From: Planobispora longispora
Lineage (GTDB): Bacteria; Actinomycetota; Actinomycetes; Streptosporangiales; Streptosporangiaceae
Direction: 5' to 3'
Length of the DNA stretch: 64,000 bases
Assembly: GCF_016863135.1 (NCBI RefSeq)
Contig: NZ_BOOH01000016.1
Location: 186,001-250,000, forward strand
Under the pieces are notes generated by a model. It saw only the letters and a program-made list of their open reading frames with translations. It did no database searches and was not told the DNA's origin. A program made the translations under genes and the position numbers. Shown in pieces: positions 1 to 64,000 of the stretch (the stretch's first letter is position 1; each line of letters begins with the position of its first letter).

Positions 1-192
1 CAGCGACGGACGAGGGTGGTGCGCGGCAATCCGACCGCCGAGGACCTTGAGGCGCTGGAGGCGGCGATCGCGATCCTCATCGCGCGCGGCCCGGCCGCTC
101 CGGCGGCGCCGGACACCGGCCGGCCGCGCCTGCTCCGGCGGCCCCCGGCGGTCTCCCGCACTCCCTGGCGAATGAGCACCTGGTCCGGCTAG
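1..192 (+). CDS. Acyl-CoA carboxylase epsilon-like subunit, C-terminal part (5' truncated)
   Basis: The reading frame enters from the left edge in frame 1 and stops at the TAG at 190-192, giving about 63 residues. It contains VVRGNPTAEDLEALEAAIA, the conserved core of the small epsilon subunits (AccE/PccE type) that bind actinobacterial acyl-CoA carboxylase beta subunits. It is followed by a Pro/Arg-rich linker and a short Trp-containing tail. Known role of the family: stimulating the biotin-dependent carboxylase that makes malonyl- or methylmalonyl-CoA. In front of an iterative polyketide synthase operon this suggests a dedicated malonyl-CoA supply, with the beta subunit expected just upstream outside the window (inference). 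The start is not visible. The tail after the core is less typical, so family assignment rests on the core motif. Confidence 0.72.
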   Translation, partial: QRRTRVVRGNPTAEDLEALEAAIAILIARGPAAPAAPDTGRPRLLRRPPAVSRTPWRMSTWSG

Positions 193-230
193 GCGCCGAG
201 GGCGCCCGCCCCACGCGAAGGAGACGAGAC

Positions 231-1184
231 GTGGCTGTCACACAATCGCCGGTCGGCACGACCGCACCGGTCGAGGCAGGCGCGTTCCCGCGCCGGCGCG
301 GTCTGCTCATCCTGGTCAGCAGCCTGGTGGGCTTCCTGCTGACCGTCGTCTGGTCGGCGGAGTTCGTCGACCAGGTCATCGGTGACACCGTGGCCGACTC
401 GCTGCTCGGTCACGACGCCAAGGAGACGCCCATCGCGGGCACGGCCGCCGGCGTCGTGTTCGCCTTCGTCACCGGGCTGGCCGGTTCCTTCACGGCGTGC
501 AACATCGCCGCCTTCGGCGCGATGGCCCCCATGCTGGGCGGGGTCGGCAGCCGCTGGGGCCGCCTCGCCCAGGCCCTCAAACCACTGGGCCGGCTCTCGG
601 CGGGCATGGTCACCGTCTCGGCCGTCTACGGGGCGATCGTGGGTGTGGCGGGGACGGGGATGGCGCAGTTCTCCACCGCCCAGAACGTGCCCGGCGCTCT
701 CTCGGCGCGCAGCATCCAGTCGATGGTCGTCTTCGGTCTGATCGGGCTGGCCATGTTCTACCTGGGGCTGGCGGCGCTCGGCGTGGTGCCCGACCCGCTC
801 GCCCGGCTGACCCGCCGCTTCCCCGGCACGCCGCACGTGGTGATGGGAGCACTGATCGGCGGCTTCCTGATCGGACGGCCCTTCCCGCTGTTCAGGCAGC
901 TCTTCCGGGACGCGGCCGAGAGCGGCGACCCCCTGTACGGCGCGTTCGCCTTCGTGCTGCAGTCCGTCGGGAACATCGTCATCATGGCGGTTCTCTTCCT
1001 GCTGCTGACGTCCGTGGCCGGCAACCGGGTGCACCGGTGGCTCACGAGCAAGCCGGGCCGGCTCGCGGCGGTCACGGGCGCCTCGCTGATCATCGTGGGG
1101 GTGTTCACCTTCCTCTACTGGGACGTGCGGCTGCTCGCGAGGCGGGAGATCATCCCGTGGTACCCGATCGCCCCCTGGAGCTGA
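231..1184 (+). CDS. Polytopic membrane protein, CcdA/DsbD-like
   Basis: This is a 317-residue integral membrane protein. The GTG start at 231 follows AAGGAG. Hydrophobic segments lie at about residues 24-45, 70-95, 125-145, 165-190, 205-222, 240-262 and 280-300. The segment around TGLAGSFTACNIAAFG has the small-residue/Cys pattern of CcdA/DsbD cytochrome-biogenesis thiol-disulfide transporters, but I see only one clear Cys, so redox function is uncertain. It lies between the carboxylase-like remnant and the first DUF1702 gene on the same strand, 86 bp before the latter, so it probably belongs to the cassette transcript. A role beside UnbU in membrane electron transfer is possible but is inference. 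It could also be an unrelated transporter. Confidence 0.6.
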   Translation: MAVTQSPVGTTAPVEAGAFPRRRGLLILVSSLVGFLLTVVWSAEFVDQVIGDTVADSLLGHDAKETPIAGTAAGVVFAFVTGLAGSFTACNIAAFGAMAPMLGGVGSRWGRLAQALKPLGRLSAGMVTVSAVYGAIVGVAGTGMAQFSTAQNVPGALSARSIQSMVVFGLIGLAMFYLGLAALGVVPDPLARLTRRFPGTPHVVMGALIGGFLIGRPFPLFRQLFRDAAESGDPLYGAFAFVLQSVGNIVIMAVLFLLLTSVAGNRVHRWLTSKPGRLAAVTGASLIIVGVFTFLYWDVRLLARREIIPWYPIAPWS

Positions 1185-1270
1185 CGTCCGCACACGATGA
1201 GGTGCGCCCCCCGGCGCATCCGATCGATCATTGACTCGTCCCCGATATCCAGCTGACGTGAGGAGATCCG

Positions 1271-2254
1271 GTGTCGACATTTCTCGGATCGGTCCGCAGG
1301 CTAATTCTCGCGCCCTCGCTCGCCGATGTGGGTTTCGCCGGCCGACGATTCCCCGTGACGCCCTCCGCCGTCACGGAACGGCTGGAGAAGATTCCGCAGG
1401 CGGTGGTGTGCGGATTCGAATGGGGAATAGACGCGAAGGACCAGTGGGAGGTCGAGCGCCGCCTCGACATGGTGGACATCGAATTGCGGGGCTTCGCCTA
1501 CGAGGGCGCGACCATGGCCTTCACCGTGCGGGACGCCATGGGCGGCGGCACCCGCACGCGCGACCTGCTGCTCGGGCCGGGGCAGCCGCACATCTTCCTG
1601 GCCTACATCGGCATCGGCTTCGCGATGGCCCGGCTGCCCCGGCCGCTGTGGAAGAAGGTCGTGCCCGATCTCGCCGGATCCGCGTACTACCCGACGATGA
1701 GCTGGCTGGCGGTCGACGGGTACGGCTTCGACCTCGCCTACTTCCACACGGACACCTGGGTCGGCCGGCAGCGGGTCCCCAGGCCCTACGCCTGGCAGGG
1801 CTCGCCCGACTACTTCCCGCACGCGGTGGACCAGGGCATCGGCCGGGCCCTGTGGTTCATCAACGGCGGGCAGGTGGCCGACGTCGCGTCGGCGGTCCGG
1901 AACTTCGCCGCCCACCGCCACGCCGACCTGTGGAGCGGGGTGGGGCTGGCCGCCACGTTCGCCGGCGGCGTCGACCGCGCCGCCCTGGAGACGCTGCGCC
2001 GGGAGGCCGGGGAGTACGCCCCGGAGCTGGCCCAGGGGTCGGTCTTCGCGGTCAAGGCGCGCGACCACGCCGGGTTCGTGCCCGAGCACGCCGCCGCGGC
2101 GGCGGCCGTCCTCACCGACCTGTCCGTCGCGGACGCGGCGGCGCTCGCCGACGACTTCACCGCCGATCCGCACGGCGCGGCCCCCGTTCCGCAATACGAA
2201 TTGTGGCGCCGGCGGGTGCGCGGCCACTTCTCCGCGGAACACGCGCTCATCTGA
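1271..2254 (+). CDS. DUF1702 family enediyne protein (UnbL-like), copy 1
   Basis: The protein is 327 residues and has no signal peptide. The GTG start at 1271 is preceded by GAGGAGAT at good spacing. It belongs to the DUF1702/UnbL family, whose members sit beside enediyne polyketide synthases; the biochemical role is not settled. Shared landmarks with the next gene are RGFAYEGA (around residue 76), YIGIGFAMARLP, VDGYGFDLAYF, DQGIGRALWFINGG, ADLWSGVGLAATFAGG and ELAQGSVFAVKAR. These block-by-block matches show that the two genes are tandem paralogues. The family is restricted to enediyne loci and a few others, so it is good evidence for the cluster type. Whether this copy corresponds to E2 or E3 of reference clusters cannot be decided without alignment. 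Confidence 0.88.
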   Translation: MSTFLGSVRRLILAPSLADVGFAGRRFPVTPSAVTERLEKIPQAVVCGFEWGIDAKDQWEVERRLDMVDIELRGFAYEGATMAFTVRDAMGGGTRTRDLLLGPGQPHIFLAYIGIGFAMARLPRPLWKKVVPDLAGSAYYPTMSWLAVDGYGFDLAYFHTDTWVGRQRVPRPYAWQGSPDYFPHAVDQGIGRALWFINGGQVADVASAVRNFAAHRHADLWSGVGLAATFAGGVDRAALETLRREAGEYAPELAQGSVFAVKARDHAGFVPEHAAAAAAVLTDLSVADAAALADDFTADPHGAAPVPQYELWRRRVRGHFSAEHALI

Positions 2255-2289
2255 TCTGCCGCCCGAAAAAGGAATCCGAACCGTCACGA

Positions 2290-2318
2290 GGGGCCGCCGT
2301 TCCGCGGAACGGGGGCCC
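2290..2318. terminator. Hairpin between the two DUF1702 genes
   Basis: The 16-base palindrome CCGTTCCGCGGAACGG (2297-2312) is flanked by complementary GGGCC/GGCCC arms with a one-base mismatch. It sits 43 bases after the first DUF1702 stop and 120 bases before the next start. No clear U tract follows, so it may be an attenuator, an RNA-stability element or a partial terminator. Confidence 0.45.
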
Positions 2319-2387
2319 TTCGGCGCGCCGGAAATCGTTCCTACCGGAATGCGCACGCCGGAAGTGGGCTCTCTCGCAACCCCTATG

Positions 2388-2399
2388 GATAAATTTATC
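2388..2399. promoter_or_regulatory. AT-only-cored palindrome upstream of second DUF1702 gene
   Basis: GATAAATTTATC is a perfect 12-base palindrome in a short AT-rich patch (2383-2410) inside very GC-rich DNA. It lies about 34-45 bases before the TTG start at 2433 and just ahead of the UnbL-UnbV-UnbU-PKS run. Position and base composition suit a promoter element or operator. There is no direct evidence for binding. Confidence 0.3.
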
Positions 2400-2432
2400 G
2401 TGATAATTCCTGCAAGGGGAGTGGAGACGCAA

Positions 2433-3416
2433 TTGACTGGCGCTCTACGGTCATTGAGACGACGCATTCTGACGCCGAGCATTTCTGAAACGAAGATGGA
2501 AACGCGCGGCTTCCACGTCAAAAACCATGAGGCCAAGGATCTGCTCGAGACGGTCGGTGAGACCTTCCTCGCCGGCTACGCCTATGCGGTCGAGGCCCGT
2601 ACCCCCGTGGAGGCGGAGGAACGCCTGGAGCAGGTGCCCAGGAGATTCCGCGGCTTCGCCTACGAGGGCGCCGGGATGGGATTCGGAGTCCTGGACGGGT
2701 TGCCGTTCGGCGGCTCGCGCAACGTGGAGACCTTCCTGCGGGGGCGCGGCGACGACCACCTCTACATGGTGTACGTCGGAATCGGCTGGGCGATGGCCCG
2801 GCTGCCCCGGTTCAGGTGGCCGAGCAGCGAGGCTCTCGACCCGCTGCTGATGTGGCTCGTCCACGACGGATACGGATTCCACCAGGCGTATTTCCGCACC
2901 CGGGAGTACGTCCACCGGCACCACCGGGAGCCGCGGTTCCCCTGGCCGGCGCACGACCCGCACTCGTACGCCGACCGGGCCATCGACCAGGGCATCGGCC
3001 GGGCGCTGTGGTTCATCGGCGGGACCGACGTCGACCAGGCCGTCTCCCTGCTCGAGAAGTTCCCCGAGCCGCGGTGGGCCGACCTGTGGAGCGGTATCGG
3101 GCTGGCCGCCACCTACGCGGGCGGGGCGCCCGAGGAGGAACTGGTGAGACTGCGCGAGCGGGCCGGCCGGTACCGCCCGCAGCTGGCGCAGGGGAGCGTC
3201 TTCGCAGCCGAGGCCCGGATCAGGGCGGACCTGCTGGTGCCGCACAACGAGGTGGCCACCCGGGTCCTGTGCGGCATCACCCCCGAGCGCGCGGCCCAGA
3301 TCAGCCGCGAGACCCGTCCCGACACGGCGGCGGCGCAGGGCGGACTGCCGGCCTATGAGGTGTGGCGGCAGAACATCGCCGATCAATTCGTATCTCTTGG
3401 AGGTGTCACCTCGTGA
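2433..3416 (+). CDS. unbL: DUF1702 family enediyne protein (UnbL), copy 2
   Basis: I place the start at TTG 2433 because GGAG lies six bases upstream and this gives 327 residues, exactly the length of the upstream paralogue. The N-terminal LTGALRSLRR then aligns with its FLGSVRRLIL. Longer upstream readings lack family similarity. Conserved blocks include RGFAYEGAGMGFGV, YVGIGWAMARLPR, VHDGYGFHQAYF, DQGIGRALWFIGG, ADLWSGIGLAATYAGG and LAQGSVFAAEAR. The gene immediately precedes unbV with a GTGA overlap (start 3413, stop 3416), which is the canonical unbL-unbV-unbU-pksE order, so this copy is the better candidate for the conserved E3/UnbL. Known only as part of the five-gene enediyne core; the molecular function remains unassigned. 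Confidence 0.88.
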   Translation: MTGALRSLRRRILTPSISETKMETRGFHVKNHEAKDLLETVGETFLAGYAYAVEARTPVEAEERLEQVPRRFRGFAYEGAGMGFGVLDGLPFGGSRNVETFLRGRGDDHLYMVYVGIGWAMARLPRFRWPSSEALDPLLMWLVHDGYGFHQAYFRTREYVHRHHREPRFPWPAHDPHSYADRAIDQGIGRALWFIGGTDVDQAVSLLEKFPEPRWADLWSGIGLAATYAGGAPEEELVRLRERAGRYRPQLAQGSVFAAEARIRADLLVPHNEVATRVLCGITPERAAQISRETRPDTAAAQGGLPAYEVWRQNIADQFVSLGGVTS

Positions 3417-5341
3417 CCACGACAGTTGGCTGGCTGCGCCGGCAGCTGCCGGGAATCGTCGCGCTCGGGCTGATGGCCACGTTCTTCGTGGTCTCCCAGC
3501 CGAGCTTCGCGTCCGACGGAGAGCGGGAGGAGCTCGCGCAGCGGTACAAGTTCACGCCGCTGAGCGTGGCCCTTCCCGGCGGTTACCAGCAGCAGACGAT
3601 CCGCAAGGTGAACAAGACGTACGAGAAGATCAGCGCGTGGATCTCCTCGGTCGGGGCCGCGGTCGCCATGAACGACCTCGACGCGGACGGGCTGGACAAC
3701 GACCTGTGCGTCGTGGACACACGCATCGACCAGACGGTGATCACACCGGCTCCCGGCGTGCGCGCCGACCGCTACGCGCCGTTCGCGCTCACCCCCGGCT
3801 CCCTGCCGATGGACGAGACCATGGCCCCCATGGGCTGCGTCCCCGCCGACCTCAACGAGGACGGCCGGATGGACGTCCTCGTCTACCTGTGGGGCCGCTC
3901 GCCGATCGTGTACCTGCAGAAGGCCGACGCCAAGGGGCTGAGCGCGGCCGCCTTCCAGGCCGTCGAGCTGGTGCCGAACTCGGGCGGGAGCAAGTACGAC
4001 GGCCCGGTCTGGAACAGCAACGTCGCCTCCGTCGCCGACTTCGACGGAGACGGGCACCAGGACGTCTTCGTCGGCAACTACTTCAAGGACGACTCCCGGG
4101 TCCTGGACGCCACGGTCGAGGGCGGCGTGGAGATGAACGACTCCATGTCCGCCGGCTTCAACGGCGGCCGGAACTACTTCTTCCGGTGGACGGGCGCGAC
4201 CGCGGACTCGGTGAGCTTCCAGAAGCTGGACGACGTCCTGTCCGAGGAGGTCTCCAGGGGCTGGGAGCTCGGCGCGACCGCGGTCGACCTCGACCGCGAC
4301 CAGCTCCCCGAGCTGTTCCTGAACAACGACTTCGGCCCCGACCGGCTGCTGTACAACACCTCCACCCCCGGAAAGATCCAGTTCAAGCTGGTGGAGAAGA
4401 GCCGGGACGCCTGGACCCCCAAGTCCAAGTCCCTCGGGAAGGACTCGTTCAAGGGCATGGGCTCCGACGCGGCCGACCTCGACCACGACGGCCTCTACGA
4501 CTTCTTCGTCAGCAACATCACCACCCCCTACGGCATCCAGGAGAGCAACTTCCACCTGATCTCCACCGCCAAGGACCACGCCGACCTGCGCAACCAGCTC
4601 AGCAGCGGGCACGCGCCGTTCGTCGACCGCAGTGCCGAGCTGCGCACGGCCTGGTCCGGCTGGGGCTGGGACGTCAAGATCAACGACTTCGACAACAGCG
4701 GCGAGCCCGCCATCGTGCAGGCGACGGGCTTCGTCAAGGGCTGGGTCAACCGCTGGGCCCAGCTGCAGGAGCTGGCCACCGCCAACGACATCGTCGTCCA
4801 CGACGTCAAGTCGTGGCCGGTCGTCCAGGAGGGCGTGGACATCGCCGGCGATCAGACGCTGGCCTTCTTCGCCAAGCAGGCGGACGGCACCTACGCCAAC
4901 CTGTCCAAGGAGCTCGGCCTGGCCGTGCCGATCCCCACGCGCGGCATCGCCACCGGTGACGCCGACGGCGACGGCCGGCTCGACTTCGCCGTCGCCAGGC
5001 AGTTCGGCCCGCCGGTGTTCTACCAGAACGTGAGCCCGGACGCCGGGGCCTTCCTCGGACTGCGGCTGCGCGAGGAGACCACGGGCGCCCCGGTGATCGG
5101 CGCCGAGGTGACCGTGACCGCCCAGGACGGGCGGACGTTCGTCAACCGGGTGGACGGCGGCAGCGGCCACTCCGGCAAGCGCGCCCACTCCGTGCACATC
5201 GGCCTCGGCAAGGACGTCTCGGGCCCGCAGAAGGTGCACCTGAAGTGGCGTGACCGCACGGGTCAGGTGCGCGAGCAAGATCTTCAGCTCACTCCCGGCT
5301 GGCACACGATCCAGCTCGGCTCGCAGGCGAAGGAGAAGTGA
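3413..5341 (+). CDS. unbV: UnbV, exported FG-GAP/ASPIC-UnbV protein
   Basis: The protein is 642 residues. The GTG start at 3413 overlaps the previous stop and follows TTGGAGGT. An N-terminal hydrophobic stretch (about residues 14-32, ending near SFASDG) looks like a signal peptide or anchor. The body carries at least seven Ca-binding-like FG-GAP motifs of DxDxDGxxD type (DLDADGLDND, DLNEDGRMD, DFDGDGHQD, DLDRDQLPE, DLDHDGLYD, DFDNSGEPA, DADGDGRLD), predicting a beta-propeller outside the membrane. The C-terminal 90 residues match the ASPIC/UnbV domain. UnbV is one of the invariant genes of enediyne cassettes, with unknown chemistry. Coupling to unbU and pksE shows that all are made together. 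An exported propeller next to a membrane RnfD-like partner suggests action at the cell surface (inference). Confidence 0.93.
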   Translation: MTTTVGWLRRQLPGIVALGLMATFFVVSQPSFASDGEREELAQRYKFTPLSVALPGGYQQQTIRKVNKTYEKISAWISSVGAAVAMNDLDADGLDNDLCVVDTRIDQTVITPAPGVRADRYAPFALTPGSLPMDETMAPMGCVPADLNEDGRMDVLVYLWGRSPIVYLQKADAKGLSAAAFQAVELVPNSGGSKYDGPVWNSNVASVADFDGDGHQDVFVGNYFKDDSRVLDATVEGGVEMNDSMSAGFNGGRNYFFRWTGATADSVSFQKLDDVLSEEVSRGWELGATAVDLDRDQLPELFLNNDFGPDRLLYNTSTPGKIQFKLVEKSRDAWTPKSKSLGKDSFKGMGSDAADLDHDGLYDFFVSNITTPYGIQESNFHLISTAKDHADLRNQLSSGHAPFVDRSAELRTAWSGWGWDVKINDFDNSGEPAIVQATGFVKGWVNRWAQLQELATANDIVVHDVKSWPVVQEGVDIAGDQTLAFFAKQADGTYANLSKELGLAVPIPTRGIATGDADGDGRLDFAVARQFGPPVFYQNVSPDAGAFLGLRLREETTGAPVIGAEVTVTAQDGRTFVNRVDGGSGHSGKRAHSVHIGLGKDVSGPQKVHLKWRDRTGQVREQDLQLTPGWHTIQLGSQAKEK

Positions 5342-5343
5342 CG

Positions 5344-6360
5344 ATGGCCGAGCAGACCCCGACCCCGCCGACCCCGCCGACCCCGCCGGCCCCGCCGGCC
5401 GCGAAGGCCCCGCCGCGGCACGACGCCAAGACCATCACGGCCCTGCGCCGGTTCGCGCTCTCGATCACGATCTTCAACATCCTCGGCTACTCGTGGTGGG
5501 GGTTCGAGCAGGGGTTCGCCTGGCCCTTCGTGGCACTGGCCACCGGCTACACCGTCGAGATCGTCCTGGAGATCATCGGGGCGCGGACCGAGGGACGCGC
5601 GCCGCGGTTCCGCGGCAACGGGTTCAGGGGGCTGGTGGACTTCCTGCTCCCGGCGCACATCACCAGCGTCGCGCTGAACATGCTGACCTACGTCAACGAC
5701 CAGATCCTGGTGATGATGTTCGGGGTCACCGTGGCGGTGGGGGCCAAGTGGGTGCTGAGGGCGCCGGTGCGCGGACGCCTGCGGCACTTCATGAACCCCT
5801 CCAACTTCGGCATCGCCGTGATCCTGATCCTGTTCCCCTGGGCCAGCATCGCCCCGCCGTACCACTTCAGCGAGCACGTCGGGAACCCGGTCGACTGGAT
5901 CATCCCGCTGGTCATCATCTTCTTCGGCACCATGCTCAACGCCAAGCTGACCAACCGCATGTGGCTGATCGGCGCCTGGGTCGGCGGCTTCGTCGTCCAG
6001 GCCGTCGTCCGCGGACTGATCATCGATGACATCTCGATCCTCGGCGGCCTGTCGATGATGACCGGCATCGCCTTCGTCCTGTTCACCAACTACATGATCA
6101 CCGACCCCGGGACCAGCCCCTCCAAGCCGCTCTCGCAGATCGCCTTCGGCGGCGGCGTGGCCGTGATGTACGGCGTGCTCACCGGCATGAACATCCCCTA
6201 CGGGATCTTCTTCGCCACCGCCGCCGTCTGCCTGATCCGCGGCGGCTACCTGTGGGCGCTGGACATCTCCCTCAAGACCCGCGCCAAGGAGGCCGAGCAG
6301 GTCCAGAAGCAGGCCGCCCAGGCGCTGGCCGGGGTCCAGGGAGAGGCGGCCAAGGCATGA
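5344..6360 (+). CDS. unbU: UnbU, RnfD-like integral membrane protein
   Basis: The protein is 338 residues, starting at ATG 5344, seven bases after AAGGAGA. A GTG at 5338 overlapping the unbV stop is a weaker alternative. The N-terminus is a low-complexity tract of Thr-Pro-Pro and Ala-Pro-Pro steps from nine-base DNA repeats (5359-5400), followed by about eight to ten membrane segments and a charged Ala/Lys/Gln-rich C-terminal helix. UnbU proteins resemble RnfD/NqrB, flavin-bearing subunits of ion-pumping electron-transfer complexes. The DPGTSPSKP stretch is of the kind in which that family carries its covalent-FMN Thr. It overlaps the PKS start by ATGA. It is part of the invariant five-gene cassette. 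A role in electron or product transfer across the membrane is inferred from the family only. Confidence 0.92.
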   Translation: MAEQTPTPPTPPTPPAPPAAKAPPRHDAKTITALRRFALSITIFNILGYSWWGFEQGFAWPFVALATGYTVEIVLEIIGARTEGRAPRFRGNGFRGLVDFLLPAHITSVALNMLTYVNDQILVMMFGVTVAVGAKWVLRAPVRGRLRHFMNPSNFGIAVILILFPWASIAPPYHFSEHVGNPVDWIIPLVIIFFGTMLNAKLTNRMWLIGAWVGGFVVQAVVRGLIIDDISILGGLSMMTGIAFVLFTNYMITDPGTSPSKPLSQIAFGGGVAVMYGVLTGMNIPYGIFFATAAVCLIRGGYLWALDISLKTRAKEAEQVQKQAAQALAGVQGEAAKA

Positions 6361-9300
6361 CCAGAGTCGCCATCGTGGGCATGGCGTGCCTCTACCCGGA
6401 CGCGACCTCGCCCAGAGAGCTGTGGGAGAACGCCGTCGCGGGACGGCGGGCCTTCCGCCGCCTGCCCGACGTCCGCATGCGGCTGGAGGACTACTGGGAC
6501 GCCGACCCGGCCACCCCGGACCGCTTCTACGCGCGCAACGCCGCGGTCATCGAGGGGTACGAGTTCGACCGGCTCTCCCACAAGATCGCCGGCAGCACCT
6601 ACCGCTCGACCGACCTCACGCACTGGCTGGCCCTCGACGTCGCGGGCCGGGCGCTGACCGACGCCGGGTTCCCCCAGGCGGACGGGCTTCCGCGCGAGCG
6701 CACCGCGGCCATCGTGGGCAACACGCTGACCGGGGAGTTCACCCGGGCCAACGTGCTCCGCCTGCGCTGGCCGTACGTGCGCAGGACCGTCGCCGCCGCG
6801 CTCAAGGCGGAGGGCTGGGACGACGACCGGCTGGCCACGTTCCTGGCCGACCTGGAGGCCACCTACAAGAGCCCGTTCCCGTCCATCGACGAGGACACCC
6901 TGGCCGGGGGCCTGTCGAACACGATCGCCGGGCGCATCTGCAACCACTTCGACCTCAACGGCGGCGGCTACACGGTCGACGGCGCCTGCTCCTCCTCCCT
7001 GCTCGCGGTGGCCACGGCCGCCAAGGGCCTGGTGGACGGCGACATCGACGTGGCGCTCGCCGGCGGGGTCGACCTGTCGATCGACCCGTTCGAGATCATC
7101 GGCTTCGCGAAGACCGGCGCCCTGGCCAAGGGCGAGTTCAAGCTCTACGACCGCGGTTCCAACGGCTTCTGGCCCGGCGAGGGCTGCGGCATGGTCGTGC
7201 TGATGCGCGAGGAGGACGCCGTCAGGTCCGGGCGGCGGATCTACGCCACCGTCGCCAGCTGGGGCATCTCCTCCGACGGCAAGGGCGGGATGACCCGGCC
7301 GGAGATCAGCGGCTACCAGCTGGCCATGCGCCGGGCCTACGAGAAGGCGGGCTTCGGCGTCGAGACGGTCCACCTGTTCGAGGGGCACGGCACCGGCACC
7401 GCCCTGGGCGACGCCACCGAGCTCAAGGCGCTCTCGGGCGCCCGGGCGACGGCGGATCCGACCGCCGCGCCCGCCGCGGTCACCTCGATCAAGGGGATGA
7501 TCGGGCACACCAAGGCGGCGGCCGGGGTGGCCGGCCTGATCAAGGCCGCGATGGCAGTCCACGAGCAGGTGCTCCCGCCCACCGTCGGCTGCGTCGACCC
7601 GCACCCGGTGCTGGCGGAGGAGGGGGCCTCGCTGCGCGTGCTGCGCAAGGCCGAGCCCTGGCCCTCCGGCGCGCCGGTCCGGGCCGCGGTCACCGCCATG
7701 GGCTTCGGCGGGATCAACACCCACGTGGTGCTGGAGAACCCCAACCCGCGCCGGCGGGCCCAGTTCAGCACCCGCACCAAGGCGCTGGCCGCCTCCCTGC
7801 AGGACGCCGAGGTCCTGCTGATGGACGGGGCCTCGCCGGACGCCCTGCGCGAGCGGGTGCGGGAGCTGGCGGACTTCGTGCCGCAGGTCTCCTACGCCCA
7901 GCTCGCCGACCTGGGCGCCGCGCTCCAGCGGGAGCTGCGGGGCCTGCCGTACCGGGCGGCCGTCGTGGTCACCTCGCCGGAGGACGCCGAGAAGCAGCTG
8001 CGGACCGTGCTGGACGCGCTCGAGGCGGGGGAGACCCGCCTGGTGCGGGCCGACGGGCGCGCCTTCCTCGGCCACGCCGACCGGGAGGGGAAGATCGGCT
8101 TCCTCTTCCCCGGCCAGGGATCCGGCCGGGGCACCAGCGGCGGTGCCCTGCGCAGGCGGTTCGCCGAGGTGGAGGAGATCTACCTGAAGGCGGACCTCCC
8201 CGTCAGCGGCGACATGGTGTCCACCGCCGTCGCCCAGCCGCGCATCGTCACCGGATCGATGGCCGGTCTGCGGGCGCTGGACCTCCTGGGCGTCGAGGCC
8301 GAGGTCGCTCTGGGCCACAGCCTGGGCGAGCTGTCGGCGCTGCACTGGGCCGAGGCGATGGACGAGGAGACCCTGCTGCGCGTGGCCGGCGTGCGGGGCC
8401 GGGCGATGACCGAGCACAGCGAGCCCGGCACCATGGCGGGACTCAGCGCGGCCCCCGGCCCGGTGCTGAGGCTGATCGGCGAGCTGCCCGTCGTGATCGC
8501 CGGTTACAACGGGCCCGAGCAGACCGTGATCGCGGGCCCGGTCGACGCGATCGAGGCGGCGGGCGCGCGGGCCGCCGAGGCCGGGATCCGTTTCACGCGG
8601 CTGTCGGTGTCGCACGCCTTCCACTCGCCCCTGGTGGCGCCGGCGACCAAGGTCCTCGGCGAGCACCTGGAGACCGAGAGCTTCGACCGGATCTCCCGGA
8701 ACGTCGTCTCCACCGTCACCGGGGAGACGCTGGCCCCGGACACCGACATCCCCGCGCTGCTCCGGCGCCAGATCACCGATCCGGTGCTGTTCACCCAGGC
8801 CGTGGAGCGCGCGGCCGCGCAGGTCGACCTGTTCGTCGAGGTCGGTCCCGGGTCCGTGCTCGGCCGCCTGGCCGCGGGGGTGAGCGACGTGCCCGCCGTG
8901 TCCCTGGACACGGACTCGGAGTCGATCGCCGCGCTCCTGCGCGTGGTGGCCGCGGCGTACGTGGCCGGGGTCCCCGTGGCCCACGAGGAGCTGTTCCACG
9001 GCCGGCTCATCCGCCCGCTGGAGATCGGCGCCGAGTTCCGGTTCTTCGCCAGCCCGGCCGAGCAGGCCCCGCAGGTCCAGGTCCACGGCGAGGTCGTCCG
9101 TACGGCGCAGCCGCAGGCCGCGCCCGAGGGGACCGAGGCCGTCGAGGCCGGGGAGTCCACCGTGGACCTGCTGCGCCGCCTGGCCGCCCAGCGGGCGGAG
9201 CTGCCGCTGGAGATGGTGCACGAGGACAGCAGGCCCCTGGACGAGCTGCACCTGAGCTCGGTCACCGTGATGCACATCATCGACCAGGCCGCCCAGATCC

Positions 9301-12098
9301 TCGGCATCCCGGCGACGCACGTCCCGACCAACGTGGCCACCGCGAACCTGCGCGAGCTGGCCGACGCCCTGGACGAGATCACGCAGACCTCCGGCGGAGG
9401 CGGATCGGCCGCCGCCTCACTGGTCGCCGGCGCCGCGGCCTGGGCCAGGCCGTTCGTCGTCGATCTCGACGAGGTCCCGCTGTCCCCCGCCGTGGCGCCC
9501 AAGGCCAGGGGGGAGTGGCGGGCCTACGGGGCCTCCGCGCTCGCCGAGTCGCTGCGCGAGGCGCTGGAGCAGGAGAAGGTCGGATCCGGCGTGCTGGTCT
9601 GCCTTCCCGAGAACTGCGCGGAGGAGCACCTGGAGCAGGCCCTCCTGGCCGCCCAGGAGGCCGTCGCCGCTCCCGAGGACACCAGGTTCGTGCTCGTCCA
9701 GCACGGCCGGGGCGCCGCCGGACTGGCCAAGACGCTTCACCTGGAGGCCCCGCACCTGCGCGTGACCATCGTGCACGTGCCGGCGGTCCCCGAGGCGGTC
9801 GGCTGGGTGGTCGCGGAGGTGGCGGCGACCGGCGGTTACGCCGAGGTCCACTACGACGCCGACGGGGTGCGGCGGGTCCCGACCCTGCGCGCGATGCCCG
9901 TACGGCCCGCGGAGACCGCGGCGGCGCTGACCCCCGGCGACGTCCTGCTGGTGACGGGCGGCGGCAAGGGGATCACCGCCGAGTGCGCCATCGCCGTGGC
10001 CGGCGACAGCGGCGCCAAGCTGGCCGTCCTGGGCCGCTCCGATCCGGCCGACGACTCCGAGCTGGCCGGGAACCTGCGGCGGATGGCGGACTCGGGTCTG
10101 ACGGTCCACTACGCCCGCGCCGACATCACCGATCCGGCCCAGGTGCAGCGGGCGGTGGCCGAGGCCGAGGCGGCCCTCGGGCCCGTCACCGCGGTTCTGC
10201 ACGGCGCGGGACGCAACGAGCCGGCCGGCCTGGCGAGCCTCGACATGGCCGCGTTCCGGCGCACCTTCGCCCCCAAGGTCGACGGGCTGCGCAACGTGCT
10301 GGCGGCGGTGGAGCCGGGCGGGCTGCGCCTGCTGGTCACCTTCGGAAGCATCATCGGCCGCGCCGGGCTGCACGGTGAGGCGCACTACGCCACGGCCAAC
10401 GAGTGGCTGGCCGACCTCACCGCCGAGGTCGGCCGGGAGCACCCGCAGTGCCGCGCCATCTGCATGGAGTGGTCGGTCTGGTCCGAGGTGGGCATGGGTG
10501 AGCGGCTGTCGGTGGTGGACGGCCTGGTCCGCAAGGGCATCACCCCCATCACGCCGGAGCAGGGCGTGGAGATCATGCGACGGCTGGTCGCCGATCCCGC
10601 CACTCCGCCGGTCGTGGTGATCAGCGGCCGCACCGAGGGCGTCAACACCGTCCGCTACGACCTGCCCGACCTGCCGCTGCTGCGGTTCGTCGACAAGCCG
10701 CTGATCCGCTACCACGGGGTCGAGCTGGTCTGCGAGGCCGAGATGAGCGGCGGCACGGACCTCTACCTCGCCGATCACCTGCTGGACGGCAACTACCTGT
10801 TCCCCGCGGTCTTCGGCATGGAGGCCATGGTGCAGGTCGGCGCCGCCGTCACGGGGCGCGAGGACCTTCCCGTCATCGAGAAGGCGGAATTCTCCCGGCC
10901 CATCGTCGTGCCGGGCAACGACAGCGGGCGGATCAGGATCGCCGCCGTCGTCACGGACGACGACACCGTGCAGGTGGCGATCCGCAGCTCGGAGACGGGC
11001 TTCGAGGTCGACCACTTCCGCGCCCGGCTGCGCTACACCGGCCAGGCCGTGCCGGACGGGCCGCCGGAGCAGGTGCCCGCCGGGCTGCCGCCGGTCCCGC
11101 TGGACCCGGCCGCGGAGATGTACGGAGAGGTCCTGTTCCAGGGGCCGCGCTTCCACCGCCTGCGCCGCTACCACCGGGCCGCGGCCCGGCACGTGGACGC
11201 GGTCGTCTCGGTGCGGGAGGCGGCGGACTGGTTCGCCGCGTTCCTGCCCGGCCGGCTCCTGCTGGCGGATCCGGGCATGCGCGACGCGCTGATGCACGGC
11301 AACCAGGTGTGCGTCCCCGACGCCACCCTGCTGCCCACCGGCATCGACAGGATCCATCCCGGCGGGGCCGCGCTGGCCGCCGAGGAGGAGCTGCGCTTCA
11401 CCGCGACGGAGCGGGAGCGCGTGGGCGACTCCTACGTCTACGACATCGCCGTGCGCACCGCCTCGGGCGAGGTCGTCGAGCGCTGGGAGGGCCTGCGGCT
11501 CCAGGCGGTCAGGAAGAAGGACGGCCGCGGCCCCTGGGTGGTCCCGCTGCTCGGGCCGTACCTGGAGCGGACGATCGAGGACCTGACCGGCCGCCGGGCG
11601 GCGATCGCCGTGGAGCCGGGCGTCCCGGAGGGCGAGGCGGACAGCCTGGAGCTGGCCGGCCTGGTCGCCGGCCGGGCCCTCGGCCGGCCCGACGGCCTGC
11701 GGAGCGACGACGGCTGGACGATCGCCGCGACCTACGGCGCGGACCTGATGCTGGGCATCGCGGCCGAGTTCACCGTCGGCGGGGCGGCGGACTGGGTGGT
11801 CGAGGACTCCGCCGAGCGGTGGAGCGAGCTGCTGGGCGGTGCGGCCGAACTCGCCGGGAAGGTCGCCGCGGCGCGAGGGGAGAGCCTGGACGACGCCGGA
11901 TCGCGCGTGCGCACGGCCCTGGCCGCCGTGGAGCACGCCGGCCTGCGGACCGATGAGCCCCTGACCCTCACCGGCGACGGCAAGGGTCCCTGGACGGTGT
12001 TCGCCTGCGGTCAGGCCCGCATCGCGACGCTGGTCACCTCCGTGTGGAACGTCCCCGATCCCGTCGTCATCGCGATCCTCGTCGAAGGGCGGTCATGA
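6357..12098 (+). CDS. pksE: Iterative type I enediyne polyketide synthase (PksE)
   Basis: The synthase is 1913 residues, starting at ATG 6357 in an ATGA overlap with unbU. Domains in order: ketosynthase with Cys211 in DGACSSSLL and His344/His384 in EGHGTGT and GHTKAA; acyltransferase with Ser655 in GHSLGE and His756 in AFHS; central ACP with the pantetheine Ser967/968 in LHLSSVTV; ketoreductase near 1195-1380 with TGGGKGI and a Ser-Tyr-Asn active site; dehydratase with His1474 in LADHLLDG; and a C-terminal phosphopantetheinyl transferase that modifies its own ACP. This KS-AT-ACP-KR-DH-PPTase order is diagnostic of enediyne synthases (SgcE, CalE8), which make a 15-16 carbon polyene from malonyl-CoA. 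The length is within the family range. Nine- versus ten-membered class cannot be read from the synthase alone. Confidence 0.98.
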
Positions 12099-12101
12099 AT
12101 C

Positions 12102-12530
12102 ATGAGCAAGTACTTCGAGTACACGCACACCGTGGGATTCGAAGAGACCAACATCGTCGGCAACGTCTACTACGTCAACTACCTGCGCTGGCAGGGACGT
12201 TGCCGTGAGATGTTCCTGAAGGAGCGGGCGCCGGAGGTGCTCGCCGACCTGCAGGACGACCTGAAGCTGTTCACGCTGAAGGTCGACTGCGAGTTCTTCG
12301 CCGAGATCACGGCTTTCGACGAGCTCTCCATCAGGATGCGGCTGGTCGACCTGGCCCAGACCCAGGTGGAGTTCAGCTTCGACTACGTGCGAGTCAACCG
12401 GGACGGGAGCGAGACGCTCGTCGCGCGCGGCCGCCAGCGGGTCGCCTGCATGCGGGGCCCGAACACCCGCACGGTGCCGGCGAGGGTTCCCGACGCGCTG
12501 GCCTCGGCGCTCGAACCGTACATGGCCTAG
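12102..12530 (+). CDS. tebC: Enediyne thioesterase (hot-dog fold, TEBC/E10)
   Basis: The protein is 142 residues, starting three bases after the PKS stop. It is a 4-hydroxybenzoyl-CoA-thioesterase-like single hot-dog domain. The region NIVGNVYYVNYLRWQGRCRE holds the Asn and Arg positions used by the CalE7/SgcE10 group, which lack an acidic catalytic residue. Known role: hydrolysing the ACP-bound polyene and, in some members, decarboxylating it to heptaene or ketone products. It is the fifth member of the invariant cassette and always follows pksE. The next gene begins ten bases downstream after TAGGAGG, so these genes share a transcript. Confidence 0.96.
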   Translation: MSKYFEYTHTVGFEETNIVGNVYYVNYLRWQGRCREMFLKERAPEVLADLQDDLKLFTLKVDCEFFAEITAFDELSIRMRLVDLAQTQVEFSFDYVRVNRDGSETLVARGRQRVACMRGPNTRTVPARVPDALASALEPYMA

Positions 12531-12539
12531 GAGGTCATC

Positions 12540-13076
12540 GTGACAGTCGACCAATCCACCCCGATCGGAGACATCTCCAACGCTAGATCACTGCGGCGGG
12601 CCTTCAGCGCCTTCGCCACGGGCGTCACCGTCGTGACCACCGGCGCCCCGCCGCACGCGATGACCGCCAACTCGTTCACGTCCGTGTCGCTCGACCCCCC
12701 GCTGGTGCTCATCTGCGTCGACCGGGGAGCGGTCATGCACCAGTGCCTCACCATGACGCCGCACTTCGGCGTCTCGGTCCTGGCCTCCCACCAGGAGGCC
12801 ATGGCCAGGCACTTCGCCGACCGCTGGCGCACCCTGGGCGCGGCGCAGTTCGACGGCGTCGACTGGCGGCCGGGCGAGACCACCGGCGTGCCGCTCATGG
12901 AGGAGGCCCTGGCGCACTTCGAGTGCGAGCTGTGGCGCTCCTACGACGGCGGCGACCACACGGTCTTCATCGGAAGAGTGCTGTCCATGAACCAGTGGGC
13001 CGACCGGGAGCCGCTGCTGGTCTTCCGGGGCGGGTTCCAGAAGGTCTGCTCGAACTGGGACGAGGTCCCCGGATGA
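12540..13076 (+). CDS. Flavin reductase (HpaC-like; SgcE6 type)
   Basis: The protein is 178 residues, with a GTG start directly after TAGGAGG. It is a flavin-reductase-like split-barrel protein. It shows the N-terminal RAFSAFATGVTVVTT motif, MTANSFTSVSLDPPLVLICVD for flavin binding, and GDHTVFIGRV near the C-terminus. The closest functional group is the NAD(P)H:FAD reductases of two-component monooxygenases; SgcE6 supplies FADH2 to the C-1027 hydroxylase and halogenase. Here it could feed the HpaB-like hydroxylase at 61.1 kb and the two acyl-CoA-dehydrogenase-like monooxygenases, none of which has its own reductase in the window (inference). It overlaps the P450 start by ATGA. Confidence 0.9.
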   Translation: MTVDQSTPIGDISNARSLRRAFSAFATGVTVVTTGAPPHAMTANSFTSVSLDPPLVLICVDRGAVMHQCLTMTPHFGVSVLASHQEAMARHFADRWRTLGAAQFDGVDWRPGETTGVPLMEEALAHFECELWRSYDGGDHTVFIGRVLSMNQWADREPLLVFRGGFQKVCSNWDEVPG

Positions 13077-14446
13077 GCAGGCGGACCCCGCCCGGCCCTC
13101 CGCTCACGGCCGGCCCCGCGCTGTTCCGGCAGCTCGTGGCCGACCGGCTCGGCATGCTGACCACCGCGAACGCCCGGTACGGCGACGCGGTCAAACTGAC
13201 CATCGGCCCCAAGTCGCTCTACTACTTCAACCATCCCGACCACGCCAAGCACGTCCTGGCGGACAACAGCGGCAACTACCACAAGGGTCTCGGCCTGGCC
13301 GAGGCCAGGCAGGCCATCGGCGACGGGCTGCTGACCAGCGAGGGCGAGCTCTGGCGCAGGCAGCGCAAGACGGTCCAGCCCGTCTTCCAGAACCGGCGCC
13401 TGGCCCGGCAGGCGGACGCCATCGGCCTGGAGGCGGCCAAACTGGTGGACCGGCTGCGGGCGCACGGGCCCGGCGAGCCCGTCGACATGGCCGAGGAGAT
13501 GACCGGTCTCACCCTGGGCGTGCTCGGGCGGACCGTGCTCGACGCCGACCTGGACGCCTTCACCTCGATCGGGCATTCCTTCGAGGCGCTGCAGGACCAG
13601 GCGATGTTCGACATGGTGTCGCTGAACAAGGTGCCGGCCTGGCTGCCGCTGCCCAAGCGGGTGCGCTTCCGCCGCGCGCTGAAGGATCTGCACCGCGTGG
13701 CCGACAGCCTCGTCGCCCAGCGGCTCTCCGGCTACGACGGCGACGGCGACGACGCGGTCTCCCGGATCATCGCCGCCAGCCGCGAGGACGGCCTGGGGCG
13801 GATCCGCGAGGAACTGGTCACGCTGCTGCTGGCCGGGCACGAGACCACGGCGAGCACGCTGTCCTGGGCCTTCCACCTCATCGACGGGCATCCGCGGGTC
13901 CGCGAGCGGCTGCACGCCGAGGCCGTCACGGTGCTGGGCGACCGGCTCCCGGTCTACGAGGACCTGCATCAGCTCAGGTACACCGCGATGGTGGTGGAGG
14001 AGGTCATGCGGCTCTACCCGCCGGTCTGGGCGCTTCCCCGCCGGGCGCTGGCCGACGACGAGGTCGGCGGGTACCACGTCCCCGCCGGCGCGGACGTCAT
14101 GATCAGTCCTTACACCCTGCACCGGCACCCCCGCTTCTGGGAGGAGCCCGACCGGTTCGTCCCCGAGCGGTTCGATCCCGGCGCCCCGGCGAACCGGCCG
14201 CGGTACGCCTACATCCCGTTCGGCGCCGGCCCGCGCTTCTGCGTCGGGAACCACCTCGGGATGATGGAGGCCGTCTTCGTCATCGCCATGGTCTCCCGCG
14301 ACCTGCGGCTGACCGCGGTGCCGGGGCGCCGGGCCGTCCCGGAGCCGATGTTGTCACTGCGCATCCGCGGCGGGTTGCCGATGACGGTGAGCGCGGTGGA
14401 ATCCGCGGCCGCGGGCCGTTCGAGGGAGGTGGCCGCCGTTCTGTGA
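13073..14446 (+). CDS. Cytochrome P450 (SgcE7 type)
   Basis: The protein is 457 residues and starts in an ATGA overlap with the flavin reductase. All P450 hallmarks are present: I-helix LAGHETTAST, K-helix EEVMRLYPP, a PERF-type meander (PDRFVPERFD), and heme-ligand loop FGAGPRFCVGNHLG with the Cys ligand. The layout resembles CYP102/CYP4-like bacterial P450s found next to E6 in nine-membered enediyne clusters. The probable role is oxidation of the enediyne core polyene; substrate and position are unknown. It is the last gene of the core operon: 15 bases after its stop there is a strong terminator hairpin. Electron partners (ferredoxin and reductase) are not encoded nearby. Confidence 0.93.
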   Translation: MSRRTPPGPPLTAGPALFRQLVADRLGMLTTANARYGDAVKLTIGPKSLYYFNHPDHAKHVLADNSGNYHKGLGLAEARQAIGDGLLTSEGELWRRQRKTVQPVFQNRRLARQADAIGLEAAKLVDRLRAHGPGEPVDMAEEMTGLTLGVLGRTVLDADLDAFTSIGHSFEALQDQAMFDMVSLNKVPAWLPLPKRVRFRRALKDLHRVADSLVAQRLSGYDGDGDDAVSRIIAASREDGLGRIREELVTLLLAGHETTASTLSWAFHLIDGHPRVRERLHAEAVTVLGDRLPVYEDLHQLRYTAMVVEEVMRLYPPVWALPRRALADDEVGGYHVPAGADVMISPYTLHRHPRFWEEPDRFVPERFDPGAPANRPRYAYIPFGAGPRFCVGNHLGMMEAVFVIAMVSRDLRLTAVPGRRAVPEPMLSLRIRGGLPMTVSAVESAAAGRSREVAAVL

Positions 14447-14460
14447 ATCACACGGGTCAC

Positions 14461-14492
14461 ACGACCGCCCGGACTCCGGTCCGGGCGGTCGT
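14461..14492 (+). terminator. Rho-independent-type terminator after core operon
   Basis: A perfect 13-bp stem (ACGACCGCCCGGA / TCCGGGCGGTCGT) with a six-base loop is followed by TTTA. It begins 15 bases after the P450 stop and separates the core operon from the oppositely oriented AraC gene. Confidence 0.85.
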
Positions 14493-14617
14493 TTATGTTC
14501 CCGTGAATTCATCGGAATTCGTTTCCCGATGGTTCTCTCATTACGGCGGCGGCTTTCCAGAAAATTCGCGCGCTTGCATGCCGCGTATTGCGGACCGCAC
14601 ACCCCGTGTGCTTCACT

Positions 14618-15355
14618 TCATGTGCTGAACAGTTCGCGCAGCGCCAGCAGCGCCGGCGGGTGCAGCGGGGTCATCGGCCGCAGTTGCACGTCCATCCGCC
14701 GCGTCATCGAATGCGGCGGGACGGATATCGGACCTCCGAATCCGACGTACAGTGACCTGTCGCCGCCGGGAGGGTGATCGAGGGCGTCTTCCCGTCCGGC
14801 CTCGACGGACTGCGTCATCAGGTACCAATTCCCCGGGGGGATGTCGGCCAGTTCGAACGAGCCGGGGCCGTCGATCACCGTGTAGCGGACGGGGCGGCCT
14901 TCGAGGAGCCTGCCGGGGAACAGGCCGGCGAACACGGGCCTCTCTATCGGAGAGGAGATCTCGCCGGTGATCCGTGCCGAGGAGACGCCCTCCAGGTCGT
15001 GCCGGTGGCCGATCAGCGACCAGGGGACCGCGCTCTGCAGCTGGCGGTATTTGATCGGGGAGACGCCCACGCTGTGGGTGAACCGCGTGCTGAAGGTTCC
15101 CACGCTGGAGTAGCCGATCTGGTGACTGATCTCGGTTACGGCGAAGCGGGTCGTCACGAGCAGCCGCTTGGCCTCCTGGATGCGCAGCGCCGACAGGAAC
15201 CGGCCGGGCGACAGTCCCGTCACCCGCTGGAAGATGCGGGAGAAGTGGAACTTGCTGAACATCGCCGTACGTGCGAGATCGTCTACGGTAAGTGGTTCTC
15301 CGAGTTCCGCCTGCATGGCGAGAATGGCTCGCAGAACGGATCTCTCATTCTCCAT
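14618..15355 (-). CDS. AraC-family transcriptional regulator
   Basis: The protein is 245 residues, starting at 15355, where GGAGGGG lies just upstream on the reverse strand; longer in-frame starts lack this. The AraC DNA-binding domain is N-terminal: helix-turn-helix 1 in LTVDDLARTAMFSKFHFSR, helix-turn-helix 2 in FAVTEISHQIGYSSVGTFST, then GVSPIKYR. The C-terminal 130 residues are of unknown fold and include GSFELADIPPGNWYLM. Domain order is the reverse of classic AraC. It is transcribed away from the E8-E9 operon across a 308-bp gap and is the only clear DNA-binding regulator seen in the window, so it is the best candidate for the cluster-situated regulator. Effector and activator/repressor status are unknown. 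Confidence 0.92.
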   Translation of the reverse strand: MENERSVLRAILAMQAELGEPLTVDDLARTAMFSKFHFSRIFQRVTGLSPGRFLSALRIQEAKRLLVTTRFAVTEISHQIGYSSVGTFSTRFTHSVGVSPIKYRQLQSAVPWSLIGHRHDLEGVSSARITGEISSPIERPVFAGLFPGRLLEGRPVRYTVIDGPGSFELADIPPGNWYLMTQSVEAGREDALDHPPGGDRSLYVGFGGPISVPPHSMTRRMDVQLRPMTPLHPPALLALRELFST

Positions 15356-15663
15356 TTCCCCTCCCCGAGAATGGATGCGGAATCCCCGGCGATGGCGATC
15401 AAGAAGGGCTTGACTTATCCACTGGGAAGGTAGCACCGGGAGGGGTGGGAAATGGATGCTTATCTTGCGATTCTCGGGTGGCTGTCCCAAAGATGCGGGA
15501 GAGGGCTAGGGGTGTTAGGGGTCACCCGGCCGAGAGGGTTTCTGAATGGTTCAGGACAGTGTGCAGTAATTCTTTCAGGTAAAGCAAGCGGCGAGATGCG
15601 GGCGCTTCACCGGCGGATGGACGATGGGGCCGGACCGAGCTGGACCTGACATGAGGAATGCGT
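15356..15663. promoter_or_regulatory. Divergent intergenic region, araC-like / E8
   Basis: These 308 bp carry no convincing gene. The part from about 15400 to 15600 is visibly less GC-rich than its surroundings. TTGACT at 15410-15415 could be a -35 element for rightward transcription, but the matching -10 is poor. The region should hold promoters for both the regulator and the E8-to-mycothiol-protein operon. Confidence 0.5.
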
Positions 15664-16227
15664 ATGCGGTCGCCTGCCCCGGACGAATATCAGATCAGGA
15701 CGACGACTCTCGAAGCGTTCGCCGACACGATCCTCCCGGGGGAGAAGCGATCCCCCGACGACCGGGCCGTCGCCGGGGTCTCCCCCGGTGGAGGCGCGGT
15801 GGCGGCGGGCGCCGTCGAACTCCTCGAATGGGACGCCACCGGCGTCTCCGAGGGTCTGGACGACTTCGCCCGCCTGCTGAACGAACACGCCCGCGCCTAC
15901 GCGGCGGAGAAGGGCCTGTCCCCGGAGGGGCCGGCCTTCGTGACGCTGTCCTTCGCCGAGCGCACCGATCTGGTGCGGCGGCTGACCGCGCCCGGTCATC
16001 CGGAGAAGGCCATGTGGATCAGCCTGGCGCTTTTCTGCTACATGGCCTACGACTCGGGCGCCCACCTGGACACCGCCGAAGCGCTCGCAGCGGGCCACCC
16101 CGGCCTCACCGCGATGGGCATCACCAGACCGGACGCGGACGGGCTGTGGCGGTTCCGGAAGTTCTCCTACGGCAGAGCGCTGGCTGTCCCGCACCCGAAC
16201 ACGACGCCTTCAGGGAGCCCCGCATGA
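15664..16227 (+). CDS. E8-like small protein (possible partner of GMC oxidoreductase)
   Basis: The protein is 187 residues if started at ATG 15664, where GAGGA lies at good spacing; ATG 15658 adds two residues. It is predicted soluble, with TTLEAFADTILPGEK near the N-terminus. This resembles the small subunit of gluconate-2-dehydrogenase-type flavoprotein pairs, which are encoded just before a GMC-type large subunit. The next gene is exactly such an oxidoreductase and overlaps by ATGA, so a two-subunit dehydrogenase is likely (inference). Nine-membered enediyne clusters carry a protein of this size at the E8 position before E9. No Tat signal or Cys cluster is visible. Confidence 0.75.
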   Translation: MRSPAPDEYQIRTTTLEAFADTILPGEKRSPDDRAVAGVSPGGGAVAAGAVELLEWDATGVSEGLDDFARLLNEHARAYAAEKGLSPEGPAFVTLSFAERTDLVRRLTAPGHPEKAMWISLALFCYMAYDSGAHLDTAEALAAGHPGLTAMGITRPDADGLWRFRKFSYGRALAVPHPNTTPSGSPA

Positions 16228-17876
16228 GCCACGAACGCACCGACGTCCTGGTCGTAGGGAGCGGATTCGGCGGTGCGATCACCGCCTACCACCTGGCCGC
16301 GGGCGGCGCCAAGGTCGTGATCCTCGAACGCGGCCCCTGGCTGACCACCACCGACTTCGAGCACAACTTCAAGCTCGGCTCGTCGTACACGCGCGCCTTC
16401 GATTTCGTCGTGGGCGACGGCATGAGCATCCTGGGCGGCAACTGCGTGGGCGGCGGCAGCGTGGTCTACTTCGCGGCCATGCCGCGCGCGCCGCGCTTCG
16501 TCTTCGAGCGCCGCGGCAGCATCGGCAGGCGGATGTGGCCGGCCGCCATCAGCCGCGACTCCCTCGACCCCTGGTACGACCGGGTCGCGGAGTCGATCTC
16601 CATCACGCAGCAGGGCTGGGAGGACGTCTCCTACGCCGGCGGGCTGTGGGCGGCGGCCTGCGACCACGCGGGCCGTACGGCGAACCCCGTCCCGGCGGCC
16701 ATCGACACCGGCTCCTGCACCAACTGCAACTGGATGATGGCGGGCTGCCGGTTCGACGCCAAGCAGTCGCTGCTGGTGAACTACCTGCCGGCCGCGCTGG
16801 CGCACGGCGCCCAGATCAGGCCGCTGCACGAGGTGCAGTCCATCGCGCGGGCGGACGACGGCTACTACAGGGTCGACTACAGCCACGTCGACGAGGAGGA
16901 CTACCGGGTCGTCACGGGCGGCGGGACGATCGAGGCGAAGATCGTCGTACTGGCCGCGGGAGCCGGCGCCACCCCCGTCATCCTCCAGCGCAGCGCCGGG
17001 ACGCTGGGCGACATGCCCCACGCCGTGGGCCGCTACTTCTCCGGCAACGGCGAGCGGCTCAACACCGCCGTCTTCAACGAGGACCGGGTGCGCGAGGTGC
17101 TCGGCCTCAGCCGCGACGACGGCCTGGCGTACGCCGCCAACCAGATCGGCAAGGGCCCGACCGTGGCGAACTGGGACCGGCTGGACGGCTCCCTGCCGGA
17201 ATACACCCGGTTCTCGCTGGAGCAGCTCTACTTCCCGCCGGGCCTGGGCACCATCCTGGCGCAGGTGGCGGACGAGGAGGGACTGACCTGGTTCGGCCCG
17301 CGCAAGAAGGAGATGCTCAAGGACTGGCAGTCGTGGCTGATCATCTTCCAGATGACCGAGGACGACAACGAGGGCGTCTTCGGCCCGCCGCCGGCGCGCG
17401 GCAACGCCGACAGGATCTCCCAGCAGATGCTGGGCCTCGGCCGGCTGCGCTACCAGCCGACCGAGAACACCTGGCGCGGATGGAACCTCGCCGACGCCGA
17501 GGTGAAGGACATCCTGGAGCGTGACGGCCTGGCCACGGTGACGCCGTGGACCAACGACCTGATCGGCGCCTACACCGTGCATCCGCTGGCCTCGTGCCGC
17601 ATCGGGGACGACCCCGCGACCTCCGCCCTCGACGACCGGCACGAGCTGCGGGGCCACCCGGGGATCTTCGTCACCGACGGCTCGGCCGTGCCGGCGGGCC
17701 TGACCGTCAACCCGGCCATGACCATCGCCGCGCTGGCCGAGCGCGCCGTGCCGGGAATCGTGGAGGCGGCCCGGGCCCGCGGGATCGACGTCAAATACGG
17801 GGCTCCCGCGCCGGACGGAGGCACCGGCGGCCGGCGCGGCGTGGCCGACCTCCTGCCCACCCTCACGCGGAGCTAG
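16224..17876 (+). CDS. GMC-family FAD oxidoreductase (SgcE9 type)
   Basis: The protein is 550 residues, and its start overlaps the E8-like stop. The N-terminal FAD site is VLVVGSGFGGAITAYHLA (about residues 7-24), followed by LGGNCVGGGSVVYF. The C-terminal GMC signature includes TVHPLASCRIGDD and VTDGSAVPAGLTVNPAMTI, with the catalytic His in the HPL segment. The stretch TGSCTNCNWMMAGCRF contains three Cys and may bind metal or form a structural loop. The family oxidises alcohols, as in cholesterol oxidase and choline dehydrogenase. In enediyne clusters this gene marks the nine-membered type, where it is thought to tailor the core. Tight coupling to the preceding small protein suggests a complex. 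Confidence 0.9.
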   Translation: MSHERTDVLVVGSGFGGAITAYHLAAGGAKVVILERGPWLTTTDFEHNFKLGSSYTRAFDFVVGDGMSILGGNCVGGGSVVYFAAMPRAPRFVFERRGSIGRRMWPAAISRDSLDPWYDRVAESISITQQGWEDVSYAGGLWAAACDHAGRTANPVPAAIDTGSCTNCNWMMAGCRFDAKQSLLVNYLPAALAHGAQIRPLHEVQSIARADDGYYRVDYSHVDEEDYRVVTGGGTIEAKIVVLAAGAGATPVILQRSAGTLGDMPHAVGRYFSGNGERLNTAVFNEDRVREVLGLSRDDGLAYAANQIGKGPTVANWDRLDGSLPEYTRFSLEQLYFPPGLGTILAQVADEEGLTWFGPRKKEMLKDWQSWLIIFQMTEDDNEGVFGPPPARGNADRISQQMLGLGRLRYQPTENTWRGWNLADAEVKDILERDGLATVTPWTNDLIGAYTVHPLASCRIGDDPATSALDDRHELRGHPGIFVTDGSAVPAGLTVNPAMTIAALAERAVPGIVEAARARGIDVKYGAPAPDGGTGGRRGVADLLPTLTRS

Positions 17877-17887
17877 GGGACGCGTCG

Positions 17888-18940
17888 ATGGGAGTGATGC
17901 TCGCGCGGGCCTCGCTGCCCGGTGTGCTGGCGCAGATCCGGCACGTCGCCCCGGTACGGCCGAGCGCCGCGCCGGAGCCGGTGACACGCGTGTACGCCCA
18001 GCTCGAACACGATTTCGGGATGCTGGCGCCGCCCGTGATCCTGCACGCGCCCGCTCCCGAGCTGCTCGCCGCGTGCTGGATCATGCTGCGCGAGTCGCTG
18101 CTCGCGGAGGGCACGGTGGGCAGGGCGGCCAAGGAGATGGCCGCCGCGGCGGTGTCGCTCGGCAACCGCTGCCCGTACTGCGTCGACGTGCACGGGGCCA
18201 TGCTGCGCAGCATGACCGGCGGGAGGTACACGGCCGGGGAGCTGGAGACCGTCCCCGACCCCGACATGCGCCGGATCGCCGCCTGGGCGCGGTCGTGGCA
18301 GCCGCGGGAGATCTCGTGGCGCCCGCACGCGGAGCTGGTCGCGGTCGCGACCACGTTCCACTACCTCAACCGCATGGTCAACGTGTTCCTGGCCGACTCC
18401 CCGATACCGCCCCAGGTGCCCGGCTCCCTGCAGCGCGTCCTGATGAGGCTGTTCGGGACGGTCATGAGTTCGGCGACCGGCCGGCCCGGAGCGCCGGGCG
18501 CGTCGCTGAGCCTGCTGCCGGGCGCCGAACTGCCCGCCGACCTCTCCTGGGCGCGAGAGGAACCCATCCTCGCCCAGGCGTTCAGCCGGGCCGCCGCGGC
18601 CGTCGAGACGGCCGGGAGCCTCTCGGTGCCCAGAACCGTCCGGGAGCTCGTCACCGCGCACCTGGCCGGCTGGGACGGCGCGCCCGTCGGGCTCAGCCGG
18701 TCCTGGGTGACGGACGCGGTGCGGCTCCTCGCTCCCGTGCACCGTCCGGCCGGGCGGCTGGCCCTGCTGACGGCGATGGCGGCCTACCAGGTCGACGACC
18801 AGGTCATCGAGGAGTTCCGGCAGGGGCGGCCGGGCGACCGGGCCCTGATCGAGCTCACTTCATGGGCGGCCTTCGCCGCGGCGCGGAGGGCGGCCGTCCC
18901 CGCGCTCTCACCAATCCCCAGCAAGAGGAGGACATCATGA
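17888..18940 (+). CDS. AhpD/carboxymuconolactone-decarboxylase-like protein
   Basis: The protein is 350 residues, ATG preceded by AGGGGA, 11 bases after the GMC stop. The centre carries GNRCPYCVDVHGAML, which matches the CxxC-x3-H redox motif of AhpD-like peroxidase partners. The rest has a largely alpha-helical composition, so it may be a double-repeat AhpD protein with one active repeat. AhpD proteins reduce peroxidatic thiols. In a cluster making a thiol-activated diradical drug it could act in redox protection or as an enediyne-specific oxidoreductase (inference). The gene overlaps the next start by ATGA and therefore belongs to the E8-E9 operon. I do not recognise a named homologue with confidence. 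Confidence 0.72.
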   Translation: MGVMLARASLPGVLAQIRHVAPVRPSAAPEPVTRVYAQLEHDFGMLAPPVILHAPAPELLAACWIMLRESLLAEGTVGRAAKEMAAAAVSLGNRCPYCVDVHGAMLRSMTGGRYTAGELETVPDPDMRRIAAWARSWQPREISWRPHAELVAVATTFHYLNRMVNVFLADSPIPPQVPGSLQRVLMRLFGTVMSSATGRPGAPGASLSLLPGAELPADLSWAREEPILAQAFSRAAAAVETAGSLSVPRTVRELVTAHLAGWDGAPVGLSRSWVTDAVRLLAPVHRPAGRLALLTAMAAYQVDDQVIEEFRQGRPGDRALIELTSWAAFAAARRAAVPALSPIPSKRRTS

Positions 18941-19740
18941 CCGCCCTGGACGAGGTTCTGCGCGACCTGGCCGTGGAAGGCGACGTGCTGGACCGGCTGG
19001 TCGCCGGGCTCAGCCCGGAGCAATGGAAGGCGCCCACGCCGGCCCCGGGGTGGACGATCGCGGACCAGATCGCGCACCTGACCTTCATCTTCGCCCTGGC
19101 GAAGACGGCGGCCTCGGACGCCGAGGCCTTCCAGGCCCTGGTGGCCGGCGCCAAGGACGACTTCGACGGCGCCGTCAACGCCGCGCTCAAGCTCTACGAG
19201 AACGACACTCCGGAGGTGCTGCTGGGCAAGTGGCGGGCCGAGCGGGAGGCGGTCGTCGAGGCGCTGGCCGCCGTGCCCGAGGGCCAGACCGTGCCGTGGC
19301 TGGTGAACCCGCTGCCGCCGGTGATCCTCGCCTGCGCCGGCATCATGGAGCAGTTCGCGCACGGCCAGGACATCGCCGACGCCCTGGGCGTCCGGCTCGA
19401 GCGGACGGACAGGATCAAGCACCTGGTGCTCTTCGCCGTCCTGACCCGCGACTTCGGCTACCTGTCGCGCGGGCTGACGCCGCCGGCCACCGAGTTCCGC
19501 TTCGAGATCACCGCTCCCTCCGGCGAGGTGCTGGCCTTCGGGCCGGAGGACTCGCCCCAGCGGGTGACCGGTCCCGCCGAGGACTTCTGCCTGCTGGTGA
19601 CGAGGCGGCGCCACCGCGACGACCTGGCCGTCGCGGCGTCCGGCGAGGAAGCGGAGCACTGGCTGTCCATCGCCCAGGCGTACCGCGGCCCGGCCGGGGC
19701 CGGGCGGACCCCCGGCCAGTTCGCCCCGGTCCCCGCCTGA
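18937..19740 (+). CDS. Mycothiol-type DinB/maleylpyruvate-isomerase-like protein (TIGR03084-like)
   Basis: The protein is 267 residues, with an ATGA overlap and AAGAGGAGG upstream. The N-terminal half is a DinB-like four-helix bundle with WTIADQIAHLTFI and a C-terminal VTRRRHRDDLAV, as in actinobacterial TIGR03084 proteins related to mycothiol-dependent maleylpyruvate isomerases. His in QIAHL and HGQDI are the expected metal or thiol ligands. Members use or bind mycothiol or metals; most are uncharacterised. Since enediynes are triggered by thiols, a mycothiol-linked protein here might handle activated intermediates or self-protection, but that is inference. A repeat tract and a terminator follow. 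Confidence 0.78.
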   Translation: MTALDEVLRDLAVEGDVLDRLVAGLSPEQWKAPTPAPGWTIADQIAHLTFIFALAKTAASDAEAFQALVAGAKDDFDGAVNAALKLYENDTPEVLLGKWRAEREAVVEALAAVPEGQTVPWLVNPLPPVILACAGIMEQFAHGQDIADALGVRLERTDRIKHLVLFAVLTRDFGYLSRGLTPPATEFRFEITAPSGEVLAFGPEDSPQRVTGPAEDFCLLVTRRRHRDDLAVAASGEEAEHWLSIAQAYRGPAGAGRTPGQFAPVPA

Positions 19741-19790
19741 CCCGGTCCCCGCCTGACCCGGTCCCCACCTGACCCCGTCCCTCCTGAACC
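19735..19790. repeat. Degenerate short tandem repeat after mycothiol-type gene
   Basis: About three to four imperfect copies of CGCCTGACCCGGTCCC (period 15-16) begin at the stop codon of the preceding gene and decay into a CCCGTCCC/CCCTTG pyrimidine-rich strand up to about 19830. Each unit carries a TGA. Likely slippage of the gene's 3' end. Confidence 0.65.
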
Positions 19791-20048
19791 CCTTCCCCTT
19801 GTCCCCTTGACCCCGCCCCCTGATCCCGTCCCCGTCCGATCCGGATTCTCCGCGAGGCCCCCGGTGGAAACCACCGGGGGCCCCGCGCGTTTTCCCGGCG
19901 TTTCCGTCCGTGGCAGGAAGCTGATGCGGGGCTACAGCTTGCTGATTCCGATTCCCCTGGAGGCCGCGGACCGAAGACAACATCATTGGTCCGTGAGAGC
20001 AGACCCGTGAACCGGGAAACGCGGTCGGAAAACGGCGGAAGGAATGCA
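19741..20048. other. Intergenic region with repeat, terminator and putative promoter
   Basis: These 308 bp hold the decaying tandem repeat (to about 19830), the hairpin terminator at 19856-19882, and then about 150 bp of non-coding DNA leading to the prephenate dehydrogenase. CGGAAGGAA before 20049 is its ribosome site. No gene is supported here. Confidence 0.6.
19856..19882 (+). terminator. Terminator hairpin
   Basis: A perfect 12-bp stem GGCCCCCGGTGG / CCACCGGGGGCC with an AAA loop is followed eight bases later by TTTT. It separates the E8-to-mycothiol operon from the prephenate dehydrogenase gene. Confidence 0.82.
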
Positions 20049-21011
20049 ATGACGACGGTCGCCACTCTTGAGGTCTCATCGGCTTTTCCCGATGCGCCGG
20101 CTTTTCCCGGCGCATCGGCTTTCTCCGATGCGCCGGCCTTTCCGGACGCGACCGCCCTCCGCGCCGTCACGGTCATCGGCAGCGGCGTCATCGGGACCTC
20201 GATAGCGCTCGCCATGCGGCGGGCCGGAGCCGAGGTGACCTTGATCGACAAGGATCCCGACGCCCTGGCCACGGCGGAGCGGATGGGAGCCGGGACCGGG
20301 TTCACCCCGGACACGCCGCCGGCCGACGTGGTGGTCGTCGCGACCCCGCCGTCCTCGGTGGTCCCGGTGCTGCGCGAGGCCCAGGAACGCGGTCTCGGCG
20401 CGGTGTACACCGACGTGGCCAGCACGAAGGGGCTGATCGTGGCGGAGGCCGCGCGCGCCGGCTGCGACTTCGCCACCTACGTGCCCGGACACCCCATGGC
20501 CGGGCGCGAGCTGCCCGGCCCGGCGGCGGCCTGCGCCGAGATGTTCGCCGGCCGCCCGTGGGTGCTGTGCCCGCGGCCCGAGACGCCGTGGGAGGCCGTC
20601 CGGCCGGTCGTCGAGCTCGTCGAGACCTGCCGGGCGAGGGTGAACCTGCTCCCCCCGGGCAGGCACGACCGGGCCGTCGCGGCCGTGTCGCACGTGCCGC
20701 ACCTGGTGTCCGCGGCGCTGGCGGCCCGGCTCGCGGACGCGGACGAGACGGAGCTCTCCCTGGCGGGCAAGGGACTGCGGGACACGACGCGGATCGCCGC
20801 CGGCCTGCCGGAACTGTGGTGCGACATCCTGGAGCACAACGCGGAACCGGTCGCCGCGGTGCTGGACGAGGTGGTCCGGGATCTGGCCGCCGCCGCCGCG
20901 GCGCTGCGGGGCGCCCGCGGCGCCGACACCCTGAAGGACCTCCTGGTCAGGGGCAACAGGGGCCGCCGGCGGATGACGGGAGCCTTTCCCGCGGCCGAGA
21001 GCGCTTTTTGA
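20049..21011 (+). CDS. Prephenate dehydrogenase (tyrosine biosynthesis)
   Basis: The protein is 320 residues, ATG at 20049 after CGGAAGG. After an unusual repetitive N-terminus (alternating AFPDAP/AFPGAS/AFSDAP units, residues about 10-33) comes the NAD-binding VTVIGSGVIGTSIALAMRRAG. Further TyrA landmarks are TDVASTKGLI, PGHPMAGRE, SHVPHLVSAALA with the family His, and GKGLRDTTRIA. Reaction: oxidative decarboxylation of prephenate to 4-hydroxyphenylpyruvate, the precursor of tyrosine. There is no ACT or chorismate-mutase domain, so feedback inhibition may be weak (inference). An in-cluster copy fits the need for tyrosine by the aminomutase at 56.8 kb. The N-terminal repeat is absent from ordinary TyrA and may be non-functional slippage. 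Confidence 0.92.
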   Translation: MTTVATLEVSSAFPDAPAFPGASAFSDAPAFPDATALRAVTVIGSGVIGTSIALAMRRAGAEVTLIDKDPDALATAERMGAGTGFTPDTPPADVVVVATPPSSVVPVLREAQERGLGAVYTDVASTKGLIVAEAARAGCDFATYVPGHPMAGRELPGPAAACAEMFAGRPWVLCPRPETPWEAVRPVVELVETCRARVNLLPPGRHDRAVAAVSHVPHLVSAALAARLADADETELSLAGKGLRDTTRIAAGLPELWCDILEHNAEPVAAVLDEVVRDLAAAAAALRGARGADTLKDLLVRGNRGRRRMTGAFPAAESAF

Positions 21012-21165
21012 AAGAAGACACCGCGCGGACGGCGGCCGGAAAATGTTGTAGCTGTCGGCGTTCCGTCCCCGCCGCAGTGCGACTTCCAGTTCAGAAACAA
21101 CCCTGCAGGTCTGACCGGGCTCTGGAGGCCGGGAAGGCGCACCGAGAGGAAAGGAAGAGAAAACC

Positions 21166-21501
21166 ATGCCGCAGTTCGCAATGATCATCTTCGCCCCCAC
21201 CCCCGGTGACTGGGAGAGCGCTCCGGCGGATGAGATGGAGGCGCTCGAGGCCTACGCGGCCAAGGTCGACGAGATCGGCGTCAAGACCGTCACCGGCTAC
21301 GCCCTGCACCCCAGCACCCAGGGCAAGTCCGTCTCCCGGGACGGCGGCGTCAAGGACGGCGCCTTCGTGGACGCCCCCTACGTCATCGGCGGCTTCGCCG
21401 TCCTGGAGGCGAACGACCTCGACCACGCCATGGAGGTGGCCAAGCAGAACCCGGCCACCTGGCGCGGTGGTGTGGAGATCAGGCCCCTCATGGGCGAGTG
21501 A
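21166..21501 (+). CDS. YCII-related small protein
   Basis: The protein is 111 residues, ATG preceded by GAGAGGAAAGGAAGAG. It shows the YCII/DGPF dimeric ferredoxin-like fold pattern: PQFAMIIFAP at the start, GYALHPSTQGKSVS in the middle, and IGGFAVLEANDLDHAMEVAK with WRGGVEIRPL at the end. Actinobacterial relatives are often annotated as DGPF proteins beside ECF sigma factors, but none is visible here. In a natural-product cluster such a small alpha/beta barrel could be a cyclase-like, binding or sequestration protein. Strong purine-rich ribosome sites and its isolated position (154 bp upstream gap, terminators after it) suggest a separate, well-translated transcript. Function unknown. Confidence 0.82.
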   Translation: MPQFAMIIFAPTPGDWESAPADEMEALEAYAAKVDEIGVKTVTGYALHPSTQGKSVSRDGGVKDGAFVDAPYVIGGFAVLEANDLDHAMEVAKQNPATWRGGVEIRPLMGE

Positions 21502-21507
21502 GGCGGC

Positions 21508-21580
21508 GGCCTGCGCAACCGTCACGCGGTCGCGCAGGCCACCTGTTGTGGACGCCATCTGGCTCCGGCGAGATGGCGTC
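21508..21580. terminator. Tandem hairpins between convergent genes
   Basis: Two stems lie in the 95 bp between the YCII gene and the acyltransferase: GGCCTGCGC (21508-21516) with GCGCAGGCC (21532-21540), and GACGCCATCT (21551-21560) with AGATGGCGTC (21571-21580), followed by CTTTCC. They probably terminate both convergent transcripts. Confidence 0.75.
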
Positions 21581-21596
21581 CTTTCCGTGTTCCGGA

Positions 21597-22784
21597 TCAC
21601 CCGGACGACGCGGTCACCGGCACCGCGGCCTCGGCCGGCTCCGCCGTACGCGCCCGCCGCGGCCTGCTGAAGCGCATCATGGGCTTCTCGACCAGCGTGT
21701 ACATCAGCCACGCCACGGCCAGCGAGGCGAGGAAGAGGATCGCCAGGACGCCGAGCGCGGCCGGGGTGTCCCAGCTCCCGCCGCCCAGCAGCGTGTGCCC
21801 GTAGTTCAGGACGAGCAGGTGGCACATGTAGAAGGCGAAGGAGATCTCACCGAGCCAGACCATGGGACGGCCGGCCAGCCAGGTGCGCCTGCCCGCGATG
21901 TCGGCCTGGGCCCCGGTGGCGATGAGCAGGCCCAGCGGCACGACCATGGCCGCCACCTGCGGGTAGGTCAGCGGGAGGTACGGCGCCACGAAGAAGACGA
22001 CGACGGTCACCAGCGTCCAGCTGCCCAGGTTCAGCGGGACCTTCCTGCCGGTCATGACGATCCGGGCCAGGATCATGCCGAAGACGAACTCCAGCAGGCG
22101 GACGGGCGGGAACTTGGAGGTGAACCAGAACTCCAGGTACGGAGAGCGGGTCAGCGGATCCCACGGCCCGTCGGGGAAGATCAGCGCCGCCGCCGGCGGG
22201 ACGGCGAAGATCACCCCCACCACGACGCCCGCCCAGAGCCAGAGCCGCTCCGGCCGGATGCGGCCGACGGCGAGCCAGAGCAGGGGGAACAGCAGGTAGA
22301 AGAACGCCTCGTTGGACAGCGACCACGAGACGGAGTTGAAGCTGGTCCAGATCTCCATCTGCGGGAAGAACGAGTGCACCAGCAGCGCGTTGAGGATGCC
22401 CGTGGTGAGGTCGAGGGGCATCTGGAAGACTCCGCCGAACAGGACGATCGCGGCGACGAGAGTCAGCAGGTGGTTCGGGTAGATCTTGAAGAAGCGCCGC
22501 CGCCAGAACGACCGGGCGCCCGCCCCGGGGCGCATCGACCAGGCCAGCACGAATCCGCTGAGAATGAAGAAGAAGCTGACGCCCACGAAGCCGGACTGCC
22601 ACATGAGCATGGCGGTCCCGCCGGGGGCGGGGAACATCTGCAGCGATTTCTCGGCGAATACCGGGGTCAGCAGCGCGTGGATGGCGAACACGGAGAACGC
22701 GGCGATGAATCGCATCCCGGTGAGGGACGGCAATCGTGTTCTCGCATCTTCGGAGTTGCGGTTCGCGAACTTTGACGGTGGCAT
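21597..22784 (-). CDS. Acyltransferase family 3 membrane protein, copy 1
   Basis: The protein is 395 residues; AAAGGA lies upstream of the reverse-strand ATG. About ten membrane segments follow an N-terminal LPSLTGMRFIAAFSVFAIHALL, the signature of acyltransferase-3/OafA-type O-acyltransferases, with the catalytic His in FAIHALL. Other marks are FFFILSGFVLAWS, RRRFFKIYPNH, SWSLSNEAFFYLLFPLLW and a C-terminal LVEKPMMRF. These enzymes acylate sugars or macrolides at the membrane. A clear paralogue lies at 36.2 kb. In a glycosylated enediyne cluster they could acylate the sugar or the aryl group; substrate unknown. It is transcribed alone, divergently from the DUF2855 gene. Confidence 0.9.
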   Translation of the reverse strand: MPPSKFANRNSEDARTRLPSLTGMRFIAAFSVFAIHALLTPVFAEKSLQMFPAPGGTAMLMWQSGFVGVSFFFILSGFVLAWSMRPGAGARSFWRRRFFKIYPNHLLTLVAAIVLFGGVFQMPLDLTTGILNALLVHSFFPQMEIWTSFNSVSWSLSNEAFFYLLFPLLWLAVGRIRPERLWLWAGVVVGVIFAVPPAAALIFPDGPWDPLTRSPYLEFWFTSKFPPVRLLEFVFGMILARIVMTGRKVPLNLGSWTLVTVVVFFVAPYLPLTYPQVAAMVVPLGLLIATGAQADIAGRRTWLAGRPMVWLGEISFAFYMCHLLVLNYGHTLLGGGSWDTPAALGVLAILFLASLAVAWLMYTLVEKPMMRFSRPRRARTAEPAEAAVPVTASSG

Positions 22785-22973
22785 CGCTCAGTCCTTTCTG
22801 ATCTGAGTCCCGTCCGAGTCGGTGTCGCCGCTAGGTTCGCGTTTCCGGACCGGCCGCGCGTATCCCAGTTTGCGGTGTTCCCTCCTTGTCTCCCGCACCG
22901 CATTCCCGAAGATGTACGGCCTGCCGGGGGAAAGCACGATGTCCCCTGAGAACAGTCCAGGCGGAGGCTCGCC

Positions 22974-24053
22974 ATGCACGAGAGGACAGTGCCCGAATTG
23001 GACAGATGGGACCTAGTGGTCAAGCGCGACGACCTGTCGGCGATCGAGGTTCGTGCCGCGTCCCCCGTCGCGCTGGAGGACGGTGAGGTGCTCCTGACCG
23101 TCGAGAAGTTCGGGCTCACCACGAACAACGCCACCTACGCGCGGTTCGGCGAATCGGACATCCCGTTCTTCGACGCGTTCCCCGGCCCCGAGGGATACGG
23201 ACGGGTCCCGGTCTGGGGCTTCGTCCGCGTCGCCGAGTCCCGGCACCCCGAGATCAGCGTGGGCGCCCGTTACTTCGGCTATGTGCCGATGTCCACGCAC
23301 CACGTGGTGAAGCCGGCCGTCACGCCGCGCGGCTTCGCCGACACGACCCCCACGCGGCACTTCCTGCACCCGTGGTACTGGACGTTCGAGCTCGCGGCCG
23401 AGCCGGACGAGCTGGACGACCGCCGGGCCCTCATCCACCCGGTCTATCCCGCCGCGTACAACCTCGCCGACCTGCTCGTCGCCCAGGAGGCGCAGGGCGC
23501 CGTGTCGGCCGTCATCACCAGCGCCTCCAGCAAGGTGGCCATCGGCCTGGTGGAGGAGCTGGCGCACCGCGGCTCCAAGCTGACGACGGCGGGCGTCACG
23601 GCCGCCGCCTCCTTCGTCACCGGCCTGGGGCTGTACGACACGGTCACGCCCTACGGCGAGTGGCCCGAGGTCGACGGCCCGATCGTCTTCGTCGACCTCA
23701 CGGGCGACGCCGGCACCCGGCTCGCCGTCGCGGAGCGGTACGAGAAGGACCTCGCCGCGACCGTGCTGATCGGCTTCACCCACTCCACGGCCGCCGTGCC
23801 GCCCCCGGACGGGCTGCGCGGTCCCGCGGCGGAGGTCTTCTTCACTCCGGCCGTCGAGTGGGAGAAGGCGGAGGCGGAAGGGGCGCAGACGTACTACTCC
23901 CGCTACGGCGCGTCCGAGCGGCGCTTCCTCGAGAGCACCGCCTCGTGGCTCACCATCAGGAACGGCCAGGGCCCCGAGGCGATCGGAGAGGCCTACCGGG
24001 CGCTGCTCACCGGCGCCCAGTCACCGGACGTCAGCTACGTCCTGCACCCGTAG
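22974..24053 (+). CDS. DUF2855 family protein
   Basis: The protein is 359 residues, ATG at 22974 after GGCGGAGG. The pattern LTVEKFGLTTNNATYARFG and VWGFVRVAESRHPEI is typical of DUF2855 proteins, which are distantly related to medium-chain (quinone-reductase-like) oxidoreductases but lack a clean GxGxxG; the segment VITSASSKVAIGLVEEL occupies that position. YFGYVPMSTHHVV and FLHPWYWTFELA are further family blocks. No characterised enzyme of this group is known to me, so only a possible reductase role can be offered. It starts a two-gene unit with the next membrane protein (11-bp gap, GAGGAGA). Confidence 0.82.
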   Translation: MHERTVPELDRWDLVVKRDDLSAIEVRAASPVALEDGEVLLTVEKFGLTTNNATYARFGESDIPFFDAFPGPEGYGRVPVWGFVRVAESRHPEISVGARYFGYVPMSTHHVVKPAVTPRGFADTTPTRHFLHPWYWTFELAAEPDELDDRRALIHPVYPAAYNLADLLVAQEAQGAVSAVITSASSKVAIGLVEELAHRGSKLTTAGVTAAASFVTGLGLYDTVTPYGEWPEVDGPIVFVDLTGDAGTRLAVAERYEKDLAATVLIGFTHSTAAVPPPDGLRGPAAEVFFTPAVEWEKAEAEGAQTYYSRYGASERRFLESTASWLTIRNGQGPEAIGEAYRALLTGAQSPDVSYVLHP

Positions 24054-24064
24054 AGGAGACCACA

Positions 24065-24745
24065 GTGGCACTCGACACGCGCGAGCTCACCGCGCCGGCA
24101 GGCCCGCCCTCCGCACGGGTGCAGTGGTGGCGCCGGCCGTGGATCGCCCCGCTCGCCCTGATCGTGGTGGCTTACCTCATCTTCCAGATCCGGCCGTACG
24201 TGCCCGAGAGCACGGCGCCGCTCCCCGACCACCAGGGCTTCCCGCTGTACTACCCGCTGCTGGTGGTCCACATGATCGGCGGGACCCTGGCGATGCTCAC
24301 GGTCATCCTGCAGGTCTGGCCGCGGATCCGGGTCCACCACCCGACCGTCCACCGGATCAGCGGCCGGGTGTACGTGGTCTCCGCCCTGGTCTCCGCGGTG
24401 ATAGGGCTGATCATCGTCCGGTTCGCGCCGCCGGTCGGCCAGATCGGGGTCGTCTGCGCCACGCTCCTGTGGTTCGCCTTCACCCTGACCGGGTTCGTCT
24501 GGGCCCGCAGGCGCGACTGGGAGCGGCACCGCAGGTTCATGCTCTACAGCTTCGCCATCGTGATGAACAACGTGTGGGGCGTGCTGATCGTCAACACCAT
24601 CTTCGCGTTCGGCATCCAGATCGACTTCAACTATCTCCTGGAAGGAGCCCGCTGGATCGGCTGGGTGGCCAACCTCATGATCGTGCAGTGGTGGCTCTAC
24701 CGTACGGCGGGCCGTCCGCTGGGGCTCCCCGCCCGGCGTCGTTGA
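24065..24745 (+). CDS. DUF2306-type small membrane protein
   Basis: The protein is 226 residues, GTG at 24065 after GAGGAGA. Hydrophobic segments are near residues 29-46, 68-88, 107-125, 132-150, 165-185 and 200-215. The pattern VVHMIGGTLAMLTVILQ, HRISGRVYV and ERHRRFMLYSF with conserved His residues matches the DUF2306 group, whose His residues may bind heme or metal. Function is unknown. It is encoded directly after the DUF2855 gene and ends 13 bases before a strong hairpin. A membrane partner for the DUF2855 protein, perhaps in electron transfer, is inference. Confidence 0.78.
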   Translation: MALDTRELTAPAGPPSARVQWWRRPWIAPLALIVVAYLIFQIRPYVPESTAPLPDHQGFPLYYPLLVVHMIGGTLAMLTVILQVWPRIRVHHPTVHRISGRVYVVSALVSAVIGLIIVRFAPPVGQIGVVCATLLWFAFTLTGFVWARRRDWERHRRFMLYSFAIVMNNVWGVLIVNTIFAFGIQIDFNYLLEGARWIGWVANLMIVQWWLYRTAGRPLGLPARRR

Positions 24746-24757
24746 CCGGCGACGACC

Positions 24758-24792
24758 AAGGGGCCGATGGGATCTCCTCCCATCGGCCCCTT
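24758..24792. terminator. Bidirectional terminator
   Basis: A perfect 15-bp stem AAGGGGCCGATGGGA / TCCCATCGGCCCCTT with a five-base loop (TCTCC) lies between the convergent DUF2306-type and substrate-binding-protein-like genes. A/T at both stem ends suits termination in both directions. Confidence 0.85.
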
Positions 24793-24830
24793 GCGTTGTG
24801 CTGTGTCCCGTGTCCGGTCGCTTTCCCGGC

Positions 24831-26177
24831 TCAGCAGTCGATGAGCATGCAGTGGCCGGGCCGCGGGCCGGTGCCGACGCAGGCGACGCCGTAGTGGTCG
24901 AGGAGCCGCTGGGCCTCGGCGGCGGCCCGGGTGAAGCGCTCGACCGGGTCGTGGCCGCGCCCCATGACGTCCTCCAGGGCCTCCATCATGGCGTGCTGGA
25001 CCTGCGCGAAGTGCCCCAGGATCGGGCCGTGCGAGCCGGGGGCCCCGTCGGCCAGCTCCAGCTGCTCGGACACCGCCCGGTGGTAGGGGTGCTCGTCGTA
25101 CCAGCCCTCCCGCTCCAGCAGCTCGGCGGCGGGGTAGGTCACGGGCGCGGAGCCGTACACCTTGTGCCACTCGGCGGCGTTGCGCGGGCTGTTGAGGTAC
25201 TGCATGAAGGCGAGGGCGCCGTCCTGCGTGGCCTGGTCGAGCCCGTCGGCCAGCCACATGGCGTCGCCGCCGATCCAGTTCCCGCCGTACGGCAGGTCGC
25301 CGTTGTGCGGCGTCGGCCCGATGTGGATCTCGAAGCCGGCCTCCCTGGCCGCCTTGACCATGTAGGGCGCGTCGAAGGAGGAGCTGAACCGGAAGACCAC
25401 CTGCTGGTCGGCGAAGGCGCGGGCCGAACCCGCCCAGTCCTCGACCTTGCCGGTGTAGAGGTAGTGGCCGTCCCGGAACAGCCGGTACCACCACATGACG
25501 TAGGCCATCATCTCCGGGGAGGTGAGATCGACGCTCTTCGCACGGCCGGTGCGGCCGTTGCCGGCGTCGGTGAGGGTCGCCCCCTGCTGGATGAGCGCGT
25601 GCTGGAAGAACTTGCCGTCGTTGGCCCAGCTGATGGCGTGCGACGGGCCCGGGTCCAGCTTGGCGATCGCCTGGCACGCGGCCTCGACCGCCTGCCAGGT
25701 GCGCGGGACCTCCTCGATTCCCGCGGCGTTGAGCAGCGTGGTGTTGGTGTACATGTGCATGGTCGAGAGGGTCAGCGGCACGGCGCAGAACGAGCCGTCG
25801 ATCGTGTAGAACTCCCGGCCGGCGGCGACCATGTCGTCGAGGACGACGGGGTGGCCGAGGATCTCCGTGCGGCCGGCGATCGCCTTCTCCACCGAGGTGT
25901 AGAGCGGCCTGCCCTCACGGGTGAGCGTGTCCCGGGCCAGCTGCGTCGCGCCGCTGTAGTAGGAGGCCATGGTCGGCGGGCGCCCCTCCAGGGTGGCCGC
26001 CGAGATCTCCTCGGCGAGGTTCTGGAAGTAGAAGCTGCCCACGTTGATGCGGTATTCGGGGTGGAGTCTCTCGAATTCCGCCGCACGCTTTTTGATGGGA
26101 TCCAGGAAGTTGGGGAACGTGTACTCGGAGAAGAGGGCGTCGATTACTATTCTGCCCGCTTGATTCGCCTCGGCCAC
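24831..26177 (-). CDS. Extracellular-solute-binding-protein-like protein without signal peptide
   Basis: The protein is 448 residues, GTG start at 26177 on the reverse strand with GGAAAGGA upstream. An in-frame stop at 26241-26243 allows at most about 21 more residues, and those are polar, so no signal peptide or lipobox can be missed upstream. The body reads as a family-1 (UgpB/MalE-like) solute-binding protein: FEELHP-like FERLHPEYRINV, YTIDGSFCAVPLTLSTMHMYTNTTLLNAAG, VPRTWQAVEAAC, ALAFMQYLNSPRNAAEWHKV. No ABC permease or ATPase is nearby. A cytoplasmic solute-binding fold in an enediyne cluster may act as a drug-binding sequestration protein (inference). The alternative is a recruited SBP that has lost its signal. 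Confidence 0.8.
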   Translation of the reverse strand: MAEANQAGRIVIDALFSEYTFPNFLDPIKKRAAEFERLHPEYRINVGSFYFQNLAEEISAATLEGRPPTMASYYSGATQLARDTLTREGRPLYTSVEKAIAGRTEILGHPVVLDDMVAAGREFYTIDGSFCAVPLTLSTMHMYTNTTLLNAAGIEEVPRTWQAVEAACQAIAKLDPGPSHAISWANDGKFFQHALIQQGATLTDAGNGRTGRAKSVDLTSPEMMAYVMWWYRLFRDGHYLYTGKVEDWAGSARAFADQQVVFRFSSSFDAPYMVKAAREAGFEIHIGPTPHNGDLPYGGNWIGGDAMWLADGLDQATQDGALAFMQYLNSPRNAAEWHKVYGSAPVTYPAAELLEREGWYDEHPYHRAVSEQLELADGAPGSHGPILGHFAQVQHAMMEALEDVMGRGHDPVERFTRAAAEAQRLLDHYGVACVGTGPRPGHCMLIDC

Positions 26178-26383
26178 CGGCGCAATCCTTTCCAGAATGT
26201 AATGTCTGGCCAGCCCGGCGGTCGGCCGCCGGGCCTGCGATCACAGAACTGCTCCAACGATCGATAGTCCGTGACGCCCGTCCCGGCGGCATCTCCTCCG
26301 TTGCTCGGTTGTCAGCACATCGGAAGGTGCCCGCGATGTCGCCGCGCGCCAGTCTGGTCGCAGACATTGGAGGACGAATCGAT
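26178..26383. promoter_or_regulatory. Divergent promoter region, SBP-like / BBE-type
   Basis: These 206 bp lie between divergently transcribed genes. They hold the GGAAAGGA site for the leftward gene and GGAGGA (26369-26374) for the rightward gene. Promoters for both are expected. No clear -35/-10 pair or operator was identified. Confidence 0.45.
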
Positions 26384-27898
26384 ATGACCGACGTTCCGGC
26401 ACTTGTGTCTGCGCGCATCACCCCCGACGACCCGCGATATGAAAGCCTGCTTCGCGGCACGAATCACAGATTCGTGGGAAAGCCCGACTGCGTCCGCGTG
26501 GTGACCACCACCGAGCAGGTCGTCGAGGCGGTGAACGAGGCCGTGGCCGAGGGCAGGCGGATCGCTGTGCGCAGCGGCGGGCACGGCCTTGAGAACTTCA
26601 TCGCCAATCCGGAGGTCAAAGTCCTGCTGGACATCTCTGAGATGACCGGCGTCTACTACGACAGCGAGCGCCGCGCCTTCGCCATCGAGGCCGGCGCGAC
26701 GCTGGGCCACGTCTACCGGGTCCTGTTCAAGGGCTGGGGGGTGACCGTCCCGGCCGGGATGAGCCCGGAGGTCGGAGTCGGCGGTCATTTCGCCGGCGGT
26801 GGTTTCGGTCCCCTGTCGCGCAGTCACGGCGCCGTCGTCGACTACCTCTACGCGGTGGAGGTGGTCGTGGTCGGGGAGGACGGCCGGGCGAAGGCGGTGA
26901 CGGCCACCCGCGAGCCCGACGACCCGCACCGTGAGCTGTGGTGGGCGCACACCGGCGGGGGCGGCGGCAACTTCGGCGTGGTGACCCGCTACTGGGTGCG
27001 CAGCCCCGGCGCGACCTCGGAGGACCCCGCCGAGCTGCTGCCCAGGGCGCCGGCCGCGACGCTCAGCGGTGTGGCGATCTGGTCGTGGGACACGATCGAC
27101 CAGGCCGGTTTCACCACCATGCTGCGCAACTTCGGCGACTGGTGCGAGAAGAACAGCGACCCCGACTCGCCCGCCCGGCACCTGTTCCCGTGGTTCCACG
27201 GGACGCACCGCTCGGTGCCCCCGGGGCTGATGGCGGGCGCCCAGGTCGACGCCGGAGCGCCGGGCGCGGAGGAGCTGATGGCCGGGTTCCTGGACGCCGT
27301 CGCGGCCGGGGTCGGCGCCGAGCCCGTGGTCCGCAACCTGCAGACCCAGCCGTGGCTGTACGCCGCGGCCTACCCCGGCTACGGCGATCCCGGCAATCCG
27401 GATATGCGCCGCTTCAAGATCAAGGCCGCCTACCTGCGGAAGGGTTACACCGACCGCCAGATCGAGGTGATCCACGGTCACCTCGCCGGCGAGGCCTACA
27501 ACCCGACCCAGCTGCTGCTCGTCGGGTACGGCGGGCGGGTCAACGCCGTCGCCCCCGACGCCACGGCGACCGCGCAGCGCGACTCGATCCTGAAGGCCGC
27601 CCACCTGGGCGCCTGGTCGAGTCCCGACGACGACGAGGCCAACATCGCCCTGATCCGGGAGATGTACCGGGACGTCTACGCCCACAGCGGGGGAGTGCCC
27701 GCGCCCGACGAGCACAGCGACGGCTCCTACATCAACTACCCGGACGCCGACCTGGCCGACCCCGCGCTCAACACCTCGGGGATCCCCTGGCACCACCTGT
27801 ACTACAAGGACAACTACCCGCGCCTGCAACAGGTCAAGCGGCGATACGACCCCCGTGACGAGTTCCGTCACGCGCTTTCCATCAGGCTGCCCGACTAG
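26384..27898 (+). CDS. BBE-type FAD-linked oxidoreductase, copy 1
   Basis: The protein is 504 residues from ATG 26384, placed by GGAGGA nine bases upstream; longer readings are unlikely. The PCMH FAD-binding domain shows IAVRSGGHGLENF, where the His is the usual covalent 8-alpha FAD attachment, then GVGGHFAGGGFGPLSRSHGAVVDYL and HTGGGGGNFGVVTRYWV. A berberine-bridge-enzyme C-terminal motif is present as HHLYYKDNYPRLQQVKRRYD. The second (Cys) flavin link of bicovalent members is not evident at the GVGGHFAGGG site. Such enzymes oxidise alcohols or form C-C or C-O bonds in natural products. It heads an operon with a P450 and an F420-type enzyme. Two further paralogues lie in the window. Confidence 0.9.
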   Translation: MTDVPALVSARITPDDPRYESLLRGTNHRFVGKPDCVRVVTTTEQVVEAVNEAVAEGRRIAVRSGGHGLENFIANPEVKVLLDISEMTGVYYDSERRAFAIEAGATLGHVYRVLFKGWGVTVPAGMSPEVGVGGHFAGGGFGPLSRSHGAVVDYLYAVEVVVVGEDGRAKAVTATREPDDPHRELWWAHTGGGGGNFGVVTRYWVRSPGATSEDPAELLPRAPAATLSGVAIWSWDTIDQAGFTTMLRNFGDWCEKNSDPDSPARHLFPWFHGTHRSVPPGLMAGAQVDAGAPGAEELMAGFLDAVAAGVGAEPVVRNLQTQPWLYAAAYPGYGDPGNPDMRRFKIKAAYLRKGYTDRQIEVIHGHLAGEAYNPTQLLLVGYGGRVNAVAPDATATAQRDSILKAAHLGAWSSPDDDEANIALIREMYRDVYAHSGGVPAPDEHSDGSYINYPDADLADPALNTSGIPWHHLYYKDNYPRLQQVKRRYDPRDEFRHALSIRLPD

Positions 27899-27915
27899 GT
27901 CTTTGGAGACTTCTC

Positions 27916-29157
27916 ATGGACAAATGCCCCTATGTCCTTGATGTGACGGGGAAAGACATTCACGCCGAGGCCCACATGTTGCGGGCCAAGGGTTCCGCCA
28001 CCCCCGTCGAGCTGCCCGGGGGTGTCACGGCCTGGATGGTGAACGACTACGCCACCGCCCGGAAGATGCTGACCGATCCCCGGATCACCAAGAGCGCCCG
28101 CGCCCACTGGCCGGCCTTCCAGAGCGGGGAGGTCCCGCCGGACTGGGAGCTGATCAGCTGGGTGGCGATGGACAACATCTCCACCTCCTGGGGCAAGGAT
28201 CACCTGCGGCTGCGGAGACTGGTCGGCAAGGCGTTCACGCCCCGCCGCGTGCAGGCGATCAAGCCCCGCATCGTGGAGCTGACCGACCAGCTCATCGACG
28301 CGCTGGCGGCCACCGAGCCGGGCGAGGTGGTGGACCTCCGCGAGTCCTTCGCCTACCCGCTCCCGGCCCGCCTGGTGGCCGACCTGATCGGGATGGACGA
28401 GACGGCGCTGGCCAAGACGGCCGTGGTCATCGAGCTGATGGTGGACACCACCGCCACCCCCGAGCAGGCCGCCGCGGTCCTGGCGGGCTGGCGCGGCGCG
28501 ATGGCCGAGTTCATCGAGTCCAAGCGCCGCAACCCCGGCGAGGACATCGCCAGCGACCTGATCGCCGCCCGTGACGAGGACGGCAGCCGCCTGAGCGAGC
28601 CGGAGCTCGCCGACACGATCTTCGCCATTCTCGGCGCCGGCACCGAGACCACGATCAACTTCCTCGACAAGGCCACCACCGCGCTGCTGACCCATCCGGA
28701 GCAGCGCGAGATGGTCACCAGCGGCCGGGTGTCGTGGAAGGAGGTCCTGGAGGAGACGCTCCGCGCCGAGGCGCCGCTGGCCAGCCTCCCCCTGCGGTTC
28801 GCGGCCGACGACATCGAGCTCGACGGGATCACCATCCGCAAGGGCGAGCCCATCCTCATCAACTACACCGGGGTCGGGCGCGACCCGGCCCTGCACCACG
28901 ACCCCGACGCCTTCGACGTCACCCGCGCCGACAAGGAGCACATCTCCTTCGGGTACGGCCCGCACTACTGCCTCGGGGCGGGCATCGCGCGCCTGATCGG
29001 GGAGATCGGCCTGTCCACCCTGTTCGAGCGCTTCCCGGACCTGTCCCTCGCGGTGCCCGCCGAGGAGCTGCAGCCGCTGCCGACCTTCATCATGAACGGC
29101 CACCGTTCGCTGCCGGTCCGGCTCACCGTGCCCGCGCTGACGGGAGGCCCGGCATGA
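27916..29157 (+). CDS. Cytochrome P450, second copy (CYP105/107-like)
   Basis: The protein is 413 residues, ATG after TTTGGAGA. It is a typical soluble actinobacterial P450: MLTDPRITKSARAHWPAF in the N-terminal substrate region, RLRRLVGKAFTPRRV, I-helix ILGAGTETTINFL, K-helix EETLRAEAP and heme loop FGYGPHYCLGAGIARL with the Cys ligand. It is shorter than and unlike the E7-type enzyme at 13.1 kb, so the two are not recent duplicates. It overlaps the next start by ATGA. A role in tailoring the core, the sugar or the aryl unit cannot be told apart from sequence. No ferredoxin gene is nearby. Confidence 0.94.
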   Translation: MDKCPYVLDVTGKDIHAEAHMLRAKGSATPVELPGGVTAWMVNDYATARKMLTDPRITKSARAHWPAFQSGEVPPDWELISWVAMDNISTSWGKDHLRLRRLVGKAFTPRRVQAIKPRIVELTDQLIDALAATEPGEVVDLRESFAYPLPARLVADLIGMDETALAKTAVVIELMVDTTATPEQAAAVLAGWRGAMAEFIESKRRNPGEDIASDLIAARDEDGSRLSEPELADTIFAILGAGTETTINFLDKATTALLTHPEQREMVTSGRVSWKEVLEETLRAEAPLASLPLRFAADDIELDGITIRKGEPILINYTGVGRDPALHHDPDAFDVTRADKEHISFGYGPHYCLGAGIARLIGEIGLSTLFERFPDLSLAVPAEELQPLPTFIMNGHRSLPVRLTVPALTGGPA

Positions 29158-30017
29158 AGATCGGCGTAGTGATCGGCGACTTCAGGTGGGCCGGGAGCCC
29201 GGTCGAGACTCTGACGAGGATCGCCCACGCCGGCGACGACTTCGACTTCTCACTGATCGGCGTGGGCGACCACCTGTGGCAGGGACCCCACGCCGGCGGC
29301 CCGGAGGCCCCCCAGCTGGAGTGCTTCACCGTCCTGTCCTTCCTGGCGGCCCACACCCGGCGGTGCCGGATCGCCCCGGTGGTGGCCGGTGTGCACTTCC
29401 GCCCGCCGGGGCTGCTGGCCAAGACCGTGACCACCCTCGACGTGCTGTCCGGCGGCCGGGCCGTGCTGGGCCTGGGCGTCGGGTGGGACGAGGCGGAGGC
29501 GGCCGGCCTGGGAATCCCCTTCCCCTCCCTGGCCCGGCGCTTCGAGATGCTGGAGGAGACGCTCCAGATCTGCCGGGGGATGTGGGAGGGCGAGCAGGGC
29601 TCCGAACAGCCCTTCTCCGGGCGCCACTACGCGCTGGAGCGGCTGCTCAACCTGCCGCAGAGCCACTCCAGGCCGCGCCCGCCGATCATGATCGGCGGCG
29701 GCGGTGACAGGACCCTGCGCCTGGTGGCCCGCTACGCGGACGCCTGCAACCTCTACGCCGGATCCGATGTCCGGGACAGGCTGGACGTGCTGCGCGGCCA
29801 CTGCGCGGCCGAGGGGCGCGACTACGACGAGATCGAGAAGACCTGCATCCTGCCCTTCGACGTCGCGGACGCGGGCCAGAACGCCGGCGCGCTGGTCGAG
29901 GAGCTGCGCAAGCTGGAGGCGGCCGGCATCCAGACGGCCGTCGGGATCGTCTCCGGGCCGGACCCGGCGCGGCAGGTGGAGCTCATCGGCAAGCACGTGG
30001 TCCCGGCCGTGGCATGA
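29154..30017 (+). CDS. LLM-class (F420-dependent-type) oxidoreductase
   Basis: The protein is 287 residues and overlaps the P450 stop. It is a luciferase-like monooxygenase/F420-dependent TIM barrel: MKIGVVIGDF at the start, IGVGDHLWQG, RCRIAPVVAGVHFRPPGLLAKTVTTL, LSGGRAVLGLGVGWDEAEA and RPPIMIGGGGDRTLRLVARYAD. This pattern is that of actinobacterial TIGR03560-like F420-dependent enzymes. These use deazaflavin F420 for hydride transfer on C=C or C=O bonds. In the enediyne context it may reduce an intermediate produced by the neighbouring BBE-type enzymes or P450 (inference). Dependence on F420 rather than FMN is a family expectation, not shown here. Confidence 0.9.
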   Translation: MKIGVVIGDFRWAGSPVETLTRIAHAGDDFDFSLIGVGDHLWQGPHAGGPEAPQLECFTVLSFLAAHTRRCRIAPVVAGVHFRPPGLLAKTVTTLDVLSGGRAVLGLGVGWDEAEAAGLGIPFPSLARRFEMLEETLQICRGMWEGEQGSEQPFSGRHYALERLLNLPQSHSRPRPPIMIGGGGDRTLRLVARYADACNLYAGSDVRDRLDVLRGHCAAEGRDYDEIEKTCILPFDVADAGQNAGALVEELRKLEAAGIQTAVGIVSGPDPARQVELIGKHVVPAVA

Positions 30018-30138
30018 CAGGCGCCGCCCGACCCGGCTCCGGCTCCGGGAAGCCGGTTTCGCATCCTGGAAGATGCGGGGATCGAGGCGCTCACGATTGA
30101 GTCGTCTGTGAATCCTGCCTGAAGAAGGAGTCCGCCTC

Positions 30139-31521
30139 GTGACAACAACTGCAGAAACCGGGTCCCTGTCCGTGGAGGACCTCGACCCCGAACTGTACGG
30201 GCAGATCATCAAGCCCGGCGACGCCGAGTACGACGGGGCCCGCGCCCTGTACGCCGGCGGGATCGACCACCGGCCCGCGGTCATCATCCGGCCGGCCGAC
30301 GCCGCCCAGGTCTCACGGATCGTCACGCTCGCCAGGGAGACCGGCCTGGAGCTGTCCGTCCGCAGCGGCGGGCACAGCGGTGTGGGCCACAGTGTCTCCG
30401 ACGGGGGCATCTGTCTCGACCTGGCGGCGATGAAGGCCCTGGACATCGACGTCGAGGGCCGGACCGCGTGGGTGCAGACCGGCATGACGGCCGGGGAGTA
30501 CGCCGCCGCGACCGGAGAACACGGCCTGGTCACCGGATTCGGGGACACCGGCACGGTGGGCGTCGGCGGCATCACGCTGGGCGGCGGCGTCGGCTACCTC
30601 GTGCGCAAGCACGGCCTCACCGTGGACGACCTGCTGGCCGCCGAGATCGTCACGGCCGACGGGAAGATCCTCCAGGTCGACGAGGACAACCACCCGGACC
30701 TGTTCTGGGCGATCCGGGGCGGGGGCGGGAACTTCGGCGTCGCCACCCGGTTCAAGTTCCGCCTGCACGAACTGGCCGGCATCCACGGCGGCTTCCTGAT
30801 CCTGCCCGCGACCCCCGAGGCCATCGTCGCCTTCGTCGCGGAGGCCGAGGCGGCCCCCGAGGAGCTGTCCACGATCGCGAACATCATGCCGGCTCCGCCG
30901 ATGCCGTTCCTGGCCGAGGAGCTCCACGGCACGCCGGTCATCTTCGCGATGATCTGCTACTCGGGCCCCGACGAGGACGCCGAGCGGGTTCTCGCACCCT
31001 TCCGGGCCATCACCCCGCTGGCCGACATGGTGGAGCCCATGCCGTACTCGGGCATGTATCCGCCCGAGGAGGAGGAGATGCACCCCATCGCCGCCTCCGC
31101 CAACATGTTCATCGACTACGTCGACCTCGCGGTCGCCGAGAACATCGTCCGGCGCATCGAGTCCTCGACGGCGCTGATGGCCGCGACGCAGCTGCGGGTC
31201 CTGGGCGGCGCCATGGCGCGGGTGCCCGCCGACGCCACCGCGTTCGCCCACCGCCAGAGCCGCATCATGGTCAACCTGGCCGCGATCTACGCCGACCCCG
31301 CCGAGGCGGACCGGCACGCCGCCTGGGTGGCCGACTTCGCCGCCTCGCTCAAGCAGAGCGACGACGGCGTCTACGTCAACTTCCTGCTCGACGAGGGCGA
31401 GGAGCGGATCCGGGCGGCCTACCCGGGCGGCGCCTACGAGCGGCTGGCCGAGATCAAGGCGAAGTACGACCCTGCCAACCTGTTCCGTCTGAACCAGAAC
31501 ATTCCGCCCGCAACCGGCTGA
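30139..31521 (+). CDS. BBE-type FAD-linked oxidoreductase, copy 2
   Basis: The protein is 460 residues, GTG at 30139 after AAGAAGGAG. The FAD domain has LELSVRSGGHSGVGHS with the covalent-FAD His, then VGVGGITLGGGVGYLVRKHG and FWAIRGGGGNFGVATRFKF. The C-terminus has the BBE-like YVNFLLDEGEERIRAAYPG and KYDPANLFRLNQNI. It is closer to bacterial 6-hydroxynicotine-oxidase-like enzymes than copy 1 is. The bicovalent Cys is replaced by a Gly/Val-rich loop. It follows the F420-type gene after a 121-bp gap that contains a GCATCCTGGAAGATGC hairpin (30061-30076), so it may have its own promoter. Confidence 0.92.
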   Translation: MTTTAETGSLSVEDLDPELYGQIIKPGDAEYDGARALYAGGIDHRPAVIIRPADAAQVSRIVTLARETGLELSVRSGGHSGVGHSVSDGGICLDLAAMKALDIDVEGRTAWVQTGMTAGEYAAATGEHGLVTGFGDTGTVGVGGITLGGGVGYLVRKHGLTVDDLLAAEIVTADGKILQVDEDNHPDLFWAIRGGGGNFGVATRFKFRLHELAGIHGGFLILPATPEAIVAFVAEAEAAPEELSTIANIMPAPPMPFLAEELHGTPVIFAMICYSGPDEDAERVLAPFRAITPLADMVEPMPYSGMYPPEEEEMHPIAASANMFIDYVDLAVAENIVRRIESSTALMAATQLRVLGGAMARVPADATAFAHRQSRIMVNLAAIYADPAEADRHAAWVADFAASLKQSDDGVYVNFLLDEGEERIRAAYPGGAYERLAEIKAKYDPANLFRLNQNIPPATG

Positions 31522-31657
31522 CGGCGCCTGGCTGCGCACGTACGGAGAAGCGACGTAGAGGCGCCGGCGGTTAAACACGAAGTGGAACCCGAACCCCCGA
31601 ACCCCTGAGCGCGGTGGCGCCTCTACCTGCGCTCGGCCGCGGCAGAAAGGAGCATCC

Positions 31658-33316
31658 ATGCACACGCCCACCGCGGAAGAGGCGAGCATGCGAGCCGGAC
31701 GGCGGGAATGGGTCGGCCTGGCCGTGCTGGCTCTGCCCACCATCCTGATCGCCCTGGACATGAGCGTGCTCTACATGGCGCTCCCCCACCTCAGCGCCGA
31801 TCTCGGCGCCACCAGCCTGCAGCAGCTGTGGATCATCGACATCTACGGCTTCATGATCGCGGGACTCCTGGTCACGATGGGCAACATCGGCGACCGGATC
31901 GGCCGCCGGCGGCTGCTGTTCATCGGCGCCACGGCGTTCGCCGCCGCCTCGGTGCTGGCCTCCCTCTCCACCAGCGGGGAGATGCTCATCGCGGCCAGAG
32001 CCCTGCTGGGGGTCGCCGGCGCGACGCTGATGCCGTCGACGCTCTCCCTGATCTCCCACATGTTCAAGGACCCGAAGCAGCAGTCCGCGGCGATCGGCGT
32101 GTGGATGGGCTGCTTCCTGCTCGGCGCGATCCTCGGTCCCGTCGTCGGCGGGGCGATGCTGCAGTTCTTCTGGTGGGGATCGGTGTTCCTGCTGGCCGTG
32201 CCGGTCACCGTCTTCCTGCTGGCCGTCGGGCCGAGGACGCTGCCCGAGTTCCGCAACCCCGACGCCGGCCGGATCGACCTGCCCAGCGTGGTGCTCTCGC
32301 TGGCGGCCGTCCTGCCCTTCATCTACGGCCTCAAGCAGATCTCGCGTGAGGGCGTCGGCCCCCTGGCCGTGCTGGCCATCGTCGCGGGCGCGGTCTTCCT
32401 CACGGTCTTCCTGCGCCGGCAGTCCAGGCTGGCCAACCCGCTGCTGGACCTGAGCCTGTTCCGCAACCGCACGTTCAGCTCGGCCGTGGCGATGACCGTC
32501 TTCGCCGGGTTCCTGTCCGGGGCGTACCTCTTCGTCTACATGTACCTGCAGCTGGTGGAGGGGCTGACGCCGCTGAGCGCCGCGCTGTGGACGATCCCGA
32601 TGGGCCTGGCGACCCTGGTCAGCCTCCAGGTCGGCCCGCTCCTGGCCCAGAAGTACCGTCCCGGGTACGTCATCACCGGAGGGCTGGTCCTCGTCGCCGT
32701 CGGCTACGCGCTGGTCGCCCAGGTCGACGGCGAGGGCAGCCTGGGCCTCCTGGTGCCGGGCCTGGTCGCGGTGTCGGCCGGCATCGGCCCGGCGGCGGGG
32801 CTGAGCGCCACCTTGATCATGACCTCGGTGCCGCTGGAGAAGGCCGGCGCCGCGGCGTCGGTGAACGAGACCTCCGCCGAGTTCGGATCCGCGATGGGGG
32901 TGGCCGTGATCGGCATGCTGGGCATGTCCGTCTACCGCTCCCAGATCGACGACACGATGCCGGCCGGGATCCCGGCCGACGCGGCGGCGGCCGCCCAGGA
33001 GAGCGCGCCCGGGGCCGCGACGGCCGTGCAGCAGCTCGGCGGCGGTCAGGCGGCCGCGGAGCTGGCCGAGGCGGCCAACAGCGCCCTCACCAGCGCACTG
33101 AACACGACGGCGTGGGCCAGCGCGGCGATCATCGTCGGCCTGGCGATCCTCGCCGTCACCTCGCTGCGGCACGTGTCCCCCATGGGCGCGGCCGCCGAAG
33201 GGCCCGTCGAGGAGCTCGACGGAGAGCTCGACGGAGAGCTCGACGGGGAGCCCGCGAAGAAGCCCGCAGACGAGCCGAAGGAGGTGGATGAGCAGCCCGC
33301 GCTCTCCGAGAGATGA
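31658..33316 (+). CDS. MFS drug exporter, DHA2 (14-TM) family
   Basis: The protein is 552 residues, ATG after AGAAAGGAG. It has fourteen predicted membrane helices. Motif A appears as GNIGDRIGRRRLLFIG and motif C as LGAILGPVVGG, typical of QacA/EmrB-type proton-coupled drug antiporters. The C-terminus is a long acidic cytoplasmic tail with three ELDG repeats, encoded by 12-base units GAGCTCGACGGA at about 33211-33249. It is the only clear drug exporter in the window and so the likely route for enediyne export and self-resistance. A perfect terminator follows. The acidic tail is absent from ordinary family members and probably arose by slippage. Confidence 0.94.
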   Translation: MHTPTAEEASMRAGRREWVGLAVLALPTILIALDMSVLYMALPHLSADLGATSLQQLWIIDIYGFMIAGLLVTMGNIGDRIGRRRLLFIGATAFAAASVLASLSTSGEMLIAARALLGVAGATLMPSTLSLISHMFKDPKQQSAAIGVWMGCFLLGAILGPVVGGAMLQFFWWGSVFLLAVPVTVFLLAVGPRTLPEFRNPDAGRIDLPSVVLSLAAVLPFIYGLKQISREGVGPLAVLAIVAGAVFLTVFLRRQSRLANPLLDLSLFRNRTFSSAVAMTVFAGFLSGAYLFVYMYLQLVEGLTPLSAALWTIPMGLATLVSLQVGPLLAQKYRPGYVITGGLVLVAVGYALVAQVDGEGSLGLLVPGLVAVSAGIGPAAGLSATLIMTSVPLEKAGAAASVNETSAEFGSAMGVAVIGMLGMSVYRSQIDDTMPAGIPADAAAAAQESAPGAATAVQQLGGGQAAAELAEAANSALTSALNTTAWASAAIIVGLAILAVTSLRHVSPMGAAAEGPVEELDGELDGELDGEPAKKPADEPKEVDEQPALSER

Positions 33317-33358
33317 GAACCGGCACCGGGGCGGCCCGACCAGCGGCCGTCCCGGGAG

Positions 33359-33387
33359 AAAAGGCGCCGACCCGCTCGGCGCCTTTT
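33359..33387 (+). terminator. Terminator after MFS gene
   Basis: A perfect 12-bp stem AAAAGGCGCCGA / TCGGCGCCTTTT with loop CCCGC ends in CTT. It begins 42 bases after the exporter stop and has a good T run. Confidence 0.88.
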
Positions 33388-33510
33388 CTTATGCGCGCGC
33401 TTTTCCTCTCCCATTCACGGTGAATTCGGAACGGAGGTCACGCAATGGAGGAGTTGCGCCGTCCGAGCCGGTGTTGCGATCGTAACAGAGGTGATTGAGG
33501 GAGGATTTCA

Positions 33511-36045
33511 GTGACGACTGCCGCGCCGCCTCGGACGCAATTCAATGATATAGACCGGGGACTGGTCCGCCGGATCCTGTTTTTTTATCAGGACGGCGTG
33601 ATGCTCTCTTCCGCGATCCGCGCGCTCGACGCCCTGGACCTGCTGGACGCGCAGGGCGGGAGCGACCGGCTGGACACGGGATACGTCCGCGTCGCCTGGC
33701 GAGCCCTCGCCGGCGTCGGCTGGCTGGACGAGAAGACGCTGGAATGGACCGAGGAGGGCCGGGCCGCGCAGCGGCACCGCGAGCGCTACGCCGCCGGCGG
33801 GCGGTTCCTGGCCCGCTTCACCGACAACGCCCCCGACTCCTGGGAGCACCCCTGGGACCCCGCCACCGAGGCGGCGTTCTCGGACCTGCTCAGGGCGCAC
33901 GAGCACTGGCGGGCCGCCGCCGACCCCGCGGACATGGTCACCATGCACCTGGACGGCGTGCTCGCCGTGCCCGCGCTGCTGTCGCTGCGCGGTTCGGGGC
34001 GCCTCCGGCGGCCCGAGGGCGACGCCGCCCGGCTGCTGGCCATGATCGGCTGGCTCGACGGGGAGGGAGCCTGGACCCCGCTCGGGCTGGCGGGCCTGAA
34101 GATGGTCGACCACCTCGGGATGGTCGGCTCCTACCTGCCGATGCTCGCCCGGCTCGAGGACCTCTGCCGCGGCGACCTGCTCGTGCGGCCCGGCGACGGC
34201 GAGTGGCACTGCCAGCGCCGGCTCAACGTCGAGGCCAGCGCCGCCGCCCACCGGCGCTACTTCGCGGAGGCGGACCCGGTGTTCGCGGAGATCCTCGGCC
34301 GCGACCCGCGCCCCTCGTTCATCGCCGACATGGGCTGCGGGGACGGCAGCTGGCTGGCCCACCTGCACAACCTGTTCGGGGACAGCGTCCGCTACGTCGG
34401 CATCGACGCCAGCAGCGTCGCCCTCGACTCGGCGCGGGCCGTGCTCGAGGCGGCCGGGGTGCGCGACCCGCTGCTGCTCCTGGGCGACATCAGCGACCCC
34501 GACGCGCTGGCCGGGCAGCTGGCGGCCCACGGGCTGGCGATAGAGGACGGGCTGCACATCCGCGCCTTCATCGACCACGACCGCACCTACCTCGGCGGGG
34601 AGCCGCGCGACGACGTGCCGGGCTGGTCGTCCGCCGCCTACGTGGGACCGGACGGCCGCGCGCTGAGCGCCGCCGAGATGGAGTCGGACCTGGTCGCCCA
34701 CTTCCAGCGGTGGGTGCCCCACGTGGGCAGGCACGGGCTCGTCATCCTCGAGGGCCACTGCGTCCCGCCGCACGTGACCCGGCGGCACCTCGGGGCCCTG
34801 CACTCGGTGGCCTTCGACGCCTACCACGGGCTGTCGCACCAGTACCCCATGGAGTACCCCGCCTTCACGCGGTGCCTGCGCCTGGCCGGGCTCCAGCCCG
34901 TCAGCCACCTCGAACGCCGCTACCCGACCACCCGGCCCTTCGTGGCGGTCTCCCTCAACCGCCTGATGCCCGTGCAGCCGCCGCCGCCGCGGATCTCGAC
35001 GGAGCGCCGGGACACCTGGCGGCCCACCCCGGACATCGATCTCACCGACGGCGAGAGCCTGCACCGGCTCCTCTACACCGACGGCGACCTCGCCCACCCG
35101 CGCAGCTGGAGCTCCGGCGCCACGGGCATCGTGGTCCGCGACACGCTCCGGGCCATCGAGGCGCGGATCGAAAGCGTCCGGCCCGGTGAGACCGTCCGGG
35201 TGCTCGACTACGGCGCGGGAACCGGCCTGGCCTCGATAGAGCTGATCAAAGCCTGCGTCTCGCACGGCGTCGAGCAGCGCCTGGCCGACCGGGGGGCCGC
35301 CTTCGAGCTGCACCTCGTCGACATCCCCACCACCTGGTTCGCCAAGGGCTACGAGCTGCTGGGCGAGAACCCGTGGACCCGCTTCCACGCGCTCCGCGTG
35401 GACGGCGCCTTCCGCCCGCTGATCGAGGTCATGGGCGGCGAGCAGGTGGACGTGGTGATGGCCAACATGGTGTTCCACCTCCTCACCGACGATGCCATGC
35501 GGCACGCCGTGGACTCCATCGCCGACGTCCTGAGCCCCGGCGGCCTGCTCTCCTTCAGCTCACCCGACCTGGGACCCACGGGTCCCTACGCCCTGCTCTT
35601 CCACGACTCCAACCGCCTGCTGCGCCAGTACTGGCTCGCCGCGCTCGACTCCCCCGCGCCGCACGCCCTGGCGCCCGTGCTCGGGGAGGCGGTGGCGCGG
35701 GTACGGCCCGGCGTCAGGGAGGCCGCCCAGCGCCGCGCAGACAAGCGGATCCTGCCCGTCCCGCAGACCCGGTCGTCGGTGTCCGCGGCGCTGGCCCCCC
35801 GCTTCCGGGGGGTCGTCGAAGAGCGGACCTACGAGATCCTCGCGGAGGAGTCCCTGATGACGGCGCTCGTCCCCGCCAACCAGGCCGAGTACCTGTCGGA
35901 GATCGACGACCAGGGCCTGCGCGAGGCCGTCATCCACCACCTCATGCGGGAGCGCGTGCTCCCCGAGCTGATGAACGGCCCGGCGGGGACCGCCCTCGGA
36001 CTCAACATCGAATGGACGATCGGCCGGTGCCGGCGGATTCGATGA
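33511..36045 (+). CDS. Double SAM-dependent methyltransferase (844 residues)
   Basis: The GTG start at 33511 follows GGGAGGA. Two class I methyltransferase cores are visible. The first has motif I FIADMGCGDGSWLAHL (about residue 270) with YVGIDASSVAL, and is preceded by two winged-helix-like segments (GYVRVAWRALAGVGWLDEKT; ARLLAMIGWLDGEGAWTPL) as in O-methyltransferases. The second has VRVLDYGAGTGLASIEL (about residue 563), VDVVMANMVFHLL and SPGGLLSFSSPD. A His-rich LHIRAFIDHDRTYL segment follows the first core, as in AprA-like PKS-associated methyltransferases. Either both act, or one is structural. Substrate unknown; it could methylate carbon or oxygen on the aryl or core unit. The gene stands alone with its own promoter region. 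Confidence 0.85.
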   Translation: MTTAAPPRTQFNDIDRGLVRRILFFYQDGVMLSSAIRALDALDLLDAQGGSDRLDTGYVRVAWRALAGVGWLDEKTLEWTEEGRAAQRHRERYAAGGRFLARFTDNAPDSWEHPWDPATEAAFSDLLRAHEHWRAAADPADMVTMHLDGVLAVPALLSLRGSGRLRRPEGDAARLLAMIGWLDGEGAWTPLGLAGLKMVDHLGMVGSYLPMLARLEDLCRGDLLVRPGDGEWHCQRRLNVEASAAAHRRYFAEADPVFAEILGRDPRPSFIADMGCGDGSWLAHLHNLFGDSVRYVGIDASSVALDSARAVLEAAGVRDPLLLLGDISDPDALAGQLAAHGLAIEDGLHIRAFIDHDRTYLGGEPRDDVPGWSSAAYVGPDGRALSAAEMESDLVAHFQRWVPHVGRHGLVILEGHCVPPHVTRRHLGALHSVAFDAYHGLSHQYPMEYPAFTRCLRLAGLQPVSHLERRYPTTRPFVAVSLNRLMPVQPPPPRISTERRDTWRPTPDIDLTDGESLHRLLYTDGDLAHPRSWSSGATGIVVRDTLRAIEARIESVRPGETVRVLDYGAGTGLASIELIKACVSHGVEQRLADRGAAFELHLVDIPTTWFAKGYELLGENPWTRFHALRVDGAFRPLIEVMGGEQVDVVMANMVFHLLTDDAMRHAVDSIADVLSPGGLLSFSSPDLGPTGPYALLFHDSNRLLRQYWLAALDSPAPHALAPVLGEAVARVRPGVREAAQRRADKRILPVPQTRSSVSAALAPRFRGVVEERTYEILAEESLMTALVPANQAEYLSEIDDQGLREAVIHHLMRERVLPELMNGPAGTALGLNIEWTIGRCRRIR

Positions 36046-36173
36046 CGAGCGCATCCACGAAGGTGTCACCGCCGTACCCGAAAGCGATAGTCGATTAAAG
36101 AGTGCGGCCGCGAACGCGGGGCGTGCGGCCGAAATCACACGATTGATCCGCGACTCCGAGAAAGTGCCGTCCG

Positions 36174-37367
36174 ATGGTACAGAAAACATCTCAGCAGGAC
36201 GTTTCACCGAATGTGCAATCGTCCCGCCTCGAAACCCTCACCGGAATGCGGTTCGTCGCCGCCCTTCTGGTGTTCCTCACCCACGCCCTCCTCGGCGGCG
36301 CCCTGTTCGCCTCCAACTTCCAGTACGAGTACACCGAGTGGATCTTCCAGGGCGGCTGGGCCGGACTGGTCTACTTCTTCGTGCTGAGCGGTTTCGTCAT
36401 GACCTGGGCGCGCCGGCCGGGTGACAGCGCCCCGACGTTCTGGCGGCGCCGCGCCGTGCGGGTCTTCCCCAACTACTGGACCACGCTGGTGGTCTACATC
36501 GCGGTGCTCGGCCTGGTGCTCAGCACCCCCATCAACGGGGGGACCGTGGTGGCGCACGTCCTGGGGCTGCAGGCGTTCATACCGGACCTGATGACCCGGG
36601 TCGCCTTCAACCCGCCGACCTGGTCGCTCTCGGCCGAGCTGTTCTTCTACCTGTGCTTCCCGCTGCTCATCCGCCTCGTCGACCGGATCAGGCCCGAGCG
36701 GCTGTGGGCCTGGGCCGGCGGGGTGGTGGCGGCCGCCTTCGCGGTGCCGCTGCTGGCCCCGGTGCTGCTGCCCGCCTCCAAGCCCATCGAGGGCTTCGGC
36801 TGGCCGGAGCTGGAGATGTGGGTGATCCAGCAGTTCCCGCCGTTCCGGATGCTGGAGTTCGTCTTCGGCATCCTCCTGGCCAAGATCGTTCTCAGCGGCC
36901 GGAAGATTCCGGTGAACCTCGGCACCGCCGTCGCCCTCTTCGCCGTCGTCTTCGCGATCGCTCCGCTGATCCCCGAGCGGCTGAACATGGCGGCGATCCA
37001 CCTCGTCCCGGTCGGCCTCATCATCGCCGCGGCGGCCGTCAGGGACGGCCGGGGCCGTACCGGATGGCTCGCCAGCCGTCCGATGGTCGCGCTCGGAAAC
37101 CTGTCCTACGCCTTCTACATCTGGCACTACATGGTCATCGTCTACGCCCGCCCGCTGTTCGGGACGCCGGAGGGCTGGAGCACGCCCGTCGGCTGGGCCA
37201 TGCTGGGAGTGATGATCGCGATCACGCTGGCCATCGCCTGGGTGCAGTTCAAGCTGGTCGAGGAGCCGATGTTCCGGCGCTTCGCCACCTCCCGGCGCAA
37301 GCGTCCGGCGCACTCGGTCCCGGCGCGGTCCGTGGAGGAGCACGAGGGGGAGAAGGCCCTGCGGTGA
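36174..37367 (+). CDS. Acyltransferase family 3 membrane protein, copy 2
   Basis: The protein is 397 residues; the ribosome site is weak (GAGAAAG region). About ten membrane helices. It matches the copy at 21.6-22.8 kb block by block: LETLTGMRFVAALLVFLTHALL versus its LPSLTGMRFIAAFSVF, FFVLSGFVMTWARRPG, RRRAVRVFPNYWTTL, NPPTWSLSAELFFYLCFPLL and LVEEPMFRRF. The conserved His lies in FLTHALL. Two divergent copies in one cluster suggest two acylation events or one enzyme per acceptor. Likely an OafA-like acyl transfer to sugar or hydroxyl groups at the membrane. A terminator follows, shared with the convergent dehydratase gene. Confidence 0.9.
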   Translation: MVQKTSQQDVSPNVQSSRLETLTGMRFVAALLVFLTHALLGGALFASNFQYEYTEWIFQGGWAGLVYFFVLSGFVMTWARRPGDSAPTFWRRRAVRVFPNYWTTLVVYIAVLGLVLSTPINGGTVVAHVLGLQAFIPDLMTRVAFNPPTWSLSAELFFYLCFPLLIRLVDRIRPERLWAWAGGVVAAAFAVPLLAPVLLPASKPIEGFGWPELEMWVIQQFPPFRMLEFVFGILLAKIVLSGRKIPVNLGTAVALFAVVFAIAPLIPERLNMAAIHLVPVGLIIAAAAVRDGRGRTGWLASRPMVALGNLSYAFYIWHYMVIVYARPLFGTPEGWSTPVGWAMLGVMIAITLAIAWVQFKLVEEPMFRRFATSRRKRPAHSVPARSVEEHEGEKALR

Positions 37368-37398
37368 GGGCCTGACCGCCACGGGGAATCACCACGGA

Positions 37399-37439
37399 GA
37401 AGGCGGTGACCCGGTCCTCGCGACCGGGTCACCGCCTTC
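37399..37439. terminator. Bidirectional terminator (18-bp stem)
   Basis: The stem GAAGGCGGTGACCCGGTC / GACCGGGTCACCGCCTTC is perfect, with loop CTCGC. It lies between the convergent acyltransferase (stop 37367) and 2,3-dehydratase (stop 37449). Confidence 0.88.
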
Positions 37440-37448
37440 GTCTTCCCG

Positions 37449-38855
37449 TCAGAGGTTGCCCAGGCACAGCAGCAGGGTCCGCGCCTCGACGCCGAGGTAG
37501 TAGCTGTGCCGCTGCAGCGCCAGGAGCTGGTCGAACGCGATCCACGCGAAGTCCGGCGGCACCGGCAGCGGGAAGTCGTCGCCCGCCTCCACCACGAGGT
37601 AACGGGTCTCGGCGTGGAGGAAGCGCCCTCCCTCCTCCGACTGCACGACGTCGTAGCGCACGCCTTCGCGCGCCGACAGCACGTAGTCGAGGAACTCCGG
37701 GCGCCGGTCCGCCGGGGTGTCCGCGTGGTCGTCCATCGCGAACCGCACCGTGGGACCGAGCTCGATGGTGTCGCGGTAGCCCGGCAGGGCCTCCGCGCGC
37801 ACCAGCGCGTGCAGCCTCCCGCCGATGCGCCGGACCACGAGCCCCGCCAGGGTCAGGCCGTGCGGCGCGAGGAGCGGCTGCTTCCAGCTGGTCACCTCGC
37901 GGGTGCGGGCGTGGACCCGGACGCCGACGATGCTGAAGTGCCTGCCGTCCTCGGCGAGGATCCGCCCGGCGTCCCGGCGCCATCCCACCACGGAATCCAG
38001 CGGGACCAGCCGGGCGGAGAGCTCGTGGTGGCCCTTGCGGCCGGTGAACCAGCTGAGGATCTCCGTCATCGTGTGCAGGCCGCCGGGCTCCGGGCCGTCG
38101 CCGGCCGGAGCGCCGCCGCCGGCGCTGAGCAGGCACGCGAGAACCGTCCGCGCGTCCATGTTCATGACGTTGGGGAGCTTGAGCAGCTCGCGGATCTGCC
38201 CGAGGGTCAGCCAGCAGAAGTCCTCGTGGACGGGCACGTCGCCGGTGACCTCCACGACGACGTTCCGGTTGCGCTTGAGATGGAACCAGGCGCCCTGCTC
38301 CGACTGCAGGACGTCGACGAGGACCCGGCCCATGCCCGGCTCGGTGAAGTACTCGACGTAGCGGGCGCGCCTTCCCCGGTGCACCTGGGTGTAGTTGCTG
38401 GACGTCGCCTGGACCGTGGGCGACAGCTGCACCATGTGGAGGTTTCCGGGCTCCATCTTGGCCTGCATCAGGAAGTGCAGGACGCCGTCGAATTCCTTGG
38501 CGATTATCCCCAGGATGGCGATGTCCCGCTGCACCAGAATGGGCTGCCACCATTCTCTGGTGTGCCCGTGGTTCGCCTGGACGTGCAGTCCCGACACGCT
38601 GAAGAATCGGCCGCTGCGGTGTTCCAGGTTCCCCGTGTCCGGGGCGAAGTGCCAGCCGTCCGGCTCCGACAGCTGATCCAGCGTTATGCGTGTGCTCTCG
38701 AACGGCTGGTTTCTCTTCTCGGCGAGCCAGTCGTCGATGTACGGGCTCACCCGGGACTCGGTCGTCAGCGCCGAGGCGGTGATACGGGCGGCGAGGTCGG
38801 CAGGCGTGCCCATGCTGAGTTGGTGGAGTCGCGCAGGCAACGTGGGGCTCCCCAT
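37449..38855 (-). CDS. NDP-sugar 2,3-dehydratase
   Basis: The protein is 468 residues from ATG 38855; ATG 38813 is an alternative and longer readings to 38936 are unlikely. It is built from two homologous halves, each with a block such as GTPADL...WLAEKR, WHLRPDTGNLEHRSGRFF-like text, and repeats of VDVLQSEQGAWFHLKRNRN and YDVVQSEEGGRFLHAETRY, plus FCWLTLGQIRELL and FAWIAFDQLLALQ. This is the TylX3/EvaA/CalS14 family, which removes the 2-OH of an NDP-4-keto sugar to start 2-deoxy-sugar formation. It is divergent from the UDP-glucose dehydrogenase gene across a shared promoter region. Presence here means that the attached sugar is probably 2-deoxygenated. Confidence 0.92.
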   Translation of the reverse strand: MGSPTLPARLHQLSMGTPADLAARITASALTTESRVSPYIDDWLAEKRNQPFESTRITLDQLSEPDGWHFAPDTGNLEHRSGRFFSVSGLHVQANHGHTREWWQPILVQRDIAILGIIAKEFDGVLHFLMQAKMEPGNLHMVQLSPTVQATSSNYTQVHRGRRARYVEYFTEPGMGRVLVDVLQSEQGAWFHLKRNRNVVVEVTGDVPVHEDFCWLTLGQIRELLKLPNVMNMDARTVLACLLSAGGGAPAGDGPEPGGLHTMTEILSWFTGRKGHHELSARLVPLDSVVGWRRDAGRILAEDGRHFSIVGVRVHARTREVTSWKQPLLAPHGLTLAGLVVRRIGGRLHALVRAEALPGYRDTIELGPTVRFAMDDHADTPADRRPEFLDYVLSAREGVRYDVVQSEEGGRFLHAETRYLVVEAGDDFPLPVPPDFAWIAFDQLLALQRHSYYLGVEARTLLLCLGNL

Positions 38856-39020
38856 TGAGTGGTGTGATTTCGTGCATTTTCCTACGTTCGGATTTTGTGG
38901 CGCATCTTGTGAGTTGCGGAGTGGAAAAAGGTTCACAGCACCGCAGGAGATGCGTCGCCGACGCGCCGGTTGGCAGGCTGATATGGCACCGACACGCCAT
39001 ATTTCTGAGGTGGGTTACCC
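38856..39020. promoter_or_regulatory. Divergent promoter region of the sugar locus
   Basis: This 165-bp gap between the leftward 2,3-dehydratase and rightward UDP-glucose dehydrogenase is clearly richer in A+T than the flanks. GAGGTGGG lies just before 39021. It should hold two opposed promoters. No specific operator is recognised. Confidence 0.5.
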
Positions 39021-40370
39021 ATGGAATTCCTGTCTGATCAGGGAAATACCTCGGCCGCGGTAATCGGAATGGGCTATGTGGGATCGCCTATCGCGGCGGT
39101 GCTCGCCGAGCAGGGCGTGAACGTCGTGGGAATCGACGTCGACCCCGAACTGGTGGCCGGTCTCGCGCGACGCCGCTGCGCGTTCAGCGAGCCGGGGCTG
39201 GCGGAGCTGCTCTGCGACGGCCTGGACTCCGGTCGCCTGAGCGTCAGCACCGACTACGACCTGGTGGCCGGCGTGGACGTAGTGATCATCTCGGTGGGCA
39301 CGCCGGTCCGCGGCACCGAACTCGTCGACGACTACCTGCGGAGCGCGTGCGCCGAACTGGCCAAACGGCTGCGCAGGGGCCAGCTCGTCATCCTCAAGAG
39401 CACGGTGCCGCCGGGGACGACCAGGGACGTGGTCGTCCCGCTGCTGGAGGAGAGCGGCCTGGTCGCGGGGAAGGACTTCGGACTGGCCTTCTGCCCCGAG
39501 CGGCTGTCGGAGGGCCACGCCCTGCGCGAGCTGCGGACGTTCCCCATCATCGTGGGCGGGCTGTGCCGCGAGAGCGCGGCGGCCGCGGCGCGCTTCTGGC
39601 GGCGGACGATCGGCGTCGAGATCATCAGCTGCGAGTCGCCGGAGAGCGCCGAGACGGTGAAGCTGGCCAGCAACTGGTGGATCGACCACAACATCGCCAT
39701 GGCCAACGAGCTGGCCAAGCTCTGCGGCGCCCTGGACGTGGACGTGCTGGAAGTGATCAGCGCGGCCAACACGATGCCCAAGGGCTCGGGGAACGTCAAC
39801 ATCCTGCTGCCGAGCGTGGGCGTGGGCGGATCGTGCCTCACCAAGGACCCGTGGATGGTCTGGCGGGCGGCCCGGGACCGCGATGTCCAGCTGAACACGA
39901 TCGGCGCCGCGCGGGAGGTCAACGACTCCATGCCGGGCTACACCGTCGATCTGATCGTCGAGGAGCTGGCGAAGTCCGGCAGGCGGCCGGACGGCGCGAA
40001 GATCGCGGTACTGGGCGTCGCCTTCAAGAACAACACCGGCGACCTGCGCGCCACCCCGGCGCTGCCGGTCGTGACCATGCTGCGGGAGGCCGGCGCGGAG
40101 GTGGCCGTCTTCGACCCGCTCGCGGACCCCGGCGAGGTCAAGAAGCTCTTCGACCTGGTGCCGGTCCAGACGGCGCGGGAGGCGCTGGCCGGGGCCGACT
40201 GCATCGCCGTCCTGGCGTGGCACGACGAGTTCACGGAGATCGACTTCGTCGCCCTGCGGGACCTCGTGGCGCCGGCGTGCGTCATCGTCGACGGCCGTGC
40301 CTACTATCCGCGCAGCACCATCGAGCATCTCCGGAGGCACGGGTACGCCTACCGGGGGATCGGCAGGTAG
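39021..40370 (+). CDS. UDP-glucose 6-dehydrogenase
   Basis: The protein is 449 residues, ATG after GAGGTGGG. N-terminal NAD site VIGMGYVGSPIAAVLAEQG, then STVPPGTTRDVV, FCPERLSEGHAL, ASNWWIDHNIAMANEL and the catalytic-Cys motif VGVGGSCLTKDP. The C-terminal domain has LGVAFKNNTGDLRATPAL. This is the UDP-glucose/GDP-mannose dehydrogenase family; the next gene's decarboxylase points to UDP-glucose as substrate and UDP-glucuronate as product, as with CalS8 of calicheamicin and the maduropeptin sugar pathway. FCPER instead of FNPEFL is a variation in the substrate loop. It heads a four-gene operon. Confidence 0.93.
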   Translation: MEFLSDQGNTSAAVIGMGYVGSPIAAVLAEQGVNVVGIDVDPELVAGLARRRCAFSEPGLAELLCDGLDSGRLSVSTDYDLVAGVDVVIISVGTPVRGTELVDDYLRSACAELAKRLRRGQLVILKSTVPPGTTRDVVVPLLEESGLVAGKDFGLAFCPERLSEGHALRELRTFPIIVGGLCRESAAAAARFWRRTIGVEIISCESPESAETVKLASNWWIDHNIAMANELAKLCGALDVDVLEVISAANTMPKGSGNVNILLPSVGVGGSCLTKDPWMVWRAARDRDVQLNTIGAAREVNDSMPGYTVDLIVEELAKSGRRPDGAKIAVLGVAFKNNTGDLRATPALPVVTMLREAGAEVAVFDPLADPGEVKKLFDLVPVQTAREALAGADCIAVLAWHDEFTEIDFVALRDLVAPACVIVDGRAYYPRSTIEHLRRHGYAYRGIGR

Positions 40371-40375
40371 CGGCG

Positions 40376-41443
40376 ATGGCACGAGTCGTGGTCACGGGCG
40401 GGTGCGGGTTCCTGGGCAGCCACCTCGTCGACGAGCTGGTCCGCCGGGGTGACGAGGTCGTCGTGTTCGACGGCGGGGCGCCGCCCGGCGGGTCCCCGTC
40501 GCCCGCCGTCCGGTACGTCAGCGGGGACATCCGGGACGCGGCTCAGCTGGCCGAGGCGGTGACCGGCGGCGTCGACATCGTCTACCACCTGGCCGCCGTC
40601 GTCGGCGTCGACCGCTACCTCGCCAGCCCGGTCGACGTCATCGACATCAACCTCCTCGGCACCCGGAACGTCCTGGACCTCTGCGCCGGCGTGGGGGCGA
40701 AGGTCGTCGTCGCGAGCACCAGCGAGGTCTTCGGCAAGAACCCCGCCGTGCCCTGGCGGGAAGACGACGACCGGGTGCTGGGCAGCACCGCCGTGGACCG
40801 GTGGTGCTACTCGTCCAGCAAGGCGCTGGGCGAGCACCTCACCTTCGCCTTCGTCCGCGACCGCGGGCTCAGGGCGGCCGTCGTGCGCTATTTCAACGTG
40901 TACGGCCCGCGGCAGCGCCCCGCGTTCGTCGTCAGCCGGAGCATCCACCGGGCCCTGAACGGACAGCCGCAGGTGGTCTACGACGACGGCGGCCAGACGA
41001 GGTGCTTCACCTTCGTCCGGGACGCGATCGACGCGACGATCACCGTCGGCGCCAGCGAGGCCGCCGACGGCGAGTGCTTCAACGTCGGCAGCTCGGTCGA
41101 GACGACGGTGGCCGAGCTGAGCGCGATGGTCGCGGAGCTGACGGGCACCGGGGCGGCGGTGCCGGTCCGGACCCGGGAGCATCTCGGCGACCGCTACCAG
41201 GACCTGCGCAGGCGGGTGCCGGACACCGCCAAGATCAGGCGGATGCTCGGCTGGCGGTGCACGACGGACCTGCGCGAGGGACTGGCCAGGACCATCGAGT
41301 GGGCGCGGCGGAACCCGTGGTGGCTCGCCCAGCCCGACAGCGGCGTCGGGCCGGGCGACGCGGGGCCCGGCGGCACCGGAACGGACGGCGAGCGGCCCGG
41401 CGCCGGGTCGGGGGACAGGCCGTCCGTGACGACGACAGTCTGA
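40376..41443 (+). CDS. UDP-glucuronate decarboxylase-like SDR
   Basis: The protein is 355 residues, starting six bases after the dehydrogenase stop. It is an extended SDR with VVTGGCGFLGSHLVDEL, DIVYHLAAVVGVDRYL and catalytic Tyr/Lys in WCYSSSKALGEHL. FNVYGPRQRP and GQTRCFTFVRDAIDA are in place. The position directly after UDP-glucose dehydrogenase, and the lack of other pentose-forming enzymes, suggest UDP-glucuronate decarboxylase (UXS/CalS9 group). Because later enzymes need a 4-keto sugar and no separate 4-oxidase is seen, it may release UDP-4-keto-pentose rather than UDP-xylose, as ArnA does (inference). The C-terminal 30 residues are Gly/Asp/Pro-rich and variable. Confidence 0.88.
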   Translation: MARVVVTGGCGFLGSHLVDELVRRGDEVVVFDGGAPPGGSPSPAVRYVSGDIRDAAQLAEAVTGGVDIVYHLAAVVGVDRYLASPVDVIDINLLGTRNVLDLCAGVGAKVVVASTSEVFGKNPAVPWREDDDRVLGSTAVDRWCYSSSKALGEHLTFAFVRDRGLRAAVVRYFNVYGPRQRPAFVVSRSIHRALNGQPQVVYDDGGQTRCFTFVRDAIDATITVGASEAADGECFNVGSSVETTVAELSAMVAELTGTGAAVPVRTREHLGDRYQDLRRRVPDTAKIRRMLGWRCTTDLREGLARTIEWARRNPWWLAQPDSGVGPGDAGPGGTGTDGERPGAGSGDRPSVTTTV

Positions 41444-41454
41444 GGAGAAACCGC

Positions 41455-42069
41455 ATGACCCTGCCCGGCACCATCCGGACGGTCTCGACGCGCGAGGTGT
41501 ACCGCAACAGGTGGCTGTCGTTCCGCGAGGACGTGGTGGAGCGCGCGGACGGCACCCGCGGCATCTACTCGGTGGTCGACAGGCCCGACTACGCCGTGGT
41601 GATCGCCGCGGACGGCGGCGGGTTCCACCTGGTCGAGCAGTACCGGTACCCGATACGCGGGCGGTACTGGGAGTTCCCGCAGGGCTGCTTCCCCCAGGGA
41701 CGGACGGGCACGGCGGAGGAGCTGGCACGCGCCGAGCTGGCCGAGGAGACCGGGCTGAGCGCGGCGTCGTGGACACCGCTCGGCAGGCTCTTCGGCTGGC
41801 ACGGCGCCAGCGGGCAGTCCTTCACCGTGTTCCTGGCCACCGGCCTGAGCGCGGGCGTGCCCCAGCGCGAGCACGAGGAGCAGGACATGCGCCACCGCTG
41901 GGTCTCACGCGGGGAGTTCGAGCAGATGATCCGCGCGGGCAGCATCCGCGACGATTCCACCGTCGCCGCCTACCTGCTGCTGCTGATGCACGAGCGGGCC
42001 GGGGAGGAGCCGGCCGTGAACGGCCGCATTCATGGAGATGCGCGGCCCACGCACCGCTGCGACGGTTAG
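41455..42069 (+). CDS. Nudix hydrolase (ADP-ribose pyrophosphatase-like)
   Basis: The protein is 204 residues, ATG after TGAGGAGA. The fold pattern is that of ADP-ribose/NDP-sugar pyrophosphatases: YAVVIAADGGGFHLVEQYRYPIRGRYWEFPQG, then a Nudix box GTAEELARAELAEETGL. The box keeps the Glu residues that bind metal but has Ala where the usual Arg-Glu pair begins. The gene sits between the decarboxylase and the aminotransferase, an unexpected position for a hydrolase of nucleotide sugars. It may remove off-pathway UDP-sugars or hydrolyse a precursor. Not essential by chemistry for making the sugar, so its role is open. Confidence 0.88.
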   Translation: MTLPGTIRTVSTREVYRNRWLSFREDVVERADGTRGIYSVVDRPDYAVVIAADGGGFHLVEQYRYPIRGRYWEFPQGCFPQGRTGTAEELARAELAEETGLSAASWTPLGRLFGWHGASGQSFTVFLATGLSAGVPQREHEEQDMRHRWVSRGEFEQMIRAGSIRDDSTVAAYLLLLMHERAGEEPAVNGRIHGDARPTHRCDG

Positions 42070-42107
42070 CTCATCCCGCCATGTCTGACCTGAGACAAGG
42101 AGTGCCG

Positions 42108-43304
42108 ATGGGCAAAATGATCAATGTCGTGCAGCCGTCGCTGGGCGAGCGCGAGCTCGCGGCGGTGCGGGAGGTGTTCGAGAGCAACTGGGTCGGCCGC
42201 GGTCCCCGTACCGGCGAGTTCGAGGCGGCCTTCGCGCGGCATCTCGGCGTGGGCCGCGAGCACGTCACGTCGGCCAACTCGTGCAGCTCGGCCACGTTCG
42301 TCGCGATGGAGCTGCTCGGCCTCCGGCCCGGCGACGAGGTCGTGCTGCCGACGGTGAGCTTCGTCGCCGCCGGCAACGCGATCGCCGCCCGCGGCGCCCG
42401 GCCGGTCTTCTGCGACGTCGACGAGCACACGTTGAACCCGAGCGCGGCCGACATCGAGGCGGCGCTGACCGAGCGCACCAGAGCCGTGGTGATCCTGCAC
42501 TACGGGGGCCATCCGGGCGCCGTCGCGGAGATCGCGCAGCTGTGCCGGGACCGCGGCGTCCATCTGATCGAGGACGCCGCCCTGGCGATCGCCTCCACCG
42601 TGGACGGGCGCGCCTGCGGAACGTTCGGCGACATGGGCGTGTGGAGCTTCGACCACGCCAAGATCGTGGTCACCGTGGACGGCGGCATGCTGTACGTCCG
42701 CGACCCCGAGCTCGCCGCCCGCGCGCCCAAGGTCGCCTATCTCGGCCTGGAGCCGCGCGCCGCCGCGTCCGCGTCGCCCGCGTCCTTCCACAGCGGCTAC
42801 GACCAGGCGCTGCGCTCGAAGACCCGCTGGTGGGACTACGACGTCGTGTCGTTCTCCGGCCGCTCCACCACCAACGACGTGCTGTCGGCCATCGGCGTCG
42901 TCCAGCTGGACAGGCTGGGGGAGTTCATCGCCCGCCGCCGGGAGGTCGCCGGGGCCTACGACGCGGGCCTGGCCGGCCTGGCCGGCGTGCGCGTGCCGCC
43001 CCCGCTGCCCGCCGGGCACACCTCCTCGTACTTCATGTACTGGCTGCAGTTCGAGGACGACATCCGCGACGAGATCGCGCGCGACCTCTTCGAGCGCGGC
43101 ATCTACACCACCTTCCGCTACCCCCTCATGCACCAGGTCAAGGCGTACGGCTCGGACGCCGTGCTGCCCCGGGCCGAGGCCGCGGCGGCCAGGACGCTGC
43201 TCCTGCCGATCCACCAGTCGCTGTCCGACGCCGACGTCGACCGGGTCGTCACCGAGGTGCGCGCCTGCGTGACCGCCCGGCGCCGCCGCACCCGGGCGGC
43301 CTGA
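42108..43304 (+). CDS. DegT/DnrJ/EryC1 PLP-dependent sugar aminotransferase
   Basis: The protein is 398 residues from ATG 42108, chosen for AAGGAG upstream; ATG 42081 is a longer option. Family marks: SNWVGRGPRTGEFEAAFA, SANSCSSATFVAMELLGL for the phosphate of PLP, DEVVLPTVSFVAAGNAI, LIEDAALAIAS with the Asp contacting the ring nitrogen, and the Schiff-base Lys in WSFDHAKIVVTVDGG. It transfers an amino group to a keto sugar. With the 4-keto intermediates expected in this route it would install the 4-amino group, like CalS13 or the maduropeptin enzyme (inference). It closes the rightward sugar operon and is convergent with the ketoreductase across a repeat-rich gap. Confidence 0.93.
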   Translation: MGKMINVVQPSLGERELAAVREVFESNWVGRGPRTGEFEAAFARHLGVGREHVTSANSCSSATFVAMELLGLRPGDEVVLPTVSFVAAGNAIAARGARPVFCDVDEHTLNPSAADIEAALTERTRAVVILHYGGHPGAVAEIAQLCRDRGVHLIEDAALAIASTVDGRACGTFGDMGVWSFDHAKIVVTVDGGMLYVRDPELAARAPKVAYLGLEPRAAASASPASFHSGYDQALRSKTRWWDYDVVSFSGRSTTNDVLSAIGVVQLDRLGEFIARRREVAGAYDAGLAGLAGVRVPPPLPAGHTSSYFMYWLQFEDDIRDEIARDLFERGIYTTFRYPLMHQVKAYGSDAVLPRAEAAAARTLLLPIHQSLSDADVDRVVTEVRACVTARRRRTRAA

Positions 43305-43388
43305 CGGGACCCGCCGTCCGGCCGGGTGGAGGGACCGGCCGGACCCCCCGGCGGGGAACCCGGCCGGACTCGGGGTTCTGGCAGAAAA

Positions 43389-43519
43389 GGCTCCCTGACC
43401 AGGTAAGACTCCCTGACCAGGCAAGGCCCCCAACCAGGCAGGACTCCCTGGCCGGGAAAGGTTCAGAGCCTGACCAGGAGATCCCGGGAAAGGTTCAGAG
43501 CCTGACCAGGAGATCCCGG
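43389..43519. repeat. Tandem repeats at convergent sugar-operon junction
   Basis: From 43452 to 43519 there are 2.1 perfect copies of a 32-base unit (unit 1 at 43453-43484, unit 2 at 43485-43516). Unit 2 contains the stop codon and last codons of the ketoreductase gene (RDLLVRL); unit 1 repeats them just downstream. From 43389 to 43456 several degenerate CTCCCTGACCAGG-like units lie nearby. This looks like recent slippage or duplication. Confidence 0.9.
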
Positions 43520-44517
43520 CCGGCCTCGATCCGGTGCGCCGTCTCGCCGATGCGGGCGACCAGCTCGGCGGTGCGGACGGCCGTCGCCGACCATTCCCGG
43601 TGATGCGGGTCGTGCCCCAGGACGCGGGCGGCCTCGACCGCCCCGGCGAACGCGGTCACACTCGCGCCGAGCTGGTGCTCGGCGGGCAGGGTGATCTCCT
43701 CGACATGATCCTGGGACACGATGCGCAGGGTCGGGGCGTACCACGGGGGCGGCGTGAAGGCCCGCTCCACGGTGAGCTGGCCGCCGCTGCCCCAGAGCCG
43801 GTAGCGCGAGCCGAAGCTGTGCTCGAAGCCGAAGTTCCCCGTGGCGATCACGCCGTCCGGTGAGGACGCGACGAAGCTGCCCGCGACGTCCACGCCGAAG
43901 CGCGGGTCGCACCGCAGCACGGCGCCCGCCACGGTCAGGTCGTCGCCGAGGAAGTACTGCATCGCCCGTGTCGCGTAGACGCCGAGGTCGAGCAGGGCCC
44001 CGCCGCCCAGCTCGGGCCGGTAGCGCACGTCGCCGTCGGGCATGGGCGGGAAGCAGAAGGAGGCCTCCAGGTGCCGCAGCCGGCCGATGCGGCCCTCCTC
44101 CAGCAGGGCGCGCACGCGCCGGTGCTGCCCGTGGTGCTCGAAGCCGAAGTTCTCCCGCAGGACCAGGCCGCGCTCACCGGCCAGCGCGGCCAGCGCGGCG
44201 GTCTCCCGGACCGTGACGGCCAGCGGCTTCTCCGACAGGACGTGCTTGCCGGCCTCCAGCGCCGCGTGCGCCCACTCGTAGTGCAGGGCGTTGGGGAGTG
44301 CGATGTACACGGCGTCGACGTCCGTACGGCGCAGCAGGTCCCGGTAGCCCGTCACGGGCTCGCAGCGGAACTTCTCCGCGAAGGCCGCCGCCCGGGCGCG
44401 GTCCCGGCTCGCGACGGCGGCCAGGCGGGTCGCGGGGTTGTCCCGGATGACGGGGAGCATGCTGCGGTCGCCGAACGCCGAGCATCCGATCGCGCCGAAG
44501 CGCAGGAGGCCGTCCAC
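43495..44517 (-). CDS. Gfo/Idh/MocA oxidoreductase (sugar 3-ketoreductase)
   Basis: The protein is 340 residues, most likely from GTG 44517, eight bases after the preceding C-methyltransferase stop. N-terminal LRFGAIGCSAFGDRSMLPV for NAD(P), VDAVYIALPNALHYEWAHAALEAGKHVLSEKPLA with the EKP active-site Lys, and GGGALLDLGVYATRAMQYF. In deoxysugar routes this family reduces the 3-keto group left by the 2,3-dehydratase (as CalS12 and similar enzymes do). The presence of both enzymes supports a 2-deoxy-3-hydroxy sugar. It is in the leftward operon with the C-methyltransferase and glycosyltransferase. Its 3' end is duplicated just downstream as a 32-base repeat. Confidence 0.9.
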   Translation of the reverse strand: MDGLLRFGAIGCSAFGDRSMLPVIRDNPATRLAAVASRDRARAAAFAEKFRCEPVTGYRDLLRRTDVDAVYIALPNALHYEWAHAALEAGKHVLSEKPLAVTVRETAALAALAGERGLVLRENFGFEHHGQHRRVRALLEEGRIGRLRHLEASFCFPPMPDGDVRYRPELGGGALLDLGVYATRAMQYFLGDDLTVAGAVLRCDPRFGVDVAGSFVASSPDGVIATGNFGFEHSFGSRYRLWGSGGQLTVERAFTPPPWYAPTLRIVSQDHVEEITLPAEHQLGASVTAFAGAVEAARVLGHDPHHREWSATAVRTAELVARIGETAHRIEAGRDLLVRL

Positions 44518-44525
44518 GGGCGTCG

Positions 44526-45767
44526 TCAGACCGCGGAGACGGTGGGCAGCGGGAAGACCATCTTCCCGCCCGCCGCCAGGAACTCCCGCTCCCGCTCGAC
44601 GAACCCGCCGCGGTGCACCCACGGGAGCACCAGCAGCTGGTCGGGGCGGCGCGCCTTGGCCTCTTCCTCCGAGACGATGGGGATGCGGGTGCCGGGGGTG
44701 AAGCCGCCGTGCTTCTCTGGGCTGACCTCGCCGATGCACGGCAGGTCCCCGGGACCGATCCCGCAGTACTGGAGCAGCACGTTGCCCTTGGTCGAGGCCC
44801 CGTACCCCAGGGTCAGCTTGCCGGCGGCGCGCGAGTCGTCCAGGAAGCCGAGCAGCTCGTCGCGGTGGTGGCGGACGCGGCGGGCGAAGGTCTCGTAGGT
44901 GGCCACGGAATCCAGCCCGAGCCTGGCCTCCCGGCGGCGGACCCGCTCGATCGAGGCGGTGTCGGCCGGGTGCCGGGCGGGGTCCTTCACCAGGGTGACG
45001 CAGAGGCTGCCGCCGTTGACGTCGGTGATCTCAGCGGACGTCACGGTGAGCCCGACGCGCTCGGCCATCCACTCGATCTGGCTGAACGCGTAGTACTCCA
45101 GGTGTTCCTGGCACACCGCGTCGTAGGCCAGCGACTCCACCATCGAGCCCGCGTCGCTCATCTCGACCAGCCACACCCCGTCCTCGGTGAGGATGTCGCG
45201 CACGTCGGCCATGAATCCGAGCGGGTCCGGCAGGTCGTAGAACATCGCGATCGAGGTCACGATCTTGGCCTTGCGGTCGCCGTACCGCTCGGTGAAGACC
45301 TCCTTGGAGAAGAAGTCCGGGACCAGGTCGATGTGGTCGGGGTAGTACTGCCGCCACTTCTCGCCCGTGGGGTCGATCCCGACCAGGGTGAGACCGTCGG
45401 CCGGGTACGCCTGCAGCAGCGTGGAGTCGTTGCTGCCGATGTCGACGACCAGGTCGGCGCCGTCCAGGCCGACCATGCCGGTGAGCCTGGCGACCTTGCC
45501 GTGCAAGTGGTTGATCATGAATGGCCGGATGCCGGAGCGGTACCCGTAGCGGTCGCCGTACATCAGGGAGAGGTCGGCGGTGTGCCGGAGCTGGACCAGC
45601 CCGCAGCCGTCCGGGGAGCACTTGACGAGTTCCAGCGGGGCCGACGGCACGACCTCGTCGGCGCTGCGGGGGAAGACTCCCGTCAGCGCCTGGACTCCCA
45701 GGTCGAGGACGGGTATCAGATCACGGTTCCGGCAGATGCGGCACTCGGTGCATTCGGTGATGTTCAT
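44526..45767 (-). CDS. NDP-sugar C-methyltransferase
   Basis: The protein is 413 residues. It has an N-terminal zinc cluster (CTECRICRN, then a second Cys group near CSPDGCGL), a SAM domain with ADLVVDIGSNDSTLLQAY, HLEYYAFSQIEWM and GGSLCVTLV, and a C-terminal NAD-like domain LTLGYGASTKGNVLLQYCGI. This three-part layout is that of TylC3/EvaC/SgcA3-type C-methyltransferases, which methylate C3 (or C5) of a 4-keto sugar via an enediolate. Here it follows the glycosyltransferase by 18 bp and precedes the ketoreductase. With a UDP-pentose route it predicts a 3-C-methyl pentose, as in madurosamine, but on a 2-deoxy sugar (inference). Confidence 0.93.
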   Translation of the reverse strand: MNITECTECRICRNRDLIPVLDLGVQALTGVFPRSADEVVPSAPLELVKCSPDGCGLVQLRHTADLSLMYGDRYGYRSGIRPFMINHLHGKVARLTGMVGLDGADLVVDIGSNDSTLLQAYPADGLTLVGIDPTGEKWRQYYPDHIDLVPDFFSKEVFTERYGDRKAKIVTSIAMFYDLPDPLGFMADVRDILTEDGVWLVEMSDAGSMVESLAYDAVCQEHLEYYAFSQIEWMAERVGLTVTSAEITDVNGGSLCVTLVKDPARHPADTASIERVRRREARLGLDSVATYETFARRVRHHRDELLGFLDDSRAAGKLTLGYGASTKGNVLLQYCGIGPGDLPCIGEVSPEKHGGFTPGTRIPIVSEEEAKARRPDQLLVLPWVHRGGFVEREREFLAAGGKMVFPLPTVSAV

Positions 45768-45785
45768 CAGGCTTCCCCTGGGGTG

Positions 45786-47099
45786 TCAGTGTGCGGCGCG
45801 GTACTGGGCGGTCAGCCTCACCAGTGCCGGTACGACGTCGTTGGGGCCGGGCATCGCGGTGTACTCGGTGCTGAGCCGGGCGGCGTTGGCGGCGTAGGAG
45901 GGGTCCTCCAGGATCTTCTTGAGGCTGTCGCGGAGCGTGTCCGCGGTGAAGGTGCCGGAGTTGCCGGCGTAGACGCCGGCTCCGCGGTGTTCCAGGCCGA
46001 GGCCCATGGCCAGGGGCCCGCCCCACTTCTCGACCTTGAAGTCGTTGGGCACGATGATCTGGGGGACGCCGTGTTCGAGGGCTGAGGCGAAGGCCCCCGT
46101 GCCGCCCTCGTGGACGAAGGCCGAGCAGCTGGGCAGCAGGGCGTTGAGGGGCACGAAGTCGACGACGCGGACGTTGTCGGGGACGGTGGCGGAGCCGAGC
46201 TGGCGGGCGTCGAGGGTGGCGATGACCTCGATGTCGAGGTCGGCGACCGCGTCGAACAGCGCCTGGGCGGGGGAGGAGCCGCCGATGGTCGCGTCCCGAT
46301 GGGAGATGCCCTGGGTGATGCACACGCGCCTGCGGGCGGGCCGCTCGAAGACCCACCGGGGGGTGGTGGCCGGGCCGTTGAAGGGGATGTTGCGCACCGG
46401 CAGGTAGTGCACCCCCTCGGGCTGCCAGATCCAGGGCGGGGAGGGGGAGATCGTCCAGTGCCCGAGCGCGACGACCTCGTCGAACTCGCAGCCGAATCGA
46501 TCGAGGATGGGCTCCAGCCACTGCCGGACCGGGTCCTCCGCGGAGTCCGGGCCGAACCGGCACGCGGCGCGAAGCTGGGCGACGCGGTCCACGTTCCACA
46601 ACATGCGGGCGTGGGCCGCACCCACGACCCGGGCCGCGACGGCGCCGGGGAAGGCGGTGGGATCGGTGACGATGAGGTCGGGACGCCACACGCGGGCGAA
46701 GTCCACCAGGTCGTCGAAGACCTCTTCGGGGAAGAAGACGTCGCGCACGCCCGCGGTGAAGTCCTCCAGCTCGATGTGGGGATCGTCCCAGCCGTAGTCG
46801 CCCTGGTCGGACCGCCCGGTCCGCAGGCCCCGCGGGTCGCACGGGCCGAACTCCTCCGGCGGCGTCGTGGGCGTCATCCTCATGGGCTGGTCGCCGGGCG
46901 ACACGTTCGCCATCCTCTCCTCCAGCCGCAGCATGGGGCCCACGGAGACGCCGGGGAGCCCGGTGTGGGCGACGGATTCCGCCATGTCGGGCGGGGCGGC
47001 GATGCACACCTCGTGCCCGGCGGTGCGCAGGGCCCACGCCATGGGGACCTGGACGTAGAGATGCGCCCGGAAGGGGTTGGTGACGAACAGGATCCGCAT
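45786..47099 (-). CDS. Glycosyltransferase (GT1, macrolide/enediyne type)
   Basis: The protein is 437 residues. N-terminal MRILFVTNPFRAHLYVQVPMAWALRTAGHEV, the acceptor-side pattern of EryCIII/CalG/SgcA6-like enzymes. In the C-terminal half, VCITQGISHRD and the nucleotide-sugar loop FVHEGGTGAFASALEHGVPQ, followed by PNDFKVEKWGG, give the GT-B donor site. It is the only glycosyltransferase seen in the window, so it should attach the single aminopentose to the enediyne core. It leads the leftward operon with the C-methyltransferase and ketoreductase. The first ATG is used; promoter DNA lies to its right. Confidence 0.93.
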   Translation of the reverse strand: MRILFVTNPFRAHLYVQVPMAWALRTAGHEVCIAAPPDMAESVAHTGLPGVSVGPMLRLEERMANVSPGDQPMRMTPTTPPEEFGPCDPRGLRTGRSDQGDYGWDDPHIELEDFTAGVRDVFFPEEVFDDLVDFARVWRPDLIVTDPTAFPGAVAARVVGAAHARMLWNVDRVAQLRAACRFGPDSAEDPVRQWLEPILDRFGCEFDEVVALGHWTISPSPPWIWQPEGVHYLPVRNIPFNGPATTPRWVFERPARRRVCITQGISHRDATIGGSSPAQALFDAVADLDIEVIATLDARQLGSATVPDNVRVVDFVPLNALLPSCSAFVHEGGTGAFASALEHGVPQIIVPNDFKVEKWGGPLAMGLGLEHRGAGVYAGNSGTFTADTLRDSLKKILEDPSYAANAARLSTEYTAMPGPNDVVPALVRLTAQYRAAH

Positions 47100-47410
47100 C
47101 GGAGTCCTTCCACTGAGATGATCAGCGAGAGCCGGCGGCAGCCGGCCGGTGCGCGTGCCCGGACGGAAGCCCGCACGTGCTGATCGAGCCGACTCGGCCG
47201 GTGCGCACGCGCGCGTGCCCGGGACAACGCTCGGACCCCAGTATCGCGACGGGCCGCGTCACGGGCGTCTTCTGAATTGCGTGGTTGCGCCGCCCCTCCG
47301 GACCGCTTCCGGGCATTCGCATTCCAGAAGGTGCCGGAAAGGCCGGGTCCGGCGAAAGTGGGCGAGGCGGCTCTCACCTTATGTAAATCCGGATCCGAAG
47401 GATTCATGCG
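47100..47410. promoter_or_regulatory. Divergent intergenic region, glycosyltransferase / monooxygenase
   Basis: These 311 bp are non-coding on both strands. Two copies of CGGCCGGTGCGC followed by a GCGTGCCCGG stretch lie near 47143-47163 and 47196-47222. GAAGGA precedes the 47411 start. Promoters for both directions are expected; none could be pinned down. Confidence 0.45.
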
Positions 47411-48661
47411 ATGGCTGTAGCCACGGAATTTTCTCAGCACACCCACGCTTCCCCGCCGGAACCCGATCTGACGCCGGAAACGGTCGTCGCCCGGGCCGAG
47501 GCCATCGCGGCCGGGCTCGTCGCACGGCAGGCGGAGACGGAGGCGCGCGGGTACTACGCCGAGGACACGCACGAGGAGTTCCGGAAAGCAGGTTTCTACC
47601 GGATTCTCGTGCCGCGCCGGTTCGGCGGTTACGAATTCGGCGTCGACACCTTCGCGCGCGTCGTGATGACGCTGACCCGGGCCTGCCCGTCCACCGGGTG
47701 GATGTACTGCCTGGGCGCCTCGCACGCGCTCGTGGTGGCGTCGCTGTTCGACGAGCGCACGCAGACCGAGCTGTTCAGCGGCGGCGACTTCATCTGCCCG
47801 GCCACCGTCGTCCCGAGCGGGACCGCCGAGCGCACGCCCGAGGGCGGCTGGCGGCTCAACGGCACCTGGAACTACTGCTCCGGCTCCCCGTACGCCACGC
47901 ACTTCCTCGGCCACACCATGGTCTCGCCCGCGGCGGGGGAGCCCGCCGGGCCGATGATGTTCATCGTCCCGCGCCGCGAGTGGACCCGGCTCGACGACTG
48001 GGGGCTCCAGCTGGGCCTCAAGGGCAGCGGGTCGCACGGCATCGCCATGCGCGACGCGCTCATCCCCGCCCACTACACCATGGACACCCACATCAGCCAG
48101 GTGACCGTCACGGACGGGACGCCCGGCCGGGACCTGCACGGCAACCCCGAGTACGGCGGCGGCCAGCTCAGTTTCATGGTGATCGAGGACGCCATCCTGG
48201 CGGTGGGCATGGCGCGCGGCGCGCTCGACGCCTACGAGGATCTGATGCGGTCCAGAACCGCCCCCTTCCCGCCCAACCTGCCCCGCGCGCAGGACCCCGA
48301 CTACCAGTTCTGGTACGGCCAGGCCGCCGGGATGATCGCCACAGGCGAGGCGGCGGTGCTCAGCATCGTGCGGGAGTGGCGCGAGACCAGCGCCGAGGGC
48401 CCGGCGGCGATCACCCAGGAGCTGGAGATGCGCATCGCGGCCGTCTGCCACCAGGTGGTCGAGCTGTGCTGGCGGGCGGTCGCCGACTACCTGTTCCCGA
48501 CCGCGGGTTCGAGCGCGGTCCGCCAGGGAGAGCGCATCGAGCGGGTGTGGCGCGACATGTCGATGTTCCACAGCCACGCCGGCTTCGCCGTCTTCCTGTC
48601 GACCATCGCCAAGCGGGAGCTGGCCAAGGCCAGGTTCGGCGTGGTGGAGGCGGCGCACTGA
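47411..48661 (+). CDS. Acyl-CoA-dehydrogenase-fold flavin monooxygenase (HsaA-like), copy 1
   Basis: The protein is 416 residues, ATG after GAAGGA. It has the acyl-CoA dehydrogenase fold of two-component class D hydroxylases: YYAEDTHEEFRKAGFYRILVPRRFGGYEFG, CPSTGWMYCLGASHALV, GGWRLNGTWNYCSGSPYATHFLG, GLKGSGSHGIAMRD and a C-terminal AVADYLFPTAGSSAVRQGERIERVWRDM. The catalytic base Glu of true dehydrogenases is not evident; DMSMFHSHAGF is instead like HsaA hydroxylases, which use FADH2 from a partner reductase. The E6-type reductase at 12.5 kb is the only candidate in view. It probably hydroxylates an aromatic or core intermediate. It is a distant relative of the truncated gene at the right edge. 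Confidence 0.88.
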   Translation: MAVATEFSQHTHASPPEPDLTPETVVARAEAIAAGLVARQAETEARGYYAEDTHEEFRKAGFYRILVPRRFGGYEFGVDTFARVVMTLTRACPSTGWMYCLGASHALVVASLFDERTQTELFSGGDFICPATVVPSGTAERTPEGGWRLNGTWNYCSGSPYATHFLGHTMVSPAAGEPAGPMMFIVPRREWTRLDDWGLQLGLKGSGSHGIAMRDALIPAHYTMDTHISQVTVTDGTPGRDLHGNPEYGGGQLSFMVIEDAILAVGMARGALDAYEDLMRSRTAPFPPNLPRAQDPDYQFWYGQAAGMIATGEAAVLSIVREWRETSAEGPAAITQELEMRIAAVCHQVVELCWRAVADYLFPTAGSSAVRQGERIERVWRDMSMFHSHAGFAVFLSTIAKRELAKARFGVVEAAH

Positions 48662-48681
48662 GCCCCCGTCACAGGTGAGCC

Positions 48682-48737
48682 CATGTCACGGGTGAGCCCC
48701 CGCCGGCCGTGCCCGGCGGGGGCTCACCCGTGACATG
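48682..48737. terminator. Long perfect hairpin (25-bp stem)
   Basis: Arms at 48682-48706 and 48713-48737 are perfectly complementary over 25 bp with a six-base loop (CCGTGC). It lies between the convergent monooxygenase (stop 48661) and methyltransferase (stop 48808). Part of the arm (GTCAC...GGTGAGCCC) is also repeated at 48668-48682. A strong bidirectional terminator is likely. Confidence 0.88.
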
Positions 48738-48807
48738 ACCCCGGTGACATGTCCGGCGGGGACCCACCCGCGTGTTCGGGGACTCCCCGCGTGGCTTGCG
48801 AGCCGAG

Positions 48808-49617
48808 TCACCCGCGTGGCTTGCGAGCCGAGACGATCACGTAGCCGATCTGGTCCTTGCGGGGCACGAAGAAGCCGTGGTGCCTGCGGGCGAACTCGTC
48901 CAGCGCCGCCTGGCCGAACTTGGCCAGCAGCTCCTCCCGCTGCTCCAGCGCGGCCTTGATGTACTTGGACTTGCGCCCGTACACCCGCGGGCCGCACTGG
49001 GTGTACTCCTCGATCTCGAACCCGGCCGCCGTGGCGTACTCCAGCCACTCTCCCAGCGTCGGGAGCTGCGGCAGCTTCAGGGTGGACATGAAGGTGGCCA
49101 CCCGCTCCGGCTCCCGCGCGGACTCCAGGCTGAAGTCGGAGAAGGAGACCCGGCCGCCGGGGCGCAGCACCCGGAGGAACTCGGCGAAGACGCGGGCCGG
49201 GTCGGGCGCGTTCTGCAGCGACTCCAGCGCCAGCACCGCGTCGAAGGAGCCGTCGTCGAAGGGCAGTTCCATGTAGTCGGCACGTTCGAAGCGCGTCAGG
49301 TGCGCGACCCCGTTCGCCGCGGAGCGCCGCTCGGCCTGGTCGAGCTCGTAACCGCTCAGCGTGATCCCGGTGACCTCCGCGCCGTACCGCTTGGCGAGGA
49401 AGACCGCGGTCTCGCCGGGCCCGCAGCCGGCGTCCAGGAGCCGCTCCCCCGAACGGAGGCCGAGGGTGTCGGTGACCTTCCGGGTGATGCGGTGCACGGC
49501 GTCCCTGAGCGGGACCTGGTCCTCCTCGTCGTACCAGTACCACATGTGCACCTGGCCGTCGCGCAATTCATCCGCGATCGGAGAACGCTCGTCGTAGTGC
49601 GTGCCGATTTCCGACAT
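48808..49617 (-). CDS. Class I SAM-dependent methyltransferase
   Basis: The protein is 269 residues from ATG 49617, chosen for GGAAA upstream; ATG 49632 is possible, and the frame stays open to 49719. Motif I is RLLDAGCGPGETAVFLAKRYG, then VTGITLSGYELDQAERR, ADYMELPFDDGSFDAVLALESL and LRVLRPGGRVSFSDF, as in UbiE/sterol/tocopherol-like small-molecule methyltransferases. It could O-methylate the hydroxylated tyrosine unit or N-methylate the aminopentose; position next to the aryl genes slightly favours the former (inference). It is divergent from the zinc-ribbon methyltransferase at 49.8 kb. Confidence 0.9.
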   Translation of the reverse strand: MSEIGTHYDERSPIADELRDGQVHMWYWYDEEDQVPLRDAVHRITRKVTDTLGLRSGERLLDAGCGPGETAVFLAKRYGAEVTGITLSGYELDQAERRSAANGVAHLTRFERADYMELPFDDGSFDAVLALESLQNAPDPARVFAEFLRVLRPGGRVSFSDFSLESAREPERVATFMSTLKLPQLPTLGEWLEYATAAGFEIEEYTQCGPRVYGRKSKYIKAALEQREELLAKFGQAALDEFARRHHGFFVPRKDQIGYVIVSARKPRG

Positions 49618-49783
49618 GCCGATGGTTTCCATGCTTTGAATTAGCCGCCGAATCGGACGGGTCCGCATCTCTCCGGTTGCTGGATGATACGCACGCACAG
49701 AGATGCCGGGAAAAAGCATGCGGGTGAGGATGGGGAACTGCCGCGATTCGCCCTGCTCTTTTTATCGCGAGAGGACCCATGAC

Positions 49784-51343
49784 ATGACCGTTTCCACCGT
49801 CCGCACGGAGGCCGACGACCTGGTCGCGCAGTTCGCCGCGGCGCCGCTCGACTCGGTGGGGGACAGCTACCTGCGGTTGGTCGGCGAATTGTGGCACGAG
49901 GGTGTCGCAAAGGACGCGGCGCTGCCCGCGGTGCCCCGCCTCGTGTCCGAGCTGGGCCGCGCCGACGCCGCCCGGCAGGGCTACCTGGCGGTCCTGCTGG
50001 GACTGCTCGCCGAATCCGAGTACCCGGCCGTCGGCGGTCCGCTCTCCCGGGCGGTCCGGGAAGGACTCGACCTCTATCTGGACCTGCTGTCGCGGGGCGC
50101 CAAGGACGACCCGCTGACGCTCGCCCTGCTCTACCTGGTCTCGCACTTCCCGGACGATCGCGACCGGATCCTGGCGGCCGTGGCGCCGCTGGGCCTGGAC
50201 GCCGACGACCTGACCCGGCTGGAGCGCAACCTGCGGCACCTGGACCCGGAGCAGCCCGAGCTCGGCCGCGTCTGGCCGTCGCCGTCCGTGTGGAAGCTGA
50301 CCGAGCAGGAGCGCGAGTACGACAAGGCGTCGATCAAGAACCTGACGCTCCAGCAGATCACCGCCAACTGGCAGAACGACAGCCGCACCATCCTCGGCTA
50401 TTCGGGCGCGAAGGCGTACTGGGCCGTCCGGTACGGCGCCCCGGCGGCGATCGGCCCGGAGCCCGACTCCTACGACCCGCCGCCCGCGCCCGAGCTCGGT
50501 CTGGAGGTCTTCAGCCGGTACGGCGACGCGCTGCGCTGCTCGGCCTGCCGGGGCCCCCTGTCGTTCGAGGACGACCACGTCCGGTGCGGCGCGTGCTCCC
50601 TGCGCTATCCCCTCGCCCGGGGCATCCTCGACCTCTCCGAGGGGGTCGAGGAGACCACGTTCGGCGCGACGGACTCCACCGACGAGGCGACCGCCGGTCT
50701 GCTCCAGAAACTGGCCGAGATGCCGAGCATGGGCCTGTACTACGAGGCCGTGCTCCGCCCGGCCTTCCTCAGGATCGCCGGCGCGAACTGGGGCGACGAG
50801 GTGACCCCCGAGGAGGAGGACCGCTACATCGCCCGCAACCTGACGGGTGTCGGGGGGCCGGTCCTGGACCTGGCCGCCGGGGCCGGCCGGTGGACGGAGG
50901 TGGTGGCCGGGGCCGTCGGCGCCGACCGGCTGATCGCCATGGACATGGGGCTGCCGATGCTGACCGTGCTCCGCGGCAGGCTCCCGGAGGTGCCGGCGGT
51001 GCGGGCCAGCGCCCTGCGGCTGCCCTTCGAGGACGCCTCCTTCGCCGCGGTGAACTGCTGGAACGCCCTTCAGGCCTTCCCGGACGACGCGGCCGCGGCC
51101 ATCGCGGAGATGGGACGCGTCCTGCGGCCGGGCGGCACCCTGACCATGATGACCTTCCTGTTCGATTCCGACCCGATCGCCCGCCACTTCCAGGCCTCGC
51201 ACTTCTTCCCCAGCCGCGTCGAGGGCATGCTGCTGTTCGAGCGGGAGGAGCTCCACCGGTGGCTGGCGGACGCGGGCCTGAAGGTCCGTGACATGTCCGG
51301 CCCCGGCACGTTCGTCTTCATCACGGCCGAGCGGGAGGACTGA
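49784..51343 (+). CDS. Methyltransferase with N-terminal helical domain and zinc ribbon
   Basis: The protein is 519 residues from ATG 49784, which follows GAGAGGACCC. Three regions: residues about 1-190, alpha-helical, of unknown family (AVLLGLLAESEYPAVGGPL, RLERNLRHLDPEQPEL); a four-Cys zinc ribbon near 250-275 (LRCSACRGPL and VRCGACSLRYPLARGILDL), like the Trm112-type YcaR fold; and a class I methyltransferase (VLDLAAGAGRWTEVVAGAVG, IAMDMGLPML, VNCWNALQAF, RVLRPGGTLTMMTF). Zinc-ribbon methyltransferases of this sort occur in natural-product clusters. The N-terminal domain might bind a carrier or partner. It overlaps no neighbour but is five bases from the next start, so they form an operon. 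Confidence 0.85.
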   Translation: MTVSTVRTEADDLVAQFAAAPLDSVGDSYLRLVGELWHEGVAKDAALPAVPRLVSELGRADAARQGYLAVLLGLLAESEYPAVGGPLSRAVREGLDLYLDLLSRGAKDDPLTLALLYLVSHFPDDRDRILAAVAPLGLDADDLTRLERNLRHLDPEQPELGRVWPSPSVWKLTEQEREYDKASIKNLTLQQITANWQNDSRTILGYSGAKAYWAVRYGAPAAIGPEPDSYDPPPAPELGLEVFSRYGDALRCSACRGPLSFEDDHVRCGACSLRYPLARGILDLSEGVEETTFGATDSTDEATAGLLQKLAEMPSMGLYYEAVLRPAFLRIAGANWGDEVTPEEEDRYIARNLTGVGGPVLDLAAGAGRWTEVVAGAVGADRLIAMDMGLPMLTVLRGRLPEVPAVRASALRLPFEDASFAAVNCWNALQAFPDDAAAAIAEMGRVLRPGGTLTMMTFLFDSDPIARHFQASHFFPSRVEGMLLFEREELHRWLADAGLKVRDMSGPGTFVFITAERED

Positions 51344-51348
51344 ACCCG

Positions 51349-52731
51349 GTGACCGTGATCGACGCCTCCAGGCCCGCCGGCTTGGCGGAGCCCGGCGAAC
51401 CGGGCTACGGGGCCGCGACGCGGGTGTTCAACCTCGTCGCGCCCGCCGAACCCGCCGCGGCGCTGACCGCGCGCACGGTGGACGAGGTCCGGGGCGCCGT
51501 CCGCCACGCCGCCGCGGCCGGCCTGCCGGTGACCGTCCACACCACCGGGCACGGTTCCGCGGCCGCCCGCTCCAGGCGCGGCACCCTGCTGATCAGGACG
51601 GAGCTCGCCGGCGGAGTGGAGATCGACAGCGCCCGCCGGGTGGCCCGCGTCCCGGCCGGGACGCGGTGGGGCGCGGTGGTCGAGGCCGCCGCGGCGTACG
51701 GGCTGGCCCCGCCGCACGGCTCCTCGGCCGACGTCGGCGCCGTCGGCTATCTCCTGCGCGGCGGAATGAGCTTCTACGGGCGCAAGGTGGGCCTGGCCAC
51801 CAACTGCCTGCGGGCCGCGGAACTGGTGACCGCCGACGGCGAACTGCGCCGGGCGGACGAGGCGGCCGACCCCGAGCTGCTGTGGGCGCTGCGCGGCGGC
51901 GGCGGCGGATTCGGCGTCGTCACGGCGGTGGAGGTGGACCTGCTCCCGGTGGCCTCGGTGGTGACGGGCGCCTCCTTCTGGCCGGTCGCGCACGCTCCGG
52001 AGCTGCTGCGGATCTGGCGGGAGTGGACGCTGGAGGCCCCGTGGGAGGTGACCACGTCGGCCCGCGTGCTGAACCTGCCGCCGCTGCCCGAGGTCCCGCC
52101 CGTCCTGGCCGCGGGACCGGTGCTCTGCGTGGACGGCGCGGTGCTGGCCGGGGAACCGGGTGACGCCGCCACCGCCCTGCGACAGGCCGAGGACCTGCTC
52201 GGGCCCCTGCGCGCGGTCGCCGACCCCGTCATGGACACCTGGCAGACCACCGGGGCCGTGGGCGTGCTGGAGGCGCACATGGATCCCGCCGACCCCGTCG
52301 CCATCGTGGGGGACCACCTGCTGCTCGGCGAGCTCGGCGAGGAGGGGATCGCGGCGCTCGCCGGCGTCATCGGGAAGGAGTCGCCCCTGATCACCGCGGG
52401 CCTGCGGCAGCTCGGCGGGGCGTTCTCGCGGCCGTCGGCGGAGGGCGCGTTCACCCACGTCACCGCCCGCTACGCCTACTCCGGCGCCGGCGTCCCGCAC
52501 GAGGAGCTGAGCGCCGAGACGATCCGGGAGTACTGCGCGGCCGTGCGCGCCGCCCTGGCGCCCTGGGACACGGGCGGGACCGTGCCGACCTTCGTGGAAC
52601 GGATCGACCAGCCCCAGCGGCACCTGGACGACGATCGGGTGGCGATCCTGGACCGGATCCGCGCCCGGGTCGATCCCGGCGGTCTTTTCCGCCGCGACAT
52701 CAGCCCGAACTGCACGGCTCTGCCGTACTGA
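51349..52731 (+). CDS. BBE-type FAD-linked oxidoreductase, copy 3
   Basis: The protein is 460 residues, GTG after GGAGG in the previous coding end. FAD-binding domain: LPVTVHTTGHGSAAAR with the His used for covalent FAD, VGAVGYLLRGGMSFYGRKVG and LLWALRGGGGGFGVVTAVEV. The C-terminal BBE part is present, including RIDQPQRHLDDDRVAIL and RVDPGGLFRRDI. The RSGGH motif of the other two copies is TTGHG here, so it belongs to a different subgroup. A similar separate FAD oxidase occurs in other enediyne clusters. It may oxidise the aryl unit, since it lies in the beta-tyrosine region, but that is inference. Confidence 0.9.
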   Translation: MTVIDASRPAGLAEPGEPGYGAATRVFNLVAPAEPAAALTARTVDEVRGAVRHAAAAGLPVTVHTTGHGSAAARSRRGTLLIRTELAGGVEIDSARRVARVPAGTRWGAVVEAAAAYGLAPPHGSSADVGAVGYLLRGGMSFYGRKVGLATNCLRAAELVTADGELRRADEAADPELLWALRGGGGGFGVVTAVEVDLLPVASVVTGASFWPVAHAPELLRIWREWTLEAPWEVTTSARVLNLPPLPEVPPVLAAGPVLCVDGAVLAGEPGDAATALRQAEDLLGPLRAVADPVMDTWQTTGAVGVLEAHMDPADPVAIVGDHLLLGELGEEGIAALAGVIGKESPLITAGLRQLGGAFSRPSAEGAFTHVTARYAYSGAGVPHEELSAETIREYCAAVRAALAPWDTGGTVPTFVERIDQPQRHLDDDRVAILDRIRARVDPGGLFRRDISPNCTALPY

Positions 52732-52774
52732 ACGGGATCGTGGCGAGAACGGGACGGGGCTGAGAACGGGACAG

Positions 52775-52802
52775 GGCCGGGAGAGGGGATCCTCTCCCGG
52801 CC
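52775..52802. terminator. Hairpin terminator
   Basis: A 12-bp perfect stem GGCCGGGAGAGG / CCTCTCCCGGCC with loop GGAT begins 44 bases after the copy-3 flavoprotein stop. It lies between that gene and the convergent SDR gene. Two GAGAACGGGAC repeats precede it. Confidence 0.8.
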
Positions 52803-52883
52803 GTTGCTGCTTCTCGGGGAATCGTCGCCGCCGCGGGGAATGGACGTCCGCGGGGATGGGCGTCTGCAGGGGTCTGCGGGGGG

Positions 52884-53636
52884 CTACAGAGGGATGGACG
52901 TCGTCAGCCCGCCGTCCACGGCGATCTCCTGCCCGGTGACGTACGAGGCACGGGACGAGAGCAGGAAGAGGGCCGCGTCGGCGACGTCCTCGGCGGCGCC
53001 GAGCCGGCCCAGCGCCACGTTGCCGCGGCAGGCCTCCCTCGCCTCCTCGGTGGTGGCGATGCCCTCGAACATCTCCGTCACGATGTAGCCGGGACTGATG
53101 GCGTTGACCCGGATGCCCCGGGGGCCCAGGTCGGCGGCCAGGGTGCGGGTCAGGTTGATCACGGCGGCCTTGGCCGCGGCGTACACGGAGGTGAACGCCA
53201 TGCCGCGATGGGCCAGCCAGGAGCCGTTGACGACGATCGAGCTCCCGTCCTCCAGCAGGGGGAGCGACTTCTGGACGGTGAAGTAGACGCCCTTGAAGTT
53301 GACCCCGACGACGTGGTCGAAGTCCGCCTCGGACACCTCCGCGCCGCGGGCGAACTGCGCGATGCCCGCGTTCGCGAAGACCCCGTGCAGGCGGCCGAAA
53401 CGCCGCCGGGTCTCGTCGTGGAGCCGATCCAGGTCGGCGACCCGGGACACGTCGGCGGGCACGGTCAGCACCCGGTCGTCGGCGTCCAGCGTCTTCGCCG
53501 CGGTGGCCAGCCGCTCCGGGCTGCGCCCGGCGAGCACGACGTTCGCGCCCTCCGCCACGAGTCGTTGCGCGGTGGCCAGGCCCATGCCGCTGCCACCGCC
53601 GGTGATCAATACGGTTTTTCCTTCGAACTCCGCCAT
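52884..53636 (-). CDS. Short-chain dehydrogenase/reductase
   Basis: The protein is 250 residues from ATG 53636, which gives the normal SDR length; the frame opens further upstream without family similarity. TVLITGGGSGMGLATAQRL at the N-terminus, FANAGIAQFARG, SSIVVNGSWLAHRG with the catalytic Ser, and Tyr/Lys in SVYAAAKAAVINL. The end has GRLGAAEDVADAALFLLSSRASYVTGQEIAVDGG, typical of classical FabG-like SDRs. Probable alcohol/ketone oxidoreductase; in maduropeptin-type pathways an SDR reduces a beta-keto group made from beta-tyrosine, which is one possibility here. It is divergent from the PHBH-type flavoprotein gene. Confidence 0.92.
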   Translation of the reverse strand: MAEFEGKTVLITGGGSGMGLATAQRLVAEGANVVLAGRSPERLATAAKTLDADDRVLTVPADVSRVADLDRLHDETRRRFGRLHGVFANAGIAQFARGAEVSEADFDHVVGVNFKGVYFTVQKSLPLLEDGSSIVVNGSWLAHRGMAFTSVYAAAKAAVINLTRTLAADLGPRGIRVNAISPGYIVTEMFEGIATTEEAREACRGNVALGRLGAAEDVADAALFLLSSRASYVTGQEIAVDGGLTTSIPL

Positions 53637-53841
53637 GCCGCCAGGCTCACATCCGGCTTCTCTCACCACACCTCCGTAATTGCGGTGCTTTTTCGCTGCT
53701 TCCGGCGAAAGCATTTCGGGAGATGCAGTGCCGAATGTCGGAGACAGACGATGAGCGCGGGTCAAAAGTCGCGCTCAGGCCAATATTCGCCTGCCTCGCA
53801 TATGCGGCTGAGCAATACCGGATTTCGAGGAGAAGACCACT

Positions 53842-55257
53842 ATGGGCAACGATGTCAGTACCCGTGCGGTGGTGCTCGGCGGCAGCCTTGGCGGGCTGTT
53901 CGCGGCCAGAGTTCTCTCCGACGCATACGACGAGGTCGTCGTGGTGGACCGAGACGAGCTTCTGGGCGTGGACGGGCCACGCCGGGGCTGCCCGCAGAGC
54001 CGGCACATCAATGGGCTGCTCACCCGCGGTCAGATAGCCATCGAGGAGATGTACCCCGGGATCACCGAGGAGATGCTCTCCGACGGTGTGCCCAAGGGGG
54101 ACCTGGCCGGGACCGTCCGCTGGTACGTCCGCGGCAAGCGGCTCAAGCAGCGCAAGGCCGACATGCTCTGCATCGGCCCCAGCCGTCCCAAGCTGGAGCA
54201 CCACGTCAGGGAGCGCACCCTGTCCATCCCCAACGTCCGGATCGCCGAGCGCCACGACATCCTGGGGCTGGTGACGACGCCGGACAACAGCCGCGTCACC
54301 GGCGTGCGCGTGCACGACCTCGGCGGTGACGGCGTCGAGGAGGTCCTGGGCGCCGACCTCGTCGTCGACGCCACGGGCCGGGGCTCGCGCACCCCGATCT
54401 GGCTGGAGGACCTGGGCTATCCGCGGGTCAAGGAGGACCGGAAGAAGATCGGTCTGGCCTACGTGACCCAGCACTACCGCCTGCGCACCGACCCGTACCT
54501 GGGCGACCTGTCCATCAACAGCGTCGCCCACCCCGGCAACCCGCGCGGTGTGATCTTCGCGAAGACCGACGGCGGCCGGGTCGAGATGACCACGTACGGC
54601 ATCCTCGGCGACCACCCGCCCACCGACCAGAAGGCCCTGTACGAGTGGATCAAGTCGCTGGGCGTGCCGGAGATCTACGAGGCCGTCATCCAGGCCGTGC
54701 CGCTCGACGAGCCGGTCAAGTTCAGCTTCCCCACCACGCTGCGCCGCCGCTACGAGGACATGCCGCGCTTCCCCGACGGGCTGCTGGTGGTCGGTGACGC
54801 GGTGTCCTGCTTCAACCCGGTGTACGCGGGCGGCATGACGGTCGCCGCGCTCTCCGCGATGACGATCCGCGAGCACCTGCACACCGGCGCCCACCCCGTG
54901 CCCCTCGACTACTTCCGCGACCTGGCCGCCAACGTCATCGACCCGGTGTGGCAGATGACCCACAACGTCGACCTGAGCTTCCCCGGCGTCGAGGGCGAGC
55001 GCCCGCTCTCCCTGAAGCTGGAGCAGAAGATGATGGCCCTCATCCAGAAGGCCGCCACGCGCGACAACAAGGTCACCGCGGCGTACATGCGGGTGGCGGG
55101 CCAGGTGGAGCACCCCTCGACGCTGCAGCGGCCGGCCTTCCTCCTGCGCGTGCTGCTGGCCGCGGCCGGCCTGACTCCCGAGTCCCCCGACCGCGTCGCA
55201 AGCTGGGCTGCCGCACCTCTGCCGGAAGAGGAGCGGGAGACGGCGCTGCAGCCTTGA
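53842..55257 (+). CDS. PHBH-type FAD-dependent monooxygenase/oxidoreductase
   Basis: The protein is 471 residues, ATG after AGGAGAAG. VVLGGSLGGLFAARVL gives the GxGxxG FAD site, DLVVDATGRGSRTPIW the middle motif, and LLVVGDAVSCFNPVYAGGMTVAALSA the GD motif that contacts the FAD ribose. The position in the beta-tyrosine region is where C-1027 has the halogenase SgcC3, but the WxWxIP halogenase motif is not visible, so I call it an oxygenase or epoxidase-like enzyme, not a halogenase. There is no linked reductase. It leads the operon that contains the A domain, aminomutase, C domain, PCP and PhyH genes (17-bp gap to the next). Confidence 0.85.
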   Translation: MGNDVSTRAVVLGGSLGGLFAARVLSDAYDEVVVVDRDELLGVDGPRRGCPQSRHINGLLTRGQIAIEEMYPGITEEMLSDGVPKGDLAGTVRWYVRGKRLKQRKADMLCIGPSRPKLEHHVRERTLSIPNVRIAERHDILGLVTTPDNSRVTGVRVHDLGGDGVEEVLGADLVVDATGRGSRTPIWLEDLGYPRVKEDRKKIGLAYVTQHYRLRTDPYLGDLSINSVAHPGNPRGVIFAKTDGGRVEMTTYGILGDHPPTDQKALYEWIKSLGVPEIYEAVIQAVPLDEPVKFSFPTTLRRRYEDMPRFPDGLLVVGDAVSCFNPVYAGGMTVAALSAMTIREHLHTGAHPVPLDYFRDLAANVIDPVWQMTHNVDLSFPGVEGERPLSLKLEQKMMALIQKAATRDNKVTAAYMRVAGQVEHPSTLQRPAFLLRVLLAAAGLTPESPDRVASWAAAPLPEEERETALQP

Positions 55258-55273
55258 GGCGGGGGAAGCGCGA

Positions 55274-56860
55274 GTGAGCGGGTCAGTCCATGACATGGTG
55301 GGGCTGCACGTCAGCCGGCGGCCGGATGCGGTCGCAGTGGAGTGGGGCGGCGTCCGGCTGTCCTACGGGGAGCTCGCGACCCGGGCGGCCGGGATCCACC
55401 AGGCTCTGCGGGCACGCGGGCCGGTCGAGGGCAGGCCGGTGGCGGTGCGGCTGCCGCAGGGTCCGGACCAGGTCGTCTCGGTGCTCGGCGCGCTGAGCGC
55501 GGGCGCGCACGTGGTCTGCATGAGCGCGGGCGAGGTCGGAGACCGCGGCCGGGCCGTGCTGGACGAGCTGCGGCCCGCCGCGCTGGTGGGCGCGGACGAC
55601 GAGCTGGCCCGATGGTTCCGGGACGAGCTGGGCGGTGCGACCCTGCACCCCGGAGACCCGGCGCACCCCGGGGAGCTCGCGCCCTCCGGGAACCCGGCGC
55701 ACCCCGGGGAGCTCGCGCCCTCCGGGAACCCGGCGCCCTCCGGAGACCCGGCGCACGCCGGGGACCGGGCGCAGGTCCCGCCGGCGCCGCGCGCGCCGGA
55801 GGACCTCGCCTACATCGCCTACACCTCGGGCACGACCGGCAGGCCCAAGGGAATCCCGCACACTCACGGCGCCCTCGCCCAGTTCGTCACCTGGTTCGCG
55901 GGAGAGTTCGGCATCGGCCCGGGCTCTCGCGTGGCCCAATGGGCCCTGCCGGGATACGACGCCAATCTCGTGGAGATCTTCGCGGCCCTCGCCGCCGGCG
56001 CGACGCTGTGCCCGGTGCCCGAGCGGACGCGGACGACCCCGGAACGGCTGGTGGGCTGGCTGGAGGCCGAGCAGATCACTCACTTCCAGACGGTTCCCAG
56101 CTTCATCCGCACGTGCCTGCCCGCGCTCGCGGGACTGCCGCGACTGGAGCATCTCCTGCTCGCGGGAGAGGTCCTGGCGGGAGACCTGGCGGCGGCGCTG
56201 GGCGCGGCCCTGCCCGCCGTGCGGCTGATCAATCTGTACGGCCCGACGGAGTCGATCCTGGCGACCTGGTTCGAGGTGGACCGGCGGTTCCGGGGGACGG
56301 TGCCGATCGGCCGCCCCATCCCCGGCCGCCGGGTGCTGGTGGTGGACGGGCACGACCTCCCCTGCCCGCCCGGCGTCACGGGGGAGATCGTCATCGTGAG
56401 CCCGTACGTCACGCCCGGGTACGTGGGCGTGGCCGCCGGGCGGCGCACGGCCTTCCGGCCGCTGGAGGGCCGGCACGCCTTCCGCACCGGCGACCTGGGC
56501 CGCCGCCGGGGGGACGGCGTGCTGGAGTACGTCGGGCGCGAGGACTCCCAGGTCAAGGTGAACGGCAGCCGCCTGGAACTGGCCGACCTGGAGACCACGC
56601 TGCTGGCGCAGCCTTCGGTGGCCGACTGCGCCGTCTGCGCCGTGACCGGTGCGGACGGCCTGGTGTCACAGCTGGTGGCCTACGTCGTACCACGCGGCCA
56701 CGAGGGAGAGCAGACGGCATGGCGCGGGGCCCTGCGGGGCGCGTACGGCGCGTCCATGCCGCCGGTGATTTTCAAGATCTTGGACGAGCTGCCGCGGAAC
56801 GTCGGCGGCAAGGTGGACCGCTCACGATTGGAAGGCAAACGTGACCCTGCTCGCAACTGA
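55274..56860 (+). CDS. Free-standing NRPS adenylation domain for beta-tyrosine (SgcC1 type)
   Basis: The protein is 528 residues, GTG at 55274 after GGGGGAAG. A3 AYTSGTTGRPKG (residues about 183-193), A4-A5 PGYDANLVEIFAAL and LINLYGPTES, A7 FRTGDLGRR, A8 YVGREDSQVKVNGSRLEL and A10 NVGGKVDR. It activates an amino acid as an AMP ester and loads the PCP at 59.8 kb; the aminomutase next door points to beta-tyrosine. Asp at the 235 position is kept (YDAN). A rough code D-A-V-?-L-A-L-L-A-K is offered as tentative. Residues about 126-160 hold a Gly/Pro/Ala-rich tandem repeat between the start and A3 core, absent from ordinary A domains. It overlaps the aminomutase gene by 20 bases. Confidence 0.93.
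   Translation: MSGSVHDMVGLHVSRRPDAVAVEWGGVRLSYGELATRAAGIHQALRARGPVEGRPVAVRLPQGPDQVVSVLGALSAGAHVVCMSAGEVGDRGRAVLDELRPAALVGADDELARWFRDELGGATLHPGDPAHPGELAPSGNPAHPGELAPSGNPAPSGDPAHAGDRAQVPPAPRAPEDLAYIAYTSGTTGRPKGIPHTHGALAQFVTWFAGEFGIGPGSRVAQWALPGYDANLVEIFAALAAGATLCPVPERTRTTPERLVGWLEAEQITHFQTVPSFIRTCLPALAGLPRLEHLLLAGEVLAGDLAAALGAALPAVRLINLYGPTESILATWFEVDRRFRGTVPIGRPIPGRRVLVVDGHDLPCPPGVTGEIVIVSPYVTPGYVGVAAGRRTAFRPLEGRHAFRTGDLGRRRGDGVLEYVGREDSQVKVNGSRLELADLETTLLAQPSVADCAVCAVTGADGLVSQLVAYVVPRGHEGEQTAWRGALRGAYGASMPPVIFKILDELPRNVGGKVDRSRLEGKRDPARN
55657..55736 (+). repeat. 36-base in-frame tandem repeat inside the A-domain gene
   Basis: Two perfect 36-base units (55657-55692 and 55693-55728) and the start of a third encode alternating HPGELAPSGNPA units, with partial copies on both sides. 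The insert lengthens a loop before the A3 motif without breaking the frame. Confidence 0.95.
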
Positions 56861-58433
56861 ACGCACAGTCGATCTTGACGGGGAGAACCTCGACATCACC
56901 GGGGTCAAGCGGGTCGCCGAGGATTGGGCTCCCTGCGCCGTGTCCGCGTCGGCGCTCGCCAAGGCCGCCGCCAGCAGGACGCTCTTCGAGGACCACGTCA
57001 GCGAGGGCATCCCCGTCTACGGCGTGACCACCGGTTACGGCGAAATGATCTACATGCTCGTGGACACCTCGAAGGAGGTGGAGCTGCAGACCAACCTCGT
57101 GCGCAGCCACGCCGCGGGCGTGGGGCCGCTGTTCGCCGAGGACGAGGCCCGGGCGATCCTCGTCGCCCGGTTGAACGCGCTGGCCAGAGGCTACTCCGCG
57201 GTCCGCCCCGAGCTGCTGGAGCGCCTGGAGCTCTACATCAACAAGGGGGTCACGCCCGCCATCCCCCAGATCGGATCCCTCGGCGCCAGCGGCGACCTGG
57301 CTCCGCTGGCGCACCTCGCCGTCACGCTGATCGGCGAGGGCTACGTGCTGCGGGAGGGCAAGCGGACCCCGACCGGCCAGGTGCTGCGCGAGCTGGGCAT
57401 CGAGCCGCTGGAGCTGCGCTTCAAGGAGGGCCTGTCGCTGATCAACGGCACCTCGGCCATGACCGGCCTGGGCTCCCTGGTGGTCAACCGCGCCCTGGAC
57501 CAGGTACGGCAGGCCGAAGCGGTCACCGCGCTGGTCGTGGAGACCATGCGCGGCTCCACCAGCCCGTTCCTGGCCGAAGGGCACGACCTGGCCCGGCCGC
57601 ACCGGGGGCAGATGGACACCGCCGCCAACATGCGGGCCCTGCTCCACGGCAGCCGCCTGGCCGTCGAGCACGCCGATCTGCGCAAGGAGGCCCAGGCCCA
57701 GAAGGAGGGCAGCAGGGTCTCCCGTACCCGCGTCTACCTGCAGAAGGCCTACACGCTGCGGGCCATCCCCCAGGTGGTGGGCGCCGTCAGGGACGTGCTC
57801 TACCACGCGCGGCAGACGCTGGAGACGGAGCTGAACTCCTCCAACGACAACCCGCTGTTCTTCGAGGGCAAGGAGATCTTCCACGGCGCCAACTTCCACG
57901 GCCAGCCGATCGCCTTCGCCATGGACTACGTGACGATCGCGCTCACCCAGCTCGGAGTGTTCTCGGAGCGGCGCACCAACCGCCTGCTCAACCGGCATCT
58001 CAGCGGTCTGACGGAGTTCCTCGTCGCCGGTGAGCCCGGACTCAACAGCGGCTTCGCCGGCGCGCAGTACCCGGCGACGGCCCTGGTGGCCGAGAACCGC
58101 ACCATCGGCCCGGCCAGCACCCAGAGCGTCCCGTCCAACGGAGACAACCAGGACGTGGTCAGCATGGGCCTGATCTCGGCGCGCAACGCCCGCCGCGTGC
58201 TGGAGAACAACTACAAGATCCTCGCCGTCGAGTTCCTGTGCGCGGCGCAGGCGGTCGACCTGTCCGCGCGGTACGACCGGCTCAGCCCCGCGGGCAAGGA
58301 CACCTACGACAGGGTGCGCGCGATCGTCCCCTGGGTCCCGCACGACCGGTACATGTCGGACGACATCGAGGCGATCGCGGACGCGCTGGCCCGCGGCGAG
58401 TTCCTCCGCGTCGGCGGGATCGAGGTGCGTTGA
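56841..58433 (+). CDS. MIO-dependent tyrosine 2,3-aminomutase (SgcC4 type)
   Basis: The protein is 530 residues, with a GTG start inside the 3' end of the A-domain gene. The MIO-forming triad Ala149-Ser150-Gly151 lies in GSLGASGDLAPLAH. The catalytic Tyr60 is in VYGVTTGYGE. Other ammonia-lyase family blocks: NGTSAMTG, NSSNDNPLF, NFHGQPIAFAMDY, and QSVPSNGDNQDVVSMG. The family includes histidine and phenylalanine/tyrosine ammonia-lyases and aminomutases; linkage to a single A domain, PCP and C domain, as in sgcC1-sgcC5, indicates aminomutase rather than lyase. Product would be (S)- or (R)-beta-tyrosine; stereochemistry cannot be told from sequence here. It overlaps the next start by ATG. Confidence 0.95.
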   Translation: MTLLATERTVDLDGENLDITGVKRVAEDWAPCAVSASALAKAAASRTLFEDHVSEGIPVYGVTTGYGEMIYMLVDTSKEVELQTNLVRSHAAGVGPLFAEDEARAILVARLNALARGYSAVRPELLERLELYINKGVTPAIPQIGSLGASGDLAPLAHLAVTLIGEGYVLREGKRTPTGQVLRELGIEPLELRFKEGLSLINGTSAMTGLGSLVVNRALDQVRQAEAVTALVVETMRGSTSPFLAEGHDLARPHRGQMDTAANMRALLHGSRLAVEHADLRKEAQAQKEGSRVSRTRVYLQKAYTLRAIPQVVGAVRDVLYHARQTLETELNSSNDNPLFFEGKEIFHGANFHGQPIAFAMDYVTIALTQLGVFSERRTNRLLNRHLSGLTEFLVAGEPGLNSGFAGAQYPATALVAENRTIGPASTQSVPSNGDNQDVVSMGLISARNARRVLENNYKILAVEFLCAAQAVDLSARYDRLSPAGKDTYDRVRAIVPWVPHDRYMSDDIEAIADALARGEFLRVGGIEVR

Positions 58434-59785
58434 TGACATCGCCCGCGCCCGTGGTCGAACGGGCTCCGCTCTCCTTCAACCAGCAGTTCCTGCGCGTTTT
58501 CGACAAGGGCGACGGCGAGGGGCCCTTCGGTCCCAAGTACAACATCGTGTGCGGCTGGCGGATCAGGGGGCCCATCGCGGTCGGCCCCCTGCACGACGCC
58601 CTGACGGACGTGGTGACGCGCCACGAGGCGCTGCGCTCCCGGATCGTCCTCGACGGGGAGGACGGCCACCAGGAGATCTTCCCGCCGAGCCGGCCCTCCC
58701 TGGTGGTCAAGGACCTGTCCGGGGCCGAGCCGGACCGGCGCGGCCCGGCGGCCGAGGAGCTCCTCATCGAGGTCGAGTCCGGCGCCTACGGCCTGGAGGA
58801 TCTGCCGCTGCTGCGGGCCTTCCTGGGCCAGTTCGACAGCGATGACGCGATTCTCGTCCTGGTCGCCCACCACACGGCGGCCGACGAGTGGTCCATGCGA
58901 CTGATCATGCGAGACCTCGCCGTCCGCTATGCGATCCGGACCGGCGAGCTGGTGCCCGACCTTCCGCCGGTCCGCCAGTACCGGGAGTTCACCCGGTGGC
59001 AGCAGTCGTCCGACGCCGACGGCAGGTCGCAGCGGTACTGGCGGGAGAAGCTCGACGGCGCGCGGATCTTCGCCACCCCCACCGACCACCCCAGGTCGGC
59101 GAATCTGCCCAAGGAGACCGCGTGGTACCGGTTCTCCGTCGAGAAGGAGGTCACCGACCGGCTCACCGAGGTCGCCAGAACGACCAAGAGCTCGCCGTTC
59201 ATGGTCCTGCTCGCGGCGTACAGCGTGGTGCTCCAGCGGTCCAGCGGGCTCACCGACATCGTCGTGCCGACCTTCACCTCGGGCCGCGCGCACGGCGGTT
59301 TCCACGACACGGTGGGCTCCTTCTTCAACTTCGTCCCCCTGCGGATGGACCTCTCCGGATGCGAGAGCTTCCGCCAGGCGGTGACGCGGGTCAGGAGCAC
59401 CTGCCTGGAGGCGTACACCCGGGACATCCCCTTCGCGAAGATCCTGGAGGAGGCGCCGGAGCTGATGAGCCCGGCCGCCGCGGACGACCGCGCGGTCCTC
59501 GCCTTCCAGGTCTTCCGATCCCCGCTGGGGTCCGACCGCCACACGGTCGGCGGGCTGGAGTACGCCGAGTTCAGGGAGCGGCGGCTGCCCCAGGCCAGCG
59601 GCGGCGACGTGCCCGACGGGGCCATGTGGCACCTGGAGTTGCTCCCCGCCGGCGGGATCAACGGGACCTTGGCCTACAACACCAACCTTTTCCTCGAGAG
59701 CACCATCGCCGAGATGGCTGCGGACTTCCGGCAGGTACTGCGGAGCGCGGTAGTGGCCCTGGACGCCCCGCTCGCTCGTTTCTGA
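58433..59785 (+). CDS. Free-standing NRPS condensation enzyme (SgcC5 type)
   Basis: The protein is 450 residues, starting ATG 58433 one base after the previous stop codon's T. The condensation-domain motif appears as LVAHHTAADEWS: His146-His147 and Asp151 are kept, but the usual Gly after Asp is Glu152. Other marks are LSFNQQFLRVFDKG, VVTRHEALRSRI, IVVPTFTSGRAHG and GSFFNFVPLRMDL. SgcC5 forms an ester between PCP-bound beta-tyrosine and an alcohol of the enediyne core; the same role is likely here. The Asp-Glu rather than Asp-Gly may alter substrate choice (inference). It is coupled upstream and followed by the PCP after 28 bases. Confidence 0.92.
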   Translation: MTSPAPVVERAPLSFNQQFLRVFDKGDGEGPFGPKYNIVCGWRIRGPIAVGPLHDALTDVVTRHEALRSRIVLDGEDGHQEIFPPSRPSLVVKDLSGAEPDRRGPAAEELLIEVESGAYGLEDLPLLRAFLGQFDSDDAILVLVAHHTAADEWSMRLIMRDLAVRYAIRTGELVPDLPPVRQYREFTRWQQSSDADGRSQRYWREKLDGARIFATPTDHPRSANLPKETAWYRFSVEKEVTDRLTEVARTTKSSPFMVLLAAYSVVLQRSSGLTDIVVPTFTSGRAHGGFHDTVGSFFNFVPLRMDLSGCESFRQAVTRVRSTCLEAYTRDIPFAKILEEAPELMSPAAADDRAVLAFQVFRSPLGSDRHTVGGLEYAEFRERRLPQASGGDVPDGAMWHLELLPAGGINGTLAYNTNLFLESTIAEMAADFRQVLRSAVVALDAPLARF

Positions 59786-59813
59786 TCACCAGGAGAATCA
59801 GGAGGTTCCGAAA

Positions 59814-60086
59814 GTGAGCATCGGTTTCCCAGAGAACCTGGGCTTCCCCGTCGTCCAGAAGAAGGTGGAGGAGATCTGGACCGAGGTGCTGGAGGTCACG
59901 GAGGGTCAGGAAGACGCCAGCTTCTTCGAACTCGGCGGCGAGTCGGTGGCCGCGGCCAGGATCGTCGCCCGGGTGGAGGACGAGCTGGGCGTCTGGATCG
60001 AGGTGGGTGACATCTTCGAGGAGGACCCCACCATGACGGAGTTCATCCGCACCGTGGCGGCGCGCGCCGACGCGGCGCAGTCGTGA
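59814..60086 (+). CDS. Peptidyl carrier protein, free-standing (SgcC2 type)
   Basis: The protein is 90 residues, GTG after a double AGGAG...GGAGG site. The phosphopantetheine Ser44 is in FFELGGESVAAARIV, a standard PCP motif. The acidic small size suits a discrete carrier that holds beta-tyrosine while tailoring enzymes act and the C enzyme condenses it. It lies between the C-domain and PhyH genes in one operon. PPTase activity could come from the synthase's C-terminal domain or from elsewhere in the genome. Confidence 0.95.
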   Translation: MSIGFPENLGFPVVQKKVEEIWTEVLEVTEGQEDASFFELGGESVAAARIVARVEDELGVWIEVGDIFEEDPTMTEFIRTVAARADAAQS

Positions 60087-60097
60087 GAGGCCGGGGC

Positions 60098-60943
60098 ATG
60101 ACCGGCACACCGCGGGTGAGACCCGACGCCGACCTGGACGAGGTCGTCGCCATCCTGGAACGCGACGGCGCCGTGATCGTCGAGGACCTGGTCGACGACG
60201 AGACGCTCGCGCGGCTGTGGGACGACCTCGGTCCCGCGCTCGACGCGCGCGACTTCAGCGGCGACTGGTACAACGGCACGCGGACCCGGCGGGTCTCGTC
60301 GCTGTTCGCCAGGACGGCCCAGCTGACCCCGGTGGTGACGCACCCGCTCTACCTGGGCGCGGCCCGCCGGATCATGCAGAAGCCGACCCACATCTGGATG
60401 GGCAAGGTCCGGGTGGAGATGGTGCCGAGCATCCAGATCAGCGGCACCCAGGTGATCCAGATCCATCCGGGCCAGGGCAAGCAGCCGCTCCACCGGGACG
60501 ACGCGCTGCACCTGCGCCCCCATCCCGGGCCGACGAGCCGGGTGCAGCTGATGCTGGCCATGAGCGAGTTCACCGCGGAGAACGGCGGGACCATGGTGAT
60601 CCCCGGGAGTCACCACTGGGACGACGAGCGCGCACCCGGTGCGGACGAGGCCTTCCCGACGGAGATGTCCGCCGGATCCGGCCTCATCTGGCTCGGCGGG
60701 GTCTACCACGGCGGGGGGCGCAACCTGGCCGACACCCCGCGCACGGGGCTCACCATCGCGCTGGACCTGGGAAATCTGCGCCAGGAGGAGAACCAGTACC
60801 TCGCCGTCCCCCGGGAGGCGGTGCTGGCCTATCCAGAGGAGGTCCGGCGGTTGCTGGGGTACGACCGCTGCCCGCCGGGCCTGGGCTGGTACGAGATGGA
60901 GGACCCCTATTCGCTCCTGGAGCAGGCCGAAGCCGCACGCTGA
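60098..60943 (+). CDS. Phytanoyl-CoA dioxygenase-like Fe(II)/2-oxoglutarate enzyme
   Basis: The protein is 281 residues from ATG 60098 (GAGAGG upstream); GTG 60083, overlapping the PCP stop, is also possible. The facial triad is visible as His-x-Asp in KQPLHRDDALHLRP and a distal His in GGVYHGGGRNLADTPR, followed by the Arg in TPRTGLT that binds 2-oxoglutarate. NGGTMVIPGSHHWDDERAP is the typical PhyH stretch. Such enzymes hydroxylate, chlorinate (if Asp becomes Ala/Gly, not the case here) or desaturate. Coupling to the PCP suggests action on the carrier-bound beta-tyrosine or on the core. It is the last gene before two large hairpins. Confidence 0.92.
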   Translation: MTGTPRVRPDADLDEVVAILERDGAVIVEDLVDDETLARLWDDLGPALDARDFSGDWYNGTRTRRVSSLFARTAQLTPVVTHPLYLGAARRIMQKPTHIWMGKVRVEMVPSIQISGTQVIQIHPGQGKQPLHRDDALHLRPHPGPTSRVQLMLAMSEFTAENGGTMVIPGSHHWDDERAPGADEAFPTEMSAGSGLIWLGGVYHGGGRNLADTPRTGLTIALDLGNLRQEENQYLAVPREAVLAYPEEVRRLLGYDRCPPGLGWYEMEDPYSLLEQAEAAR

Positions 60944-60946
60944 AGG

Positions 60947-60975
60947 TGACCTGGCACAGAGACTGTGCCAGGTCA
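60947..60975 (+). terminator. Terminator hairpin 1 after PhyH gene
   Basis: A 13-bp perfect stem TGACCTGGCACAG / CTGTGCCAGGTCA with an AGA loop is followed by TTCTC. It starts three bases after the stop codon. A second half-copy CCAGGTCATTCTCA follows at 60989. Confidence 0.85.
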
Positions 60976-61026
60976 TTCTCATGTCCGGCCAGGTCATTCT
61001 CACGTCCGCCCCGCGCAGGTGAACGC

Positions 61027-61079
61027 CGGAAGGGCCTCGCCGGGGCGGACTCTCGGTCCGCCCCGGCGAGGCCCTTCCG
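61027..61079. terminator. Long perfect hairpin 2 (23-bp stem), convergent junction
   Basis: Arms 61027-61049 and 61057-61079 pair perfectly over 23 bp, loop CTCTCGG. It lies between the rightward PhyH operon and the leftward HpaB-like gene (stop at 61086), so it can stop both. Confidence 0.88.
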
Positions 61080-61085
61080 CGGATC

Positions 61086-62630
61086 TCAGAAGAAGTTCTT
61101 GAGCCCTTCGAAGGACTCCAGATCCGGGACCGTCCACCCGTCCATGTCGTATTCGCTGAGACACTCCTCCACGAACGCGGTGTAGCCGTCCATCTGCCCG
61201 TTGGCGAGCTGGGAGAGCAGCAGCTCGACGCGGGTGTTCTCGTGGTTGCCCGCGTAGTTGCGCTCGTAGAGCTCGTGCCGGCCGCCGAACTCGGTGCCCA
61301 CGGCGTCCCACAGCAGCTTCATGAGCTTGACCCGGTCCACCGCCTCGACGCCGTTCGAGCCCCGGCAGAACCTGTCCAGGTAGGGGCGGATCTCGGGGTT
61401 CTTGAAGTCCTTGACGCTGGAGTTCACGAAGATCAGGCCGCTCGCGACGTCCTGCAGGATGATCTCCCTGATCCTCGGGTAGCCGAGCTGCAGGAACCAC
61501 CGGTAGGCGAGGCCGTACTGGGGGTTCGGCAGCATGGCGCCGTTCTTCCACGGCACCGGGTTCCGCGCCGCGGCGTCGGACAGGGCCCAGAAGAGGTTCC
61601 GCCAGGCGAGCACCTCGCCGACGCGGGTCTGCACCCCCCGGAAGTCCTTGGTGCCGGTGATCTCAAGGGCTTTGTAGAGGAGGCCGGCGAGGAACTCCAG
61701 CTTCACCGCCAGGCGCGTGCAGCCGTGGAAGGTGAAGCGCTCGGGGAACCCGGACTGCCCGGTGAAGAGCATGGCCTTGCCCAGGTGCCCGTAGACGAAC
61801 ACGTTCTCCCAGGGGATGAGCACCTTGTCGAACACCAGGATCGTGTCGTTCTCGTCCAGGCGTGAGGAGAGCGGATAGTCGAAGGGACTGCCCATGACCG
61901 CGGACATGGCGGTGTAGGACGGCCGGCAGATCAGCTTCACGCCGGGGGCGTCCATCGGGGCCGTGGCCACCAGGGCGAATTTCCGGTCCTTGATGGGCAG
62001 TCCGTAGTGGGCGATGAAGTTGTAATGGGTGAGCGCCGACCCGGTCGCGACCACTTTCGCGCCGCTCACGACCAGTCCGGCGTCCGTCTCCTTCTCCACA
62101 TGGATGAAGACGTCCTCGACCTGGTCCGGGGGAAGGCTCCGGTCGACCGGAGGATGCACGATGGCGTGATTCCAGTAGAGGACCTTCTCCTGCGATTCGC
62201 GGTACCAGCGCCGGGCGTTGTCCGAGAACGGCTCGTAGAACTCCGCGTTCGCTCCCAGCGTGCCGAGGAAGGACGCCTTGTAGTCCGGGCTCCGCCCCAT
62301 CCAGCCGTAGCTCATCCGCGCCCACGCCGCGATGGCCTGCTGGTCGGCGACGAGGTCCTCCGGAGTGCGGGGTGTGGTGAAGAACCGGTGGGTGTATCCG
62401 TCGCTGCCCGTGTCGGTCGCCGTGGTGAGGACGTCCCGGTGGGCCGGGTCGTGCAGCGCGTCGTACAGCCTCGCGACCATGCGGGCCGGATTGGCGAATG
62501 CCGGGTGCGAGGTCACGTCCTTGACCCGGTCACCGTAGAGGTAGATCTGGCGATCGTCCCGGAGGCTCTCGATGTATTCCGCTCCGGTCAGGGGCCGCGT
62601 CTTCGGCTGCCCTCCCTGGTCTGCGGTCAT
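61086..62630 (-). CDS. HpaB-type phenol 3-hydroxylase (SgcC type)
   Basis: The protein is 514 residues from ATG 62630, with GAGGAG upstream; ATG 62642 would add four residues. It matches 4-hydroxyphenylacetate 3-monooxygenase large components: [24 protein letters not shown], the FAD region [21 protein letters not shown] and [36 protein letters not shown]2 must be provided by a partner reductase (E6-type gene). SgcC of C-1027 hydroxylates PCP-bound beta-tyrosine at C3; the same is likely here and gives a catechol. The gene is leftward and alone, divergent from the next monooxygenase. Confidence 0.94.
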
Positions 62631-62836
62631 TGCACTCCTCATGAATCGTCGGTGGCCGACCGGCTTATTCAGGTTGTCAGCCTTTTTTATTGCGCGCTTC
62701 TCCGAACATGCGGAGTGTCCGTGAAACGCCTGGTGGGCGGCTGTTCGCAATTCAGGAGATGCAGCGTCTCCGACCGGCTGGGATTCTCGGGTTCTGGGGT
62801 TCGTCAATTCACATTCAGCTCTTCCGGAGGGCCGAT
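62631..62836. promoter_or_regulatory. Divergent region, HpaB-type / monooxygenase
   Basis: These 206 bp contain a T-rich stretch (TTTTTTATTG near 62684) and GGAGG before 62837. It should hold promoters in both directions. No motif was assigned. Confidence 0.45.
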
Positions 62837-64000
62837 GCTGACAACTGAGAGTCAAACTCGTGAAGAGGTCGTTGCGCGTGTGACCGAGCTCGTGCCCGCG
62901 ATCCGGAAGCACACGGCCTGGACGGAGGAGAACCGCCGCCTGCACGAGGAGACCGTCGAGGCGCTGGCCGGGGCCGGCGTGTTCAAGCTCCGGGTGCCGC
63001 GGCGCTACGGCGGCTACGAAGCCGACACCCGCACCCTGGTCGACGTGGCCGCCGAACTGGGCCGGGCCGACGGCTCGGTGGCGTGGACGGCCTCGGTGTA
63101 CTGGATCCCGACCTACATGGCCTGCCTGTTCCCCGACGAGGTGCAGGACGAGGTGTTCTCCACCCCCGACGTCCGGATCTGCGGGACGCTCAGCCCGGGC
63201 GCGATGGCCACCCCGGTCGACGGCGGGGTCGTCGTCAACGGCAAGTGGAGCTTCATCAGCGGCGCGTGGCACAGCCACTGGCAGGAGGTCATCGCGGTCC
63301 TGATGACGCCGGACGCCGAGCCGATGCCGATCATGGCTCTGGTGCCGATGTCGGACCTGCGGATCGTGGACGACTGGCACACCGCGGGTCTGAGGGGCAC
63401 GGGCAGCGTCACCACGATCGCCGAGAACGTGTTCATCCCCAGCGCCCGGATCCTGCCGCTGCCGGCCGTACTCCAGGGGGAGGGCGCCTCGGCGCTGAAC
63501 GCCGGATCCCCGATCTACCGGGCTCCGCTGCTGCCGGTCGCGTCCGCCTCCTCGGTCGGCACCGTGCTCGGGCTGGCGAACGCCGCCAAGGAGACGTTCT
63601 TCGAGAGGCTCCCGGACCGGAAGATCACCTACACCCACTACGACAGCCAGGCCGCGGCCCCCATCACCCACCTGCAGGTCGCGGACGCCGTCATGAAGAT
63701 CGACGAGGCCGCCTTCCACGCCCACCGCCTCACGGACCTCGTCGACGGCAAGGGCGCGGAGCCCTGGACCCTGGAGGAGCGGGTCAGGGCGCGGGCCGAG
63801 CTCGGCGCCGTGTGCAGGCTGGGGAAGGAGGCCGTGGACATCCTGGCCTCGGCCAGCGGCGGGTCGTCGATCTACTCCGACGTGCCGATCCAGCGGATCG
63901 CCCGCGACATCGGCGCCGTGAACATGCACGCGCTCATGAACCCGAACACCAACGCCGAGCTGTACGGCCGCGTCCTGTGCGGTCAGGAGCCCGGCACCCT
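62837..64000 (+). CDS. Acyl-CoA-dehydrogenase-fold flavin monooxygenase, copy 2 (3' truncated)
   Basis: The frame opens at ATG 62837 after CCGGAGGG and stays open to the window end, giving 388 codons with no stop. [34 protein letters not shown] is followed by [36 protein letters not shown] and [22 protein letters not shown], the C-terminal motif of HsaA/DszC-like hydroxylases. It resembles the 47.4-kb enzyme in block order but with many differences. A FADH2-dependent hydroxylase on aryl or core is likely. The true end, probably only a few residues to tens of residues beyond, lies outside. Confidence 0.9.

Follow-up and report, generated by a model that had tools for sequence, protein, structure and literature searches.

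Planobispora longispora is a soil actinomycete, and the enediynes are DNA-cutting antibiotics, two of which became drugs. A 64,000-nucleotide stretch of Planobispora longispora DNA (the window) raises the question of whether its genes for an enediyne core, a beta-tyrosine unit and a pentose constitute a single cluster, and whether that cluster is a characterized one. Gene calling and searches with Pfam (48 of 48 window genes) and NCBIfam (30 of 48) confirmed what a sequence-only reading had claimed, that the three blocks occur in one unbroken stretch (core, 1355-19740; sugar, 37449-47099; beta-tyrosine, 55337-62630; Table 1). The further claim of one large cluster coextensive with the window stands as to the single cluster but not as to its extent: by gene calls and homologues, the cluster extends past the window at both ends, from approximately -10 to +71 kb, the left-most gene with homologues in other enediyne loci being a molybdopterin oxidoreductase (approximately -10.2 kb) and the right-most a carboxyltransferase (approximately +71.4 kb). 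The best explanation is a cluster of approximately 82 kb, of the nine-membered enediyne type, in this Planobispora strain.

Table 1. Genes of the window, with predicted products and the evidence for them (percentages are sequence identities).
Gene	Position	Strand	Predicted product	Evidence
g27	231..1184	+	probable membrane protein adjoining core	no Pfam or NCBIfam match; homologue 63-74% in Actinomadura alba, Planotetraspora, Phytohabitans loci
g28	1355..2254	+	DUF1702, E2/E3 type, unbL-like	PF08012, 437 bits
g29	2496..3416	+	second DUF1702, E2/E3 type	PF08012, 429 bits
g30	3413..5341	+	unbV-like (E4)	UnbV_ASPIC, FG-GAP
g31	5344..6360	+	unbU-like (E5)	no Pfam or NCBIfam family; E5 by homology and place: homologue 55-82% in 12/12 compared enediyne loci, adjoining pksE in 11/12
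g32	6357..12098	+	iterative enediyne PKS (PksE)	KS, AT, KR, DH (Pfam)
g33	12102..12530	+	thioesterase, E10, tebC-like	4HBT_2; 79-91% in relatives
g34	12540..13076	+	flavin reductase, E6-like	Flavin_Reduct
g35	13073..14446	+	P450, E7-like	p450; heme Cys motif
g36	14618..15262	-	AraC-type regulator	HTH_18
g37	15799..16227	+	core-associated DUF5987 protein	PF19449
g38	16224..17876	+	GMC oxidoreductase, E9-like	77-84% in relatives
g39	17888..18940	+	core protein, CMD/AhpD-like	Pfam, NCBIfam
g40	18937..19740	+	core protein, TIGR03084/mycothiol-maleylpyruvate-isomerase-like	Pfam, NCBIfam
g41	20235..21011	+	prephenate dehydrogenase	PDH_N, PDH_C
g42	21166..21501	+	YCII-related protein	Pfam
g43	21597..22715	-	acyltransferase	Acyl_transf_3
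g44	23016..24053	+	DUF2855 protein	
g45	24065..24745	+	DUF2306 membrane protein	
g46	24831..26177	-	solute-binding-protein family	SBP_bac_8; nearest solved UgpB
g47	26474..27898	+	FAD oxidase, BBE-type	
g48	27916..29157	+	P450	heme motif
g49	29154..30017	+	LLM-type oxidoreductase, F420-dependent	Pfam, NCBIfam
g50	30172..31521	+	FAD oxidase, BBE-type	accompanies sugar block in G370, A. alba, Streptomyces jumonjinensis
g51	31658..33316	+	MFS transporter	
g52	33598..36045	+	AprA-type methyltransferase fused to second methyltransferase	PF23525; PDB 6b39 (AprA MT1), 7uci
g53	36246..37367	+	acyltransferase	Acyl_transf_3; adjoins g52, as also in A. alba and G370
g54	37449..38813	-	NDP-sugar 2,3-dehydratase	PF03559, 477 bits
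g55	39099..40370	+	UDP-glucose dehydrogenase family	Pfam
g56	40388..41443	+	UDP-glucuronate decarboxylase-like	Pfam; solved UDP-glucuronate decarboxylases
g57	41455..42069	+	NUDIX hydrolase	Pfam
g58	42108..43304	+	TlmJ-like sugar aminotransferase, putatively C4	5uid, E 1.5e-149
g59	43495..44517	-	sugar 3-ketoreductase	3rbv 'Sugar 3-ketoreductase' (presumably KijD10), E 9.3e-87
g60	44526..45767	-	sugar 3-C-methyltransferase	4rv9 'D-mycarose 3-C-methyltransferase', E 2.4e-50; also TcaB9
g61	45786..47099	-	glycosyltransferase	EryCIII-like domains; TIGR04516, 426.8 bits, just under 440 cut-off
g62	47411..48661	+	acyl-CoA-dehydrogenase family, HsaA-monooxygenase-like	below HsaA cut-off
g63	48808..49632	-	methyltransferase	Pfam, NCBIfam
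g64	49784..51343	+	methyltransferase with uncharacterised N-terminal part	
g65	51349..52731	+	FAD-binding oxidase	
g66	52884..53636	-	short-chain dehydrogenase	
g67	53842..55257	+	flavin enzyme, epoxidase-like (Lsd18/MonCI)	8up4, E 3.9e-49
g68	55337..56860	+	stand-alone adenylation enzyme, SgcC1-like	Pfam, NCBIfam
g69	56841..58433	+	tyrosine 2,3-aminomutase, SgcC4-like	TIGR03832, 917.4 bits (cut-off 501)
g70	58433..59785	+	stand-alone condensation enzyme, SgcC5-like	Pfam
g71	59814..60086	+	stand-alone carrier protein, SgcC2-like	Pfam
g72	60098..60943	+	PhyH-family oxygenase, hydroxylase type	HRD triplet
g73	61086..62630	-	HpaB-type hydroxylase, SgcC-like	TIGR02310, 708.6 bits, below 885.2 cut-off
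g74	62880..64000	+	HsaA-monooxygenase-like	below HsaA cut-off; runs past window to 64010

In PMC5181780, an enediyne PKS cluster is defined by an E3/E4/E5/E/E10 cassette, and the nine-membered subclass by E2 besides E3. The window contains the cassette in order (g28/g29, g30, g31, g32, g33) with two DUF1702 genes (g28 and g29), and, of the claimed core of pksE, tebC, unbL, unbV, unbU and E6-E9-like genes, it has the five named genes with E6-, E7- and E9-like ones. The E and unb gene names are used as we take them to apply, DUF1702 being presumably E2/E3, by which the pair would supply E2 as well as E3. The PksE (g32) has 63% sequence identity to that of the C-1027 locus, and a distant, possibly ten-membered PksE type in some of the compared genomes is 43-44% identical to g32; because of the two DUF1702 genes and the identity to C-1027, the core is read as nine-membered. 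The cluster is assigned with good confidence to the nine-membered enediyne class, of the kind that combines beta-tyrosine with a branched 2-deoxy aminopentose; the warhead would be formed by the PksE and accessory enzymes.

Under the Sgc names that we assume for g68-g71 and g73, the beta-tyrosine block has the C-1027-type set of aminomutase (g69), adenylation enzyme (g68), carrier protein (g71), condensation enzyme (g70) and HpaB hydroxylase (g73). The claim of an sgcC1/C2/C4/C5/C-like set thus holds for all five genes, but no SgcC3-type FADH2 halogenase (PF04820, E 1e-15) was detected in the host genome (G000) by a search in which both C-1027-type genomes were positive and 7 of 13 genomes matched. 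Two other candidates for a halogenase were ruled out: g72 by its HRD triplet, PhyH-type halogenases generally being without the acidic residue of that triplet, and g67 by its solved relatives, Lsd18/LasC and MonCI. L-tyrosine, the supply of which we infer to be the role of g41, would be converted to beta-tyrosine by g69, activated by g68 and then loaded onto g71; its ring would be hydroxylated by g73 and a side-chain carbon perhaps by g72, and g70 would join the modified beta-tyrosine to the enediyne core. The g69 and g73 proteins are 75-76% and 77% identical, respectively, to those of the C-1027 locus, but the adenylation, condensation and carrier proteins only 47-49%, so the acyl substrate of g70 is assigned less securely than the substrate of g69.

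Oxidation of a sugar nucleotide by g55 and decarboxylation by g56 would yield a UDP- or TDP-pentose, to be 2,3-dehydrated by g54, reduced at C3 by g59, C-methylated at C3 by g60 and transaminated at C4 by g58 before g61 would attach the finished pentose; the full route in the order g55, g56, g54, g59, g60, g58, g61 is moderately likely. With positions C3 and C4 set by what we take to be the regiochemistry of the solved relatives, the predicted sugar is best read as a 4-amino-2,4-dideoxy-3-C-methyl pentose (2-deoxy-4-amino-3-C-methyl), and we know of no enediyne that carries it. No nucleotidyltransferase was found among the cluster genes scanned; S. jumonjinensis and the genome G370 have one near the sugar block, and A. 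alba has a homologue of the G370 gene.

The acyltransferases (g43, g53) and the methyltransferases would probably decorate the sugar or the core. No aromatic acyl unit is assigned, because contig C16 has a single ketosynthase match and the 48 window genes have no chorismate- or anthranilate-synthase-type Pfam match. The fused methyltransferase g52 is not specific to enediynes: 7 of the 341 family genomes (P. longispora among them) carry it, and in the stretches read of G284, G293, G300 and G307 its relatives lie among non-enediyne genes. The P450 g48 was ruled out as a heme-less glycosyltransferase activator by its heme cysteine motif and a TIGR04515 score far below cut-off. The g46 protein has no leader peptide, and a search upstream for an alternative start gave none.

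Genome contigs contained 233 PksE relatives, of which 80 were kept; a 51-genome set comprised 47 of these 80 loci, G001-G003 (G002 and G003 being two more of the 80) and P. longispora, with gene stretches read for some and several incomplete. Eight of the 51 genomes (P. longispora included) carry pksE, an SgcC4-like aminomutase gene (at least 70% identity) and a UXS-like gene (at least 59%) on one contig. No PksE found exceeds 76-77% identity to that of the window along its length, and in a comparison with 81 the best 333-residue stretch is 87.4% identical; none of the 81, which span a minority of the clades of PMC5181780, reaches the 90% to a known clade member that this paper sets as the clade line, although the exact fragment used there may differ. 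Enediynes are few, the same paper counting 11 structurally characterized by 2016.

Reciprocal best hits were found for 46 of the 48 window genes in G370, all sugar genes included, at two loci 2 Mb apart with the core split, for 45 in S. jumonjinensis NRRL 5741 and for 40 in A. alba HBUM206468, g58 being counted in the last two at 28-30%. Within g50-g61 the numbers are 12 of 12 (49-87%), 10 and 11, respectively; A. alba and S. jumonjinensis have just this weak match to g58 and lack g59, and in S. jumonjinensis the sugar block and pksE are on different contigs. All three have a QdtB-like (DesV/QdtB-like) aminotransferase and a second C-methyltransferase, and A. alba and G370 a radical SAM/B12 gene besides. 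For Sphaerisporangium rufum the reciprocal best hits number 36 of 48 and follow the window order except for g51, with other genes in place of g50-g61 save for a g53-like acyltransferase (54%). The genes outside g50-g61 are a shared chassis, and the g50-g61 block travels together.

C-1027 (sgc), represented by the Streptomyces globisporus JCM 4378 locus with CB02366 added in family searches, shares the nine-membered core and the beta-tyrosine set but has reciprocal best hits for only 25 of the 48 window genes, with g56, g58, g60 and g61 matching at 28-35% only. In both C-1027-type genomes the pksE contig encodes an apoprotein, the halogenase and an epoxide hydrolase, none of which was found in the window cluster; the cluster is not that of C-1027. 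Kedarcidin presumably shares the nine-membered core and a beta-amino acid unit but differs by TDP-deoxyhexoses and 2-aza-beta-tyrosine, and the calicheamicin aminopentose route, as we understand it, shares an NDP-pentose, 2-deoxygenation and C4 amination but differs by a ten-membered core and 3-O-methylation, its aminotransferase CalS13 matching g58 only distantly (7.3e-27).

Maduropeptin (mdp; Actinomadura madurae ATCC 39144) could be compared by description only. In the review, its TDP sugar is made by a dehydrogenase, decarboxylase, C-methyltransferase, transaminase and glycosyltransferase, kinds of gene represented here by g55, g56, g60, g58 and g61, and its tyrosine-derived acid by MdpC, C1, C2, C4 and C5, also represented by kind, which would favor a close variant with 4-amino-4-deoxy-3-C-methyl ribose and a chlorinated tyrosine-derived acid. 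The route as described there has no 2,3-dehydratase or 3-ketoreductase, and the window has both, the former (g54) arguing against retention of the 2-hydroxyl; the halogenase and methylsalicylate PKS of that description likewise stand against the negative halogenase search and the lack of a second ketosynthase match on C16 for a dimethylsalicylate unit, so that such a variant is highly unlikely and, as far as the review text goes, the cluster is not that of maduropeptin. Somewhat less improbable, but still unlikely, is a 3-amino pentose with g59 and g58 acting elsewhere. The dehydratase, C-methyltransferase and glycosyltransferase are 68-80% identical to those of the A. alba and S. jumonjinensis clusters, for which an amine at C3 is suggested by the DesV/QdtB-like aminotransferase and the lack of a window-type 3-ketoreductase, and G370 combines the g58/g59 pair with the other aminotransferase and one more C-methyltransferase, so that in G370 the pair may belong to a different branch; yet no QdtB-like aminotransferase was called in the window, where the sole DegT enzyme is TlmJ-like, and the 3-ketoreductase is unmatched in the stretches compared from A. 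alba and S. jumonjinensis, in keeping with the preferred C4 amine. That two adjacent clusters, or an assembly-made join, produced the locus is scarcely credible: the two G370 loci indicate that parts can move, but window and flanks have no N and lie within one 327,417-base contig (C16), A. alba has core, beta-tyrosine genes and sugar block as one run on one contig, and S. rufum has the same chassis, leaving no sign of the mis-assembly that the sequence-only reading had named as a possible refutation.

That reading also held that the mix is near known clusters and identical to none, which is upheld against C-1027 directly and maduropeptin by description, and no characterized cluster compared has near-identical synteny; the gene set is not unique, however, since uncharacterized G370 has nearly the same one and S. 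jumonjinensis and A. alba are close. The cluster is a real, uncharacterized member of the nine-membered enediyne class, and the structure of its product and the newness of that structure are predictions. The search for a neocarzinostatin-type apoprotein (PF00960, E 0.01) matched 10 of 21 genomes, including both C-1027-type genomes, and gave none in the host, whose assembly has 120 contigs and 99.96% completeness; epoxide hydrolase (EHN) matches were absent from C16 and numbered three elsewhere in the host (C45, C9, C12), while the C-1027-type contigs matched. A joint reading is offered tentatively and is, as a whole, doubtful: a chlorine-free, apoprotein-free nine-membered enediyne with a 4-amino-2,4-dideoxy-3-C-methyl pentose, in which the sugar block would be exchangeable on a conserved chassis, a swap of ketoreductase plus 4-aminotransferase for 3-aminotransferase would let relatives alternate between a C4 and a C3 amine, and leaderless g46 might hold the chromophore instead of an apoprotein. 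The cluster raises the question of how an enediyne without a recognizable apoprotein stays stable. Aligned gene by gene with its relatives, it illustrates how blocks of outer-unit genes may be swapped, and it offers candidate enzyme pairs for setting an amine on either C3 or C4 in a branched deoxypentose.

The window occupies bases 186001-250000 of contig C16 in the 8.84-Mb host genome; gene calling by codon usage over 144 kb predicted 105 genes, of which 48 (g27-g74) lie inside or touch the window. Pfam was applied to all 48 (the last gene minus its final codons) and NCBIfam to 30 of them. The sequence-only reading had placed an enediyne core, a beta-tyrosine unit and a sugar locus in a single run, and all three were borne out by the gene calls and by Pfam/NCBIfam families. 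KS, AT, KR and DH were matched in the core PKS of 1,913 residues, a heme motif is present in the core P450, and the aminomutase of the beta-tyrosine set scores 917.4 bits against TIGR03832 (NCBIfam). The E2 to E10, unb and Sgc names of window genes are presumed assignments. The five-gene enediyne cassette and the E2 rule are as defined in PMC5181780.

Features of the enediyne cluster and its upstream flank (window coordinates unless the fetched stretch L010 is named)
Feature	Coordinates	Strand	Content
Core	1355-19740		two DUF1702, UnbV, gene in unbU place, PKS, 4HBT thioesterase, flavin reductase, P450, GMC oxidoreductase, small core-associated proteins
g46	24831-26177	-	solute-binding-protein family; nearest solved UgpB
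g52	33598-36045	+	AprA-type double methyltransferase
Sugar block	37449-47099
Beta-tyrosine set	55337-62630
Molybdopterin oxidoreductase	L010 9848-12076	-	about 8-10 kb upstream of window

The cluster does not stop at the window edges, because genes on both flanks have homologues in other enediyne loci: on the upstream side these are regulators and the molybdopterin oxidoreductase, whose homologues stand at 65-74% in six enediyne loci of those compared; on the downstream side they encode a phosphopantetheinyl transferase, a hydrolase and a carboxyltransferase. With bounds set by such genes, it extends from about -10.2 to +71.4 kb. A further small carrier protein, g83, adjoins these genes and has no clear homologue. 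The existence of the cluster is established and its assignment to this class is well supported; the novelty of its product is a prediction only.

Several features of related systems were searched for. At E 0.01 the apoprotein family PF00960 gave no match in the host genome, A. alba or S. rufum; it matched 10 of 21 genomes, both C-1027-type genomes among them, and the S. jumonjinensis matches lie in long frames on contigs other than that of its cluster. At E 1e-15, PF04820 was likewise absent from the host genome, A. alba and S. rufum, and matched 7 of 13 genomes, again including both C-1027-type ones. EHN gave three matches in the host genome, none on C16, and one each on the C-1027-type contigs and on the Sphaerisporangium MAG cluster contig. 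PF00109 matched 14 times in the host genome, once on C16 (PksE). In S. canum, a 58-kb contig (C88; L112, L114) carries partial apoprotein matches at both ends; the assembly may have been interrupted there by apoprotein genes present in repeats.

An aminomutase-like match of at least 70% was found in 30 of 50 genomes (47 of the 50 were picked for a pksE locus), four of these in two pieces. The aminomutases of P. siamensis (L125), P. takensis (G003 C30), G008 (C81) and G010 (C45) give a two-piece match within a single open frame, a pattern that points to some 20 residues inserted near position 285. PksE, an aminomutase-like gene and a UXS-like match of at least 59% share one contig in 8 of 51 genomes (the host, G000, its congeners G002 and G003, and G009, G013, G020, G031 and G049), a count by position only that need not mean one cluster each, since gene distances exceed 90 kb in G009. 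The 2,3-dehydratase is found at 79-80% in A. alba and S. jumonjinensis only among 50 other genomes, the rest reaching at most 55%; a further genome, G370, adds a third relative at 78%.

Reciprocal best hits of the 48 window genes against 13 groups are rough counts, several loci being partial and low-identity partners included: G370, 46; S. jumonjinensis, 45; A. alba, 40; S. rufum, 36; Sphaerisporangium MAG, 32; CB02414, 29; Microbispora siamensis, 27; Streptosporangium canum, 26; C-1027 (S. globisporus), 25; KJ-029, 24; Phytohabitans flavus and Planotetraspora, 23 each; and P. siamensis, 20 (C47:100001-180000 only). The A. alba and S. jumonjinensis counts include, as partner of the aminotransferase g58, the other aminotransferase at 28-30%. 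Relatives' genes were called with the codon model of the window, which failed to pick up the A. alba genes for A, C and PCP that tblastn finds at 48-59%. The gene set differs from that of C-1027 but is not unique; since closely related uncharacterised clusters exist, this one is a good example of its kind, not an extraordinary one.

S. rufum has the gene order of the window except for g51, but it lacks most of the sugar block; genes for adenylation, condensation, racemase, thioesterase and acyltransferase proteins stand there instead (10 proteins scanned), so that, judged from gene order, the window looks like a common chassis with an exchanged block. The position held in the window by a free adenylation enzyme (507 residues) is taken in G370 by a condensation-adenylation-carrier module (1,099 residues); the S. 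jumonjinensis counterpart, called at 933 residues, combines a condensation part with an adenylation part, and that of S. rufum is comparable in length (1,097 residues). A radical SAM/B12 gene is a feature of A. alba and G370. The G370 core is split on a single contig, C1, between about 3.27-3.33 Mb (L184-L187; pksE, thioesterase, beta-tyrosine and sugar genes) and, 2 Mb away, 5.32-5.34 Mb (L198-L200; DUF1702, unbV, unbU, E7-like, E9-like and other genes), with E6-like and AraC-type genes at both loci.

Genes for the double methyltransferase g52 were found in 7 of 341 family genomes, inside the enediyne locus in the host, A. alba and G370. Its homologues (63-68%) lie amid other genes in G293, G300, G307 and G284 (L192, L193, L196, L197), adjoined by large PKS/NRPS-like genes in G307 and G284, and this AprA-type enzyme is therefore a part common to different pathways. 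Upstream of the binding protein g46 the frame runs 21 codons to a stop with no start codon, which leaves no space for a leader peptide. Homologues occur in 13 of 29 relative stretches; the upstream frame is only 7-10 codons in S. canum, Microbispora siamensis and A. alba, and in the remainder it is longer or cut and a leader may be present. If it stays in the cytoplasm, a binding protein of this kind could serve these clusters in self-protection or as a carrier.

By Pfam, g54 is a 2,3-dehydratase, and the nearest solved structures are UDP-glucuronate decarboxylases for g56, TlmJ for g58 (E 1.5e-149), the 'Sugar 3-ketoreductase' 3rbv, presumably KijD10, for g59 (E 9.3e-87), and D-mycarose 3-C-methyltransferase and TcaB9 for g60. 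Together with known deoxysugar pathway logic, these families predict a 4-amino-2,4-dideoxy-3-C-methyl pentose. The maduropeptin sugar is activated as a TDP form according to PMC10951976; a search of open-licence literature for 'Madurosamine' found no paper, which is weak evidence of absence.

The dehydratase, C-methyltransferase and glycosyltransferase are common to the window, S. jumonjinensis and A. alba at 68-80%, but the fetched stretches of the latter two yielded no homologue of g59. The DegT aminotransferases of these two share 87% identity with one another and about 30% with g58; nearest to the A. alba enzyme are 7b0d, QdtB and 2oga, the last of which we take to be DesV. DesV and QdtB are 3-aminotransferases. 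G370 carries a DegT aminotransferase at 93% to that of A. alba together with g58 (87%) and g59 (78%), and the presence of both gene sets counts against a simple one-for-one exchange. The clusters of the window, S. jumonjinensis, A. alba and G370 are read, from gene content, as probable variants of a single sugar pathway differing in the position of the amine.
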